From an uncultured Verrucomicrobiales bacterium (lineage in GTDB: Bacteria > Verrucomicrobiota > Verrucomicrobiia > Limisphaerales > Palsa-1400), in NCBI GenBank assembly GCA_903927905.1, contig CAIYOY010000291.1:1-40934 (forward strand): DNA of 40,934 nucleotides. Direction: 5' to 3'. The notes below the pieces were generated by a model, which had not been told where the DNA came from, ran no database searches, and worked only from the letters and a program-made list of their open reading frames with translations. Shown here piece after piece: positions 1 through 40,934 of this stretch (position 1 is the stretch's first letter; every line of letters starts with the position of its first letter). A program made the translations under genes and the position numbers.

Positions 1-68
1 GCGGCGATCCGCTGAAAAATATTTTCCAGCACTGGCTGCCAACGGACGGTCTGAGATGTCTTTTGCAT
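1..68 (-). CDS. 5' end of an unidentified gene, cut by the window edge
   Basis: An open frame reads off the left edge on the minus strand. From the ATG at 68 it gives 22 codons, beginning MQKTSQTVRWQPVLENIF. A second in-frame ATG lies at 104, preceded by a GAAGAA stretch. The ATG at 68 has GAGG directly against it, which is too close for a normal ribosome binding site, so the start is uncertain. I recognise no family in so short a piece. It lies downstream of rpsA in the same orientation but behind the rpsA terminator, so it probably has its own promoter. It may not be a real gene. Confidence 0.3.
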   Translation of the reverse strand, partial: MQKTSQTVRWQPVLENIFQRIA

Positions 69-140
69 CCTCAGGTTAAAGCAAATTGTAAATACAAAGT
101 ACATACATTTCTTCAGCCGTCGCTTAACTAAATGGCAGTG

Positions 141-209
141 GGGCGTTGCCCTGGGCTTGGTTAGGAAAGCCCTTCGGGCTGGATTGGCGACTGACATCGT
201 TGCCCTGGG
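141..209. repeat. Palindromic interspersed-repeat-like segment with a 12-base direct repeat
   Basis: Two short hairpins stand side by side: GGGCGTTGCCC at 141-151 and AGCCCTTCGGGCT at 168-180. The 12-mer CGTTGCCCTGGG occurs at 144-155 and again at 198-209. Eleven bases of the same word recur at 2040-2050 in the rpsA leader. The segment lies between rpsA and the gene at the left edge and has no coding character. It resembles the short palindromic interspersed repeats of verrucomicrobial genomes, but only a genome-wide count could prove that. Confidence 0.4.
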
Positions 210-224
210 AATATCATCATCCAC

Positions 225-259
225 AAAAAAATCCCCGGAGCCTTTCGACTCCGGGGATT
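225..259 (-). terminator. Rho-independent terminator of rpsA
   Basis: The 11-bp inverted repeat AATCCCCGGAG (230-240) / CTCCGGGGATT (249-259) has an 8-base loop. On the minus strand it is followed by a run of seven T (225-231 of the plus strand reads A), overlapping the foot of the stem. It lies 22 bases after the rpsA stop codon. This is a textbook intrinsic terminator for transcription coming from rpsA. Confidence 0.9.
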
Positions 260-281
260 GTGTAATAATTGTATCGCTCGA

Positions 282-1958
282 TTACTGCGCGGCCGGCACC
301 TTGGCCGATTCGTCGGCGGCATCGAAGGCGTGCTGCAACGCCACCAAGTCTTCGCCCGGCTTGAGCGAATCGAGGATGGCCTGCTCAGCCTTGAGCTGTT
401 CGGGCGAGTATTCGGCGGCTTTGATGGACAGGCCGATGCGGCGATCAGTCTTGTCGATCTTGATGACGCGCGAGGTCACTTCCTGGCCGACCTTCAACAC
501 GTTCTTGATCTTTTCCACGCGCTCTTCGCTCACTTGCGAAATGTGCACGAGGCCGTCAATGTCATGTTTCAAACCAACGAACGCGCCGAAGCTGGCGAGT
601 TTGGTGACGCTGCCGGTGACGAGGTCGCCGACTTTGTAGAAGGTGTCAATATTGCTCCACGGATCAACCGAGAGTTGTTTGACACCAACGGAAATGCGCT
701 GGTTGGCCTTGTCCACTTCGAGGACAACAGCTTCGACTTCGTCGCCTTTTTTGAAGACTTCGGAAGGATGATTGATCTTGCGCGTCCAGGAGATGTCCGA
801 GACGTGGATCATGCCGTCCAAACCTTCTTCCAGTTCGATGAAGGCACCGTAGCTGGTGAGGTTGCGAATCTTGCCTTTGACCTTGGCGCCGGGCGGATAT
901 TTCTCGCTGGCCTTGTCCCAAGGATTGGTTTCGAGCTGGCGGATGCCGAGGGAGATTTTCTGCTCCTCACGGTTGATGCCGAGGACGATCGCTTCGATTT
1001 CCTGGTCAGCCTTCAACACGTCGGACGGTTTGGCAATGCGCTTGGTCCAGGACAATTCGGTGACATGGACGAGACCTTCCACGCCGGGTTCCAGTTCCAC
1101 GAACGCGCCATAGGGCACGAGGTTGACAACTTTGCCTTTGACCTTGGTGCCGACGAGGTATTTCGCGTCAATGTTTTCCCACGGATTGGCCAGCTTCTGC
1201 TTGAGGCCGAGGCTGACGCGTTCTTTTTCGCGGTTGATGTCAAGCACAACGACGTCGAGGTCTTGTCCGACCTTGAGGATTTCGGACGGATGACCGATGC
1301 GGCCCCAGCTCATGTCGGTGATGTGGAGCAAGCCGTCAATGCCGTTCAAGTCAATGAACGCGCCGAAGTCGGTGATGTTCTTGACTGTGCCCTTGCGGAT
1401 GTCGCCCGGGGTCATTTCGCCAAGGATCTTGCTGCGCTTGTCGCTGCGTTGTTGTTCGATCAATTCGCGGCGGGACAGAACGATGTTCTGGCGTTCCTGA
1501 TTGATTTTAACAACTTTAAATTCGTAGGTGTTGCCGATGAAAACCGCGAGGTTCTTCGGCGGGATGACGTCAATCTGGGACGCGGGCAAGAAGGCTTCCA
1601 CGCCGATGTTGACGATAAGGCCGCCTTTGACGGCCGCTTTGACTTTGCCGTTGATGGTGCCGCCTTCATTGCAGATGGTGAGGATGTTGTCCCAGTTCTT
1701 TTTGAATTCGGCCTTTTCCTTCGAGAGGATGACCATGCCTTCTTTGTCTTCGAGTTTTTCGATCAGGACGTCCACTTCGTCGCCGATCTTAACTGCTTTG
1801 ACATCGTCGAATTCCGCGCCGGGGACGACGCCTTCGCTCTTGTAACCGATGTCCACGAGGACTTCTTTGGGGCGGACTTCAATGACGGTTCCTTTGACTA
1901 TTTGGCCGGCAGCAAAGCGAACATTGCTGTGCTTCAGCGCTTCTTCCATGGTTAGCAT
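282..1958 (-). CDS. rpsA: 30S ribosomal protein S1
   Basis: The product is 558 residues, the normal length for six-domain bacterial S1 (557 in E. coli). Six OB-fold S1 domains follow one another at about residues 17-83, 101-166, 187-255, 272-341, 359-428 and 446-513. The central repeats show the conserved pattern G.K..G.V.NL..YGAFVEL..G.EGLVHVTELSW. S1 binds mRNA on the 30S subunit and helps it start translation on weakly ribosome-bound messages. Two in-frame starts are possible, 1958 (MLTMEEAL) and 1949 (MEEALKHS). Neither has a Shine-Dalgarno sequence, which is also true of rpsA in E. coli, where S1 controls its own translation. A strong terminator follows the gene. The tail after domain six is short and acidic and ends with a small Ala-rich stretch. 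Confidence 0.97.
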   Translation of the reverse strand: MLTMEEALKHSNVRFAAGQIVKGTVIEVRPKEVLVDIGYKSEGVVPGAEFDDVKAVKIGDEVDVLIEKLEDKEGMVILSKEKAEFKKNWDNILTICNEGGTINGKVKAAVKGGLIVNIGVEAFLPASQIDVIPPKNLAVFIGNTYEFKVVKINQERQNIVLSRRELIEQQRSDKRSKILGEMTPGDIRKGTVKNITDFGAFIDLNGIDGLLHITDMSWGRIGHPSEILKVGQDLDVVVLDINREKERVSLGLKQKLANPWENIDAKYLVGTKVKGKVVNLVPYGAFVELEPGVEGLVHVTELSWTKRIAKPSDVLKADQEIEAIVLGINREEQKISLGIRQLETNPWDKASEKYPPGAKVKGKIRNLTSYGAFIELEEGLDGMIHVSDISWTRKINHPSEVFKKGDEVEAVVLEVDKANQRISVGVKQLSVDPWSNIDTFYKVGDLVTGSVTKLASFGAFVGLKHDIDGLVHISQVSEERVEKIKNVLKVGQEVTSRVIKIDKTDRRIGLSIKAAEYSPEQLKAEQAILDSLKPGEDLVALQHAFDAADESAKVPAAQ

Positions 1959-2125
1959 AATAATACTTTGATAACTGACTGACTGCGGGGAAACTTGGAG
2001 GCACCGAGGTGCTTTGAAGAATCCATTGCCTAACTACCACGTTGCCCTGGCAACAGAGGTTAAAGGTTAGGTTACGCGTTAACTTTCTTTTCTCAGCCTT
2101 AATGAACATCCGCAAATGCGGGGTT
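1959..2125 (-). promoter_or_regulatory. Structured 5' leader of rpsA (candidate autoregulatory region)
   Basis: About 165 bases upstream of rpsA hold three stem-loops and no gene. The first is CCGCAAATGCGG (2110-2121). The second is GTTGCC/GGCAAC (2041-2046, 2049-2054), enclosed by an outer CCTAAC/GTTAGG pairing. The third is GCACCGAGGTGC (2001-2012). No Shine-Dalgarno sequence precedes either candidate start. Ribosomal protein leaders are often bound by their own product, and S1 is autoregulated in enterobacteria. That this leader works in the same way is inference. Confidence 0.4.
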
Positions 2126-2189
2126 CAGGCAGCGTCACCATAGCCGATGGGGTGGCGGGTGGCAAGGACGATTTTTTCAGAGTAAACAG

Positions 2190-2203
2190 GTATTTACAAA
2201 TAC
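2190..2203. promoter_or_regulatory. Operator-like palindrome 1 of the abiE operon
   Basis: GTATTTACAAATAC is a perfect inverted repeat with 6-bp arms and a 2-base centre. It covers the -35 element of the predicted abiEi promoter. In characterised AbiE systems the antitoxin AbiEi represses its own operon by binding inverted repeats in the promoter, so this is a likely AbiEi binding site. Confidence 0.65.
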
Positions 2204-2220
2204 TCTCATTTATGTATAAA
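2193..2220 (+). promoter_or_regulatory. Promoter of the abiE operon
   Basis: TTTACA (2193-2198) and TATAAA (2215-2220) match the sigma-70 -35 and -10 consensus in five of six bases each, with a 16-base spacer. The start codon of abiEi follows 24 bases after the -10 element. Each hexamer lies inside or against one of the two palindromes, as expected for an autorepressed promoter. Confidence 0.65.
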
Positions 2221-2223
2221 TGA
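2206..2223. promoter_or_regulatory. Operator-like palindrome 2 of the abiE operon
   Basis: TCATTTATGTATAAATGA is a perfect inverted repeat with 8-bp arms and a 2-base centre. It covers the predicted -10 element. Together with the palindrome 2 bases upstream it would let a bound AbiEi block RNA polymerase. Confidence 0.65.
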
Positions 2224-2244
2224 ATAGGAATTGAAATATAAGCT

Positions 2245-2847
2245 ATGAACAGGTCAAAGCAACAAGAAGCCATTCAGCTCTTTCGAGCGAAGGGGCTGCT
2301 CCGACCATGCGAGATGGAGCGAGCGGGTCTTTCGCGCGGACTTCTTTATCAAATGGTTGTGGATGGAACAGTCCTTCGCTCGGGCCGGGGTATTTACACC
2401 CTGGCAGATATGGCGCTTTCGGAAAATCATTCTTACGCCGAGGCCGTTAAGCGGGTGCCCAACGGCATCATTTGCCTGCTCTCCGCTCTTCGTTTCCATA
2501 AAATTACCATGCAAAATCCAACTGAAGTCTGGGTGGCTGTTCCTCACGGCTCATGGCGGTCGCAAGCACGAGGGCTGAAGCTGCGCGTGGTTCAGTATTC
2601 TGGATCGGCGCTAACCGACGGCGTGAAATCGCATCAGATCGAAGGTGTGACCGTTCCGGTTACGAGCGTGGCGCGCACGATAGTGGACTGTTTCAAATTT
2701 CGCAATAAAATCGGCACGGACGTGGCGTGGGAAGCCCTGCGTGAGGCTTGGGGCAAGAAACTTTTCAAAATGGATGAGCTTTGGAGCCATGGCCGAACAC
2801 TGCGCATGACCCGGGTCATGATGCCCTACCTGGAGGCGATGACATGA
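2245..2847 (+). CDS. abiEi: AbiEi-type antitoxin and autorepressor
   Basis: This 200-residue protein has the AbiEi layout. An N-terminal winged helix (about 1-60, with RPCEMERAGLSRGLLYQM and a GRGIYTL wing) binds DNA. A C-terminal antitoxin domain (about 70-190) carries the family patterns ICLLSALRFH, VWVAVPHG and VPVTSVARTIVDCFK. AbiEi proteins counter the AbiEii nucleotidyltransferase and repress their own operon. The stop codon overlaps the start of the next gene (ATGA at 2844-2847), which indicates coupled translation. The upstream promoter is covered by two palindromes, fitting autoregulation. The ribosome binding site is weak. Nearby genes run the other way, and no integrase or other defence gene is seen, so the pair stands as an isolated island. 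Confidence 0.88.
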   Translation: MNRSKQQEAIQLFRAKGLLRPCEMERAGLSRGLLYQMVVDGTVLRSGRGIYTLADMALSENHSYAEAVKRVPNGIICLLSALRFHKITMQNPTEVWVAVPHGSWRSQARGLKLRVVQYSGSALTDGVKSHQIEGVTVPVTSVARTIVDCFKFRNKIGTDVAWEALREAWGKKLFKMDELWSHGRTLRMTRVMMPYLEAMT

Positions 2848-3758
2848 AGGCTCCGCCCAAAAATGTGGCGGCCTCAGTGCGGGCGCGGCTGGCGCAATTG
2901 GCCGCCCGGCAAGGTTACGATTTTCAACAGGTGCTGACGACCTACGCGATAGAAAGATTGCTTTTCCGTCTTTCCATCTCATCCCATACCCGTGATTTTG
3001 TTTTGAAAGGAGCAACTCTTTTCACGCTCTGGGAAGGTTTTCCCCACCGCCAAACTCGTGATCTGGATCTCCTGGGTTACGGGGAAAACAATGTGGAACA
3101 TCTGGTGACGGTCTTTGCGCAAGTTTGCACCCAGCCGGTTGAGCCTGATGGCTTGGTCTTTGGCCAAGTTTCCGGGGAACGCATTCGGGCCGTGGAGGAG
3201 TATGGCGGCGTTCGTCTCCATCTGTCGGCGACGTTGGAAAAAGCGGTGGTTCCCTTTGGGGTGGATATTGGTTTTGGCGATGCTATTTCTCCGCCGCCGC
3301 GCGAGGTGGATTTTCCCACGCTGTTGGATTTCCCCAAACCGCGGCTGCGCGCTTATCCGGCGGAGACAGTGGTGGCGGAAAAATTTGAGGCCATGGTTCG
3401 ACTGGGCATGGCCAACAGCCGCATGAAAGATTTTTTCGATCTCTGGCATCTGGGCAAGACCCAAAATTTCGACGGCCAGAAATTGGCCAAAGCCATCCAA
3501 TCAACTTTCGCGCGACGGCAAACTCAATTTCCTCAGAATCTGCCCATTGGTTTATCGGCAGAATTTGCCACGAACCCGGGCAAGCAGAAACAATGGCAGG
3601 CGTTTTGTCGAAAAGACAGCCGCTTGCCGACCATGGGTTCATTGTCTGAAGTCATTCAATTTTTGGTGGTTTTCATTGGGCCGCCATTTTTTGCTCTGGC
3701 TGGCGGTAAAGATTTTTCGAGCCACTGGGTGGCTGGCGGCCCGTGGCAGATTGTTTAG
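2844..3758 (+). CDS. abiEii: AbiEii-type nucleotidyltransferase toxin
   Basis: This 304-residue protein shows the motifs of the AbiEii/AbiGii toxin family: VLKGATLF (nucleotide-binding G-A pattern), HRQTRDLDLLGYG (the D-x-D metal pair), VVAEKFEAMV (lysine motif) and NSRMKDFFDLWHLG. These toxins are nucleotidyltransferases that bind nucleotides, and some homologues modify tRNA. I chose the start at 2844 because it overlaps the abiEi stop (ATGA) and matches the family N-terminus; a longer frame from 2781 lies entirely inside abiEi. The C-terminal 20-30 residues (from about GSLSEVIQ) look less conserved and may be a changed tail. The pair would act in abortive infection or plasmid/phage stabilisation. 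Confidence 0.9.
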   Translation: MKAPPKNVAASVRARLAQLAARQGYDFQQVLTTYAIERLLFRLSISSHTRDFVLKGATLFTLWEGFPHRQTRDLDLLGYGENNVEHLVTVFAQVCTQPVEPDGLVFGQVSGERIRAVEEYGGVRLHLSATLEKAVVPFGVDIGFGDAISPPPREVDFPTLLDFPKPRLRAYPAETVVAEKFEAMVRLGMANSRMKDFFDLWHLGKTQNFDGQKLAKAIQSTFARRQTQFPQNLPIGLSAEFATNPGKQKQWQAFCRKDSRLPTMGSLSEVIQFLVVFIGPPFFALAGGKDFSSHWVAGGPWQIV

Positions 3759-3934
3759 GATAATACGCGAAAAAGGGAAAAGCGGAAACGGTTTAAGGAA
3801 AGGGGCAAAGCGGGCGAGGTGCTTTTGATTCCCGGCCCGGTTCTGGATTTTAGATTCCATTGTGTCCCATTCCATGTTGCGGACACGATAATGTAATTGC
3901 TACATTTTGTCAAGAGGAATTTATTGCGGTGTAT
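3759..3934. other. Intergenic region after abiEii
   Basis: No gene is seen here. A purine-rich stretch runs to about 3830. A weak inverted repeat, GTGTCC/GGACAC with a 13-base loop, sits near 3861-3885. There is no T-tract, so it is not an obvious terminator. The remnant of an extracellular protein begins beyond it on the minus strand. Confidence 0.4.
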
Positions 3935-4246
3935 TTAACGCGCACGATAAAAGCGGCGATTGTAGGTGTTCCACTGAGGATCGGAAAAATTCGTGGACGC
4001 GCCGGACAAGGTGTTGGTCCAGATGGATTGCCAGTTCACCAGATTCGCGCTGACTTCCACCACAATCGTTTGATTCGTGCCACCCGTAAGCGTGAAGCTG
4101 AAGGAGCCAGCCTGCACCCTCGTGCTACCGCCGTCACCGCCGACCTGCGGCGGCGGATACAACATAACGTGGGAAAGCCGCCATAAGTTGAACCCCATCC
4201 ACTCGTGCCGTAATAATAATAAACCACCACGCCGCGATTGTTGCAG
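3935..4246 (-). pseudogene. Frameshifted C-terminal remnant of an extracellular LRR/BspA-like protein
   Basis: Two minus-strand frames give one recognisable sequence only when joined. The first reads VVYYYYGTSGWGSTYGGFPT (about 4230-4171). The second, after a one-base slip near 4166, reads MLYPPPQVGGDGG, then SFSFTLTGGTNQTIVVEVSA, then NLVNWQSIWTNTLSG and SDPQWNTYNRRFYRAR, to a stop at 3935. From memory this is the common C-terminus of verrucomicrobial secreted LRR_5-type proteins (a YYLPGTTGWGSTFGGLPT-like segment, then a 'FTITG..N..VVEA..NL.NW' domain ending in RFYR). Inserting one base after the GGFPT segment would restore the frame. Upstream of it only about 4 codons remain before a stop, and the preceding gene ends at 4252. 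So it is a truncated, frameshifted relic and not a working gene. Confidence 0.7.
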
Positions 4247-4251
4247 CAGAA

Positions 4252-5553
4252 TTACAGACTCCAACCCTTGCGATAATGGTGTTGGATGAATTCCTCGGCC
4301 TTCGCATTGTTGATGGCTTTGAGGTTGGCGGCGTCCCAGTTGATTTTGCTGCTGCTGCGATAGGCGGCGTTGGCCAGGAGGACGGATTCGGTCAAGGTAC
4401 CGGCGTAGTCAAAGTTGGAAAGGGTGGTGCCTTTGTTTTTGATGGCTTGCAACCATTGTTGGTGATGGTCGTGTTCAAAGTTGTTGTTGTGAACATGGGA
4501 ATCGTAGGTGGGGAAATTTTTCTCGGGCAACAAGGTGTGGTTGAAATATTCCGAGAGCAGCATCCCTTTTTCACCGACAAACAACACGCCGCTGCCGCCC
4601 GTGAGCAGTTTCAGTTCGTTGAAATAATGGGGGCGTTGAAATTTTCCGTCTTTTTGGCCGCAATACCAATTGAGTTTGACCGGCGGCAGTTCGCCGCGCT
4701 GGGGGAATTCATAGACGGCGTTCATCCAGATGGGCGTGCCTTCGGCGTTGACCGGCGGGCCTTCGGTTTCAACGGAAGTGGGATGGCGGAGGTCAAGCGC
4801 CCAGAACGGGAGGTCCATGTAGTGGCAACCGAAATCGGACATGGTGCCGCCGCCGAATTCCCAGTAGTTACGCCATTTGGCCGGGACGTATTCGGGGCTG
4901 TAGGGACGGAACTCGGCGGGACCGAGCCACAGGTCCCAATTCAAGTTGGCAGGCACGGGAGGCGTACCGCCCGGACGTCCGTTGGCCGTGTAAATGACAT
5001 CCACGAAAACATGCACTTCGCGCACCGGGCCGATGGTTCCGGCTTTGATGGTTTCGACGACTTTGTGATAATTGTTGGTGGCGTGGATCTGATTGCCCAT
5101 TTGCGTGATGAGTCCGTGCTTTTTCGCGGTCTCGGCCACGATGCGGGCTTCGGAAACGGTGTGGGTCAGCGGTTTCTCGCAATAGACATGACGACCGCTT
5201 TGCAGCGCGGCCACGGTGGCCGGAGCGTGCATGTGGTCGGGGGTGCCGACGATGACGGCGTCAATGTCGTTTTGCTCGAGCATTTTTCGGAAGTCGGTGT
5301 AGGTCTTGGCGCCGGGGTATCTGGCTTTGGCGGCGGCGAGGTAATTGGCGTCCACATCGCAGAGCGCGACGATGTTTTCGGTGGCCGCACAGGGACCGAT
5401 GTCAGCGGCCGCGCGATTGGCGGTGCCGATGGCGGCGAGGTTCAGTTTTTCGTTGGGTGAAATTTTGCCGAAGGAAGGCACTGCGGCGTAGAGGCCGGCA
5501 GCGGTGAGGGTGGCGCGTTGGAGAAATTGGCGGCGATTAATGGACTGGATCAT
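4252..5553 (-). CDS. Secreted Gfo/Idh/MocA family oxidoreductase
   Basis: This 433-residue protein starts with a Tat-like leader: NRRQFLQRATLTAAGLYAAV, twin arginines at 7-8. The NAD(P)-binding Rossmann domain follows (about 35-160, with LAAIGTANRAAADIG, VALCDVD and the family signature CEKPLTH at 125-131). The C-terminal substrate domain contains the GTMSDFGCHYMDLPFWAL pattern. Tat-exported members of this family in Verrucomicrobiota and Planctomycetota are usually thought to oxidise or isomerise sugars in the periplasm through a tightly bound cofactor. The neighbouring DUF1080 lipoprotein often keeps company with such enzymes. The sugar is not known. The start at 5553 fits the twin-arginine leader. 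It lies 17 bases from a hairpin repeat, and its promoter was not identified. Confidence 0.88.
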   Translation of the reverse strand: MIQSINRRQFLQRATLTAAGLYAAVPSFGKISPNEKLNLAAIGTANRAAADIGPCAATENIVALCDVDANYLAAAKARYPGAKTYTDFRKMLEQNDIDAVIVGTPDHMHAPATVAALQSGRHVYCEKPLTHTVSEARIVAETAKKHGLITQMGNQIHATNNYHKVVETIKAGTIGPVREVHVFVDVIYTANGRPGGTPPVPANLNWDLWLGPAEFRPYSPEYVPAKWRNYWEFGGGTMSDFGCHYMDLPFWALDLRHPTSVETEGPPVNAEGTPIWMNAVYEFPQRGELPPVKLNWYCGQKDGKFQRPHYFNELKLLTGGSGVLFVGEKGMLLSEYFNHTLLPEKNFPTYDSHVHNNNFEHDHHQQWLQAIKNKGTTLSNFDYAGTLTESVLLANAAYRSSSKINWDAANLKAINNAKAEEFIQHHYRKGWSL

Positions 5554-5569
5554 AACTTATTTTTACTGG

Positions 5570-5637
5570 GTAGCATCCTTGGGTGCTACAAATTTTTTTA
5601 ATGCGCTCGTCCCAAAACGTCTGCTGCCGAAGCAGCA
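5570..5637. repeat. Two hairpin elements upstream of the Gfo/Idh/MocA gene
   Basis: GTAGCA/TGCTAC (5570-5575, 5584-5589) extends to nine pairs with one wobble and is followed on the plus strand by AAATTTTTTT. TGCTGC-CGAA-GCAGCA (5622-5637) reads on the minus strand as a 6-bp stem closed by a UUCG tetraloop. The first looks like a plus-strand terminator but no plus-strand gene precedes it. Both belong to a cluster of stem-loops that fills the gap 5554-5811. Confidence 0.5.
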
Positions 5638-5685
5638 ATACATTTTGACGAGAAAAGATCAGTTGCCCCAAAAACACCCCGGTTC

Positions 5686-5782
5686 GCGAGTACGACTCGC
5701 CCCACCTTTCACCAAATAAGGCCACTTCCAAAAGTCACCCCTGCCGATTAACAATCGGCGATACAGCCGACTGCCAGTCGGC
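5686..5782. repeat. Cluster of three REP-like palindromes
   Basis: Three perfect inverted repeats follow one another. GCGAGTACGACTCGC spans 5686-5700. GCCGATT/AATCGGC (5743-5749, 5753-5759) and GCCGACT/AGTCGGC (5766-5772, 5776-5782) come next, the last two being near-copies 6 bases apart. The first shares the GCGAGT/ACTCGC arms of the repeat pair at 28552-28657. There is no coding signal. I read them as short interspersed palindromes downstream of the DUF1080 gene. They could also stop or protect its transcript. Confidence 0.55.
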
Positions 5783-5811
5783 GCTACGTCAAACAACAGC
5801 CGCGCCCGGTC

Positions 5812-7287
5812 TTATTCGGAAGGTTCGCGCGTGAAGATGTTCTTGTAGTAAGGAGCATTATCCTCGTCCTTCGGAGTCTCATCAATCCGGATGGCTTTCG
5901 GCGGCTTGGGCGCTTTTGGAGCCTTCGGCGGTTTGACAGCGGCAGGCGCCAGCGCCATTTCTTTCGGAGCGGCATGCAATTTGGGCAATTCCCGGATATA
6001 GACGTTCTTGAACCAAAGCGGGCCACCGTGATTTTGCAGTTCGATCTGGCCGAAAGGATAGATCGCTTGGGAACGTTCCCAATAATTTTCCATGGTGACG
6101 TTGTCAACCACCAGGACATCGTTCAGGAAAACATGGACCTTGTCGTTGAACATCAGGATGCGGAAACGATTCCATTCACCGACGGGATGGTCGGCAAATT
6201 TGGACGGATGGCGCGGATGTTTTTCGTTATTGTAAAGGCCGCCGGAGCCGTCGGCCGGTTTGAACTGGCCGGGGCTGTTCGGTTCCCAGATCTGCACCTG
6301 GGGACTGCCGCGCAGATAAATGCCGCTGTCGCCTTTGGCCGGGATTTTCCAATCCACGAGCATCTCGAAATTGGTGTAGTCGCGGCTGGTGCAGAGGTTC
6401 TTGCCTTTGCCGTCGAAAACAATCATGCCGTCTTCGGCTTTCCAGTGGGCGCGCATATCCAGATCAGCGCCGATCTGGGCCACGGCGAGTTCCTGCGGGG
6501 ACATTTTGGCCCGGTGCGGCGGGTCAGAGACCAAGCCTTTCCAGCCGTTGAGGCTCTGGCCATCAAACAACGCGGTGAAGCCGTGCGGCGGGGTGTTTTC
6601 GGTTTCGACGTGCGGGAGTTCTTTGATGCGAATATTGCGAAAATCAACGCGACTGTCGTGGCCAAGCAAGGCGATGCGGCCAGTGCTGCGCAACATGCCG
6701 GGATGGCGGCTCAGGATTTCGGGATCATCCACGTGATTGATGCTGCCATCCACCACGGTTTTGCCGTTGAGGACGACTTTGATATGGCGGCCCCTGGCAG
6801 TGATTTCGTAGCTGTTCCATTCACCGGTCTTATTCAGCGCGCCACGGCGGGCCTCGATGACCCGGTAAAGGGAGCCGCAGTTCTGGCCTTTTTTCAGATG
6901 GGCATATTCGGGAGCGGGATCGTCCAGGATCTGGATTTCGTTCCCCAGATAGGCCATCTGGCCTTTTTCAAAGGGAGCGCGGATGCCAACGCCATTATTG
7001 GCGCCGGGGGTCAGTTTGAAATCAAGCTGGAGGACGAAATCGGAATATTCCTTGTCGGTATAAAGATCGCTGGCCCCGTTGGCCGGAGCAACGATGCAGC
7101 CATTTTCGACATAATAGCTGGTGTCGCCACCCTTTTTGATCTCGGTCCAGCCATTGAGTGTCTGGCCATCAAACAGGGAAGTGAAATCGCCCGCCGGAAT
7201 GGAACATTTCGAGCATTTCGAAGTAGCGCAACCGGCGATTGATCCCGCCAATAACGCGCTCAACACGGCCAATTTAAGTCTTTGCAT
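5812..7287 (-). CDS. Lipoprotein with two DUF1080 (3-keto-disaccharide hydrolase-like) domains
   Basis: I chose the ATG at 7287, giving 491 residues, because it begins a classic lipoprotein signal (MQRLKLAVLSALLAGSIAGC) with a lipobox cysteine at about residue 20. A longer frame from 7344 would put 19 residues before it. Two DUF1080 domains follow, each opening with the hallmark: FTSLFDGQTLNGWTEI (about residue 35) and FTALFDGQSLNGWKGL (about residue 235). They share a jelly-roll fold with concanavalin-like lectins and act on keto-sugars or bind carbohydrate. The C-terminus has a Lys-Pro-Ala repeat (APKAPKPPKA) and an acidic tail. Together with the adjacent secreted oxidoreductase it suggests periplasmic sugar oxidation and cleavage. 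Confidence 0.88.
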   Translation of the reverse strand: MQRLKLAVLSALLAGSIAGCATSKCSKCSIPAGDFTSLFDGQTLNGWTEIKKGGDTSYYVENGCIVAPANGASDLYTDKEYSDFVLQLDFKLTPGANNGVGIRAPFEKGQMAYLGNEIQILDDPAPEYAHLKKGQNCGSLYRVIEARRGALNKTGEWNSYEITARGRHIKVVLNGKTVVDGSINHVDDPEILSRHPGMLRSTGRIALLGHDSRVDFRNIRIKELPHVETENTPPHGFTALFDGQSLNGWKGLVSDPPHRAKMSPQELAVAQIGADLDMRAHWKAEDGMIVFDGKGKNLCTSRDYTNFEMLVDWKIPAKGDSGIYLRGSPQVQIWEPNSPGQFKPADGSGGLYNNEKHPRHPSKFADHPVGEWNRFRILMFNDKVHVFLNDVLVVDNVTMENYWERSQAIYPFGQIELQNHGGPLWFKNVYIRELPKLHAAPKEMALAPAAVKPPKAPKAPKPPKAIRIDETPKDEDNAPYYKNIFTREPSE

Positions 7288-7404
7288 AAGTTTGATAATG
7301 GACAGACGGGTGTCACAACTAGACTGACCAGCCCCTGGAGTCAATTCCGAATTGTGAGAAATAAACGGCGATTTGGGCGCCGAAGGAGAGTTCGGCGGCC
7401 TTAT

Positions 7405-7986
7405 TTATTCCATTCCGGCGTATTCTTCGTCGGTTTTGAGGTTCAATCCCATGAGGACGTAATCATGCGTAATAGCCTGCATATCACGGACATAGTCTTC
7501 CAGGCGGACCAGGTTGCTAAAGCCCAGCATGGCAAACATTTTGATGGCCGCATCCTGTTCCCCGATGAATTCAGCTTCGACCTTGTCCAAGCCGATATTT
7601 CGGGCCAGATCCACCATTTCAGTGACCAAGCTCCGGGCCAATCCGCGCCCGCGATAATCCGGTAGAACCAGGACGCTGACCCGGCCGATGTGGCGTTTCC
7701 AACCGCCGCTTTGCTGGTGGAGGGTGGCGACGGCGATAATTTTGCCATCTATTAAAGCGAGCAATGGGAGGTTGCGATGCAAGTCAATATTCCGGCACCA
7801 TTCCTGGATCACTTCGGGGTCCACCACGCGATGCTTGATGAACATGCGTTCGGGTTCGGGGACGGCGAGGAAAAACTGGTGAAAAGCCTGTTCATCAGCC
7901 TTCTTCAATGGTCGAAGTTTGCATTTCGACCCGTCCTTCAACTTGATTTCCTTCGGATACTTTTGCAGCTCGAATTCGAGGGACAT
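7405..7986 (-). CDS. GNAT family N-acetyltransferase
   Basis: This 193-residue protein has the Gcn5-related acetyltransferase fold. Residues about 15-60 form the first strand and helices (KLRPLKKADEQAFHQFF). Motif A, the acetyl-CoA pyrophosphate loop, is VLVLPDYRGRGLARSLV (about 107-123), and motif B is around AAIKMFAMLGFSNLVRLEDY. The substrate cannot be told from the sequence. The gene begins 15 bases after the 3' end of tRNA-Val on the same strand, and may be transcribed with it. Small hairpins downstream (around 7380-7397, GCCGAA/TTCGGC) lack a T-tract. Confidence 0.88.
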   Translation of the reverse strand: MSLEFELQKYPKEIKLKDGSKCKLRPLKKADEQAFHQFFLAVPEPERMFIKHRVVDPEVIQEWCRNIDLHRNLPLLALIDGKIIAVATLHQQSGGWKRHIGRVSVLVLPDYRGRGLARSLVTEMVDLARNIGLDKVEAEFIGEQDAAIKMFAMLGFSNLVRLEDYVRDMQAITHDYVLMGLNLKTDEEYAGME

Positions 7987-8001
7987 AGGTTTTAGGGAAA
8001 A

Positions 8002-8076
8002 TGGTGCGCACTGCAGGGCTTGAACCTGCGACCCCTACCGTGTGAAGGTAATGCTCTACCACTGAGCTAAGCGCGC
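8002..8076 (-). tRNA. tRNA-Val, anticodon CAC
   Basis: The minus strand folds as a full cloverleaf. The acceptor GCGCGCT pairs with AGTGCGC (one G-T). The D arm is GCTC-AGTGGTA-GAGC. The anticodon arm TTACC/GGTAG has loop TTCACAC, with anticodon CAC at 8042-8044. The T arm GCAGG/CCTGC has loop TTCAAGC. The discriminator is A, and the CCA end is encoded (8002-8004). It reads the valine codon GUG. No attachment-site duplication or integrase was seen next to it. Confidence 0.95.
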
Positions 8077-8095
8077 AAAATTATTCAAGATAAAC

Positions 8096-8118
8096 GGTAA
8101 AAATACGTTCACCGAACG
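8096..8118 (-). terminator. Weak candidate terminator after the catabolic operon
   Basis: On the minus strand CGTTC/GAACG (8106-8110, 8114-8118) forms a 5-bp stem with a 3-base loop, followed by TATTTTTACC. It lies about 60 bases after the HisD-paralogue stop and before tRNA-Val. The stem is short, so it may not stop transcription well. Confidence 0.35.
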
Positions 8119-8174
8119 GCAAAAGATTAAGCGGAGATTTCCTCTGAGGCAAGTGTTTTTGGGGCCAGTATATA

Positions 8175-9440
8175 TTAGGCGTAGCGTTCGACGCGGACCC
8201 TGGCGGTGATGGCGTGGGCCAGCATCCGTTCCACATTGCACTGTCGTTCGGTCACGGCGCCGACTTCACGGCTCGCGGCCGGCGTCATGCGTTGATAGGT
8301 GACGGTCTTGAGAAATTTTCCGACCCACACGCCGCCGGTATAGCGCGCCGCCCGGCTGGTGGGGAGGATGTGATTGGTGCCTATGGATTTGTCGCCGTAG
8401 GCCACGGTGGTTTCTTCGCCGATGAACAAGGAACCGTAGTTGGTCAAATGTTTGGTAAAATAATCCTGGGCTTCAACGTGCAGTTCCAGATGTTCCGGGG
8501 CGTAGTCGTCGCTCAACGCGATGGCTTCATCCGCGTTTTCTGCGACGTGAACAATGCCGTTGTCGCGCCAGGAAAGCGCAGCGATGTCGCGAGTGGGCAG
8601 CACGGCCAGTTGTTTTTCCAATTCCACGATGGTGCGGTAGGCGAAATCGTCGCTCAGGCAGATCAGATACACACCGCTGTTGGGATCGTGTTCGGCCTGA
8701 CCGAGCAGGTCGCAGGCGACGAGGGCGGGATCGGCCGAGTCATCGGCGATGATCGCGATTTCGGTCGGCCCGGCCAACAGGTCAATGCCGCAACGTCCGA
8801 AGAGCTGTCGCTTGGCTTCGGCGACGAATTTATTTCCTGCGCCGCACAAAATATCCACGGGTTTGACTCCGCCGAGGCCAAAGGCCATCAGCGCCAATGC
8901 TGGCACGCCGCCCAGAATGAAGATGCGATCTGCGCCAGCCTTTTTCATGGCGTTGATGGTCGCCGGAAAATATCCCTCCCCTTTGACCGGAGGGGTGCAG
9001 GCGATGACTTCTTTGACTCCGGCAACTTTCGCCGGAATGATGCTCATCTGCGCGGAACCAAACATGGGATAGCGCCCGCCCGGAATGTAGCTGCCGACGG
9101 AATTAACCGGGATGTGTTTGTGGCCGAGGATGACGCCAGGGCGGATTTCCGTTTCTAACGGGAGAAGAGTTTTTAATTGGGCCTGGGCGAAACGACGGAC
9201 GTTGCCCTGACAAAAATCGGTGTCATCAACCAATTGTTTGGGCAGGGTTTCGAAGATCTTGTTCACCTGACTGGCACTGAGTTCGAAATTTTCCGGGGCC
9301 CAGTCGTCGAATTTTTTGCTGTATTTGCGCACGGCGTCGAGGCCGTGTTGTTCCAGATCGAGCAGCATCTCCGAAACGAGTTGGGCGGTTTCCTGGTCGT
9401 TTTGAAACAAGCGATGATTTCCGTTTTTGATGATTTTCAT
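8175..9440 (-). CDS. Histidinol dehydrogenase paralogue (zinc-dependent alcohol oxidase in a catabolic operon)
   Basis: This 421-residue protein is a full HisD-family enzyme. Compared with E. coli HisD the key residues are kept with a constant shift of ten. The zinc ligands are Q248, H251 (GQAEHDP), D350 (YGDKSIG) and H409 (near LAHAI). The catalytic pair is E316-H317 (APEHLEL). HisD oxidises a primary alcohol to a carboxylate in two NAD-dependent steps. Here it is the last gene of a sugar-acid-type operon, with no other his genes. HisD paralogues in such settings act on other substrates, for example HpsN on sulfopropanediol. I infer a degradative role: oxidation of a terminal hydroxymethyl group. 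It starts 3 bases after the preceding gene. A housekeeping HisD should exist elsewhere. Confidence 0.88.
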   Translation of the reverse strand: MKIIKNGNHRLFQNDQETAQLVSEMLLDLEQHGLDAVRKYSKKFDDWAPENFELSASQVNKIFETLPKQLVDDTDFCQGNVRRFAQAQLKTLLPLETEIRPGVILGHKHIPVNSVGSYIPGGRYPMFGSAQMSIIPAKVAGVKEVIACTPPVKGEGYFPATINAMKKAGADRIFILGGVPALALMAFGLGGVKPVDILCGAGNKFVAEAKRQLFGRCGIDLLAGPTEIAIIADDSADPALVACDLLGQAEHDPNSGVYLICLSDDFAYRTIVELEKQLAVLPTRDIAALSWRDNGIVHVAENADEAIALSDDYAPEHLELHVEAQDYFTKHLTNYGSLFIGEETTVAYGDKSIGTNHILPTSRAARYTGGVWVGKFLKTVTYQRMTPAASREVGAVTERQCNVERMLAHAITARVRVERYA

Positions 9441-9443
9441 TTT

Positions 9444-10454
9444 TTATGCGCCGCTTAATTGGGCGGCGGTCAGTTCATTGAGCAAGGGTTCGCCCCGGGC
9501 GAAACGCTCGAGGTTGAGTGAAAATATTTCCCAAAGCCGCTGTTTGAAATTCGGACTCAAGCTGGAACCGGAGATGTGCGGGGTGAAGATGACGTTCGGA
9601 AATTTCCAGAGCGGATGGTCGGGCGGCATGGGATACTGGTAATGAGTGTCAAGCGCAGCGCCGGCGATCCATTTTTCCCGGAGGGCGGTCAGCAGGGCTT
9701 CCTGTTTGATGATCGGCCCGCGCGCGGGATTAAGCACGAACGCGTGGCGCGGCAAGGCTTTTAATTCACGCTCGCCGATCAGGCCTTCGGTGATTTTGGT
9801 CAACGGCAAGGCGAGGATGAGGAAATCCAAGTCACGTAAAAAATCAAGTTCTTCGCCGGAGCGAAAAACGCGGTCGGGCAAGATGCCTTCTGGATCACCG
9901 GTGCCGGGGACGGTGTAGATATTGCGGATCGGCTCGACGCCGTTCCGGGCCAAGACGTGAACCTTCAATCCCATTTGCTTGGCCAATCGCGCCGTCTCGC
10001 GTCCGATGCCGCCGTAACCCCAGAGACCAACGGTAGCGCCACGCAGTTCGCGTTGGAAAATGGCAGAGCGATCCCACACGGCTGCCTCTTGATTGCGGAT
10101 GAGTTGGCGCATGTCGCGCACCAGATTCACCATCATCGCGATATTCCACTCGGCAATGGGGACATCGAAACAGCCACGGGCATTCGTGGCGCGAACGCCG
10201 CGAGCCGGGAGATCAAGGCCGAACAGTTGCGTGTAACCGACCGAGGCGATCTGCATCCATTGCAATTTTTGCATGACCGCATGGTTCGTGGGAGGAACGG
10301 TGCAGAAATAAACATCTGCATCCTTGATGCGCGCCGGTTCAATCTCGCGCGCCTTTTCTTCGGGCGGCTCGATCAATTCGATCTGGCAACCGGCAACTTT
10401 TTTGAGCGCGGCCAGAGCGGGTTCATGCACGGCTTGGTCTATGACGATTTTCAC
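9444..10454 (-). CDS. D-2-hydroxyacid dehydrogenase family protein lacking the usual catalytic Glu
   Basis: This 336-residue protein has the two-domain fold of NAD(P)-dependent 2-hydroxyacid dehydrogenases. The Rossmann motif is GLWGYGGIGRETARL (about 143-157). The substrate-binding Arg is R245 in LNPARGP, and the catalytic His is H293 in FTPHISG. The Glu that pairs with this His normally stands in 'DVF..EP'. Here the same place reads ALDTHYQYP, so Tyr274 replaces it. The enzyme may have changed activity or use another acid. It lies between the dehydratase and the HisD paralogue in the operon, 1 base from the former. A natural role would be interconversion of a 2-keto acid and a 2-hydroxy acid in the pathway. 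Confidence 0.85.
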   Translation of the reverse strand: MKIVIDQAVHEPALAALKKVAGCQIELIEPPEEKAREIEPARIKDADVYFCTVPPTNHAVMQKLQWMQIASVGYTQLFGLDLPARGVRATNARGCFDVPIAEWNIAMMVNLVRDMRQLIRNQEAAVWDRSAIFQRELRGATVGLWGYGGIGRETARLAKQMGLKVHVLARNGVEPIRNIYTVPGTGDPEGILPDRVFRSGEELDFLRDLDFLILALPLTKITEGLIGERELKALPRHAFVLNPARGPIIKQEALLTALREKWIAGAALDTHYQYPMPPDHPLWKFPNVIFTPHISGSSLSPNFKQRLWEIFSLNLERFARGEPLLNELTAAQLSGA

Positions 10455-10455
10455 T

Positions 10456-11667
10456 TTAGTCCTTCAATATTTTTCCAGGCACGCTGTTGAATTCGCCGCT
10501 GCCGGGTTGGAACGGATAACGCCGTTTGGTTTCGTCGGTCAGAACGACGCCGAGGCCCGGACGATCGGGCGGCAAAACGTATCCGTCTTTGATCACCAAC
10601 CCACCCTCGATCACCTCCGAGTGCAAACCGGCGTAATCGGGTGGGATTTCCAGGATGCAGGTATTGGCGGCGGCGAAACCGGCGTGAACATTTTGCATCA
10701 ACGATCCGCCTGCGCCCCACGCATGAGTGGCAATTTTCTTTCCGCTCTTTTCCAGCATCTGCGCGACGGTTAAAAATTCGCCCAGGCCCCCGGTGAACGA
10801 TGCATCGGGTTGGCCGATATCGAAGCTATCCTGTTCAGTGAAGACACGCCATTCGTACGCCGCAGTCAAACATTCGCCTCCCGCGATGGGCGTGGACGTT
10901 GCTTTGCACAATTCGGCGTAACCCCACGGATCGGTATAGTGCAGCGGCTCTTCGAGGAAGAACGGGTTGTATGGCTCCAACGCGCGGGCGACCGCCGTGG
11001 CGATTTCCACCGTCCAGGTTGTGACGTGGTTGTTGCCCATGTGCGCATCCATCGCCAGCCACGCATCGGAACCGGCGTGAGCGCGCATGAAGGAAAATTT
11101 GTCGGCTTCAAAATCGGCGGCTTCCTTCGCTTCTTTGGGCATGTACCACCCCTCGGGCGAAAAGCTGCCCGCGCCCACTTTCAATCCGTGAAAGCCGAGA
11201 GAAAAATAATGATCCATTTTTTTGGCCAGACGGTCCTTGGGATAATTGCTTGGTCCGCCTGTGGCGTAACAAGGCAATCTCTTAAATTTGCTGCCGCCCA
11301 GAAGCGCATGCACCGGTTGATCGAGTTGTTTGCCTTTCAAATCCCAGAGGGCAGCTTCAATCCCATTCAAAACGATCGCGCCCAATCCGACCCGGCCCCA
11401 GAAATTACCGCAGTGATACATCCGCCGCCAAAGTTCGGGGATGTCATCCACCGTCTGGCCGAGGAGAATGGGTTTAAAAAATTCCACGATGGCTGGCACC
11501 GCTTCCGGGCAAAAATAACCAGCATAAGTTTCTCCAAGGCCGATTTGATCGCCATCGGTATGGATTTCGATAAACGCCGCACTGCGCCGCTTGCGGGCTT
11601 CGCGCAGGAACGGGTCGTTGGTGCAGGGGCCAGTCAACAGGACGGTGCGAACATCAGTGATTTTCAT
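10456..11667 (-). CDS. Mandelate racemase/muconate lactonizing enzyme family (acid-sugar dehydratase-like)
   Basis: This 403-residue enolase-superfamily protein has an N-terminal capping domain (1-125) and a TIM barrel. The three metal ligands are D207 (AMDAHMG), E239 or E240 (FLEEP) and E265 (AGGE). A mandelate-racemase-type His-Asp dyad is formed by H315 (THAWGAGG) and D288 (GQPDAS). K163 (HGLKVGAG) is a possible second base. The N-terminal 20s loop and the AYATGGPS segment resemble acid-sugar dehydratases. Such enzymes abstract the proton next to a carboxylate and lose water to give a 2-keto-3-deoxy acid. Two aldolase candidates in the locus could cleave that product. It overlaps the sialidase-like gene by 4 bases. 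The substrate is not predictable by eye. Confidence 0.9.
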   Translation of the reverse strand: MKITDVRTVLLTGPCTNDPFLREARKRRSAAFIEIHTDGDQIGLGETYAGYFCPEAVPAIVEFFKPILLGQTVDDIPELWRRMYHCGNFWGRVGLGAIVLNGIEAALWDLKGKQLDQPVHALLGGSKFKRLPCYATGGPSNYPKDRLAKKMDHYFSLGFHGLKVGAGSFSPEGWYMPKEAKEAADFEADKFSFMRAHAGSDAWLAMDAHMGNNHVTTWTVEIATAVARALEPYNPFFLEEPLHYTDPWGYAELCKATSTPIAGGECLTAAYEWRVFTEQDSFDIGQPDASFTGGLGEFLTVAQMLEKSGKKIATHAWGAGGSLMQNVHAGFAAANTCILEIPPDYAGLHSEVIEGGLVIKDGYVLPPDRPGLGVVLTDETKRRYPFQPGSGEFNSVPGKILKD

Positions 11668-12992
11668 TTGACCGTTATTTCCAGGAAGCGGCCGTAGATG
11701 TCGCGGTTCATTCCTTTGCTCCAGCCGCCGAGATCGTAGGTCACATATATTTTATTGTCGGCCGGAGTTTCGCTTACTGCCGTGTAATGCGTGGTCAAAA
11801 CGCCCGACGTCAGGCGAACCACATTCGGCCACGTCTTGCCGTGATCCTGGCTGATCGCGAGATAATTTCCGTTCCACGGATGTTCGGGATGCGCCCAGCA
11901 GGCTTTCTGCGGGATGCGCACGCCAAAGGTCGCCACCAATAGTCCGCTGCGCAATTCTATCAAATCAGGATCCACCACCGCGCCGCGCAGATCGTCGGGA
12001 TTATTTTCATCGAGCAATTTTCCGTGAGCGCCTTTGAAGCTGCGGAAATGATCCACCCAAAGTTCGGTCCGGTAAACATCCAATCCGGCGAAGACCAGCG
12101 GTTGATGAGCGCTCCAGGTCGCGCCGTCGTCGTCAGAAAATGATTCGCGCAATTCCCGGCCCGTACGCATCAGGCAAAGCAACCGTCCGGGATTCGGCCC
12201 CTGGCTGATCCGCGTGACGACCGGTTCATCAAAGCCTTCTGTGCCGATCGTTGGGTCCACGGCGACGGTGGAAATCAGTTTCCAATGCTGCCCACGATCA
12301 GTGGAACGCACCAGCATCGTCCGCGACTTCATCATCAGCGGCATGTAGGTGGACGGGGTGTGATCGCCCTTGATCTGTCCGTAAAATGTTGTCAACAGAT
12401 CTCCGTTCGGCAGTTCGAGAATGCGGCGATGCAGACGTTGCGCGTCGTGGGGATGGCCGCCGTCATCCTTCGAAGCGTAAAAATCCACGTTTGGCAGATC
12501 GAAGGCGACATCTTGTGGCCCATCCAAAGTGCGCCAGTCATTGGTCGAAGTGTAAAGCTGTCCGATGCCTTCGTCTGGTTTGGCGCCCGGCGTGATGTAA
12601 GTGTCCAGCGCCAGGATGGTGCCGTCGTGCAACTGGATGGCGCCGCCTTCCATGTTCAATCCGTTTTCGTCGGGTTTGCGCGGGAAGACCGTCCACGTCT
12701 TGCCATCGTCGCGAGAAATCCTTGTTTCCACCGCGCTGGGATAGTGCATCCGTTTTGTCGGCAGCGATTTTTCCGGCACTTGCGCCTGAACGATGATTGC
12801 GCCTGACTTGGTGTAAAGCATGGAAGGCTGCAAGCCGCGCGGCAAGACCAGCGTTTCTTCACCAAAATCCAGACGTAATTTTCCATCCGCCTCCACCATC
12901 TCAGGAATATTTTGGGCGGCGAAGGCCGTTAAATTCAGCGCGAGCCAGGCCGCAGTCAGCAGGGTGCTTTTTTTATCGGTAAGAAGTTTCAT
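11664..12992 (-). CDS. Secreted BNR/Asp-box propeller protein (sialidase family)
   Basis: This 442-residue protein begins with a signal peptide (hydrophobic stretch about 10-25, ending FAAQNIP). It contains four Asp boxes of the S-x-D-x-G-x-T/H-W type: SRDDGKTW, STDRGQHW, SDDDGATW and SQDHGKTW. It therefore forms a six-bladed sialidase-type propeller. The classical FRIP arginine motif is not evident, so sialidase activity is not assured. Members of this family in Verrucomicrobiota and Planctomycetota are commonly labelled exo-alpha-sialidase but may bind or cleave other acidic sugars. It overlaps the genes on both sides by 4 bases, so it is in the operon. It would act outside the cytoplasm on the polymer or conjugate that the operon handles. 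Confidence 0.85.
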   Translation of the reverse strand: MKLLTDKKSTLLTAAWLALNLTAFAAQNIPEMVEADGKLRLDFGEETLVLPRGLQPSMLYTKSGAIIVQAQVPEKSLPTKRMHYPSAVETRISRDDGKTWTVFPRKPDENGLNMEGGAIQLHDGTILALDTYITPGAKPDEGIGQLYTSTNDWRTLDGPQDVAFDLPNVDFYASKDDGGHPHDAQRLHRRILELPNGDLLTTFYGQIKGDHTPSTYMPLMMKSRTMLVRSTDRGQHWKLISTVAVDPTIGTEGFDEPVVTRISQGPNPGRLLCLMRTGRELRESFSDDDGATWSAHQPLVFAGLDVYRTELWVDHFRSFKGAHGKLLDENNPDDLRGAVVDPDLIELRSGLLVATFGVRIPQKACWAHPEHPWNGNYLAISQDHGKTWPNVVRLTSGVLTTHYTAVSETPADNKIYVTYDLGGWSKGMNRDIYGRFLEITVK

Positions 12993-13915
12993 ATTTTATT
13001 GTTCCAACGTGGATACTTGTCGCGGATCATCGCGGTAATTCTCTGAAAGGTTGCTTCACTCAAACCGGCATAAGGCGGAAGTAATCGCAGTGGAAATTCC
13101 GGGTCATGGATCTTGCAGAAAACCTTGTCATAAGCTCCGTCCATGTGCGCTTCACTGCGGCCAAGGGCCACGAGGTCGGTGACCATTCCCAGCAACTCCT
13201 GCTGCCCACGAAGCAATGTTTCCTTGTCTCCCCCCCGCCCCGCTGCGAAATAACGTTTCGCTTCGGCAAAATGAACCGAGGCCATTGAAATCAAAAATCC
13301 ACATTCGCCAAGCTCACTCCCGTAAGCAAAACCTGTTTCCGTAAAAAAATGCTGGAGCTGCGGCGCTTTCGTTATCAGTCCGCGAATGCGTTCCTGATCG
13401 TCCGTGCTGTTTTTGGCTGCAACCAGATTGGGATGCCTCTCGGCCAGGATGGCATATTCCTCGGGCGACACGAGCCGTTTGGTTCGCATCAGATTGTAGT
13501 GCAGAAACGAACAGTCAGGAAATCGCCCGCATGTTTCCTGAAAAAATATTTTTAATTCGCCGTCCGTCAACGCGCCCCAACTCGGCAGGGAAATTTGAAA
13601 ATGGCATATACCTATTTCCCGGGCGCGTTCCATTCGTTCAATCATCGTCGGCAGAGACAGGCTGATGAGCCCCACCATGCCACGGACATCCGGCTGGTTG
13701 GTCTCTTCACGGAACACACGGACGATTTGATCGAATTGCTTGTCGCTGACCGCATACCCCTCCCCCGCTGTGCCAAAGATATAAACATCGCGCGTCAGAT
13801 TCGCCAACAAGTTGCGGATCTCCCGGCGAAATATGGACTCAGCCAACGTGCCGTCTTCGTTCCACGGAACGCAGCAGGAAGCCAGAATGCAACTCGGATA
13901 TCGCTTCGCGTTCAT
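12989..13915 (-). CDS. DapA/NanA family class I lyase (aldolase or dehydratase)
   Basis: This 308-residue TIM-barrel protein keeps the family landmarks. The Schiff-base lysine is K168 (VAAKNSTDD), the catalytic tyrosine is Y140 (FLHYNLMRTK), and the carboxylate loop is GTAGEG at 48-53, in place of the usual GTTGE. The family includes dihydrodipicolinate synthase, N-acetylneuraminate lyase, 2-keto-3-deoxygluconate aldolase and ketodeoxyglucarate dehydratase. In this context (dehydratase, dehydrogenases, MFS transporter) a 2-keto-3-deoxy acid aldolase or dehydratase is more likely than lysine synthesis. The pairing with a sialidase-like neighbour also allows a NanA-like role, but no other nan genes are seen. 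It overlaps both neighbours by 4 bases. Confidence 0.87.
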   Translation of the reverse strand: MNAKRYPSCILASCCVPWNEDGTLAESIFRREIRNLLANLTRDVYIFGTAGEGYAVSDKQFDQIVRVFREETNQPDVRGMVGLISLSLPTMIERMERAREIGICHFQISLPSWGALTDGELKIFFQETCGRFPDCSFLHYNLMRTKRLVSPEEYAILAERHPNLVAAKNSTDDQERIRGLITKAPQLQHFFTETGFAYGSELGECGFLISMASVHFAEAKRYFAAGRGGDKETLLRGQQELLGMVTDLVALGRSEAHMDGAYDKVFCKIHDPEFPLRLLPPYAGLSEATFQRITAMIRDKYPRWNNKI

Positions 13916-15024
13916 GATTTGAGTGATGGCACAATCGCGCTCTTGGTGACCTGTCCCGATGCCGTCATCCCCAATGCTTCATTGGTTTGTTCCAGCGAAA
14001 AACGGTGGGACACCATTTCGGCGAACGGAAATTCCTTGCGCGTTGTGCGCAGAAATTCGAGGGCCGTCTTCATATGGCGCGGCTCGCTCGACCAGGAGCC
14101 GAACACGCTCAATTGTTTTCGTGTCACCACGTGCGGATTCCAAGCCACGGTACCGGCATCGCAATAGTGGCCCAGTACCAGATATTTTCCGCCGTCGCGG
14201 CACATCTCCATCCCTTCCACCACCGCTGCCGGCAGCCCGACACATTCCAGCACGACATCCGCGCCGTAGCCTCCGGTCAGTTCGCGGACGGCAGCGATGC
14301 GCTCCGCCGGAGTCTTCACTTGTTCCAAATCAATGACGTGATCGGCCCCAAAACGTTTCGCCATTTCCAACCGATGTTTCGGCGCACCAATCATGATCAC
14401 TCGACCCGCCCCCGCAGATTTTGCCACAGCGAGAGCAGCGATGCCGACCGGCCCGGCGCCTTGCACCACCACGGTGTCGTTCCGGGAAATACCGGTGCGT
14501 TCCACTCCGTGAATGGCGGTGTTCAAAGCACAACCCGCACCGATGACTGATTCCGTCGGCAAATCATCCGGCAATTTAAAAATATTCGAGCGCGGTTTCA
14601 GGTAATGGAATTCCGCATAACCACCAAGGAAATAAGGTTCGCTCGCGCAGGATTGACTGATGCCATAGGCCCGGCGATTGACACAACGCGTCGGAATTTT
14701 TTTCTCGGCACAATAATAGCACGTGCCGCAGGTCAATCCCGGAGTCCAAGTGACGCGATCGCCCACATACAACGGCTGGCCGGACCAATCTTTTTCCAGC
14801 CCAGCGCCCAGTGCATGGATTATCCCAACGGTTTCATGGCCGAGAATCACTGGCAGCGTGATGGGCAATTCACCTTTCCACAAATGCACATCGGTGCCGC
14901 AAATGCCGGCCATTTCCGTGCGCACCAACGCAGCGCCCGGCTCCGGTTGCAATGGCACGGAAAAATTCCGCAGCGCCAGCGGGGCTTTGAATTGTTCGAG
15001 AACAGAGGCTTTGGCGGTGATCAT
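13912..15024 (-). CDS. Zinc-dependent alcohol/polyol dehydrogenase (MDR family)
   Basis: I chose the ATG at 15024 (370 residues, MITAKASVLEQF). It overlaps the stop of the upstream gene as TGATG and matches the family N-terminus. The longer frame to 15267 lies inside that gene. Catalytic zinc ligands are C42 (GICGTDVH) and H63-E64 (GHETVG). Structural zinc cysteines are C99, C102, C105 and C114. The cofactor site is GAGPVGIAALAVAKSAGAGRV. This pattern fits medium-chain dehydrogenases of the sorbitol/threonine dehydrogenase type, which oxidise a secondary alcohol of a polyol or sugar acid with NAD. It lies inside the 12-gene operon. Confidence 0.9.
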   Translation of the reverse strand: MITAKASVLEQFKAPLALRNFSVPLQPEPGAALVRTEMAGICGTDVHLWKGELPITLPVILGHETVGIIHALGAGLEKDWSGQPLYVGDRVTWTPGLTCGTCYYCAEKKIPTRCVNRRAYGISQSCASEPYFLGGYAEFHYLKPRSNIFKLPDDLPTESVIGAGCALNTAIHGVERTGISRNDTVVVQGAGPVGIAALAVAKSAGAGRVIMIGAPKHRLEMAKRFGADHVIDLEQVKTPAERIAAVRELTGGYGADVVLECVGLPAAVVEGMEMCRDGGKYLVLGHYCDAGTVAWNPHVVTRKQLSVFGSWSSEPRHMKTALEFLRTTRKEFPFAEMVSHRFSLEQTNEALGMTASGQVTKSAIVPSLKS

Positions 15025-18000
15025 CAGGGAGCCTTTTCTAAAAGTTTGGTGTAAACCGTTTCCGCCATGATGCGCGCGCCTTTGGCATTGGGGTGAACGC
15101 CGTCGGGAAAGAGGGCGGATTTTCCCTCGAATGGCGCGTAGAGATCTATGATCGGCAAATGCTGACCGGTCGCGACGGAATTGATTTTGAGGATAACTTC
15201 GTCTGTCAAAATTTTGTCGGTGTCGTATTCCTTGCCGCGATCGCGAAAGAGCGGCACCGGACGGCAAACATAGATGCGCGGTTTGGAGTCAAGCGCTTGA
15301 AAGGTGTGGATGATTTCCAGGTAATCGCCGGCAAAGTCGTCTTTATACGGCGGCCAACTTTTTTTGTTGGTGTCGTTGGTGCCGAGTTTGATCACGACGA
15401 CATCGGGCTTGAAGTCAACGGCCTCATGCCAAGCCGGTTGATCCAGGTACGGCCGGGTACCTTTTCTTAAGGCGGTCGCGCCATTGACGCCAAAATTTCG
15501 TACTTCCCATTTAGGGCCAAGCATCGCGGCCAATTGTGCCGGATAACAATCATGCTCCCGATTCTTTATTCCGTAGCCATAGGTGATGCTGTCGCCGACA
15601 CAGGCGACGCGAATGGGTGGCGAGGTGGAAGAGACGGGCTTGGCCCCCTTCACCTTCAGGCTGGGGGCCAGCTCCAGGGCCTGGACAAACGCCTCGCCCT
15701 GGAAACGAATTTCAATCAGGCCGTTGAGTGGTTTGATTTTTTGAAAAACCAGATCAACCGCCTTGTTCAACCCGCCGGCGGTGGCCGTGACATCCAATTT
15801 TTCCACCACGGTTTTGCCGTTGATCAGAATGTCGAAACAGTTTTGCTGCGTGTTCAGGTTGCGGGTGTTGGCGAAGGCGAGGCGCAAATCATATTCACCC
15901 GGGCCGACGGTCAGGTTGACCCGGAAATCTTGGCCGTGAAATCCGTAGCGATACAGCTCCGGATCACTTGTCCCAGAAATGTCTTTGACTGCATTGGTCC
16001 GCCAGAAAGCGTTTGCGGTGTCCTTAAGCTGGCCGAGGTGGGCGGCGATCTCCATGCCTGGCCGCCAGAAATTCCCGTGGCTGTCCCGATAATCCGCACA
16101 GCTCGCATAACCAAAGATCATCCGTTGCGCCCCGGTGGGACCGGTGCCGGTCGGAAAATTGTCCGCCTTGTCTTCGGCGGAATATTGCACGGCTTCGACG
16201 TTGACGTTGTCGCTGTCGGAATAGGGATTGTGCGAACCGCGCGGAATGATTTTCAAAGTGTGCCGGGTATTGGGCAGACCGTTTTTGTAATAGACGATCT
16301 GGTGCGCGCGTTGCGTCTGATTCCAAAAATCAATCGGCACGGTTTGTTTTTCGCCGTCGAGAAAAACATCCGCGATGCCGCCCGATGGGGTCACCGCGCT
16401 CATGACCCGGACCTGGTTGCCGTGAAAAACAACTCCTTCCGGCGGATAAGGCGTGACCACTTGCGGATCATTGCCCGTCACAAGAATCCTGGTTGCTCCA
16501 TCATGCCGGATCTGCACGATGGCATCGCCATTCGACAATTGTTTGACGGTAAAACCGTTCTTCTTCAAATCATCCCGCAAGCGAAGTTGCTTTCCGTTGG
16601 CTGTGATCTTATCCGGCACGAACGAGAGCCGGAAAACATCCACTGTTTCGGCGGGGGCATCAAAAGTGGAATAGCCGATCTCGCCTTGATTATACATGAT
16701 GGCGTTGACCACGGCGCTCGACCGGACGAAATGATTTTCGCGATTCGCGCCCAGCTCTTCCGGCAGCCAGCCGATGGCCCATTGCACCCAGCGCAAAGGC
16801 AGCGGATGCGCAATGTTCAGCCAGTTGCCGTTGACGATCACGCCGCCGTCAATGTTGTCGTCGCTCACGCCGTTTTCCTGGACGTCGTAGGTCTGTAAAA
16901 TAAATTGGCGATAGGCCATTTCACGCAGCCACGGATCGCCGGATTCCGCCGCCAGTTGCGCCATGACTCCGCCATCAAGCAACGGCGCATACCAGAGCGA
17001 ACGTCCGCAACAACTGCTCGATTCCGGATAAGCCCACGCGCCGCTATAAACGTCGCCGCTCGATTCCGGATTGGCCGTGCTGCGCAGGATGAATTGCAGG
17101 AGGATATTGCGCGCGTCATTGCGCCAGTTGGGAAAACGTTTTTTGTTGTTGATCAGATACATCGCCGCATCGGCGGTGGTGGAACAATTTTGCACCGGAT
17201 TGGGCCAGTCCCAGAAGTAATAAGCCCAGGTGTCATTAGCCGTCCAATTCGGCAGCAACTTGTCATCGAGATAACGTTGGCCCGCATCGCGCGCGATGAT
17301 GATCGCAGAATGGTTGCCGGTGTAACCCAGGCGGATCAATTCATCGAGGAACGCCAGGATCATCGTCACCCCACCGGTCTGTTTGTTCACACCCGGCCAC
17401 GGACAAGTTTCGGGATTCGCATAACGCGGCCAAGGATCCTTTTTCGGATCTTGATTGCAATGTGCGGCGAACACATCGCCCCAATGTTTCGCGGCAGCAA
17501 ACCAGCGCTTATTTCCGGTCACTTCATAGGCGCGCAGCAAAGCCCGCCCCATGTCCGCGCTGATATCTATCTGGATCATGCCGTTCGTATTGGCGTCGTA
17601 GTAGGCTTTGCCTTTGACCGGCACGCTGATGGGAAATTTCGGCCACGGATGATTTTCCGGAGTCAACTCATGATCAAGCAACAGGTCGGCCATGAAGGTC
17701 ATGTGCGCGATGGCGGCGGGATCGCCGGAATAACGATAATAATCCACCATGCTGTTCAACACGCTGGTCGAGCGCTGGCCGAGATCGCCATCCATCCAAT
17801 CGCCGGGGTCCTGCGTTGTGATGTCGCCGTTGGACGAGATCTGCCATTTGCTGGTGTAAAGATAATCCGGATAAGCCGCGATGGAATTGTTCGTCGTCGT
17901 CCAGGGATAACGCTTCAAGGTTTCCGCCGCGATGCGCACGCGAAAATCGCATTGTCCGTTCAAGCCATGATACCACGGCGCGATCACTCCGTACTGATCC

Positions 18001-18110
18001 AAGACTGCGTCATGGCCATAGTAATGTTTTTGTTCCATGGCCGCTTGGGACGGCAGCAGCCCAGTCAAGAAAATGGCTAGAAATAATTTCATTTTCATTG
18101 TGGAAGCCAT
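15024..18110 (-). CDS. Large secreted protein: helical-barrel N-terminus, carbohydrate-binding-like middle, SGNH esterase C-terminus
   Basis: This is a 1028-residue protein. It starts with a signal peptide (KMKLFLAIFLTGLLPSQAA). Starts at 18110 and 18098 are both possible; the first overlaps the dipeptidase stop by 16 bases. Residues about 25-560 are rich in Trp/Tyr and read like an (alpha/alpha)-barrel glycosidase or epimerase-type domain (GDLGQRSTSVLNSMVDYY, ISADMGRALLRAYEVTG). Residues about 680-820 look like a malectin-type beta-sandwich (FRVNLTVGPGEYDLRLAFAN). Residues about 830-1028 are an SGNH hydrolase: block I GDSITYGYG, block III LGTNDTNK, block V DGVHPN. The C-terminal domain should remove acyl groups from a carbohydrate. 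The N-terminal activity is unknown. The combination suggests one exported protein that both de-esterifies and processes a glycan. Confidence 0.8.
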   Translation of the reverse strand: MASTMKMKLFLAIFLTGLLPSQAAMEQKHYYGHDAVLDQYGVIAPWYHGLNGQCDFRVRIAAETLKRYPWTTTNNSIAAYPDYLYTSKWQISSNGDITTQDPGDWMDGDLGQRSTSVLNSMVDYYRYSGDPAAIAHMTFMADLLLDHELTPENHPWPKFPISVPVKGKAYYDANTNGMIQIDISADMGRALLRAYEVTGNKRWFAAAKHWGDVFAAHCNQDPKKDPWPRYANPETCPWPGVNKQTGGVTMILAFLDELIRLGYTGNHSAIIIARDAGQRYLDDKLLPNWTANDTWAYYFWDWPNPVQNCSTTADAAMYLINNKKRFPNWRNDARNILLQFILRSTANPESSGDVYSGAWAYPESSSCCGRSLWYAPLLDGGVMAQLAAESGDPWLREMAYRQFILQTYDVQENGVSDDNIDGGVIVNGNWLNIAHPLPLRWVQWAIGWLPEELGANRENHFVRSSAVVNAIMYNQGEIGYSTFDAPAETVDVFRLSFVPDKITANGKQLRLRDDLKKNGFTVKQLSNGDAIVQIRHDGATRILVTGNDPQVVTPYPPEGVVFHGNQVRVMSAVTPSGGIADVFLDGEKQTVPIDFWNQTQRAHQIVYYKNGLPNTRHTLKIIPRGSHNPYSDSDNVNVEAVQYSAEDKADNFPTGTGPTGAQRMIFGYASCADYRDSHGNFWRPGMEIAAHLGQLKDTANAFWRTNAVKDISGTSDPELYRYGFHGQDFRVNLTVGPGEYDLRLAFANTRNLNTQQNCFDILINGKTVVEKLDVTATAGGLNKAVDLVFQKIKPLNGLIEIRFQGEAFVQALELAPSLKVKGAKPVSSTSPPIRVACVGDSITYGYGIKNREHDCYPAQLAAMLGPKWEVRNFGVNGATALRKGTRPYLDQPAWHEAVDFKPDVVVIKLGTNDTNKKSWPPYKDDFAGDYLEIIHTFQALDSKPRIYVCRPVPLFRDRGKEYDTDKILTDEVILKINSVATGQHLPIIDLYAPFEGKSALFPDGVHPNAKGARIMAETVYTKLLEKAP

Positions 18111-19180
18111 TTCGTAAAAAAGTTCAGCCAGTTGCCAAAAAAGATCCCGTCAATGTCCGTTGCTTTGTAGCCACGCGTCGCCAGAATTTCTTCCAACTTG
18201 TGCAGATCATGGATGGTATTGAGATCGCCGGGCGTTTGTTCCGTGCCGAATCCGCCATCTAAATCACTGCCAATGGCACAATGTTTGGTCGTGCCCGCCA
18301 ACTGGCAAATATGATCAATGTGATTGGCTGCGTCCGCAATCTTCACCAACTTCGGATCGGTCTCGCCCCGTTTCCAGCCGGGATAAAGCATCCACGCATC
18401 GAAGGCCGTGCCGATGACCGCATCGCGTTGGATCAGGATGCGTATCTGTTCATCGGTCAATTGCCGCTGACCGGACACCAGCGCGCGACAATTGTGATGA
18501 CTGGCGATGGTTGGTCCATGATAAATTTCCATGGCTTGCGCGAACGATTGATCAGAAAAATGCGTGACATCAAGGACCATCCCGACGCGATGAAATTCTT
18601 TGAGCAAGGCCACGCCCGCCGCAGTCAAGGGGCCTTCCGTCGAAGTACCGGCGGCATATTGACTGCGGCCATAGTGAACCGGGCCAACGGCCCGCAAACC
18701 GTCTTTCCACCACGCTTCAACTTGTTCCGGTCGCAGGATGGGATCCGCTCCTTCCGCGCTGAGAATAATTCCGAGCGGAGTCGCAGCAGAATTTTTCTGC
18801 CATGCCGCCCAGTGCGCCGTGAGTTCCCCACGCGTTTTGATGATGCGCAAATGACCTTCGCGTTCGAGCAAACGATAGTAGGCCAGTTGCCCCTGGGCGT
18901 GAGCGTAAGCCATCCGCTGCTCGGTGTAATCCAGATCAACGCGCTTGGCCGGAACAGTATTTAATTTATCCGGACCGCTTCGGGCCATGAGCGTGGCGAT
19001 GCAAACCGGCACATCGGCCCGACGCAATTCGGGGAAGCAAACCGTGTTGCGTCCGCGCGCCAGTTCGTCCGTCATCCCGGTTTCGGCGGCGCGAATTTCG
19101 GAAATCGGGCGAAGGAGATCGCGATTGAAATACATCGCGTTCCAGGCGAGATCGAGATGGGCGTCAATGATGGGGCGCAT
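18095..19180 (-). CDS. M19 family membrane dipeptidase-like metallohydrolase
   Basis: This 361-residue protein has the renal dipeptidase (M19) fold of the amidohydrolase superfamily. Binuclear zinc ligands are seen as H8 and D10 (IDAHLDLAWN), the bridging E143 (LSAEGAD), H207 (DVTHFSD) and H228 (ASHHNCR), with D305 in GSDLDGGFG. No signal peptide is visible, so it probably works in the cytoplasm. Family members cleave dipeptides with a D-residue at the C-terminus, and some open lactams or N-acyl bonds. In a locus with an aminotransferase, a RidA protein and a DSD1-like enzyme, it could release an amino acid or amino sugar acid from a conjugate. It lies 6 bases from the aminotransferase gene. 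Confidence 0.9.
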   Translation of the reverse strand: MRPIIDAHLDLAWNAMYFNRDLLRPISEIRAAETGMTDELARGRNTVCFPELRRADVPVCIATLMARSGPDKLNTVPAKRVDLDYTEQRMAYAHAQGQLAYYRLLEREGHLRIIKTRGELTAHWAAWQKNSAATPLGIILSAEGADPILRPEQVEAWWKDGLRAVGPVHYGRSQYAAGTSTEGPLTAAGVALLKEFHRVGMVLDVTHFSDQSFAQAMEIYHGPTIASHHNCRALVSGQRQLTDEQIRILIQRDAVIGTAFDAWMLYPGWKRGETDPKLVKIADAANHIDHICQLAGTTKHCAIGSDLDGGFGTEQTPGDLNTIHDLHKLEEILATRGYKATDIDGIFFGNWLNFFTKWLPQ

Positions 19181-19186
19181 GTTTCT

Positions 19187-20518
19187 TTATTTTTTAGTCA
19201 ACTCGCGCAGCACGTCATCGGTGGCTTCGAGGGTTTTTTGGATATCGGCGTCGCTGTGGGCGAAGCTGATGCTGCCTTGCTTGACAATGACCGGGAAATG
19301 ATAGATGCCGCGCTCGATCAACCCGCGCCGATACTTCGTGTCGAAGGCTGCATCGTGATATTCGAGGATGTCCCACCAGTCTTTCGGTTCCTTGTCTGTA
19401 AAATAAACACAACTGGCGCTGCCGACCCGTGAGATGACCACTGGGATTTTGTATTTCACGAAAATTTCCTTCTGCCCGGCCTCAAGTTTTTGTCCCAGCT
19501 GTTCCAGGCGGCCATACACGTTCAACTTTGGGTCCATCAATTTTTTCAGACACGTGACGGCCGCAGCCACCGGGACGGGATGACTGTTGTAAGTGCCGGC
19601 GACCAGCGTGCGCTTGCTTGCGTCCGACGAGACGGCCAGTTCCATGTAAGCCGCCTTGCCCGCGAGCGCGGCAATCGGAAAGCCGTTGGCAAACGCTTTG
19701 CCGTAAGTGCAAAGATCCGCCGTCACGCCCGACACCGCCTGATAACCGCCCAGCGCCGAGCGAAAACCCGTTTTCACTTCGTCAATGATCAGCAGAAAGC
19801 CGTAACGCGTGGCCAAGTCGCGCAAGCCTTGCAGATAACCCGGCTGCGGCTTGACCACGCCGATGTTTTGCAGGACCGGTTCGGCGATCAGCCCGGCGAT
19901 GGGATATTTTTTCGCCATATGTTCCACCGCAGCGAGATCATTGAACGGCACGGCGTGAGTCAACGCCAATTCCTCCGGCGGAATGCCGGCGGTGATGGGG
20001 ACTTTTGGATATTCATCGCCTTGGATCCGTTTCCCGCCGAGCTGTTCACGGGAACTCATCAGGTTGGTGGCCACGGTATTGTGATGGCCGTTGTAACCGC
20101 CTTGCATCTTGATGATGTGCGAACGGCCGGTGGCGGCGCGAGCGGTCCGGATGGCTTGGGCGGTCGCCTCTGAACCGGTGTTGAAAAATTGCACACGCTC
20201 GACGTGTGGCACGGCCTGGACAAACAACCGCGCTAACTCACCTTCTTCACGCGTCGGGCCGGTGCCGTAATTAGACAAATCAGCCTGCATCACTTTGATG
20301 ACGGCGGCAGTCAAGTCGTCGTCGCTGTGCCCCAGAATGTAGGGCGCGAAACCGGCGTGGTAATCAATGTATTCGTGTCCATCCACGTCCCAGAGATGCG
20401 AACCTTTGGCGCGCGTAAACGCGATGACGGGATCAGCCTTGCGATTGAGCGAGCCGAGGCCGCCGGGGATGAGTTTTGAATTTTCAGCGAGAAGCTCCTG
20501 GGATTTGGGCCAATTCAT
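19187..20518 (-). CDS. Class III PLP-dependent aminotransferase (glutamate-1-semialdehyde aminomutase-like)
   Basis: This 443-residue fold-type I PLP enzyme keeps the main contacts. These are NTGSEATAQAIRTARAAT (113-130), GGYNGHHN for the ring stack, D246 in LLIIDEVKTGFR and the PLP lysine K274 in CTYGKAFANGFP. The N-terminal pattern (IPGGLGSLNRKADPVIAFTRAKGSHLWDVDGHEYIDYHAG) is that of the glutamate-1-semialdehyde aminomutase subgroup. Many catabolic relatives of this subgroup transaminate omega-amino or beta-amino groups. A heme-biosynthesis role is unlikely because it sits in a degradative operon beside a transporter and a dipeptidase. It starts 6 bases downstream of the MFS gene. Confidence 0.9.
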   Translation of the reverse strand: MNWPKSQELLAENSKLIPGGLGSLNRKADPVIAFTRAKGSHLWDVDGHEYIDYHAGFAPYILGHSDDDLTAAVIKVMQADLSNYGTGPTREEGELARLFVQAVPHVERVQFFNTGSEATAQAIRTARAATGRSHIIKMQGGYNGHHNTVATNLMSSREQLGGKRIQGDEYPKVPITAGIPPEELALTHAVPFNDLAAVEHMAKKYPIAGLIAEPVLQNIGVVKPQPGYLQGLRDLATRYGFLLIIDEVKTGFRSALGGYQAVSGVTADLCTYGKAFANGFPIAALAGKAAYMELAVSSDASKRTLVAGTYNSHPVPVAAAVTCLKKLMDPKLNVYGRLEQLGQKLEAGQKEIFVKYKIPVVISRVGSASCVYFTDKEPKDWWDILEYHDAAFDTKYRRGLIERGIYHFPVIVKQGSISFAHSDADIQKTLEATDDVLRELTKK

Positions 20519-20524
20519 AAATCT

Positions 20525-21757
20525 TTATTTTTTAATTTCAATGGGTTTAACCATAAATAACAGCACGGCTCCGGCGGCCAGGCAGGCGGCGGAGAATTGG
20601 AAAATTCCGCGAACATCAACATGCGCATCGCGCAATGCTCCGCCCGCATAAATCGCCACGCCTCCAACAGAGCAGGCGAACAGGTTCAATATGCCGTAAC
20701 CCGTGGCGCGATAACGCGGGTCGCTGATCTGGCAAAGGATGGGCATCATATTGACATCGGCAAAAGAACGCGACAACCCGTAAATCACCAGGCCGACTTT
20801 AGCGGCAAAAAACAGACCCGTGTTAGCAGTCAATAAAATTGCTGGGGCGGCGACGCAAAGGCCGATGACCGTAATGGTAGTCCGGCGGCGCTCATTGTGG
20901 TGGCTCCACCGGTCTGTGATGGCCCCGCCAATGATGACCCCGATGATGGTCCCAGTTTGCAAATAACCGGTGGCGGAAAAACCCGCCGCGCCCTGGCTGA
21001 GAACGAATTGTTCCTTAAAATAAGTCGGCATCCAGCCGACGATGCCCCAGCCGACCAATCCCAACAGGCTCCAAAAAAAAATGGCGAGATAAAACGAGCC
21101 GCAACTAAAGAGGCTTTTAAGCGCCGGGATGAAATTGGTTTGCGTGGCTGGAAGGGACGCGTCCAATGCCGGAACATGTTCTCGCGGTCCATCTCGCAGA
21201 AGAAAAATGAGCACCACGGAATAAGCGATGCCAATGAGGCCAAAAAGATTAAAGGCATAGGCCCAGTCATGTCTTTCCGCCAGCCATCCGCCCAATCCAC
21301 CAAGACCGGAACCGATAAAAGTGCCGCTGACGTGCAGACCATTGGCCAGGGAACGAGTCGGACCACGATGATAATCCATGATCAGCGCCATGCCCGCCGG
21401 GATGTAACACGCTTCACTAATGCCCATGATGCCACGGGCCCAAAGAAGTTGCTCAAAAGTTTTCGCATGACCGGTCAACCAAGTCATGGCCGACCAGGCA
21501 AATAAACTTAAAATAATGACATTGCGGCGGCTGAAACGATCTGCCAGAAATCCGGCGAACGGGCTTAGCCCGGCATAGACCCACAAAAACACCGAGGTGA
21601 GCAGGCCAAATTGCGCGTCACTCATCGGGATGGCCTCGGTCAATGAAGTGCGCATCGTCGTCAATATTACCCGGTCGAGATAATTCAAGAACGCGACGAA
21701 CCAAAGCAGGGCGACACACAGCCACGCTTGCATGATTGCTGGAGAAGGGCGCGTCAT
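20525..21757 (-). CDS. MFS transporter, anion:cation symporter (sugar-acid) type
   Basis: This 410-residue membrane protein has about 12 predicted helices. The first reads LCVALLWFVAFLNYLDRVI. The MFS signature between helices 2 and 3 is GFLADRFSRRNVI. The NYLDR segment in helix 1 is typical of the ACS family, whose members import hexuronates, glucarate, galactonate and other organic anions with protons. This supports an acidic substrate for the locus. It overlaps the HEAT-repeat gene by 4 bases (ATGA), and the aminotransferase follows after 6 bases. Confidence 0.9.
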   Translation of the reverse strand: MTRPSPAIMQAWLCVALLWFVAFLNYLDRVILTTMRTSLTEAIPMSDAQFGLLTSVFLWVYAGLSPFAGFLADRFSRRNVIILSLFAWSAMTWLTGHAKTFEQLLWARGIMGISEACYIPAGMALIMDYHRGPTRSLANGLHVSGTFIGSGLGGLGGWLAERHDWAYAFNLFGLIGIAYSVVLIFLLRDGPREHVPALDASLPATQTNFIPALKSLFSCGSFYLAIFFWSLLGLVGWGIVGWMPTYFKEQFVLSQGAAGFSATGYLQTGTIIGVIIGGAITDRWSHHNERRRTTITVIGLCVAAPAILLTANTGLFFAAKVGLVIYGLSRSFADVNMMPILCQISDPRYRATGYGILNLFACSVGGVAIYAGGALRDAHVDVRGIFQFSAACLAAGAVLLFMVKPIEIKK

Positions 21758-22641
21758 TTTATCAATCGCAAAAGTCCATTGGCCGCGCCGATGCGCGCGT
21801 CGGGTTCCGGGTCAGTCAAGAGCGGCGGCAAAAACGTCAGACCATTCGCATCTCCTCGCAGTCCGGTGACGATCCCCACTTCCAGTTGCTCGTTCGCCTT
21901 GCCGTGCAGATAGGGCAACATCTGTTTTTCCAATTTTGCGATGGCGGATGAATCCTTCTCATGCAGGAGCAAAGCGGTGATCAAATAAACTCGCGCAATG
22001 GAGTCAGCCGGCTCCACCGTGAACTGCCGACGGAGCGTGGCCATGGAATCAGCGGACACCGATTTGAGCCGGCCGATCGCAAAAGCCGCGCGCAATCGGA
22101 CGACTGGATTGGACGATGTTAAAAGTTTGGCCAGATCGTTTTCGCGGACTGGACGTTCCGCCTTGTTGCTGGAAAGAACCAGAAGCCAGCGCGGAAAAGG
22201 AGCAGTGGCGGCATCCGCCGTCAGCAGCCAGTGCAAAATGATTTCATCATCATCCTTGCTCGCGGCATTGAGTTTCCCGAGGCTTTCCGAAGCCGAGATG
22301 CGATCAATCGCCGCCGGATCATGCAACGCCTCGCGGATCCGTTTGATATAGCCTTCGCGTTCGGCGCCAGAAGTCGAACGAGCCAAGACCCGCCAGACGC
22401 CGATGCGATAAGGCGCGGTCGCCGTGCCGGCTTCCGGCCGGAAAAGATCGGCGATCTTTCCGGATTCGTTATTGTCAAGCAACGCTTCGGCGGCGTGAAT
22501 CCGCAGCCAGCTCGTGTTGGCGAGCATTTCGTGTTCCAGTTGGGCGATCAATTGCGGGCGAGTTGGTTTCATGGGCTTTGGCGTCGCGCCGACAACGAGG
22601 AGCGCGACCGATAGAAAAAGGGTTTTGGCGAAGGGTGACAT
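21754..22641 (-). CDS. Exported HEAT-repeat-like protein
   Basis: This 295-residue protein has an N-terminal signal peptide (FAKTLFLSVALLVVGATP). The rest is built of paired helices with the HEAT/PBS-lyase look: SWLRIHAAEALLDN, DRISASESLGKLNA, SNPVVRLRAAFAIGRLKS, DARIGAANGLLRLI. Such scaffolds bind other proteins and have no catalytic residues. The function here is unknown. It lies between the regulator gene (1 base away) and the transporter gene (4-base overlap), so it is part of the operon. It may help assemble or recruit exported enzymes of the locus. Confidence 0.75.
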   Translation of the reverse strand: MSPFAKTLFLSVALLVVGATPKPMKPTRPQLIAQLEHEMLANTSWLRIHAAEALLDNNESGKIADLFRPEAGTATAPYRIGVWRVLARSTSGAEREGYIKRIREALHDPAAIDRISASESLGKLNAASKDDDEIILHWLLTADAATAPFPRWLLVLSSNKAERPVRENDLAKLLTSSNPVVRLRAAFAIGRLKSVSADSMATLRRQFTVEPADSIARVYLITALLLHEKDSSAIAKLEKQMLPYLHGKANEQLEVGIVTGLRGDANGLTFLPPLLTDPEPDARIGAANGLLRLIK

Positions 22642-22642
22642 A

Positions 22643-23755
22643 TCACGCGAAAGTTCCTTTGGCCGGAACCGGGCCGAGCGTTTCGCCCTCCGCCCAGCTT
22701 AACGGCATGATGATTTCCGTGGCGTCGTTCAACGGTTTTTCGCGCCGACGCATCTGGTCGAGCAACGTGACGGCGTTGCGTCCGAGCTCTTCTTCGTCCA
22801 CCGTCACCGCCGACAAACGCCGGGTCAGCGCCCCTTCCCGCCAGGTTCCGCCAAAACTCACGAGGGAAACCTGCTCCGGAACTTTGACGCCGAGCTGATT
22901 CAACAAGAGATAAATTAATTCTGTTTCCGAATCGAACGGCGAAAAGATCGCCGTGGGCGGATTGGGGCCGCGCAACATTTTTTCCAAGTTCACTTTCAGG
23001 AACCGCTCATGTTCCAGCGTCACCCGGGGCGCATCGTCGTAACAGATAAATTCCACCGGCAACTCTCCGCCGCCAGTCGCCATGGCTTCGCCAAAACCGC
23101 GTTCATATTGCCCGCTCAAACCCGCTCGCTCGAACGCGAAGAACGCCGCCCGCTTATGTCCCTTTTCCAAAACCGCGCGACCGGCCAACCGCCCGACTTC
23201 CAAAGCCGAAAACGAAACCAGCGGCGCATGGATCTCCTCCACCCGCCGATGACAAAACACAATCGGAATCCCGTGCTCGTGCAAAGGCCGGAGTTGATGC
23301 GCCGGCGTCGCCGGCCGGGTCGTCGGCACGATCGCCACCCCGGCGATTTTTTTGTCCATCAATTGCAAGAGCGAATCGGCCTGACGCAACGGATCATTAT
23401 CCGTGTTGCAAACGATGACCTGATTATGCCCGGCCATCGAAGCTTCCTGAAACCCGCGTTGCAGCGACGGATAAAAACCGCTGCGCGTGTCCGGGATCAT
23501 CAGCGCAAAAATATCCAAACCCGACTTCATCCGCTCCATCGCCGACTCATGCACAAACGTGCCGCAGCCGCGCACCCGGCGGATCAGGCCGCTTCGTTCC
23601 AGCCCGGCCAAAGCCTGACGAACCGTGTTCCGGGAGACATCGGCCGTGGTGGCCAGGGCGAGTTCGGTAGGAAGGGAATCGCCGGGCTTTAAACGTCCGG
23701 CCCCGAGCTCTTTTAGCAGATAAGCTCGCAAACGCTCGTGCTTGGGCGTGGCCAT
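22643..23755 (-). CDS. GntR-LacI hybrid transcriptional regulator of the divergent catabolic locus
   Basis: I chose the ATG at 23755 (370 residues, MATPKHERLRAYLL); a start at 23776 would add 7 residues. Residues about 1-70 are a GntR winged helix (LKPGDSLPTELALATTADVSRNTVRQALAGLERSGLIRRVRGCGTFV). Residues about 85-360 are a LacI-type periplasmic-binding-protein domain (FALMIPDTRSGFYPSLQRGF, VSFGGTWREGALTRRLSAV) that would sense a sugar-like ligand. This arrangement is that of AraR-type repressors. The gene heads the minus-strand operon and faces the plus-strand operon. The space between them contains repeated GGAAC half-sites, so it probably represses both directions until the inducer binds. 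Confidence 0.92.
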   Translation of the reverse strand: MATPKHERLRAYLLKELGAGRLKPGDSLPTELALATTADVSRNTVRQALAGLERSGLIRRVRGCGTFVHESAMERMKSGLDIFALMIPDTRSGFYPSLQRGFQEASMAGHNQVIVCNTDNDPLRQADSLLQLMDKKIAGVAIVPTTRPATPAHQLRPLHEHGIPIVFCHRRVEEIHAPLVSFSALEVGRLAGRAVLEKGHKRAAFFAFERAGLSGQYERGFGEAMATGGGELPVEFICYDDAPRVTLEHERFLKVNLEKMLRGPNPPTAIFSPFDSETELIYLLLNQLGVKVPEQVSLVSFGGTWREGALTRRLSAVTVDEEELGRNAVTLLDQMRRREKPLNDATEIIMPLSWAEGETLGPVPAKGTFA

Positions 23756-23779
23756 GTTTTGCTCTTCTAATGTCATTAG

Positions 23780-23878
23780 TAGGAACTTTATGGAACATAT
23801 TATTTACGTTATTTGCAAGTTCTTATTGTATTTATTTAAAAAATGATGTTTTTATATGTTCCATATTGAATGGAACAT
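23780..23878. promoter_or_regulatory. Divergent control region with repeated GGAAC operator half-sites
   Basis: The spacer between the two catabolic operons is AT-rich and carries a set of related half-sites. ATGGAACATAT (23790-23800) recurs in exact inverted form as ATATGTTCCAT (23854-23864). A perfect 9-bp inverted repeat, ATGTTCCAT-5-ATGGAACAT, spans 23856-23878. A second looser pair is TAGGAACTT (23780-23788) and AAGTTCTTA (23818-23826). The two GGAAC words at 23782 and 23792 are exactly 10 bases apart, one helical turn. The arrangement fits DNA looping by a dimeric GntR-type repressor. Promoters lie in the same space but I cannot place them with certainty. Confidence 0.75.
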
Positions 23879-23901
23879 TTCAAAATTCGTTGCTACAGTC
23901 A

Positions 23902-25086
23902 GTGAACCCGCGCGTTCGCGGGCTTTTCATCAAGAACCTGGGCGAATTCCAGACTGAATTGGCGCGGATCGTCGCGGGTTTTGTTCCGGCCTTTAATATA
24001 TGGTGGCAACGGAAGGAATTGCCCGCGCTGGTTTTTCGTTCGATGCGTCGGGTGCAGGATCTGCGCGCGCGTGGGCGGGAACTGGGGGTTTCGTTTGAGG
24101 AAATGCACTTCAGCGGCAACGTGGCCGGACGCGCTTTGTTGGACGAACTTTGCCAGACGGAAAATGCGGCGGACCTGTTGCAGGCCGGGATGATTGAAAT
24201 CCATGGCGCCTTGATCGCGGCCATCGAAGATGATTTGCAGCGGAATGAAGGCGTCTATGATTTACCGAGCGTGGCGTTGCTGGAAGCGGATCGGGATGAA
24301 TTGAAAAATCAAATGGCTTGGGCGGAAGCGGCGTTGAAAGAAATCGGCGAGTCTGACAAGGGTTTGGTGAATCAGGTCAAACAACTTTGCGCCGATCTGC
24401 CCCGGCAGTTGCGGGAACATAATGTTCGCGCGGCCAAACCAATCATCACCGGACGCAAGATAGGTCACTTGCCTTTGGCTGACGCCCAATTACCGCAAGG
24501 CTTTCGCCATTTGGAATTCGGACCGGAGGCGGTCGCTGCGGATGCGCCGTACGCGGATCGTGCGCGGTATCATGCGATCAATTTTCTCCAGGAAGTGCAG
24601 GCGGCGGATTCGTGTGCTTCGATGTTGTTCGAGTCCCCCGACATGCCGTGGGAGTTTTTTTTGGATATGGCGCGGCACATGTGGGACGAATCGCGTCATG
24701 CAATGTTCGGGGAAGCGAAACTTTTGGAACTCGGAACCAGCGCCGCATCTGCCGGACTTTCCACCAAGGCCTACACCATGCGCCAAACGCTCGCGCCGCT
24801 GGATCGTTACGCCGCGCTTTCCACCCAGGAAGCCGACGCCTTCCCCGGCAAACACCAAGGCTTGAAAGAAGCCGTGGCCAATAACGATGCGCTCAGCGCG
24901 AAAGCCTGGAGCTATGACATCGCAGATGAAACGCAACATCTGCGTTTCGGCACGAAGTGGATTCCGGTGATGATGGAAAAAATCGGCGAACCCCGCAGCG
25001 TCGAACAAGTGAAAGAGGATGCCTGCAACTGGCGGGTGAGTGTTCTCGCAGAAGTTTATAAACCGGCTGCGGCCACTTTGCGATAA
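23902..25086 (+). CDS. Ferritin-like di-iron protein of unknown substrate, first gene of the plus-strand operon
   Basis: The frame opens upstream at 23770, but that part overlaps the operator region. No ATG follows for a long way. I propose the GTG at 23902 (394 residues) or the TTG at 23890; the ribosome binding site is weak for both. The C-terminal half shows a clean four-helix di-iron set: E231 then E263-x-x-H266 (MWDESRHAMFG), and E310 then E343-x-x-H346 (ADETQHLRFG). The spacings of 32 and 33 residues are those of ferritin-like carboxylate proteins. The N-terminal half is helical with no recognised motif. It may be an oxygenase, or a DUF455-like protein. Its operon position suggests an oxidative step in the pathway. 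Confidence 0.75.
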   Translation: MNPRVRGLFIKNLGEFQTELARIVAGFVPAFNIWWQRKELPALVFRSMRRVQDLRARGRELGVSFEEMHFSGNVAGRALLDELCQTENAADLLQAGMIEIHGALIAAIEDDLQRNEGVYDLPSVALLEADRDELKNQMAWAEAALKEIGESDKGLVNQVKQLCADLPRQLREHNVRAAKPIITGRKIGHLPLADAQLPQGFRHLEFGPEAVAADAPYADRARYHAINFLQEVQAADSCASMLFESPDMPWEFFLDMARHMWDESRHAMFGEAKLLELGTSAASAGLSTKAYTMRQTLAPLDRYAALSTQEADAFPGKHQGLKEAVANNDALSAKAWSYDIADETQHLRFGTKWIPVMMEKIGEPRSVEQVKEDACNWRVSVLAEVYKPAAATLR

Positions 25087-25089
25087 ACC

Positions 25090-26559
25090 ATGCGTATCAC
25101 GGCTAAATTTTTAAGTCTTTTGGCATTGCTGGTCACTTCGCGATTAGTGGCTGGCGAGCCGATAAATCTTGGCCAGCGCCGCGAATTGTTCGTGGACAGT
25201 TTTCTGATCGCCACCAAAACCAATGTGCAATTCACCTTGCACGAACCGCGCGATGAAGGTTCGGTCATGCCCTTCGACGGGCCGTGGGAAGGACCGTTCT
25301 GTGCCTATGTCACCATCCTGCATTCCGGCGATCAGTTCCGCGCATATTATCGAGGCAAGGCCGATGGCAGTCGCGATGGCTTCAATGAATGCACCTGCGT
25401 GGCGGAATCGCGCGATGGTATTAAATGGACGAAGCCGAAGCTTGGCTTGGTCGAAATGAATGGCAGCAAGGAGAACAATATCATACTCGCGGAAAATACT
25501 TTCTCGCACAATTTCAGCCCGTTCATTGATGGTAATCCCGCCGCGAAACTGGAGCAAAAATACAAAGCCATCGCCGGTTATGAGAATAGCGGGTTGAAGG
25601 CTTTTTGTTCCGGCGATGGTCAGCATTGGCAAACAATCCAGTACAAACCAGTACTGACGACAAACGATGTACCGGGGTTTCAATTCATGTTTGATTCGCA
25701 AAACGTCTCGTGCTGGTCGGAGGCGGAAAACCGTTATGTGCTTTTTTTCCGGGTTTATACCAATCACATCCGCCGGATTGCGCGGGTGGACAGCAAGGAT
25801 TATTTGCATTGGGAAAATTTGCAACTGATGGAATATCGCGGGGCGGACGGACAGCCGGCCCCGGTGGAAAATTTATACACCAGCCAGACGCATCCTTATT
25901 TCCGCGCGCCACAGATTTACGTGGCGGTGGCGGCGCGTTTCATGCCGGGGCGGCAGGTATTGACGGCGGAAGAGGCCAAGGCCATCGGAGTTCACCCCAA
26001 GTACTTTAAAGATATTTCCGATGCGATTTTCATGACCTCACGCGGCGGGAATATTTATGACCGCACTTACATGGGGGCGTTTATCCGTCCGGGCATCGGC
26101 GCGGAAAATTGGGTATCGCGCACCACTTATCCCGCGCTCAACGTGGTGCAGACCGGGACGAATGAAATGTCGGTGTATGTGAATCAAAATTACGCGCAGC
26201 CGACCGCGCACCTGCGCCGTTACAGTTTGCGGCTGGATGGATTTTCGTCGTTGCGCGCGCCGTATGAAGGCGGGGAATTCACCACCAAACCAGTGACCTT
26301 TTCCGGCAATCAATTGCTGTTAAATTTTTCCACGTCGGCGGCGGGCGGAATCAAGATCGCCATCCTAGATAAGACGGGGAAAGCAATTCCCGGTTATACG
26401 TTTGCCGACAACATCGAAACCATCGGCAATGAAATTGAACGCCCTGCCCGTTGGAAGAAGGGGACCGATCTCAGCCAGCTCGTCGGACAAACGGTGCAAC
26501 TGCAATTCAAAATGAAGGATGCGGACTTGTACGCCATTCAGTTCGCGGAAAAGAAATAG
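25090..26559 (+). CDS. Secreted beta-propeller protein, glycoside hydrolase family 43/32-like
   Basis: This 489-residue protein opens with a signal peptide (ITAKFLSLLALLVTSRLVAGEP). The next 350 residues show propeller-like repeats of the GH32/43 kind. These include RELFVDSFLIA, FRAYYRGKADGSRDG, CVAESRDGIKWTKPKLGLV and YKAIAGYENSGLKAFCSGDGQHW. The last 130 residues form a beta-sandwich (LLLNFSTSAAGGIKIAILD). Acidic residues that could serve as catalysts are present, but I cannot assign them by eye. Proteins of this kind are common in verrucomicrobial degradation loci, generally with unknown activity. The start is 3 bases after the preceding stop, so it is in the operon. It would act outside the cytoplasm, like the sialidase-like protein on the other arm. 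Confidence 0.8.
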   Translation: MRITAKFLSLLALLVTSRLVAGEPINLGQRRELFVDSFLIATKTNVQFTLHEPRDEGSVMPFDGPWEGPFCAYVTILHSGDQFRAYYRGKADGSRDGFNECTCVAESRDGIKWTKPKLGLVEMNGSKENNIILAENTFSHNFSPFIDGNPAAKLEQKYKAIAGYENSGLKAFCSGDGQHWQTIQYKPVLTTNDVPGFQFMFDSQNVSCWSEAENRYVLFFRVYTNHIRRIARVDSKDYLHWENLQLMEYRGADGQPAPVENLYTSQTHPYFRAPQIYVAVAARFMPGRQVLTAEEAKAIGVHPKYFKDISDAIFMTSRGGNIYDRTYMGAFIRPGIGAENWVSRTTYPALNVVQTGTNEMSVYVNQNYAQPTAHLRRYSLRLDGFSSLRAPYEGGEFTTKPVTFSGNQLLLNFSTSAAGGIKIAILDKTGKAIPGYTFADNIETIGNEIERPARWKKGTDLSQLVGQTVQLQFKMKDADLYAIQFAEKK

Positions 26560-26560
26560 C

Positions 26561-27676
26561 ATGGCCAATCTCGAACATTCTTTTTCTTCCGTTGATCAAT
26601 TGCCCACCCCGGCATTGGTGATAGACGGCGTGATCGCGCGCAGGAATATCGAGCGACTGTCCCAATACGCGGCCAAAAATAATCTCGGAGTCCGTCCCCA
26701 CACCAAAACGCACAAAAACCGGTTCATCGCCGGCTTGCAGATCGCAGCGGGTGCCATTGGATTGACCGTGGCCAAAGTCGGTGAAGCCGAGCTGTTGCAG
26801 ACGGCGGCGAAAGATTTGTTGATGGCTTATCCGGCGGTGGATGCTGCGCGTTGCGGGCGGTTGGCAGAACTGGCCCGCACTCACACGATACGCGTGGTGG
26901 TGGACAGTCCGGTTGGCATCCAATCACTGTCAACCGCAGCCAACCAAGCCGGCACGACCATCGGGTTGCTGGTGGAACTGGATGTGGGCATGGGCCGCAC
27001 TGGAGCGGCCACGCCCCAGGAAGCTTTGGAATTAGCGCAATTGATTTCCCAAACGCGTGGCGTTCGGCTGGATGGGATTCTTTGTTATCCGGGACAGATC
27101 TGGAGCGCAGTGGATCAGCAGTCCCCTGCCCTTGCGGCGGTATCCGCAAAACTTCAGGACACGATTGATCTCTGGCGGAGCAAGGGATTGGAGGCAAAAA
27201 TCGTTTCCGGCGGCTCGACGCCCACGATGTTTCAATCCCATTTGGTGAAGCAATACACCGAAATCCGTCCGGGCACTTATGTCTTCAACGACATGAACAC
27301 CTTTCGCGGCGGTTTTTGCGCGTTAGAAGATTGCGCCGCGCGATTGATCGCCACTGTGGTCAGCACGGCGGTGAAGGATCAGGTCGTCATTGATGGCGGC
27401 ACGAAAACGTTCACCAGCGACCTGTGCATCCCGGCGCGGGACAGCGGCCACGGTTACATCGCAGAATATCCCGAAGCGCGTCTGATGCGCTTGAGCGAGG
27501 AACACGGACAGGTGGATGTTTCCCAATGTGCGAAGCGGCCAAAAATCGGCGAGCGCGTCTCGATCATTCCCAATCATATCTGTCCCTGTGTGAATCTGCA
27601 GGACGCGATCTGGTGGAAGGAAGCAGACGGTTCGCTCCAAAAAATCAACGTTGATGCGAGAGGAAAATTATCATGA
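26561..27676 (+). CDS. DSD1-family PLP enzyme (D-threonine aldolase / D-hydroxyaspartate dehydratase-like)
   Basis: I chose the ATG at 26561 (371 residues, MANLEHSFSSVDQLPTPALV), 1 base after the previous stop. The protein is a fold-type III PLP enzyme with an alanine-racemase-like barrel. The PLP lysine is K49 in RPHTKTHK, a hallmark of this group. LVELDVGMGRTG and VSGGSTPTM contact the cofactor. A metal site at the C-terminus is H339 and C341 in NHICPCVNL, as in D-threonine aldolase and D-serine/D-3-hydroxyaspartate dehydratase. The likely substrate is a D-3-hydroxy amino acid, giving either an aldehyde plus glycine or a keto acid plus ammonia. With the RidA protein and aminotransferase nearby it points to nitrogen in the substrate. 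Confidence 0.88.
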   Translation: MANLEHSFSSVDQLPTPALVIDGVIARRNIERLSQYAAKNNLGVRPHTKTHKNRFIAGLQIAAGAIGLTVAKVGEAELLQTAAKDLLMAYPAVDAARCGRLAELARTHTIRVVVDSPVGIQSLSTAANQAGTTIGLLVELDVGMGRTGAATPQEALELAQLISQTRGVRLDGILCYPGQIWSAVDQQSPALAAVSAKLQDTIDLWRSKGLEAKIVSGGSTPTMFQSHLVKQYTEIRPGTYVFNDMNTFRGGFCALEDCAARLIATVVSTAVKDQVVIDGGTKTFTSDLCIPARDSGHGYIAEYPEARLMRLSEEHGQVDVSQCAKRPKIGERVSIIPNHICPCVNLQDAIWWKEADGSLQKINVDARGKLS

Positions 27677-28521
27677 TCATTGATGTTCACAGTCACACTT
27701 GGAATTTTCCGGCCGATTTCAACGAAGATTTTATCCGCCAGGCCAAACGCGCCCGCGCCGGCATGGAAGTGGACCTCATGGTGCGTTATGAAGATTACCG
27801 TGCTACTTGCCCGCCGGAAACGAAAACCATTGTTTTCGGCGGAAAAGCCAAATTGAGCGGCCAATGGGTGGATGATAAATATGTGGCGGATTACGTCGGC
27901 AAACATCCCGACACCTTGATCGGTTTCCTGTGTCTTGATCCGACGCAACCAGGGTGGGAACGGGAAATGGAATTTGGCCATCAGGAACTTGGTTTGCGCG
28001 GGATAAAATTACTGTCGATGTACGCCGGTTTTCGCCCCGATGAAGCGCGACTGGATCCGATGTGGCGCTATGCCACGAAACACAAATTGCCTGTGTTACT
28101 CCACACTGGAACAACTTTTATCGCGCAAGCGCCGCTCGAATGCACCCTGCCCCGTCATCTTGATGTGGTCGCGACTCGTTTTCCCGAGGTGAAGATCATC
28201 ATGGCGCACCTCGGTCATCCCTATGAAGGCGAGTGCATCGTCACCGCACGCAAACATCCGAACGTCTTCGCCGACATCAGCGCGTTGCACTATCGTCCCT
28301 TCCAGCTTTATCACAGTCTGATGCTGGTCCAGGAATATGGCGTCTGGCACAAAATCCTTTTCGGCACGGATTATCCTTTCACCACGGTCAATGCAACGAT
28401 CGACGGATTGCGCAAGTTGAACAACATGACCGAAGGAACGGGGTTGCCTAAATTAAATCCGAAAGCGATCGAAGATATGATTTATCGCGACACTTTACCG
28501 CTTCTCGGCCTCGACCAATGA
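27673..28521 (+). CDS. Amidohydrolase-2 family metal-dependent hydrolase (COG2159 type)
   Basis: This 282-residue TIM-barrel protein starts with the metal site H6-x-H8 (IDVHSHTWNF). Further ligands are in LLHTGTTF, IIMAHLGHPYEGE and the conserved Asp of FGTDYPFT near residue 237. The fold is that of the amidohydrolase-2 group, which contains gamma-resorcylate and aminocarboxymuconate decarboxylases as well as lactonases. No signal peptide is present. In this locus a lactonase or decarboxylase is a fair guess. The gene overlaps the DSD1-like gene by 4 bases. Its stop codon overlaps an ATG (28518-28521) that begins a relic copy of the next gene's start. Confidence 0.87.
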   Translation: MIIDVHSHTWNFPADFNEDFIRQAKRARAGMEVDLMVRYEDYRATCPPETKTIVFGGKAKLSGQWVDDKYVADYVGKHPDTLIGFLCLDPTQPGWEREMEFGHQELGLRGIKLLSMYAGFRPDEARLDPMWRYATKHKLPVLLHTGTTFIAQAPLECTLPRHLDVVATRFPEVKIIMAHLGHPYEGECIVTARKHPNVFADISALHYRPFQLYHSLMLVQEYGVWHKILFGTDYPFTTVNATIDGLRKLNNMTEGTGLPKLNPKAIEDMIYRDTLPLLGLDQ

Positions 28522-28541
28522 ACAATCCCGCAAATAACGAA
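28518..28541 (+). repeat. Relic copy of the start of the downstream dehydrogenase gene
   Basis: The 24 bases 28518-28541 differ from the true gene start at 28662-28685 in only three places and encode MNNPANNE against MSNPANNE. The relic ATG overlaps the amidohydrolase stop as ATGA, the usual junction in this operon. The frame soon leaves the gene sequence. It marks a duplication around the repeat pair 28552-28657. Confidence 0.75.
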
Positions 28542-28551
28542 TTGCCGCACC

Positions 28552-28657
28552 CGGAGCGCGAGTCTGTGACTCGCAGCAATATGGCCATTCCAATGTGTCG
28601 TATAATTCAAAGTCGCGTGATTAATCCACCCGCTGCGAGTCATAGACTCGCGCTCCG
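28552..28657. repeat. REPIN-like element: two inverted 26-base palindromic units
   Basis: Unit one (28552-28577) starts CGGAGCGCG and contains the palindrome GCGAGTC-TGT-GACTCGC (28558-28574). Unit two (28632-28657) is its reverse complement with one change. They stand 54 bases apart. The pair can fold into one long hairpin, or two short ones. The outer word CGGAGCGCG recurs in the element at 40839, so the two belong to one family. No protein is encoded. Such paired REP units (REPINs) are moved by RAYT transposases in other bacteria. Confidence 0.75.
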
Positions 28658-28661
28658 ATAA

Positions 28662-29627
28662 ATGAGCAACCCCGCAAACAACGAACGTATCGCGGTCATC
28701 GGTCTCGGTCTGCTCGGCCGGGGCATTGCCGGTTGTTTTTTGGCGCACGGCTTTTCTGTCGTGGCGGTGGATCGCAATGCGGAACAACAGACGGAAGCGC
28801 GCAAGCAACTGGCCATCATGATGGACGAACTGGTGGAACGCGCCGGTTTTCCTGCTGCGTTGCGCGAGGAGTGGACCAAGCGTTACACCGGCGTCGCGGA
28901 TTTTGCCGCCGTGAAGGGCTGCGCGTTCGTCGTGGAAAGCGTGACGGAGGATATCGCGACCAAGGAAGCGGTTTTTGATGAACTGGAATCATTGCTTGGG
29001 CCGGAGATCGTGATCGCCACCAACACATCAGCCATTCCCATCAGTCAATTGCAATCGCGCCGCAAGGTACCATCGCGTTTTGTCGGGATGCACTGGGCCG
29101 AGCCGGCTCATGCCACGCGCTTCATGGAATTGATCCGAGGAGAAAAGACTTCTGATGCCACCCTGCAAACGGCCTCGGCCATGGCGCGTCGCCTGGGCAA
29201 AGAACCGTGTATTTGTCAGCAGGACATCCCCGGCTTCATCGTCAACCGCATCGGCTATGCGATGTATCGCGAAGCCTTGAATGTGCTGCAATCCGGCATC
29301 GCCGATGCCGCCACCATTGACACGGCCATACGCAACGCGCTCGGCCTTTGGTCCAGCATGTGCGGGCCGTTCCGCTGGGTGGACATCACCGGCGGGCCGG
29401 AGTTGTACGCGCGGGCCATGCAGCATGTTCTTCCCACCTTGAACAATTCCCCGGAAATTCCGGCCGTGTTGAAAAAACTGGCGGCCGAAAATGCGCGCGG
29501 CATCGTCAACGGGCGCGGTTTTTACCAATACACGCCGGAAGAGGCGAAGCATTGGGAAGAACTTTATCGGCAACACGCCTGGCGCGTCACCGCCTTGCAA
29601 AACCAATATTTTCCGATCAAAAAATAA
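28662..29627 (+). CDS. 3-hydroxyacyl-CoA dehydrogenase-like NAD-dependent dehydrogenase
   Basis: This 321-residue protein has the Rossmann motif IAVIGLGLLGRGIAG (10-24) and the fold of 3-hydroxyacyl-CoA dehydrogenases. The catalytic set is complete: S123 (NTSAIPI), H144 (GMHWAEPAH), E156 (ELIRG) and N195 (DIPGFIVNR), with the same spacing as in the classical enzyme. There is no enoyl-CoA hydratase or thiolase nearby. Short members of this family (L-gulonate 3-dehydrogenase, lambda-crystallin type) oxidise hydroxy acids without CoA, which suits this locus better. The start is preceded by a repeat element and a relic copy of its own first 24 bases, so the normal translational coupling to the amidohydrolase gene has been lost. 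No strong ribosome binding site is seen. Confidence 0.88.
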   Translation: MSNPANNERIAVIGLGLLGRGIAGCFLAHGFSVVAVDRNAEQQTEARKQLAIMMDELVERAGFPAALREEWTKRYTGVADFAAVKGCAFVVESVTEDIATKEAVFDELESLLGPEIVIATNTSAIPISQLQSRRKVPSRFVGMHWAEPAHATRFMELIRGEKTSDATLQTASAMARRLGKEPCICQQDIPGFIVNRIGYAMYREALNVLQSGIADAATIDTAIRNALGLWSSMCGPFRWVDITGGPELYARAMQHVLPTLNNSPEIPAVLKKLAAENARGIVNGRGFYQYTPEEAKHWEELYRQHAWRVTALQNQYFPIKK

Positions 29628-29629
29628 TT

Positions 29630-30091
29630 ATGAGTGAACGTGTCAAAAAACTGGAAGCCCTCGGCTATCCCATCCACAAAACCACGCCGGAAGGCAAACT
29701 GGTTGATCCCCTGGCCATCGTCGGCAACGTGCTTTATGCCTCGGGCCAGGTGTCCTTCGACGGCGATGTCCTGATCAGCAAAGGCAAAGTTCCATCACAG
29801 ATAAACATGGAACAGGCGACTAAAGCCGCCGCCTTGTGCGCCGCGAATGTCCTTCGCTCCGTCCATGCCCATCACGGTTTGGATAAAATCGAGCGCCTCC
29901 TTCGCATCACCGGCTATGTCAATTCCGACGCCGATTTCACTGATTGCCATCTCGTCATCAATGGCGCGTCTCAATTGGTGCGTGATGTATTCGGTGAACA
30001 AGGCCGCCACGCCCGCACGGCGCTTTCCATGGCGCAACTGCCGTTGGGCGCGAGTGTCGAAGTCGAAATGATCTTTCAAATCAAAACTTAA
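29630..30091 (+). CDS. RidA (YjgF/YER057c/UK114) family protein
   Basis: This 153-residue protein is of the RidA type, slightly longer than the usual 125-130. Characteristic segments are VGNVLYASGQVSFDGDVLISKGKV, QATKAAALCAANVLRSVHAHHGLDKIERLLRITGYVNSDADF and HARTALSMAQLPLGASVEVEMIF. The arginine of the last segment (about R130) should bind the substrate carboxylate. RidA proteins hydrolyse reactive 2-aminoacrylate or imine intermediates released by PLP enzymes. That would fit with the DSD1-like dehydratase or the aminotransferase of this locus. It starts 2 bases after the dehydrogenase stop. Confidence 0.92.
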   Translation: MSERVKKLEALGYPIHKTTPEGKLVDPLAIVGNVLYASGQVSFDGDVLISKGKVPSQINMEQATKAAALCAANVLRSVHAHHGLDKIERLLRITGYVNSDADFTDCHLVINGASQLVRDVFGEQGRHARTALSMAQLPLGASVEVEMIFQIKT

Positions 30092-30150
30092 CCGGTCAAA
30101 AAATAGCCAATAGCCAATAGCAGATAAAAACTGGAAATTAGGACAAAAAT

Positions 30151-30993
30151 ATGAGATTCAGCCGAATTAAAGCGAAGTTGCGCAAGAACGAACCTGCGCT
30201 CATCACCACCCTCCATTACACCGACGGCACGCTCTATGAGATGACGAGTCTTATGGGCTTCGACGGTATCTGGATGGATTTGGAGCATCATCATTACAGC
30301 GTAGAAACCGCTGCCAACCTCATGCGCGCCGCGCGCGTCGGCGCGTCCGACATCGTCGCGCGTCCCGCCAAAGGCGAATACATGCGCATGGCCCGGCTCC
30401 TCGAAGCCGGCGCGCAGGGCATCATGTATCCGCGTTGCGAAAGCGCCGCCGAAGCCGCCGATGTTGTCAAGTGGATGAAATTCGCGCCGATGGGCGAACG
30501 CGGCCTCGACGCCGCCAACGCCGATGCGCCGTATTGCTGCATGCCGGTCAAACCGTATCTCAAGATTGCCAATGAAGAAACGCTGGTCATCATCCAGATC
30601 GAATCTCCCCGCGCCGTGGAAAATGTCGAAGCCATCGCCAAAGTTCCCGGCGTGGATATCCTGATGATCGGACCCGGCGATCTCAGCGTGCTGGCGGGGA
30701 TGCCCTTTGATTTCGAAAATCCTTACATGGTGAAAGCCCGGGAACGCGTGGCCGCCGCCGCCAAAGCCGCCGGCATCCATTGGGGCACGGTCAGCGGCAC
30801 GCCCGAGCATACCAAAAAACTTCTTGATATGGGGGCGCGTTTTATTTGTCACGGCGCCGACATCCTTATGGTCAAACAGGGCTTGGAACAGATCCAAAAA
30901 AATTACGCTCCCCTCGGCTTCACCTTCGACAATCGCATCGCCACCATGACCGCCGATCTCGAAAAAGCCGAAAGCTATTACGCCAAAAAATAA
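30151..30993 (+). CDS. HpcH/HpaI family class II aldolase
   Basis: This 280-residue protein has the HpaI aldolase patterns: FDGIWMDLEHHHYS (E45-H46), IVARPAKGEYMRMARLLEAGAQGIMYPRCESAAEA and VIIQIESPRAVENVEAIAKVPGVDILMIGPGDLSVLAG. The IQIES glutamate and the GPGDL aspartate bind the divalent metal. The family cleaves 2-keto-4-hydroxy acids such as 2-keto-3-deoxy sugar acids to pyruvate and an aldehyde. This would be the step after the dehydratase on the opposite arm. An AGGA ribosome binding site stands 7 bases before the ATG. The 59-base gap before it holds only a short tandem AGCCAAT repeat. Confidence 0.9.
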   Translation: MRFSRIKAKLRKNEPALITTLHYTDGTLYEMTSLMGFDGIWMDLEHHHYSVETAANLMRAARVGASDIVARPAKGEYMRMARLLEAGAQGIMYPRCESAAEAADVVKWMKFAPMGERGLDAANADAPYCCMPVKPYLKIANEETLVIIQIESPRAVENVEAIAKVPGVDILMIGPGDLSVLAGMPFDFENPYMVKARERVAAAAKAAGIHWGTVSGTPEHTKKLLDMGARFICHGADILMVKQGLEQIQKNYAPLGFTFDNRIATMTADLEKAESYYAKK

Positions 30994-30999
30994 CCTCTC

Positions 31000-32007
31000 A
31001 TGGCGAAACGCAAATCCATCCTTATCGTCGGTGTCGGCTCCATTGGCGAACGGCACCTGCGCTGTTTCCAGGCGACCGGCCGCGTGGATGTGTCGCTATG
31101 CGAGGTGAATCCGACGCTGCGAAAATCCGTCGCCGAAAAATATAAGGTGGAAAATGTTTTCGACGATCTGAACCTCGCGCTGGAAAAGCAACCGGACGCC
31201 GCCGTCATCTGCACCCCGGCCAATGTGCATATTCCCATCGCCCTCGCGGCGGCGAAAAAGGGGGTTCATCTTTTGATCGAGAAACCGTTGAGCACCACGC
31301 TGGATGGCCTGGAGGAGTTGCAAGCGGAGATCCGCCAGCGCAAATTGGTGGCGGGCGTGGCTTACGTTTTTCGCGCCCACCCAACGCTGACGGCCATGCG
31401 GGCGGCGGTGCGTTCGGGGCGATTTGGCGAACCGGTGCAAGTGGCGGCAATGCTGGGGCAAAATTTTCCCTTTTACCGCCCCACTTACCAGCAAACTTAT
31501 TACCGGAGTCACGACACGGGTGGCGGCGCGGTGCAGGATGCGCTCACGCATGTTGTCAATTACACCGAATGGATCGTGGGGCCGGTTGACCGGCTGGTGG
31601 CCGATGCCGCGCATCAGGTGCTTCCGGGGGTGGAAGTGGAAGACACGGTCCACCTGATCACGCGTCATGGGCCGGTGCTTGGCTCTTTTTCCCTGAACCA
31701 GCATCAAGCTCCGAATGAACATTCCATCATGATTGTTTGCCAGAATGGCACGGCCCGTTTTGAGATGCACAACAACCGCTGGCGCTGGCAAACCGACCCG
31801 GGCGACCTCTGGCACAATGAAACCACGACCCAACTGGAGCGTGACAGTCTGTTTATTTTACAGGCGGAATCCTTTTTGGAGGCGTTGGATGGAATCCACC
31901 CGCCGCTTTGCCCTCTGGAAGACGGCATCCAAACCTTGCGCGTCAACCTCGCCATTCTGCGCTCGATAAAAGAGCGTCAGTGGCAAACACTGGGTGCGAC
32001 CACATGA
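31000..32007 (+). CDS. Cytoplasmic Gfo/Idh/MocA family oxidoreductase
   Basis: This 335-residue protein has an N-terminal NAD(P)-binding domain with a clear motif (ILIVGVGSIGERHLRCF) and the family signature LLIEKPLSTTLDG. The C-terminal domain contains GGGAVQDALTHVVNYTEWIVG with the conserved His. Unlike the family member at 4252-5553 it has no leader peptide and should work in the cytoplasm. It begins 6 bases after the HpaI aldolase gene and overlaps the SDR gene by 4. It would oxidise or reduce a cyclic sugar, inositol or sugar-acid intermediate. The exact substrate is unknown. Confidence 0.9.
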   Translation: MAKRKSILIVGVGSIGERHLRCFQATGRVDVSLCEVNPTLRKSVAEKYKVENVFDDLNLALEKQPDAAVICTPANVHIPIALAAAKKGVHLLIEKPLSTTLDGLEELQAEIRQRKLVAGVAYVFRAHPTLTAMRAAVRSGRFGEPVQVAAMLGQNFPFYRPTYQQTYYRSHDTGGGAVQDALTHVVNYTEWIVGPVDRLVADAAHQVLPGVEVEDTVHLITRHGPVLGSFSLNQHQAPNEHSIMIVCQNGTARFEMHNNRWRWQTDPGDLWHNETTTQLERDSLFILQAESFLEALDGIHPPLCPLEDGIQTLRVNLAILRSIKERQWQTLGATT

Positions 32008-32750
32008 AGAACGAGCCAACCATTCAACAACTGTTCGATCTCTCCGGCAAAGTCGCGCTCATCACCGGTGCCAGCGGCCATCTCGGTTCCGCCATGGCCC
32101 GGGCCTTGACCGAAGCCTCCGCGCGAGTCGTCGCCACCAGCCACAAACCCGGAGCCGAAGTCGTGATCGATCACATGGACGAAGCCTCCATCAACCGGGG
32201 CTTTGATGAAGCAGTCAAGATCGCGGGGAAGGTTGATATCCTGATTTGCAATGGACACGAACCGCTGGGAGCCGATTGGCGGACCGCCACCGGCGAACAA
32301 TTTACACGTCAACTACAAAACGCGACCGGCTATTTCCTTCTCGCCCGAAAAATGCGCGATCACGCGGTGGAGCGCAAGGCCCCGGCCAGCATCATCCTGA
32401 TCGGTTCCATGTATGGCGTGGTCGGCTCTTACCCCGAGGTTTACGAAGGGATCAGCACGGCCAGTCCTGTGGCCTATCAGACGTTGAAAGGCGGAGTGGT
32501 TCAGATGGCGCGTCATCTGGCTGTCTATTGGGCCAAAGACGGTGTTCGGGTCAACTGCCTCAGTCCCGGTCCGTTCCCATCGTCCTCCGCTCCAGCCGAA
32601 TTGGTGGAACGACTAAAAGCGCGTTCCCCCATGGCCCGCATCGGCCAACCGCACGAACTCAAAGGCGCATTGATCTTCCTCGCCTCCGACGCCAGCAGTT
32701 ACGTCACCGGTCAAAATCTCCTGGTGGATGGTGGTTGGACGGCGTGGTGA
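32004..32750 (+). CDS. Short-chain dehydrogenase/reductase (SDR)
   Basis: I chose the ATG at 32004 (248 residues, MKNEPTIQQLFDLSG) because it overlaps the preceding stop as ATGA. The longer frame begins inside the Gfo/Idh gene. The cofactor motif is TGASGHLGSAMA (21-32). The NNAG motif is changed to ILICNGHEP. The catalytic Ser is S135 (LIGSMYG), and the YxxxK pair is Y158/K162 (AYQTLKGG). The C-terminal part has VNCLSPGPFPSS and YVTGQNLLVDGGWTAW, typical of gluconate 5-dehydrogenase-like SDRs. It is the last gene of the plus-strand operon and probably reduces or oxidises a keto-sugar acid. Confidence 0.92.
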   Translation: MKNEPTIQQLFDLSGKVALITGASGHLGSAMARALTEASARVVATSHKPGAEVVIDHMDEASINRGFDEAVKIAGKVDILICNGHEPLGADWRTATGEQFTRQLQNATGYFLLARKMRDHAVERKAPASIILIGSMYGVVGSYPEVYEGISTASPVAYQTLKGGVVQMARHLAVYWAKDGVRVNCLSPGPFPSSSAPAELVERLKARSPMARIGQPHELKGALIFLASDASSYVTGQNLLVDGGWTAW

Positions 32751-32785
32751 ATGATTGACCCAGCTTAAACAGGGGTTTCCAGCCC

Positions 32786-32825
32786 ATAGCAGTAAAGTGT
32801 TACATATGTTACACTTTACTGCTAT
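32786..32825. repeat. 40-bp near-perfect palindrome between the catabolic operon and the leuC-like gene
   Basis: Positions 32786-32800 (ATAGCAGTAAAGTGT) and 32811-32825 (its exact reverse complement) are 15-bp arms. The centre TACATATGTT is itself palindromic except for its two outer T bases, so only one position pair of the 20 fails to match. TTTTT follows 8 bases later on the plus strand. It could be an operator for the downstream gene, a cruciform-forming repeat, or an AT-rich terminator of the SDR operon. Confidence 0.7.
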
Positions 32826-32905
32826 TGAGCGTTTTTCCGGCGGTTTCCCTGTTGCAAGATGTATTGCGGCCAAAGGCGGTCTCGGTTAATGTAGGAGGCT
32901 CGATT

Positions 32906-34276
32906 ATGACGTTAACTGAAAAAATATTGGCCCGCGCCAGCGGCAAAGCCACCGTCCAGGCCGGAGACAATGTCTGGGTCTCGGCGGACATCCTCATGAC
33001 TCACGATGTTTGCGGCCCCGGCACCATCGGCGTGTTCAAACGCGAATTTGGCAAAACCGCCAAAGTCTGGGACAAAAATAAAATCGTCATCATCCCCGAC
33101 CATTACATCTTTACCGCCGATTCGTTGTCCAATCGCAACGTGGATATCTTGCGCGACTTCGTCCGCGAACAGGGCTTGCCCTATTTCTATGACGTGATTG
33201 ATGATCCGAACGGCCAGTGGAAATTCGACACCACCAAAGGCTTGCTCAACCGCCAATACGGTTCCCGCTATGCCGGCGTTTGTCACACCGCGCTCCCGCA
33301 GAAGGGCCACACGCGTCCCGGTGAAATCCTTTTCGGCACCGATTCCCATACCTGCATGGCCGGCGCGTTCAATGAATTCGCCACGGGCATTGGCAATACC
33401 GACGCCGGTTTCGTCATGGGCGCAGGCAAACTCTTGTTAAAAGTCCCGCCGACCATGCACTTCCGCCTCGAAGGCAAGATGCAACCCGGCGTCATGGCCA
33501 AAGACATCATCCTCCATTGCATCGGAGAAATCGGCTTTGACGGCGCAACCTATCGCGCGATGCAATTTGACGGCGAAGGCGCGCGTCACCTCTCCATTGA
33601 CGACCGCATGACTGTGGCCAACATGGCCATCGAAGCAGGCGGCAAAAACGGCATCTTTGAATTCGACGAACAGACGCGCGCGTTTGTGGATTACCGCTGT
33701 AAATTGAACGGCACCAAGGCCGATTACCAGCCGGTGGAACGCGACGCGGATGAGAAGTTCATTTACGAAATGGTGGTGGATCTTTCCAAGCTTGAGCCAA
33801 CGGTCGCCTGCCATCCTGATCCGGGCCAGCGCAAATTGGCCAAAGACATGAGCACCGTGAAATTGGACCGCGCCTACGTCGGCTCCTGCACTGGCGGCAA
33901 GACCAGTGACTTTTTGGAATTCGCCCGCGTCTTGAACGGCAAACGCGTTATGATTGACACCTTCGGCGTCCCGGCGACACCGGAAATCGTCCATGACTTG
34001 CAAACCGCCCGATGGGGTGAAAAAACAGTCTGGCAAATCCTCGTGGATGCCGGCGTGCAAATGACGGAAAACGCCGGTTGCTCGGCCTGCTTGGGCGGGC
34101 CGGTGGACACGTTTGGACGGATGAACAAGCCTTTGGTGTGCATCAGCGCGACAAACCGCAATTTCCCGGGCCGCATGGGCCATAAAGAGTCCAAAGTGTT
34201 CCTGGCCTCGCCGGCAACGGTGGCGGCGAGCGCGTTGACCGGGCATGTGACCGATCCGCGCGAATACCTGAGCTAA
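32906..34276 (+). CDS. 3-isopropylmalate/homoaconitate dehydratase-type large subunit
   Basis: I chose the ATG at 32906 (456 residues, MTLTEKILARASGK) because AGGAGG stands 7 bases before it. The longer frame from 32825 begins inside the palindrome. This is the aconitase-superfamily large subunit. The 4Fe-4S cysteines are in VGSCTGGKTSD and the CxxC of NAGCSACLG. The substrate loop FGTDSHTCMAGAFNEFATGIGNTD is complete. The best family is LeuC of the archaeal/homoaconitase kind. LeuC needs a small subunit (LeuD), and none follows: the next gene is a membrane protein. The partner must be elsewhere. The role is probably leucine biosynthesis, but a dehydratase linked to the neighbouring catabolic locus cannot be excluded. 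Confidence 0.88.
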   Translation: MTLTEKILARASGKATVQAGDNVWVSADILMTHDVCGPGTIGVFKREFGKTAKVWDKNKIVIIPDHYIFTADSLSNRNVDILRDFVREQGLPYFYDVIDDPNGQWKFDTTKGLLNRQYGSRYAGVCHTALPQKGHTRPGEILFGTDSHTCMAGAFNEFATGIGNTDAGFVMGAGKLLLKVPPTMHFRLEGKMQPGVMAKDIILHCIGEIGFDGATYRAMQFDGEGARHLSIDDRMTVANMAIEAGGKNGIFEFDEQTRAFVDYRCKLNGTKADYQPVERDADEKFIYEMVVDLSKLEPTVACHPDPGQRKLAKDMSTVKLDRAYVGSCTGGKTSDFLEFARVLNGKRVMIDTFGVPATPEIVHDLQTARWGEKTVWQILVDAGVQMTENAGCSACLGGPVDTFGRMNKPLVCISATNRNFPGRMGHKESKVFLASPATVAASALTGHVTDPREYLS

Positions 34277-34278
34277 AA

Positions 34279-36201
34279 ATGGGGAACGTTTTGGCTGCCG
34301 ATCCATCAGCAACGGACTCAACTCCTTCGGCAGCACGCGAGTGGCTGGAGGCGAATTGCCAGAAGGCCATCATCTGGCTGGTGTTGGCGATTCTGGTTTA
34401 TGCGCCGCTCGCCACAGGGGCGGTGCGCACCGGAAATTTTCTGGTGGTTCAAGGTTTAACCATGGTGGTGCTGGTGCTTTGGGTGGTGCGGATCTGGGCG
34501 CAACCTCATTTTCGCCTGTTTTGGCCTCCGATCTGTTGGGCCGTTCTGGCCTTTATCCTCTATGCCATCGTTCGCTGCCAACTGGTTGACATTGAATATG
34601 TCGCACGGTTGGAAATGATCAAAGTGATCGTCTATGGGGCGTTGTTCTTCGTCATCATCAACAATGTGAACCGCCGGGAATCAGCGGCGGTGATCGGGAT
34701 AACTTTGATTGTGGTGGCCTTATGCTTGGCCATATTCGCCCTGTTCCAATTTGCCACGCATTATCCGATGATTTGGGGACACACCAAACCTGAGAGTTAC
34801 CTCAATCGCGGGAGCGGCACTTTTATTAATCCAAATCATCTGGCCGGTTTTCTGGAGATGATCCTGCCGCTCGCGATGGCTTATGCGTTGATGGGGCGGT
34901 TTGGGGCGACGGCGAAAGTCATTTTGGGCTATGCCGGTTTTGTCATGCTGGCAGGAATTGGGGTATCCCTTTCGCGAGGGGGCATCATTGCTTGTGCGAT
35001 GGTTTTGATGGCGTTCTTTACCGTGTTGCTGTTCAACCGGGATTTTTGGCTGCGGGCCATGTTGCTGCTGGTCATGATGGTGATCGCGGCGGTGTTGGTC
35101 GGCAATCGGATGGAATCGGCCAAGAAGCGATTCGCGCAAGCTTTTGCAGCGGGCAAAGTGGAGAACGACCGGTTTCTTTATTGGGATGCGGCATTAAAAA
35201 TTTCGCGGAAAAATCCGTGGTGGGGAGCGGGTCCGGGCCATTATGACTCCGAGTTTGCGCAATATCGGCCGCCGGAAGTGCAGATGCGGGCGCAATATGC
35301 GCACAACGAATATCTGAACACATTGTGCGATTGGGGGATTGTTGGTTTAAGCATCATTGGGGCGGTGATGGGATTGCTTTATGCCGGAGTGGCGCGCACT
35401 TGGGCGGTTTTGCGAAGATCCGTCAATGAATTGGGAAAAGTGCGGAGCAACAAATCCGCCTTTGTACTGGGTGGATCGCTGGGGCTGCTGGCCATCATGC
35501 TTCATTCGGTGGTGGAATTTAATCTGCACATTCCCGCCAATGCGCTGGTGGCGGTGACTTTGATGGCCTTGCTCAGCGCGCATTGGCGATTCGCCACGGA
35601 ACGGTTTTGGTTCAATCCGGGCTGGCTGGGACAGGCGTGTCTGAGTCTGGCAGCAGTATTAGCCATCGGTTACTTCGGCCAGCAGGAATTTCGGTTGGGC
35701 CGGGAGGCATATTGGCTGAAACAGGCGAATGTGGAAACGACTTATTCGGACCAGATGCTGACCGCTCTGACCAACGCCTATGCTGCTGAACCGAAGAATT
35801 ACGAGACGGCGAGTGTGCTGGGGCAACTTTACCGGGGGAGAAGTTGGGAAGGGAATCCGGGCTATGAGAAACTGGCGGAAGAAGCGATGGTTTGGTTTGG
35901 GCGAGCCATGGCCTTGAATCCGCACGACCAATTAAGCCCGATGTATTACGGGATGTGCCTGGATTGGCTGGGGCGGCATGCGGAAGCAACGCCTTATTTT
36001 GAAAAGGCCCAGTCATTGGATCCAAATGGGAATTATGTCGCGGTTTATATGGGCTGGCACTATATGGAGTTGAAGGATTATCCCAAAGCCAAGCAATGGT
36101 TTGAGCGGTCTTTGAGCCTGCAATATAACGAATTGGCGGCAGCCTACTTGCAGACGGTGAATGAGCGGATAGCGAGACAGGCGAATCCGATAAATTGGTA
36201 A
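34279..36201 (+). CDS. O-antigen ligase/polymerase-like membrane protein with C-terminal TPR domain
   Basis: This 640-residue protein has about 10-11 transmembrane helices in residues 30-470. It carries the Wzy_C (O-antigen ligase) signature: YLNRGSGTFINPNHLAGFLEMILPLAM and, in the periplasmic loop, WWGAGPGHYDSEFAQYR and AHNEYLNTLCDWGIVG. Residues about 490-630 form tetratricopeptide repeats (AVWFGRAMALNPHDQLSPMYYG, ATPYFEKAQSLDPNGNYVAVYMGW). Such fusions are common in bacteria with exported polysaccharides or protein glycosylation. The gene starts 2 bases after the LeuC-like stop and may be read with it, although the functions look unrelated. The exact transferase reaction is not known. Confidence 0.87.
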   Translation: MGNVLAADPSATDSTPSAAREWLEANCQKAIIWLVLAILVYAPLATGAVRTGNFLVVQGLTMVVLVLWVVRIWAQPHFRLFWPPICWAVLAFILYAIVRCQLVDIEYVARLEMIKVIVYGALFFVIINNVNRRESAAVIGITLIVVALCLAIFALFQFATHYPMIWGHTKPESYLNRGSGTFINPNHLAGFLEMILPLAMAYALMGRFGATAKVILGYAGFVMLAGIGVSLSRGGIIACAMVLMAFFTVLLFNRDFWLRAMLLLVMMVIAAVLVGNRMESAKKRFAQAFAAGKVENDRFLYWDAALKISRKNPWWGAGPGHYDSEFAQYRPPEVQMRAQYAHNEYLNTLCDWGIVGLSIIGAVMGLLYAGVARTWAVLRRSVNELGKVRSNKSAFVLGGSLGLLAIMLHSVVEFNLHIPANALVAVTLMALLSAHWRFATERFWFNPGWLGQACLSLAAVLAIGYFGQQEFRLGREAYWLKQANVETTYSDQMLTALTNAYAAEPKNYETASVLGQLYRGRSWEGNPGYEKLAEEAMVWFGRAMALNPHDQLSPMYYGMCLDWLGRHAEATPYFEKAQSLDPNGNYVAVYMGWHYMELKDYPKAKQWFERSLSLQYNELAAAYLQTVNERIARQANPINW

Positions 36202-36222
36202 CGTTTTTATCACATTCCGGGG

Positions 36223-36250
36223 TTGACATTTTGCGGTAAAAGCCTACTCT
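36223..36250 (+). promoter_or_regulatory. Promoter of the FecR-domain gene
   Basis: A perfect TTGACA (36223-36228) is followed after 16 bases by TACTCT (36245-36250), a TAnnnT -10 element. The ATG of the gene is 34 bases further, behind an AGGA ribosome binding site (36275-36278). A GATAAT word at 36258 is too far from the -35 box. Confidence 0.6.
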
Positions 36251-36284
36251 GGTTGGGATAATATAAATTTCATCAGGAATAGCT

Positions 36285-37064
36285 ATGAAGATAACTCAAA
36301 TCATCTCCCGGACTTTCGTGGCCTGCACGCTGGCTCTCGCCCTCGCATGTGTCTCCACCAACGCCAACGCCCAAGTCATGAAAAAAGGCAAGGCCACTGT
36401 GCGCGCCGTGCATGGCCCCTGCAAATACTCTGTGGCTGGCGGCCCCTGGCTGCCGATCAAGGTGAACATGACCTTGCTGAGCGGCACCTCGGTCAAGACC
36501 GAAGGCCCTGAATCTTGGGTGGATATGAACGTGAATGGCGTCAATTCCACGGTCCGCGTGGCCCCGAATACCACCATGAAAATTGACAACATGGAATACA
36601 TGGGTTCGAGTTCCAGCGGCGACACCAAAACGACGCTCAATCTCCAATCCGGCAACGTGCTCGGCAACGTCAAAAAATTGTCCGCCAGTTCCGATTATGA
36701 CATCCGCACGCCGAACGGCGTGGCCGGCATTCGCGGCACGGACTTCTCCGTCAAGGTGGAAATCCAACCGGACGGAAATTATCGCATCACTTTCACCAGT
36801 GTCGTTGGCCAACTGGTCTGCGCGGCGATCATCCCGGGCGTGCCCAATGCCGTGACCAAAGTTTTGAATGACGGCCAGTCCTGGACGCCGGGCGTCGGCA
36901 CTGATGTGGTGGATGAAGTCAAAGATTTGCTTAAGCGGTATCAAGTTCAAATCGAAGCCGCGATTGTTGCTGGACCGCCGCCGGTCACGACACCTACTCC
37001 GCCCCCTGGGACACCTGTTTTTCTTCCTCCCAATCCCCAAAACCCAGTTTCAGGGAGCCAATAA
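36285..37064 (+). CDS. Exported FecR-domain protein
   Basis: This 259-residue protein has a signal peptide (ISRTFVACTLALALACVSTNANAQ). A FecR-type beta domain follows (about 55-170), with LLSGTSVKTEGPESWVDMNVNG, LQSGNVLGNVKKL and the common GIRGTDFSV close. The C-terminus is rich in proline and threonine (PPPVTTPTPPPGTPVFLPP). No transmembrane helix for a sigma-factor partner is seen, and there is no adjacent ECF sigma gene, so it is not a classical FecR regulator. It may be a periplasmic or surface scaffold. It has its own promoter, a good ribosome binding site and a strong terminator, so it can be expressed at a high level on its own. Confidence 0.85.
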   Translation: MKITQIISRTFVACTLALALACVSTNANAQVMKKGKATVRAVHGPCKYSVAGGPWLPIKVNMTLLSGTSVKTEGPESWVDMNVNGVNSTVRVAPNTTMKIDNMEYMGSSSSGDTKTTLNLQSGNVLGNVKKLSASSDYDIRTPNGVAGIRGTDFSVKVEIQPDGNYRITFTSVVGQLVCAAIIPGVPNAVTKVLNDGQSWTPGVGTDVVDEVKDLLKRYQVQIEAAIVAGPPPVTTPTPPPGTPVFLPPNPQNPVSGSQ

Positions 37065-37091
37065 GAAGAGAACAATAAGTCATTTTAATTT

Positions 37092-37130
37092 AACCCGGAG
37101 CAACTTGTCTTGCTCCGGGTTTTTTGTTTT
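37092..37130 (+). terminator. Rho-independent terminator after the FecR-domain gene
   Basis: A 12-bp perfect stem, AACCCGGAGCAA (37092-37103) and TTGCTCCGGGTT (37110-37121), with a 6-base loop, is followed by TTTTGTTTT. It ends 11 bases before the GTG start of the cyclase gene, so it may also limit transcription into that gene. Confidence 0.92.
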
Positions 37131-37141
37131 ACTGAAGAGCG

Positions 37142-39400
37142 GTGACCTTAAAAATCTTCAAATCCGCCCCGGCCCTGATCGCCACCGCCGTGATCGTGGT
37201 GGTCGGAATCCTGGAGATCACGCATGCTCCATTTGCCCAACGGGTGGAATGGATGACCTACGATCTGCGGGTGAAGCTGGCCCAAAATTACCCCGGTTCC
37301 TCCTCGCTCAAGGCCCCCAATCTGGGCTTCGTGGAAATCAACGACCAAACCATTGCGGATGTGAACAGCGGTCAATTGGGGCCGCCTTACGGACTTTATT
37401 GGCCGCGTTCCGTTTATGGCCGGGCGCTGGAAGAATTGTCGCGGCAAGGGGCTAAAGCCGTGGCGTTTGATATTTTATTTTCCGAGCGCCGACCCGACCT
37501 CGATTCCTACACTCTGCCGGACGGAACACAAATCGCTTCGGATGATTATTTCGCCCAAGTATTGAAAAAATCCGGCAACGCGATTTTGGCTGCGGAAATG
37601 AACGCCATGCCCAATCTGCAATTTCGCACCAACTGCTGGCAGATCGGCAGCATCACCACCGAACGGGATGCCGACGGTGTTTTGCGACGGGACAAGGCCT
37701 TTCAAGATCACCGCGTCTGGCACTGGATCGTTGAGCAGATGGCGGCGGAATATTTGCTGGATCTGACCCGGACGGAAATAAAGCCCAACGAAGTCATCTT
37801 TTACAAAGCCCGCAAAGGCAAAACCCGCGCCGATGACACCGTGGTCTTTAAGACCGACAAACAAGGCTACATCAACACCACCGACATTGTTAATCCCGTG
37901 CCGCCGGGTGTGCCCAGCCGTTTCTTCCCTTATACCTACGTCCGTTCCTGGAGCATGGGCATAGTTCTGGCGGCAAATTATTTAAAGCTGGATCTGGACT
38001 CGGCCAAAGTGGAGCCGGAATTGCATCGCATCCGATTGGAGGGAGAAAACGGTTTGAAACGGGAAATCGCCATTGACGGCAACGGATACTTTTATATTGA
38101 CTGGAGCATCACCCCAAATGATTCGGCCTTGCGCAAAGGATCCCTGACCGAATTGCTCCAGGCGCCGATCGAGCGGGAAAGAGGAAAACCCGTGGATAAT
38201 TTTTGGAAGGACAAGCTGGTCATCATCGGTTCCACCGCCACCGGCAATGAATTGACGGACATGGGGGCCACTCCTCTGGCCCCAAATACTTTTCTGATGA
38301 GCAAACACTGGAACATCGCCAACTCCATCATCACCGACCACCATGTGACCTGGACGCCGCCGTGGGTAAATCTCATCCTCATTGTTGTCGTGGGGATCTT
38401 TTCAGCCTGGGTCGCCTGGGTAACGACGCCCTTGCGGGGGTTTGCCTGCATGGTGGGAATGATTGCCGCTTATTTTGCGCTCGCCTCGATTTTGTATTCG
38501 CAGATGCGACTTTGGATTCCGGTTTTTCTCCCGATGATTTGTGTCTGGCTGACGAATTATCTGGCCATCGTCACCTATCGTGTCCGGGTGGAACAAACGG
38601 AACGAACCAGGATGAAAGGGGTCTTCTCCAAAATGGTGGCCCCTGCGGTGGTCAATGAATTGCTGGCGGCCGATACGCTCGAATTGGGTGGCACACGGCG
38701 GGAAATCACCATCTACTTTGCCGACGTGCGCGGTTTCACCAAGCTGACCGATGAAACCCAGACCTACGTCGAAGAATATATCAAACACCACAATCTGACC
38801 GGAGCCGAAAAAGAAATCTTTGTCAATAAGCAGGCGGCGGAAACGCTCGAAACGGTCAGTACTTACCTCGGCCGGATCGCCGATGTCGTCACCGACAACA
38901 AAGGCACGCTGGATAAATACATCGGCGATTGCGTCATGGCCTTCTGGGGGGCTCCCCTGCCCGACCCGCAACACGCCTTGAATTGCGTCCGCGCCGCCAT
39001 TCAGGCACAGCGCGTCCTGGCGGAATTAAATGTGCAACGGGGCGAAGCCAATAAATTGATTGAACAGGAAAATGCCGTGCTGGCGGCCAAAGGCTCGATG
39101 CCCCGCCCGCTTCACCCCCAACTTTCCATGGGCAGCGGCATCAACACCGGCTACGCCATTGTCGGCCTGATGGGTTCCGATGCCCATCAGGTCAGCTACA
39201 CAGTTTTCGGCCGCGAGGTGAATCTGGCTTCGCGGCTCGAAGGTGTTTCCGGCCACGGTCGCATCATCATCGGGGAAGGCACATATAAAGAATTGCTGCG
39301 GGATGATCCAAAATTGGCGGCGACGTGCGTGGCGTTGGAGCCGGTGCCGGTGAAAGGGTTCAGGGATCTGGTGCCGATTTATGAAGTGCCGTGGAAATGA
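37142..39400 (+). CDS. CHASE2-domain class III adenylate/guanylate cyclase
   Basis: This 752-residue protein begins with GTG; no better start is near and the ribosome binding site is weak. A membrane helix (ALIATAVIVVVGILEI) leads into an extracytoplasmic CHASE2 sensor (about 35-395, with LGFVEINDQTIADVN and AKAVAFDILFSERRPD). Three helices follow (about 400-480), and then the class III cyclase domain (about 500-735). Both metal Asp residues are present, D528 (YFADVRGFT) and D596 (DKYIGDCVMAFWGAP), as are the Asn and Arg of VNLASRLEG. The distance between the two Asp is 68, longer than in typical bacterial cyclases (about 44). A second insertion precedes GINTGYAIVG. The product is probably cAMP. 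The FecR terminator lies just upstream. Confidence 0.9.
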   Translation: MTLKIFKSAPALIATAVIVVVGILEITHAPFAQRVEWMTYDLRVKLAQNYPGSSSLKAPNLGFVEINDQTIADVNSGQLGPPYGLYWPRSVYGRALEELSRQGAKAVAFDILFSERRPDLDSYTLPDGTQIASDDYFAQVLKKSGNAILAAEMNAMPNLQFRTNCWQIGSITTERDADGVLRRDKAFQDHRVWHWIVEQMAAEYLLDLTRTEIKPNEVIFYKARKGKTRADDTVVFKTDKQGYINTTDIVNPVPPGVPSRFFPYTYVRSWSMGIVLAANYLKLDLDSAKVEPELHRIRLEGENGLKREIAIDGNGYFYIDWSITPNDSALRKGSLTELLQAPIERERGKPVDNFWKDKLVIIGSTATGNELTDMGATPLAPNTFLMSKHWNIANSIITDHHVTWTPPWVNLILIVVVGIFSAWVAWVTTPLRGFACMVGMIAAYFALASILYSQMRLWIPVFLPMICVWLTNYLAIVTYRVRVEQTERTRMKGVFSKMVAPAVVNELLAADTLELGGTRREITIYFADVRGFTKLTDETQTYVEEYIKHHNLTGAEKEIFVNKQAAETLETVSTYLGRIADVVTDNKGTLDKYIGDCVMAFWGAPLPDPQHALNCVRAAIQAQRVLAELNVQRGEANKLIEQENAVLAAKGSMPRPLHPQLSMGSGINTGYAIVGLMGSDAHQVSYTVFGREVNLASRLEGVSGHGRIIIGEGTYKELLRDDPKLAATCVALEPVPVKGFRDLVPIYEVPWK

Positions 39401-39435
39401 AAATTCCAAACCCCAAGCACCAACACCCAGGGCGC

Positions 39436-39587
39436 ATCTCATTAACACCGGGTTTTAACCCGGTGCCCAAGCGAGCATGGAGGGAAAAACTGTTTCAACA
39501 GTTTTGGACGGTTTGGCAAACGGTTAAAACCGTTAAAATCTCCTTCGCCGACCTCTCCACCGGGTTGAAACCCGGTGTTAATGAGAT
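39436..39587. repeat. REPIN-like element with four palindromes
   Basis: Two 30-base outer units (39436-39465 and 39558-39587) are reverse complements with a single difference. Each contains a CACCGGGTT/AACCCGGTG palindrome and ends in the word ATCTCATTAACACC or its complement. Between them, over 92 bases, lie two more perfect palindromes: AAAACTGTT-TC-AACAGTTTT (39486-39505) and AACGGTT-AA-AACCGTT (39519-39534). There is no gene here. The whole gap 39401-39658 is taken up by this element and unremarkable flanks. Confidence 0.75.
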
Positions 39588-39658
39588 CCCACACAATTCA
39601 AAAACTGAGATGCGCCAACATCCAATGAAATTCCAAACATCAATCTTCAAGCGCTTCG

Positions 39659-40837
39659 ATGCTAAATAGAATTTTTGTCCTCTCGCTGACATTTAATCTC
39701 GTTGTTGTCGCTTCATTCGCCAGCACGAATGAAATTGCGGTCATTGATGCCTCCAAAAAATCTGCCCTCGATAAGGTTTGGGGTCTGCCGGTGCTTTATC
39801 AGAATGAAAAGAACCCGGTGATTGAGGAGTTCGATTTTACCGGACGTTTTCAGTTGGATTATTTCAACGTTGATTCGGACAAGAGCAAACTCCCCAAACA
39901 AGGCCAGAATGATTTCCTGGAAACACGGCGGTTTCGCCTCGGAATTGATTCGTGGTTCGCCCAGCGGCATCTCGAACTGAAAGCGACCGTGGATACCGCG
40001 TTGGAGAGTTACCACGCGCCCAGCATCTTCTATAACCGGATGGCCGACCTCTTCCTGAGTGCGCGCGTGAACGACGCTCTGGTTCTGCGCGCGGGAAAAT
40101 TCGAGCCGCATTTTGGTTATGACCGGGAATTTTCGGACACGATGCAGAAGTTTTTTGAACGCAGTTTTTTTGATGATCAGGTTTTCAATAATACGGGCAA
40201 TGATTATGTGACGGGGGCTTCGGTTTCCGGGAAGCACGCGAACTTCGGTTATCAGGCGGCGGTTTTTTCCGATCATGTGGACAAGGAATTCGGCCAATTC
40301 GATGGCGGGCAGAGCGAGTTGTTCGAGTTGAATTATGATTTTGCCAAGGCGCTGGAAGCGGACAAAGCCCTGGTGGCGGTGGACTTCATGCACATGGACA
40401 ACCGAACCCGGGCCAATGTGTTCAACACCATGCAGGATGCGGCGGCGGCTTACTTCGATTATCAGCGCGGACGGTTCGGTTTGGTGACGCAGGTCGGTTA
40501 TGGTCACGGCATCGCCAGCAAGGGGGATCTTTACCAATTCATGGCCATGCCCAGTTGGTATTTCATCAAGGACAAGCTGGAAGGCATCGTTCGTTATCAA
40601 TACGGCACTGCCACTCAACCCAATGGCATCACCACATTGAACCGGCAGGAAAAGACCATCGGAAAATTCACTGGAGACAACTACAACTCGATCTATGCAG
40701 GATTGAATTATTACATTTATGGGCAGAAGTTGAAAGTAATGGCCGGAGAACAATATGATGAACTGACCGGCGGCACAGGGAAGAAAGCTGGTTATCGCGG
40801 GTGGACGACGATGGTGGGAGTCAGGGCTTTTTGGTGA
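39659..40837 (+). CDS. Outer-membrane porin, OprO/OprP (phosphate-selective porin) type
   Basis: This 392-residue protein has a signal peptide (RIFVLSLTFNLVVVASFAST). The rest is made of alternating beta-strand segments of a barrel: FTGRFQLDYFNV, ETRRFRLGIDSWF, HLELKATVDTAL, LVLRAGKFEPHFGYDREFSD, VGYGHGIAS and so on. It ends in WTTMVGVRAFW, with a terminal aromatic residue as required for BAM-mediated insertion. The FEPHFGYDREFSD segment is a common mark of the porin O/P family, often called phosphate-selective; the real selectivity is unknown. The start lies about 70 bases after a REPIN-like element, and I could not identify a promoter. Confidence 0.87.
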   Translation: MLNRIFVLSLTFNLVVVASFASTNEIAVIDASKKSALDKVWGLPVLYQNEKNPVIEEFDFTGRFQLDYFNVDSDKSKLPKQGQNDFLETRRFRLGIDSWFAQRHLELKATVDTALESYHAPSIFYNRMADLFLSARVNDALVLRAGKFEPHFGYDREFSDTMQKFFERSFFDDQVFNNTGNDYVTGASVSGKHANFGYQAAVFSDHVDKEFGQFDGGQSELFELNYDFAKALEADKALVAVDFMHMDNRTRANVFNTMQDAAAAYFDYQRGRFGLVTQVGYGHGIASKGDLYQFMAMPSWYFIKDKLEGIVRYQYGTATQPNGITTLNRQEKTIGKFTGDNYNSIYAGLNYYIYGQKLKVMAGEQYDELTGGTGKKAGYRGWTTMVGVRAFW

Positions 40838-40838
40838 A

Positions 40839-40934
40839 CGGAGCGCGGCTTTTAAGCCGCTTCACCGTGGCAAGACAAGGAGTGTTTTCATTTCGATGGC
40901 GCCTTTTTAAATATCACGCTGAAGCGGCTTAAAA
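40839..40934. repeat. REPIN-like element, cut by the window end
   Basis: The first unit (40839-40864) starts CGGAGCGCG and contains GCGGCTT-TT-AAGCCGC (40845-40860). At 40920-40934 the sequence is the exact reverse complement of the end of that unit for all 15 bases before the window stops. The outer word is the same as in the element at 28552. It begins 2 bases after the porin stop codon and may end its transcript. Confidence 0.7.

Follow-up and report, generated by a model that had tools for sequence, protein, structure and literature searches.

A conserved divergent gene cluster in an uncultured Verrucomicrobiales bacterium and its possible role in the catabolism of an acidic, amine-bearing sugar

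Introduction

What does a bacterium break down with 21 genes that run in two directions from a single control region? The initial annotation of such a locus, in a stretch of 40,934 nucleotides from an uncultured Verrucomicrobiales bacterium (contig CAIYOY010000291.1; the whole stretch is called the window here), suggested a sugar acid or polyol linked to an amino or N-acyl group. It knew of no pathway on record with exactly these enzymes, and the literature that we searched, which covers few subscription papers, likewise holds none that matches. By their make-up the 21 genes seem suited to stripping and degrading an acidic, probably amine-bearing sugar, and we are evenly balanced on the fuller reading, in which they form a single regulated unit for the catabolism of a sugar or glycan that is acidic and probably both amine-bearing and acylated.

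Results

The locus comprises 12 minus-strand genes (8175-23776) and nine plus-strand genes (23872-32750) of the families named in the initial annotation, divergent from a control region at 23.77-23.87 kb (Table 1). Same-strand junctions measure 3, 1, -4, -4, -4, -1, -16, 6, 6, -4 and 1 bases in the minus arm and 3, 1, -4, 140, 2, 59, 6 and -4 in the plus arm; with 16 of the 19 within -4 to +6 bases (the exceptions being -16, 59 and 140), the description of nearly universal four-base overlaps or gaps of a few bases holds. Both edges of the locus are well founded: one lies at a tRNA-Val (8002-8076), and the other at a gap of 155 bases that contains a separate palindrome and precedes an aconitase/LeuC-like gene. 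A genomic island at the tRNA-Val was rejected, there being no exact 14-base tRNA repeat elsewhere in the window, and plasmid searches gave no match with g05 and distant homologs only with g09 and g16.

Table 1. Genes and sequence elements of the locus, with window positions.
Feature	Positions	Strand	Basis or remark
g01, HisD/HpsN-superfamily Zn-dependent dehydrogenase, signature GRYPM	8175..9440	-	bit scores, motif, tree
g02, D-2-hydroxyacid dehydrogenase, hydroxypyruvate/glyoxylate reductase-like	9444..10454	-	Pfam 2-Hacid_dh_C
g03, mandelate-racemase-subgroup acid-sugar dehydratase (MR)	10456..11667	-	full active site
g04, exported BNR/Asp-box beta-propeller, glycosidase-like	11664..12992	-	BNR_2, four Asp boxes
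g05, DHDPS-family class I aldolase/lyase	12989..13915	-	Y140, Schiff-base K168
g06, Zn alcohol/polyol dehydrogenase (ADH)	13912..15024	-	protein begins near 15024 (MITAKAS...)
g07, exported 1028-aa enzyme: (alpha/alpha)6-barrel, malectin-like domain, C-terminal SGNH/GDSL esterase	15024..18110	-	Pfam GDSL and malectin
g08, M19 metallo-dipeptidase/amidase	18095..19180	-	Pfam Peptidase_M19; best solved relatives 2rag, 3neh
g09, HemL-like class III aminotransferase (AT3), PLP Lys K274	19187..20518	-	81% orthologs in G133 and G208
g10, MFS transporter, anion:cation symporter type	20525..21757	-	best NCBIfam match TIGR00893 (D-galactonate transporter), below cut-off
g11, exported HEAT-repeat protein	21754..22641	-	kept at 64-69% in G133, G005, G208
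g12, GntR-HTH and LacI-type sensor-domain regulator, AraR-like architecture	22643..23776	-	Pfam GntR and Peripla_BP_3
Regulator-proximal repeat GGAAC-N5-GGAACAT	23782..23798		alignment of four control regions
Perfect palindrome TGTTCCATATTGAATGGAACA, candidate g12 operator	23857..23877		genome search and control-region alignment
g13, DUF455 ferritin-like protein	23872..25086	+	Pfam DUF455; exact start codon not certain (23872 or later)
g14, exported protein without Pfam family	25090..26559	+	invariant Asp/Glu
g15, DSD1/D-threonine-aldolase-fold PLP enzyme, H339-x-C341 metal site	26561..27676	+	zinc D-serine dehydratase type
g16, amidohydrolase_2, COG2159-like hydrolase, lactonase or decarboxylase	27673..28521	+	intact metal site H6 H8 H144 H179 D233
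Repeat element, inserted in g16-g17 gap	28522..28661		two inverted copies of GGAGCGCGAGTC-NNN-GACTCGC unit, about 80 bases apart
g17, 3HCDH-family dehydrogenase	28662..29627	+	best solved relative 4om8, a small-molecule, non-CoA member
g18, RidA-family enamine/imine deaminase	29630..30091	+	conserved Arg R129; one operon with g15
g19, HpcH/HpaI class II pyruvate aldolase, GarL/HpaI-like	30151..30993	+	active site H46 R71 Q149 E151 D177
g20, GFO/IDH/MocA oxidoreductase	31000..32007	+	44-47% relatives beside g05 relatives in L041-L044
g21, SDR dehydrogenase, gluconate 5-dehydrogenase-like	32004..32750	+	55-64% beside g16 and g20 relatives in L080, L081, L140, L141

The initial annotation had proposed a search for the same gene order in other genomes. 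G133, from another family of the same order, keeps 13 genes in the same order and orientation at 68-84% identity (AT3-MFS-HEAT-GntR, divergent from DUF455-exported-DSD1-amidohydrolase-3HCDH-RidA-HpcH-GFO-SDR, on contig C262); in G005, of the same family, whose contigs are broken, fragments of the minus arm lie on C400/C478 and the two flanks of the control region on C298/C283; and part of the block, GntR, HEAT, MFS and AT3 with a divergent DUF455 gene, occurs in G208. Since it recurs in related genera, the block is a real inherited unit, and a single divergent catabolic locus is well supported by the synteny with G133 and G005 and by the shared control-region repeats. The 140-base gap between g16 and g17 is missing at the same junction in G133; the repeat element that occupies it in the window occurs at 16 places in its own genome, with no control matches, and is outside the pathway. 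Beyond the SDR gene of G133 lie, convergently, a g07 ortholog and another MR enzyme, 29% identical to g03 (the two contig ends are identical over at least 120 bases), and no g05 ortholog was found there at the threshold used; the minus-arm sugar-acid branch is thus exchangeable.

Individual genes have further orthologs: g02 at 82-83% in L060/L062 and 59% in L070, where a 60% g10 ortholog lies beside those of g05, g02 and g03; g06 at 80-83%, adjoining g05 and g07; and g16, with identities of at least 67%, in 22 of 320 genomes. The relatives of g05 span 26 genome loci from Verrucomicrobiota, Chloroflexi, Planctomycetota and Virgibacillus, and DHDPS genes accompany GFO, HpcH and/or SDR genes in L041-L044, L058, L067, L069, L071 and L075. 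The DHDPS-linked HpcH and SDR proteins of distant genomes are about 30-41% identical to their window counterparts, and these modules are therefore sister, not orthologous, ones. A related module has an M24 peptidase where the window has M19. In Virgibacillus subterraneus (L050), a GFO-like protein is clustered with relatives from both arms: DHDPS and AT3 for the minus arm, and HpcH, SDR and DSD1 for the plus arm.

The regulator, g12, could be defined more precisely as a GntR helix-turn-helix joined to a LacI-type sensor domain; it is 75-80% identical in G133, G005 and G208, and its ATG at 23776 is kept in three of the four control regions aligned. GGAAC repeats are common to all four, the regulator-proximal repeat being retained, with changes, at the same position in four genera, and G133 and G208 have the half-site TGGAACA at the position matching the palindrome. 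A genome-wide search for a second copy of this palindrome at 0-2 mismatches returned none, and thus no wider regulon is seen in this assembly, which is 81% complete.

Catalytic residues are intact in the dehydratase, both aldolases, the HpsN-like enzyme, the aminotransferase, the amidohydrolase and RidA. The three metal ligands, Asp-His dyad and Lys of g03 (K163, D207, E239, E265, D288, H315) are kept in its orthologs; Y140 and K168 of g05 are found wherever homologs cover both, and the active site of g19 in all listed relatives except L096. The two aldolases had rightly been called unrelated, one being class I (DHDPS) and the other class II (HpcH). Together with the D-galactonate-type MFS protein, the dehydratase and aldolase sites argue, at the level of sequence, for the sugar acid proposed earlier.

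The gene g01 had been labelled histidinol dehydrogenase, which does not stand. It scores 396 bits to HpsN (8v35) vs 236 bits to HisD (6an0) and falls in the HpsN clade, apart from HisD, with support of 100/99; it has GRYPM (shared with G005 and G103) rather than a GSAPL-type motif, no his genes lie beside it, and its own genome has a separate true HisD. All metal and catalytic residues are present (Q248 H251 E316 H317 D350 K351 H409, comprising Zn ligands, catalytic Glu/His and the Lys353 equivalent, K351). HpsN, the DHPS 3-dehydrogenase, has the signature GRY[A/S]H and a sulfonate-binding His126 (PMC11382572). We rejected this function for g01, given GRYPM and the absence of that His, which is Met in g01 and its orthologs. 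The enzyme probably carries out a four-electron oxidation of a CH2OH adjacent to OH or NH2 to COOH.

The annotation of g15 as DSD1 can also be sharpened. In this fold His-x-Cys marks the zinc D-serine dehydratases and His-x-Asp the D-threonine aldolases (PMC4401734); H339-I-C341 is found in the window and in orthologs, and the L050 counterpart also has HxC. The metal site is thus of the zinc D-serine dehydratase type, for which dehydratase activity is predicted, and not of the D-threonine aldolase type, Cys standing where Asp would be expected. Its neighbours, RidA and a sugar-acid aldolase, suggest a substrate that is probably larger than serine. With the HemL-like aminotransferase and the M19 peptidase, the pair of g15 and RidA makes the amino or N-acyl group of the initial annotation plausible.

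Three large exported carbohydrate-active candidates had been listed. One, g07, is indeed very large, whereas the others have 442 and 489 aa. The SGNH/GDSL blocks of g07 are in place (GDS 839, GTND 910, DGVH 1003); its barrel, modelled with a pLDDT of 76 and a pTM of 0.85, has AGE epimerases, GH127 and GH76 as nearest PDB folds at query-normalised TM of about 0.3-0.46, values that point only to the general alpha6 fold and to no family. In g04 the FRIP motif of sialidases ([FYL]RIP) was looked for and is absent, so that despite its Asp boxes it does not qualify as a GH33 sialidase. Invariant residues of g14 (D17, D128, D183, E340, numbered in the aligned stretch) suggest a glycosidase-like enzyme. 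That the substrate is acylated in a polymer may be read from the SGNH domain and from an extra acetyl-xylan-esterase-family gene in the cluster of close relatives.

The exported HEAT-repeat protein g11 was missing from the earlier list of genes. In g13, two Glu-x-x-His motifs and two Glu supply invariant di-iron ligands (E241, E273, H276, E320, E353, H356 in the 404-aa reading); its low-confidence model is ferritin-like (pLDDT 55.7), and so weak a model gave no match to a solved di-iron protein at E<=0.001. Neither g11 nor g13 has a role in the scheme proposed below.

Discussion

The amine part of the pathway, its substrate and the order of its steps are what we infer from these families. The g12 protein would keep both arms repressed by binding at GGAAC-containing sites, and a sugar-type ligand would lift this repression. 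Outside the cell, g04, g07 and g14 could deacylate and trim a polymer or glycoside, and g10 would bring the trimmed product in, where g08 may open an amide and g16 open a lactone or decarboxylate. The HpsN-like g01 would then oxidize a terminal CH2OH, with ADH, GFO, SDR and 3HCDH enzymes adjusting carbinols. Two branches could follow: g03 would convert a neutral sugar acid to a 2-keto-3-deoxy acid, and g15 would eliminate water from an alpha-amino-beta-hydroxy acid to give an enamine, which g18 would hydrolyse to keto acid and ammonia; g09 may move a second amine. Finally, g05 and g19 would release pyruvate and an aldehyde, which g02 may help recycle. Tentatively, and with some doubt, this could represent a new amino-sugar-acid pathway, in which an acid made by the HpsN-like dehydrogenase passes through g15 and RidA to a 2-keto-3-deoxy acid under one GntR/LacI-type switch, together with an uncharacterised G[R/K][Y/F]P[M/L/I] group of HpsN-like enzymes, often annotated 'hisD', that serves sugar/polyol catabolism in several phyla.

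It is possible, if doubtful, that at least two separate pathways have just a regulator in common and act on portions of a single complex polymer, one being a sugar-acid module (MR dehydratase, DHDPS, 2-hydroxyacid dehydrogenase, ADH, MFS) and the other an amide/amino-compound module (amidohydrolase, 3HCDH, GFO, SDR, HpcH, DSD1, RidA, aminotransferase). L070 has MFS-DHDPS-2HADH-MR and no plus-arm genes in the available stretch, the plus-arm core occurs without g05 in L079-L081, and G133 pairs the plus arm with its different MR enzyme. However, both modules flank one control region in the window and, its contigs being broken, apparently in G005, and the Virgibacillus cluster unites relatives of both arms. 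Catabolism of a sialic-acid-like (nonulosonic) acid is improbable: the BNR and SGNH esterase proteins would act as sialidase and O-acetylesterase, and the nearest solved relatives of g05 are mostly N-acetylneuraminate lyases, but g05 scores 22 bits against a NanA cut-off of 382 and is rejected as such a lyase, g04 has no FRIP motif, the annotated genes of the locus include no NanE/NanK-type gene, and the MR dehydratase, HpcH and HpsN-like enzymes are left unexplained. We give very little credence to sulfonate (DHPS or sulfosugar) catabolism, since the likeness of g01 to HpsN, including its lysine, is countered by the Met at His126 and by a locus with no sulfolyase or ComDE-type gene, unlike the HpsN loci of Leisingera and a relative. 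Catabolism of aromatic ring-cleavage products, with g20 as LigC beside g16 and g19, is just as hard to credit: the GFO and HpcH families are also found in such pathways and g16 weakly matches 5-carboxyvanillate decarboxylase, but no ring-cleavage dioxygenase is among the annotated genes, and the exported glycan-type enzymes, the MR acid-sugar dehydratase and the galactonate-type MFS would be out of place in such a pathway.

Should the amino-sugar-acid reading hold, little-studied bacteria would have a means of using nitrogen-bearing acidic sugars, with a dehydratase and RidA paired in a catabolic operon. The results also show that several proteins labelled histidinol dehydrogenase belong neither to HisD nor, judged by their motif, to the sulfonate enzymes, and their substrate becomes a testable question.

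Four known systems come closest to the locus or its enzymes. HpsN (PMC11382572) shares with g01 the fold, the zinc and catalytic residues, the Lys at 351 and one supported clade apart from HisD, but g01 has GRYPM, no sulfonate-reading His and no sulfolyase genes nearby. DSD1, D-threonine aldolase and g15 are all fold-type III PLP enzymes, and g15 has the metal site of DSD1; unlike DSD1, it sits with RidA and a sugar-acid aldolase, and it scores 177 bits to BhcC (cut-off 690). The Virgibacillus subterraneus cluster resembles the window in bringing together a HemL-like aminotransferase, SDRs, a GFO-like protein, HpcH, DSD1 and DHDPS, but the stretch seen is without the exported enzymes, MR and HpsN-like genes, and adds MlrC, a NagA-like deacetylase, an aldo-keto reductase, a gluconolactonase and an AspA-type acylase. 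Finally, the oxidative, non-phosphorylative sugar-acid pathways of the De Ley-Doudoroff/Dahms type (with GarL/HpaI aldolases) likewise employ dehydrogenases, an enolase-superfamily acid-sugar dehydratase and pyruvate aldolases to yield pyruvate and an aldehyde, whereas the locus described here unites in a single divergent cluster a pair of unrelated aldolases, a zinc PLP dehydratase accompanied by RidA, an aminotransferase, an M19 peptidase, an HpsN-like dehydrogenase and exported enzymes.

Results

Open reading frame and family scans of the window, contig C291, which belongs to a 4.74-Mb draft genome that is 81% complete, bear out the divergent gene set claimed by the initial annotation: both arms start from a single short control region, and the spacing at same-strand junctions is mostly −4 to +6 bases. 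A tRNA-Val marks one edge of the locus, and a gap of 155 bases followed by an aconitase/LeuC-like gene marks the other. Past the locus on the latter side are O-antigen-ligase/TPR, FecR-domain and CHASE2-guanylate cyclase genes, with annotations unrelated to it, and across the tRNA-Val lie genes for a further GFO oxidoreductase and for a 3-keto-disaccharide hydrolase. The GGAGCGCGAGTC-NNN-GACTCGC repeat of the element found within the plus arm has 16 matches in its own genome and none with the reversed control pattern, and the element is not present at the corresponding junction of G133, a genome of another family of the same order.

Coordinates of the locus, its control and repeat elements, and the neighbouring genes
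Feature	Position	Remark
Genes across tRNA-Val	4252-7344	
Minus-strand arm	8175-23776	12 genes
g07, containing the alpha6-barrel domain	15024-18110	compared loci L145-L155
Palindrome TGTTCCATATTGAATGGAACA	23857-23877	perfect, 21 bp, in the control region
Plus-strand arm	23872-32750	9 genes
REPIN-like repeat element	28522-28661	two inverted repeat copies, inserted between g16 and g17
Palindrome CAGTAAAGTGTTACATATGTTACACTTTACTG	32790-32822	near-perfect, within the 155-base gap, upstream of the aconitase/LeuC-like gene
Aconitase/LeuC-like gene	32906-34276	no LeuD-like gene directly after
Genes past the locus	34279-39400	

The search for a shared gene order that the initial annotation had proposed found its clearest case in contig C262 of G133, which matches the order of the window at 68-84% identity and reads AT3-MFS-HEAT-GntR // DUF455-exported-DSD1-amidohydrolase-3HCDH-RidA-HpcH-GFO-SDR, where // is the divergent control region. 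The right end of C262 has at least 120 identical bases in common with one end of a second G133 contig, C100, which beyond this shared end carries, in convergent orientation, a probable sodium:solute symporter, a further SDR-like protein, a mandelate racemase (MR) enzyme, a GFO protein and an ortholog of g07. G005, a genome of the same family as the window's, keeps M19-HisD-g07-ADH-DHDPS, BNR-esterase-MR-2HADH and exported-DSD1-amidohydrolase-3HCDH on broken contigs, together with the GntR//DUF455 divergence. Individual genes varied in distribution among the 320 genomes surveyed for the order, the window's included. Relatives of the DHDPS-type aldolase (g05) were found in nine, of the aminotransferase (AT3, g09) in six, and of the amidohydrolase (g16) in 27, 22 of these at 67% identity or more. 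The second aldolase, HpcH (g19), had relatives in 41 at the threshold used (four besides the window at 50% identity or more), and the alpha6-barrel domain of g07 in 29, usually within large proteins, while the HisD-like protein (g01) had close relatives in two genomes besides the window's.

A search of GTDB contigs with g05 returned 26 loci. DHDPS genes are joined to GFO, HpcH and/or SDR genes in distant clusters of Verrucomicrobiota and Phycisphaerales, and in Virgibacillus to AT3, HpcH, SDR, a GFO-like protein and DSD1. Because the HpcH and SDR proteins of the distant clusters are only about 30-41% identical to those of the window, we regard these clusters as sister modules and not as orthologs.

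Although NCBIfam names g01 HisD, its bit score is 396 to HpsN versus 236 to HisD. In a tree comparing loci L165, L166 and L167 with L091, L092, L093, L096, L156-L158, L169 and L170, g01 and its plasmid homologs (from Geobacillus, Metabacillus, Deinococcus, Mesorhizobium and others) cluster with HpsN (100/99), apart from HisD. The residue with which HpsN reads the sulfonate, His126, lies within a GRY[A/S]H motif (PMC11382572), whereas g01 has GRYPM and its plasmid homologs G[R/K][Y/F]P[M/L/I]; in the tree, the GRY[A/S]H proteins appear as one lineage within this wider group of plasmid genes annotated as ‘hisD’. Some of the plasmid homologs adjoin sugar ABC/TRAP transporters, LacI regulators, SDRs, HpcH or RraA proteins, or 3HCDH.

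Discussion

The regulator encoded by g12, a putative repressor of the locus, combines a GntR helix-turn-helix with a LacI-type sensor domain. The palindrome of the control region is present as a single copy at zero to two mismatches in the draft genome, and a GGAAC-N5-GGAACAT repeat directly upstream of the regulator start is retained, with changes, in G133, G005 and a further relative, G208. The main rival to one pathway served by both arms is that two pathways lie beneath this one switch.

For a single pathway, protein families and active-site residues suggest a seven-step breakdown scheme, with a putative substrate, a tentative order of steps and a candidate amino branch. The direct observations beneath this scheme are the order of the genes, their conservation, the residues and the repeats of the control region. 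The window and most relatives retain the catalytic residues of the MR dehydratase (g03) and of both aldolases, and the DUF455 protein (g13) has a full set of di-iron ligands. At its metal site, the DSD1-type enzyme g15 carries His-x-Cys, as zinc D-serine dehydratase does, and not the His-x-Asp of D-threonine aldolase (a distinction taken from PMC4401734). Since RidA (g18), with its Arg conserved, is encoded in the same operon, an enamine-forming dehydration would be the natural reading of the g15 reaction.

Three proteins are predicted to be exported, their N-termini having stretches that, judged by eye, resemble signal peptides: g04, a BNR protein without the FRIP motif; g07, which joins an alpha6-barrel, malectin and an SGNH esterase; and g14, which matched no Pfam family. 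In close relatives the cluster includes an extra acetyl-xylan-esterase-family gene. Together these features favour an acylated glycan or glycoside of some kind as the target.

The chemistry outlined here belongs with that of known oxidative sugar-acid pathways. To these the locus adds a zinc PLP dehydratase and RidA as well as an aminotransferase and an HpsN-like dehydrogenase, a combination that appears to be new within the searchable literature.
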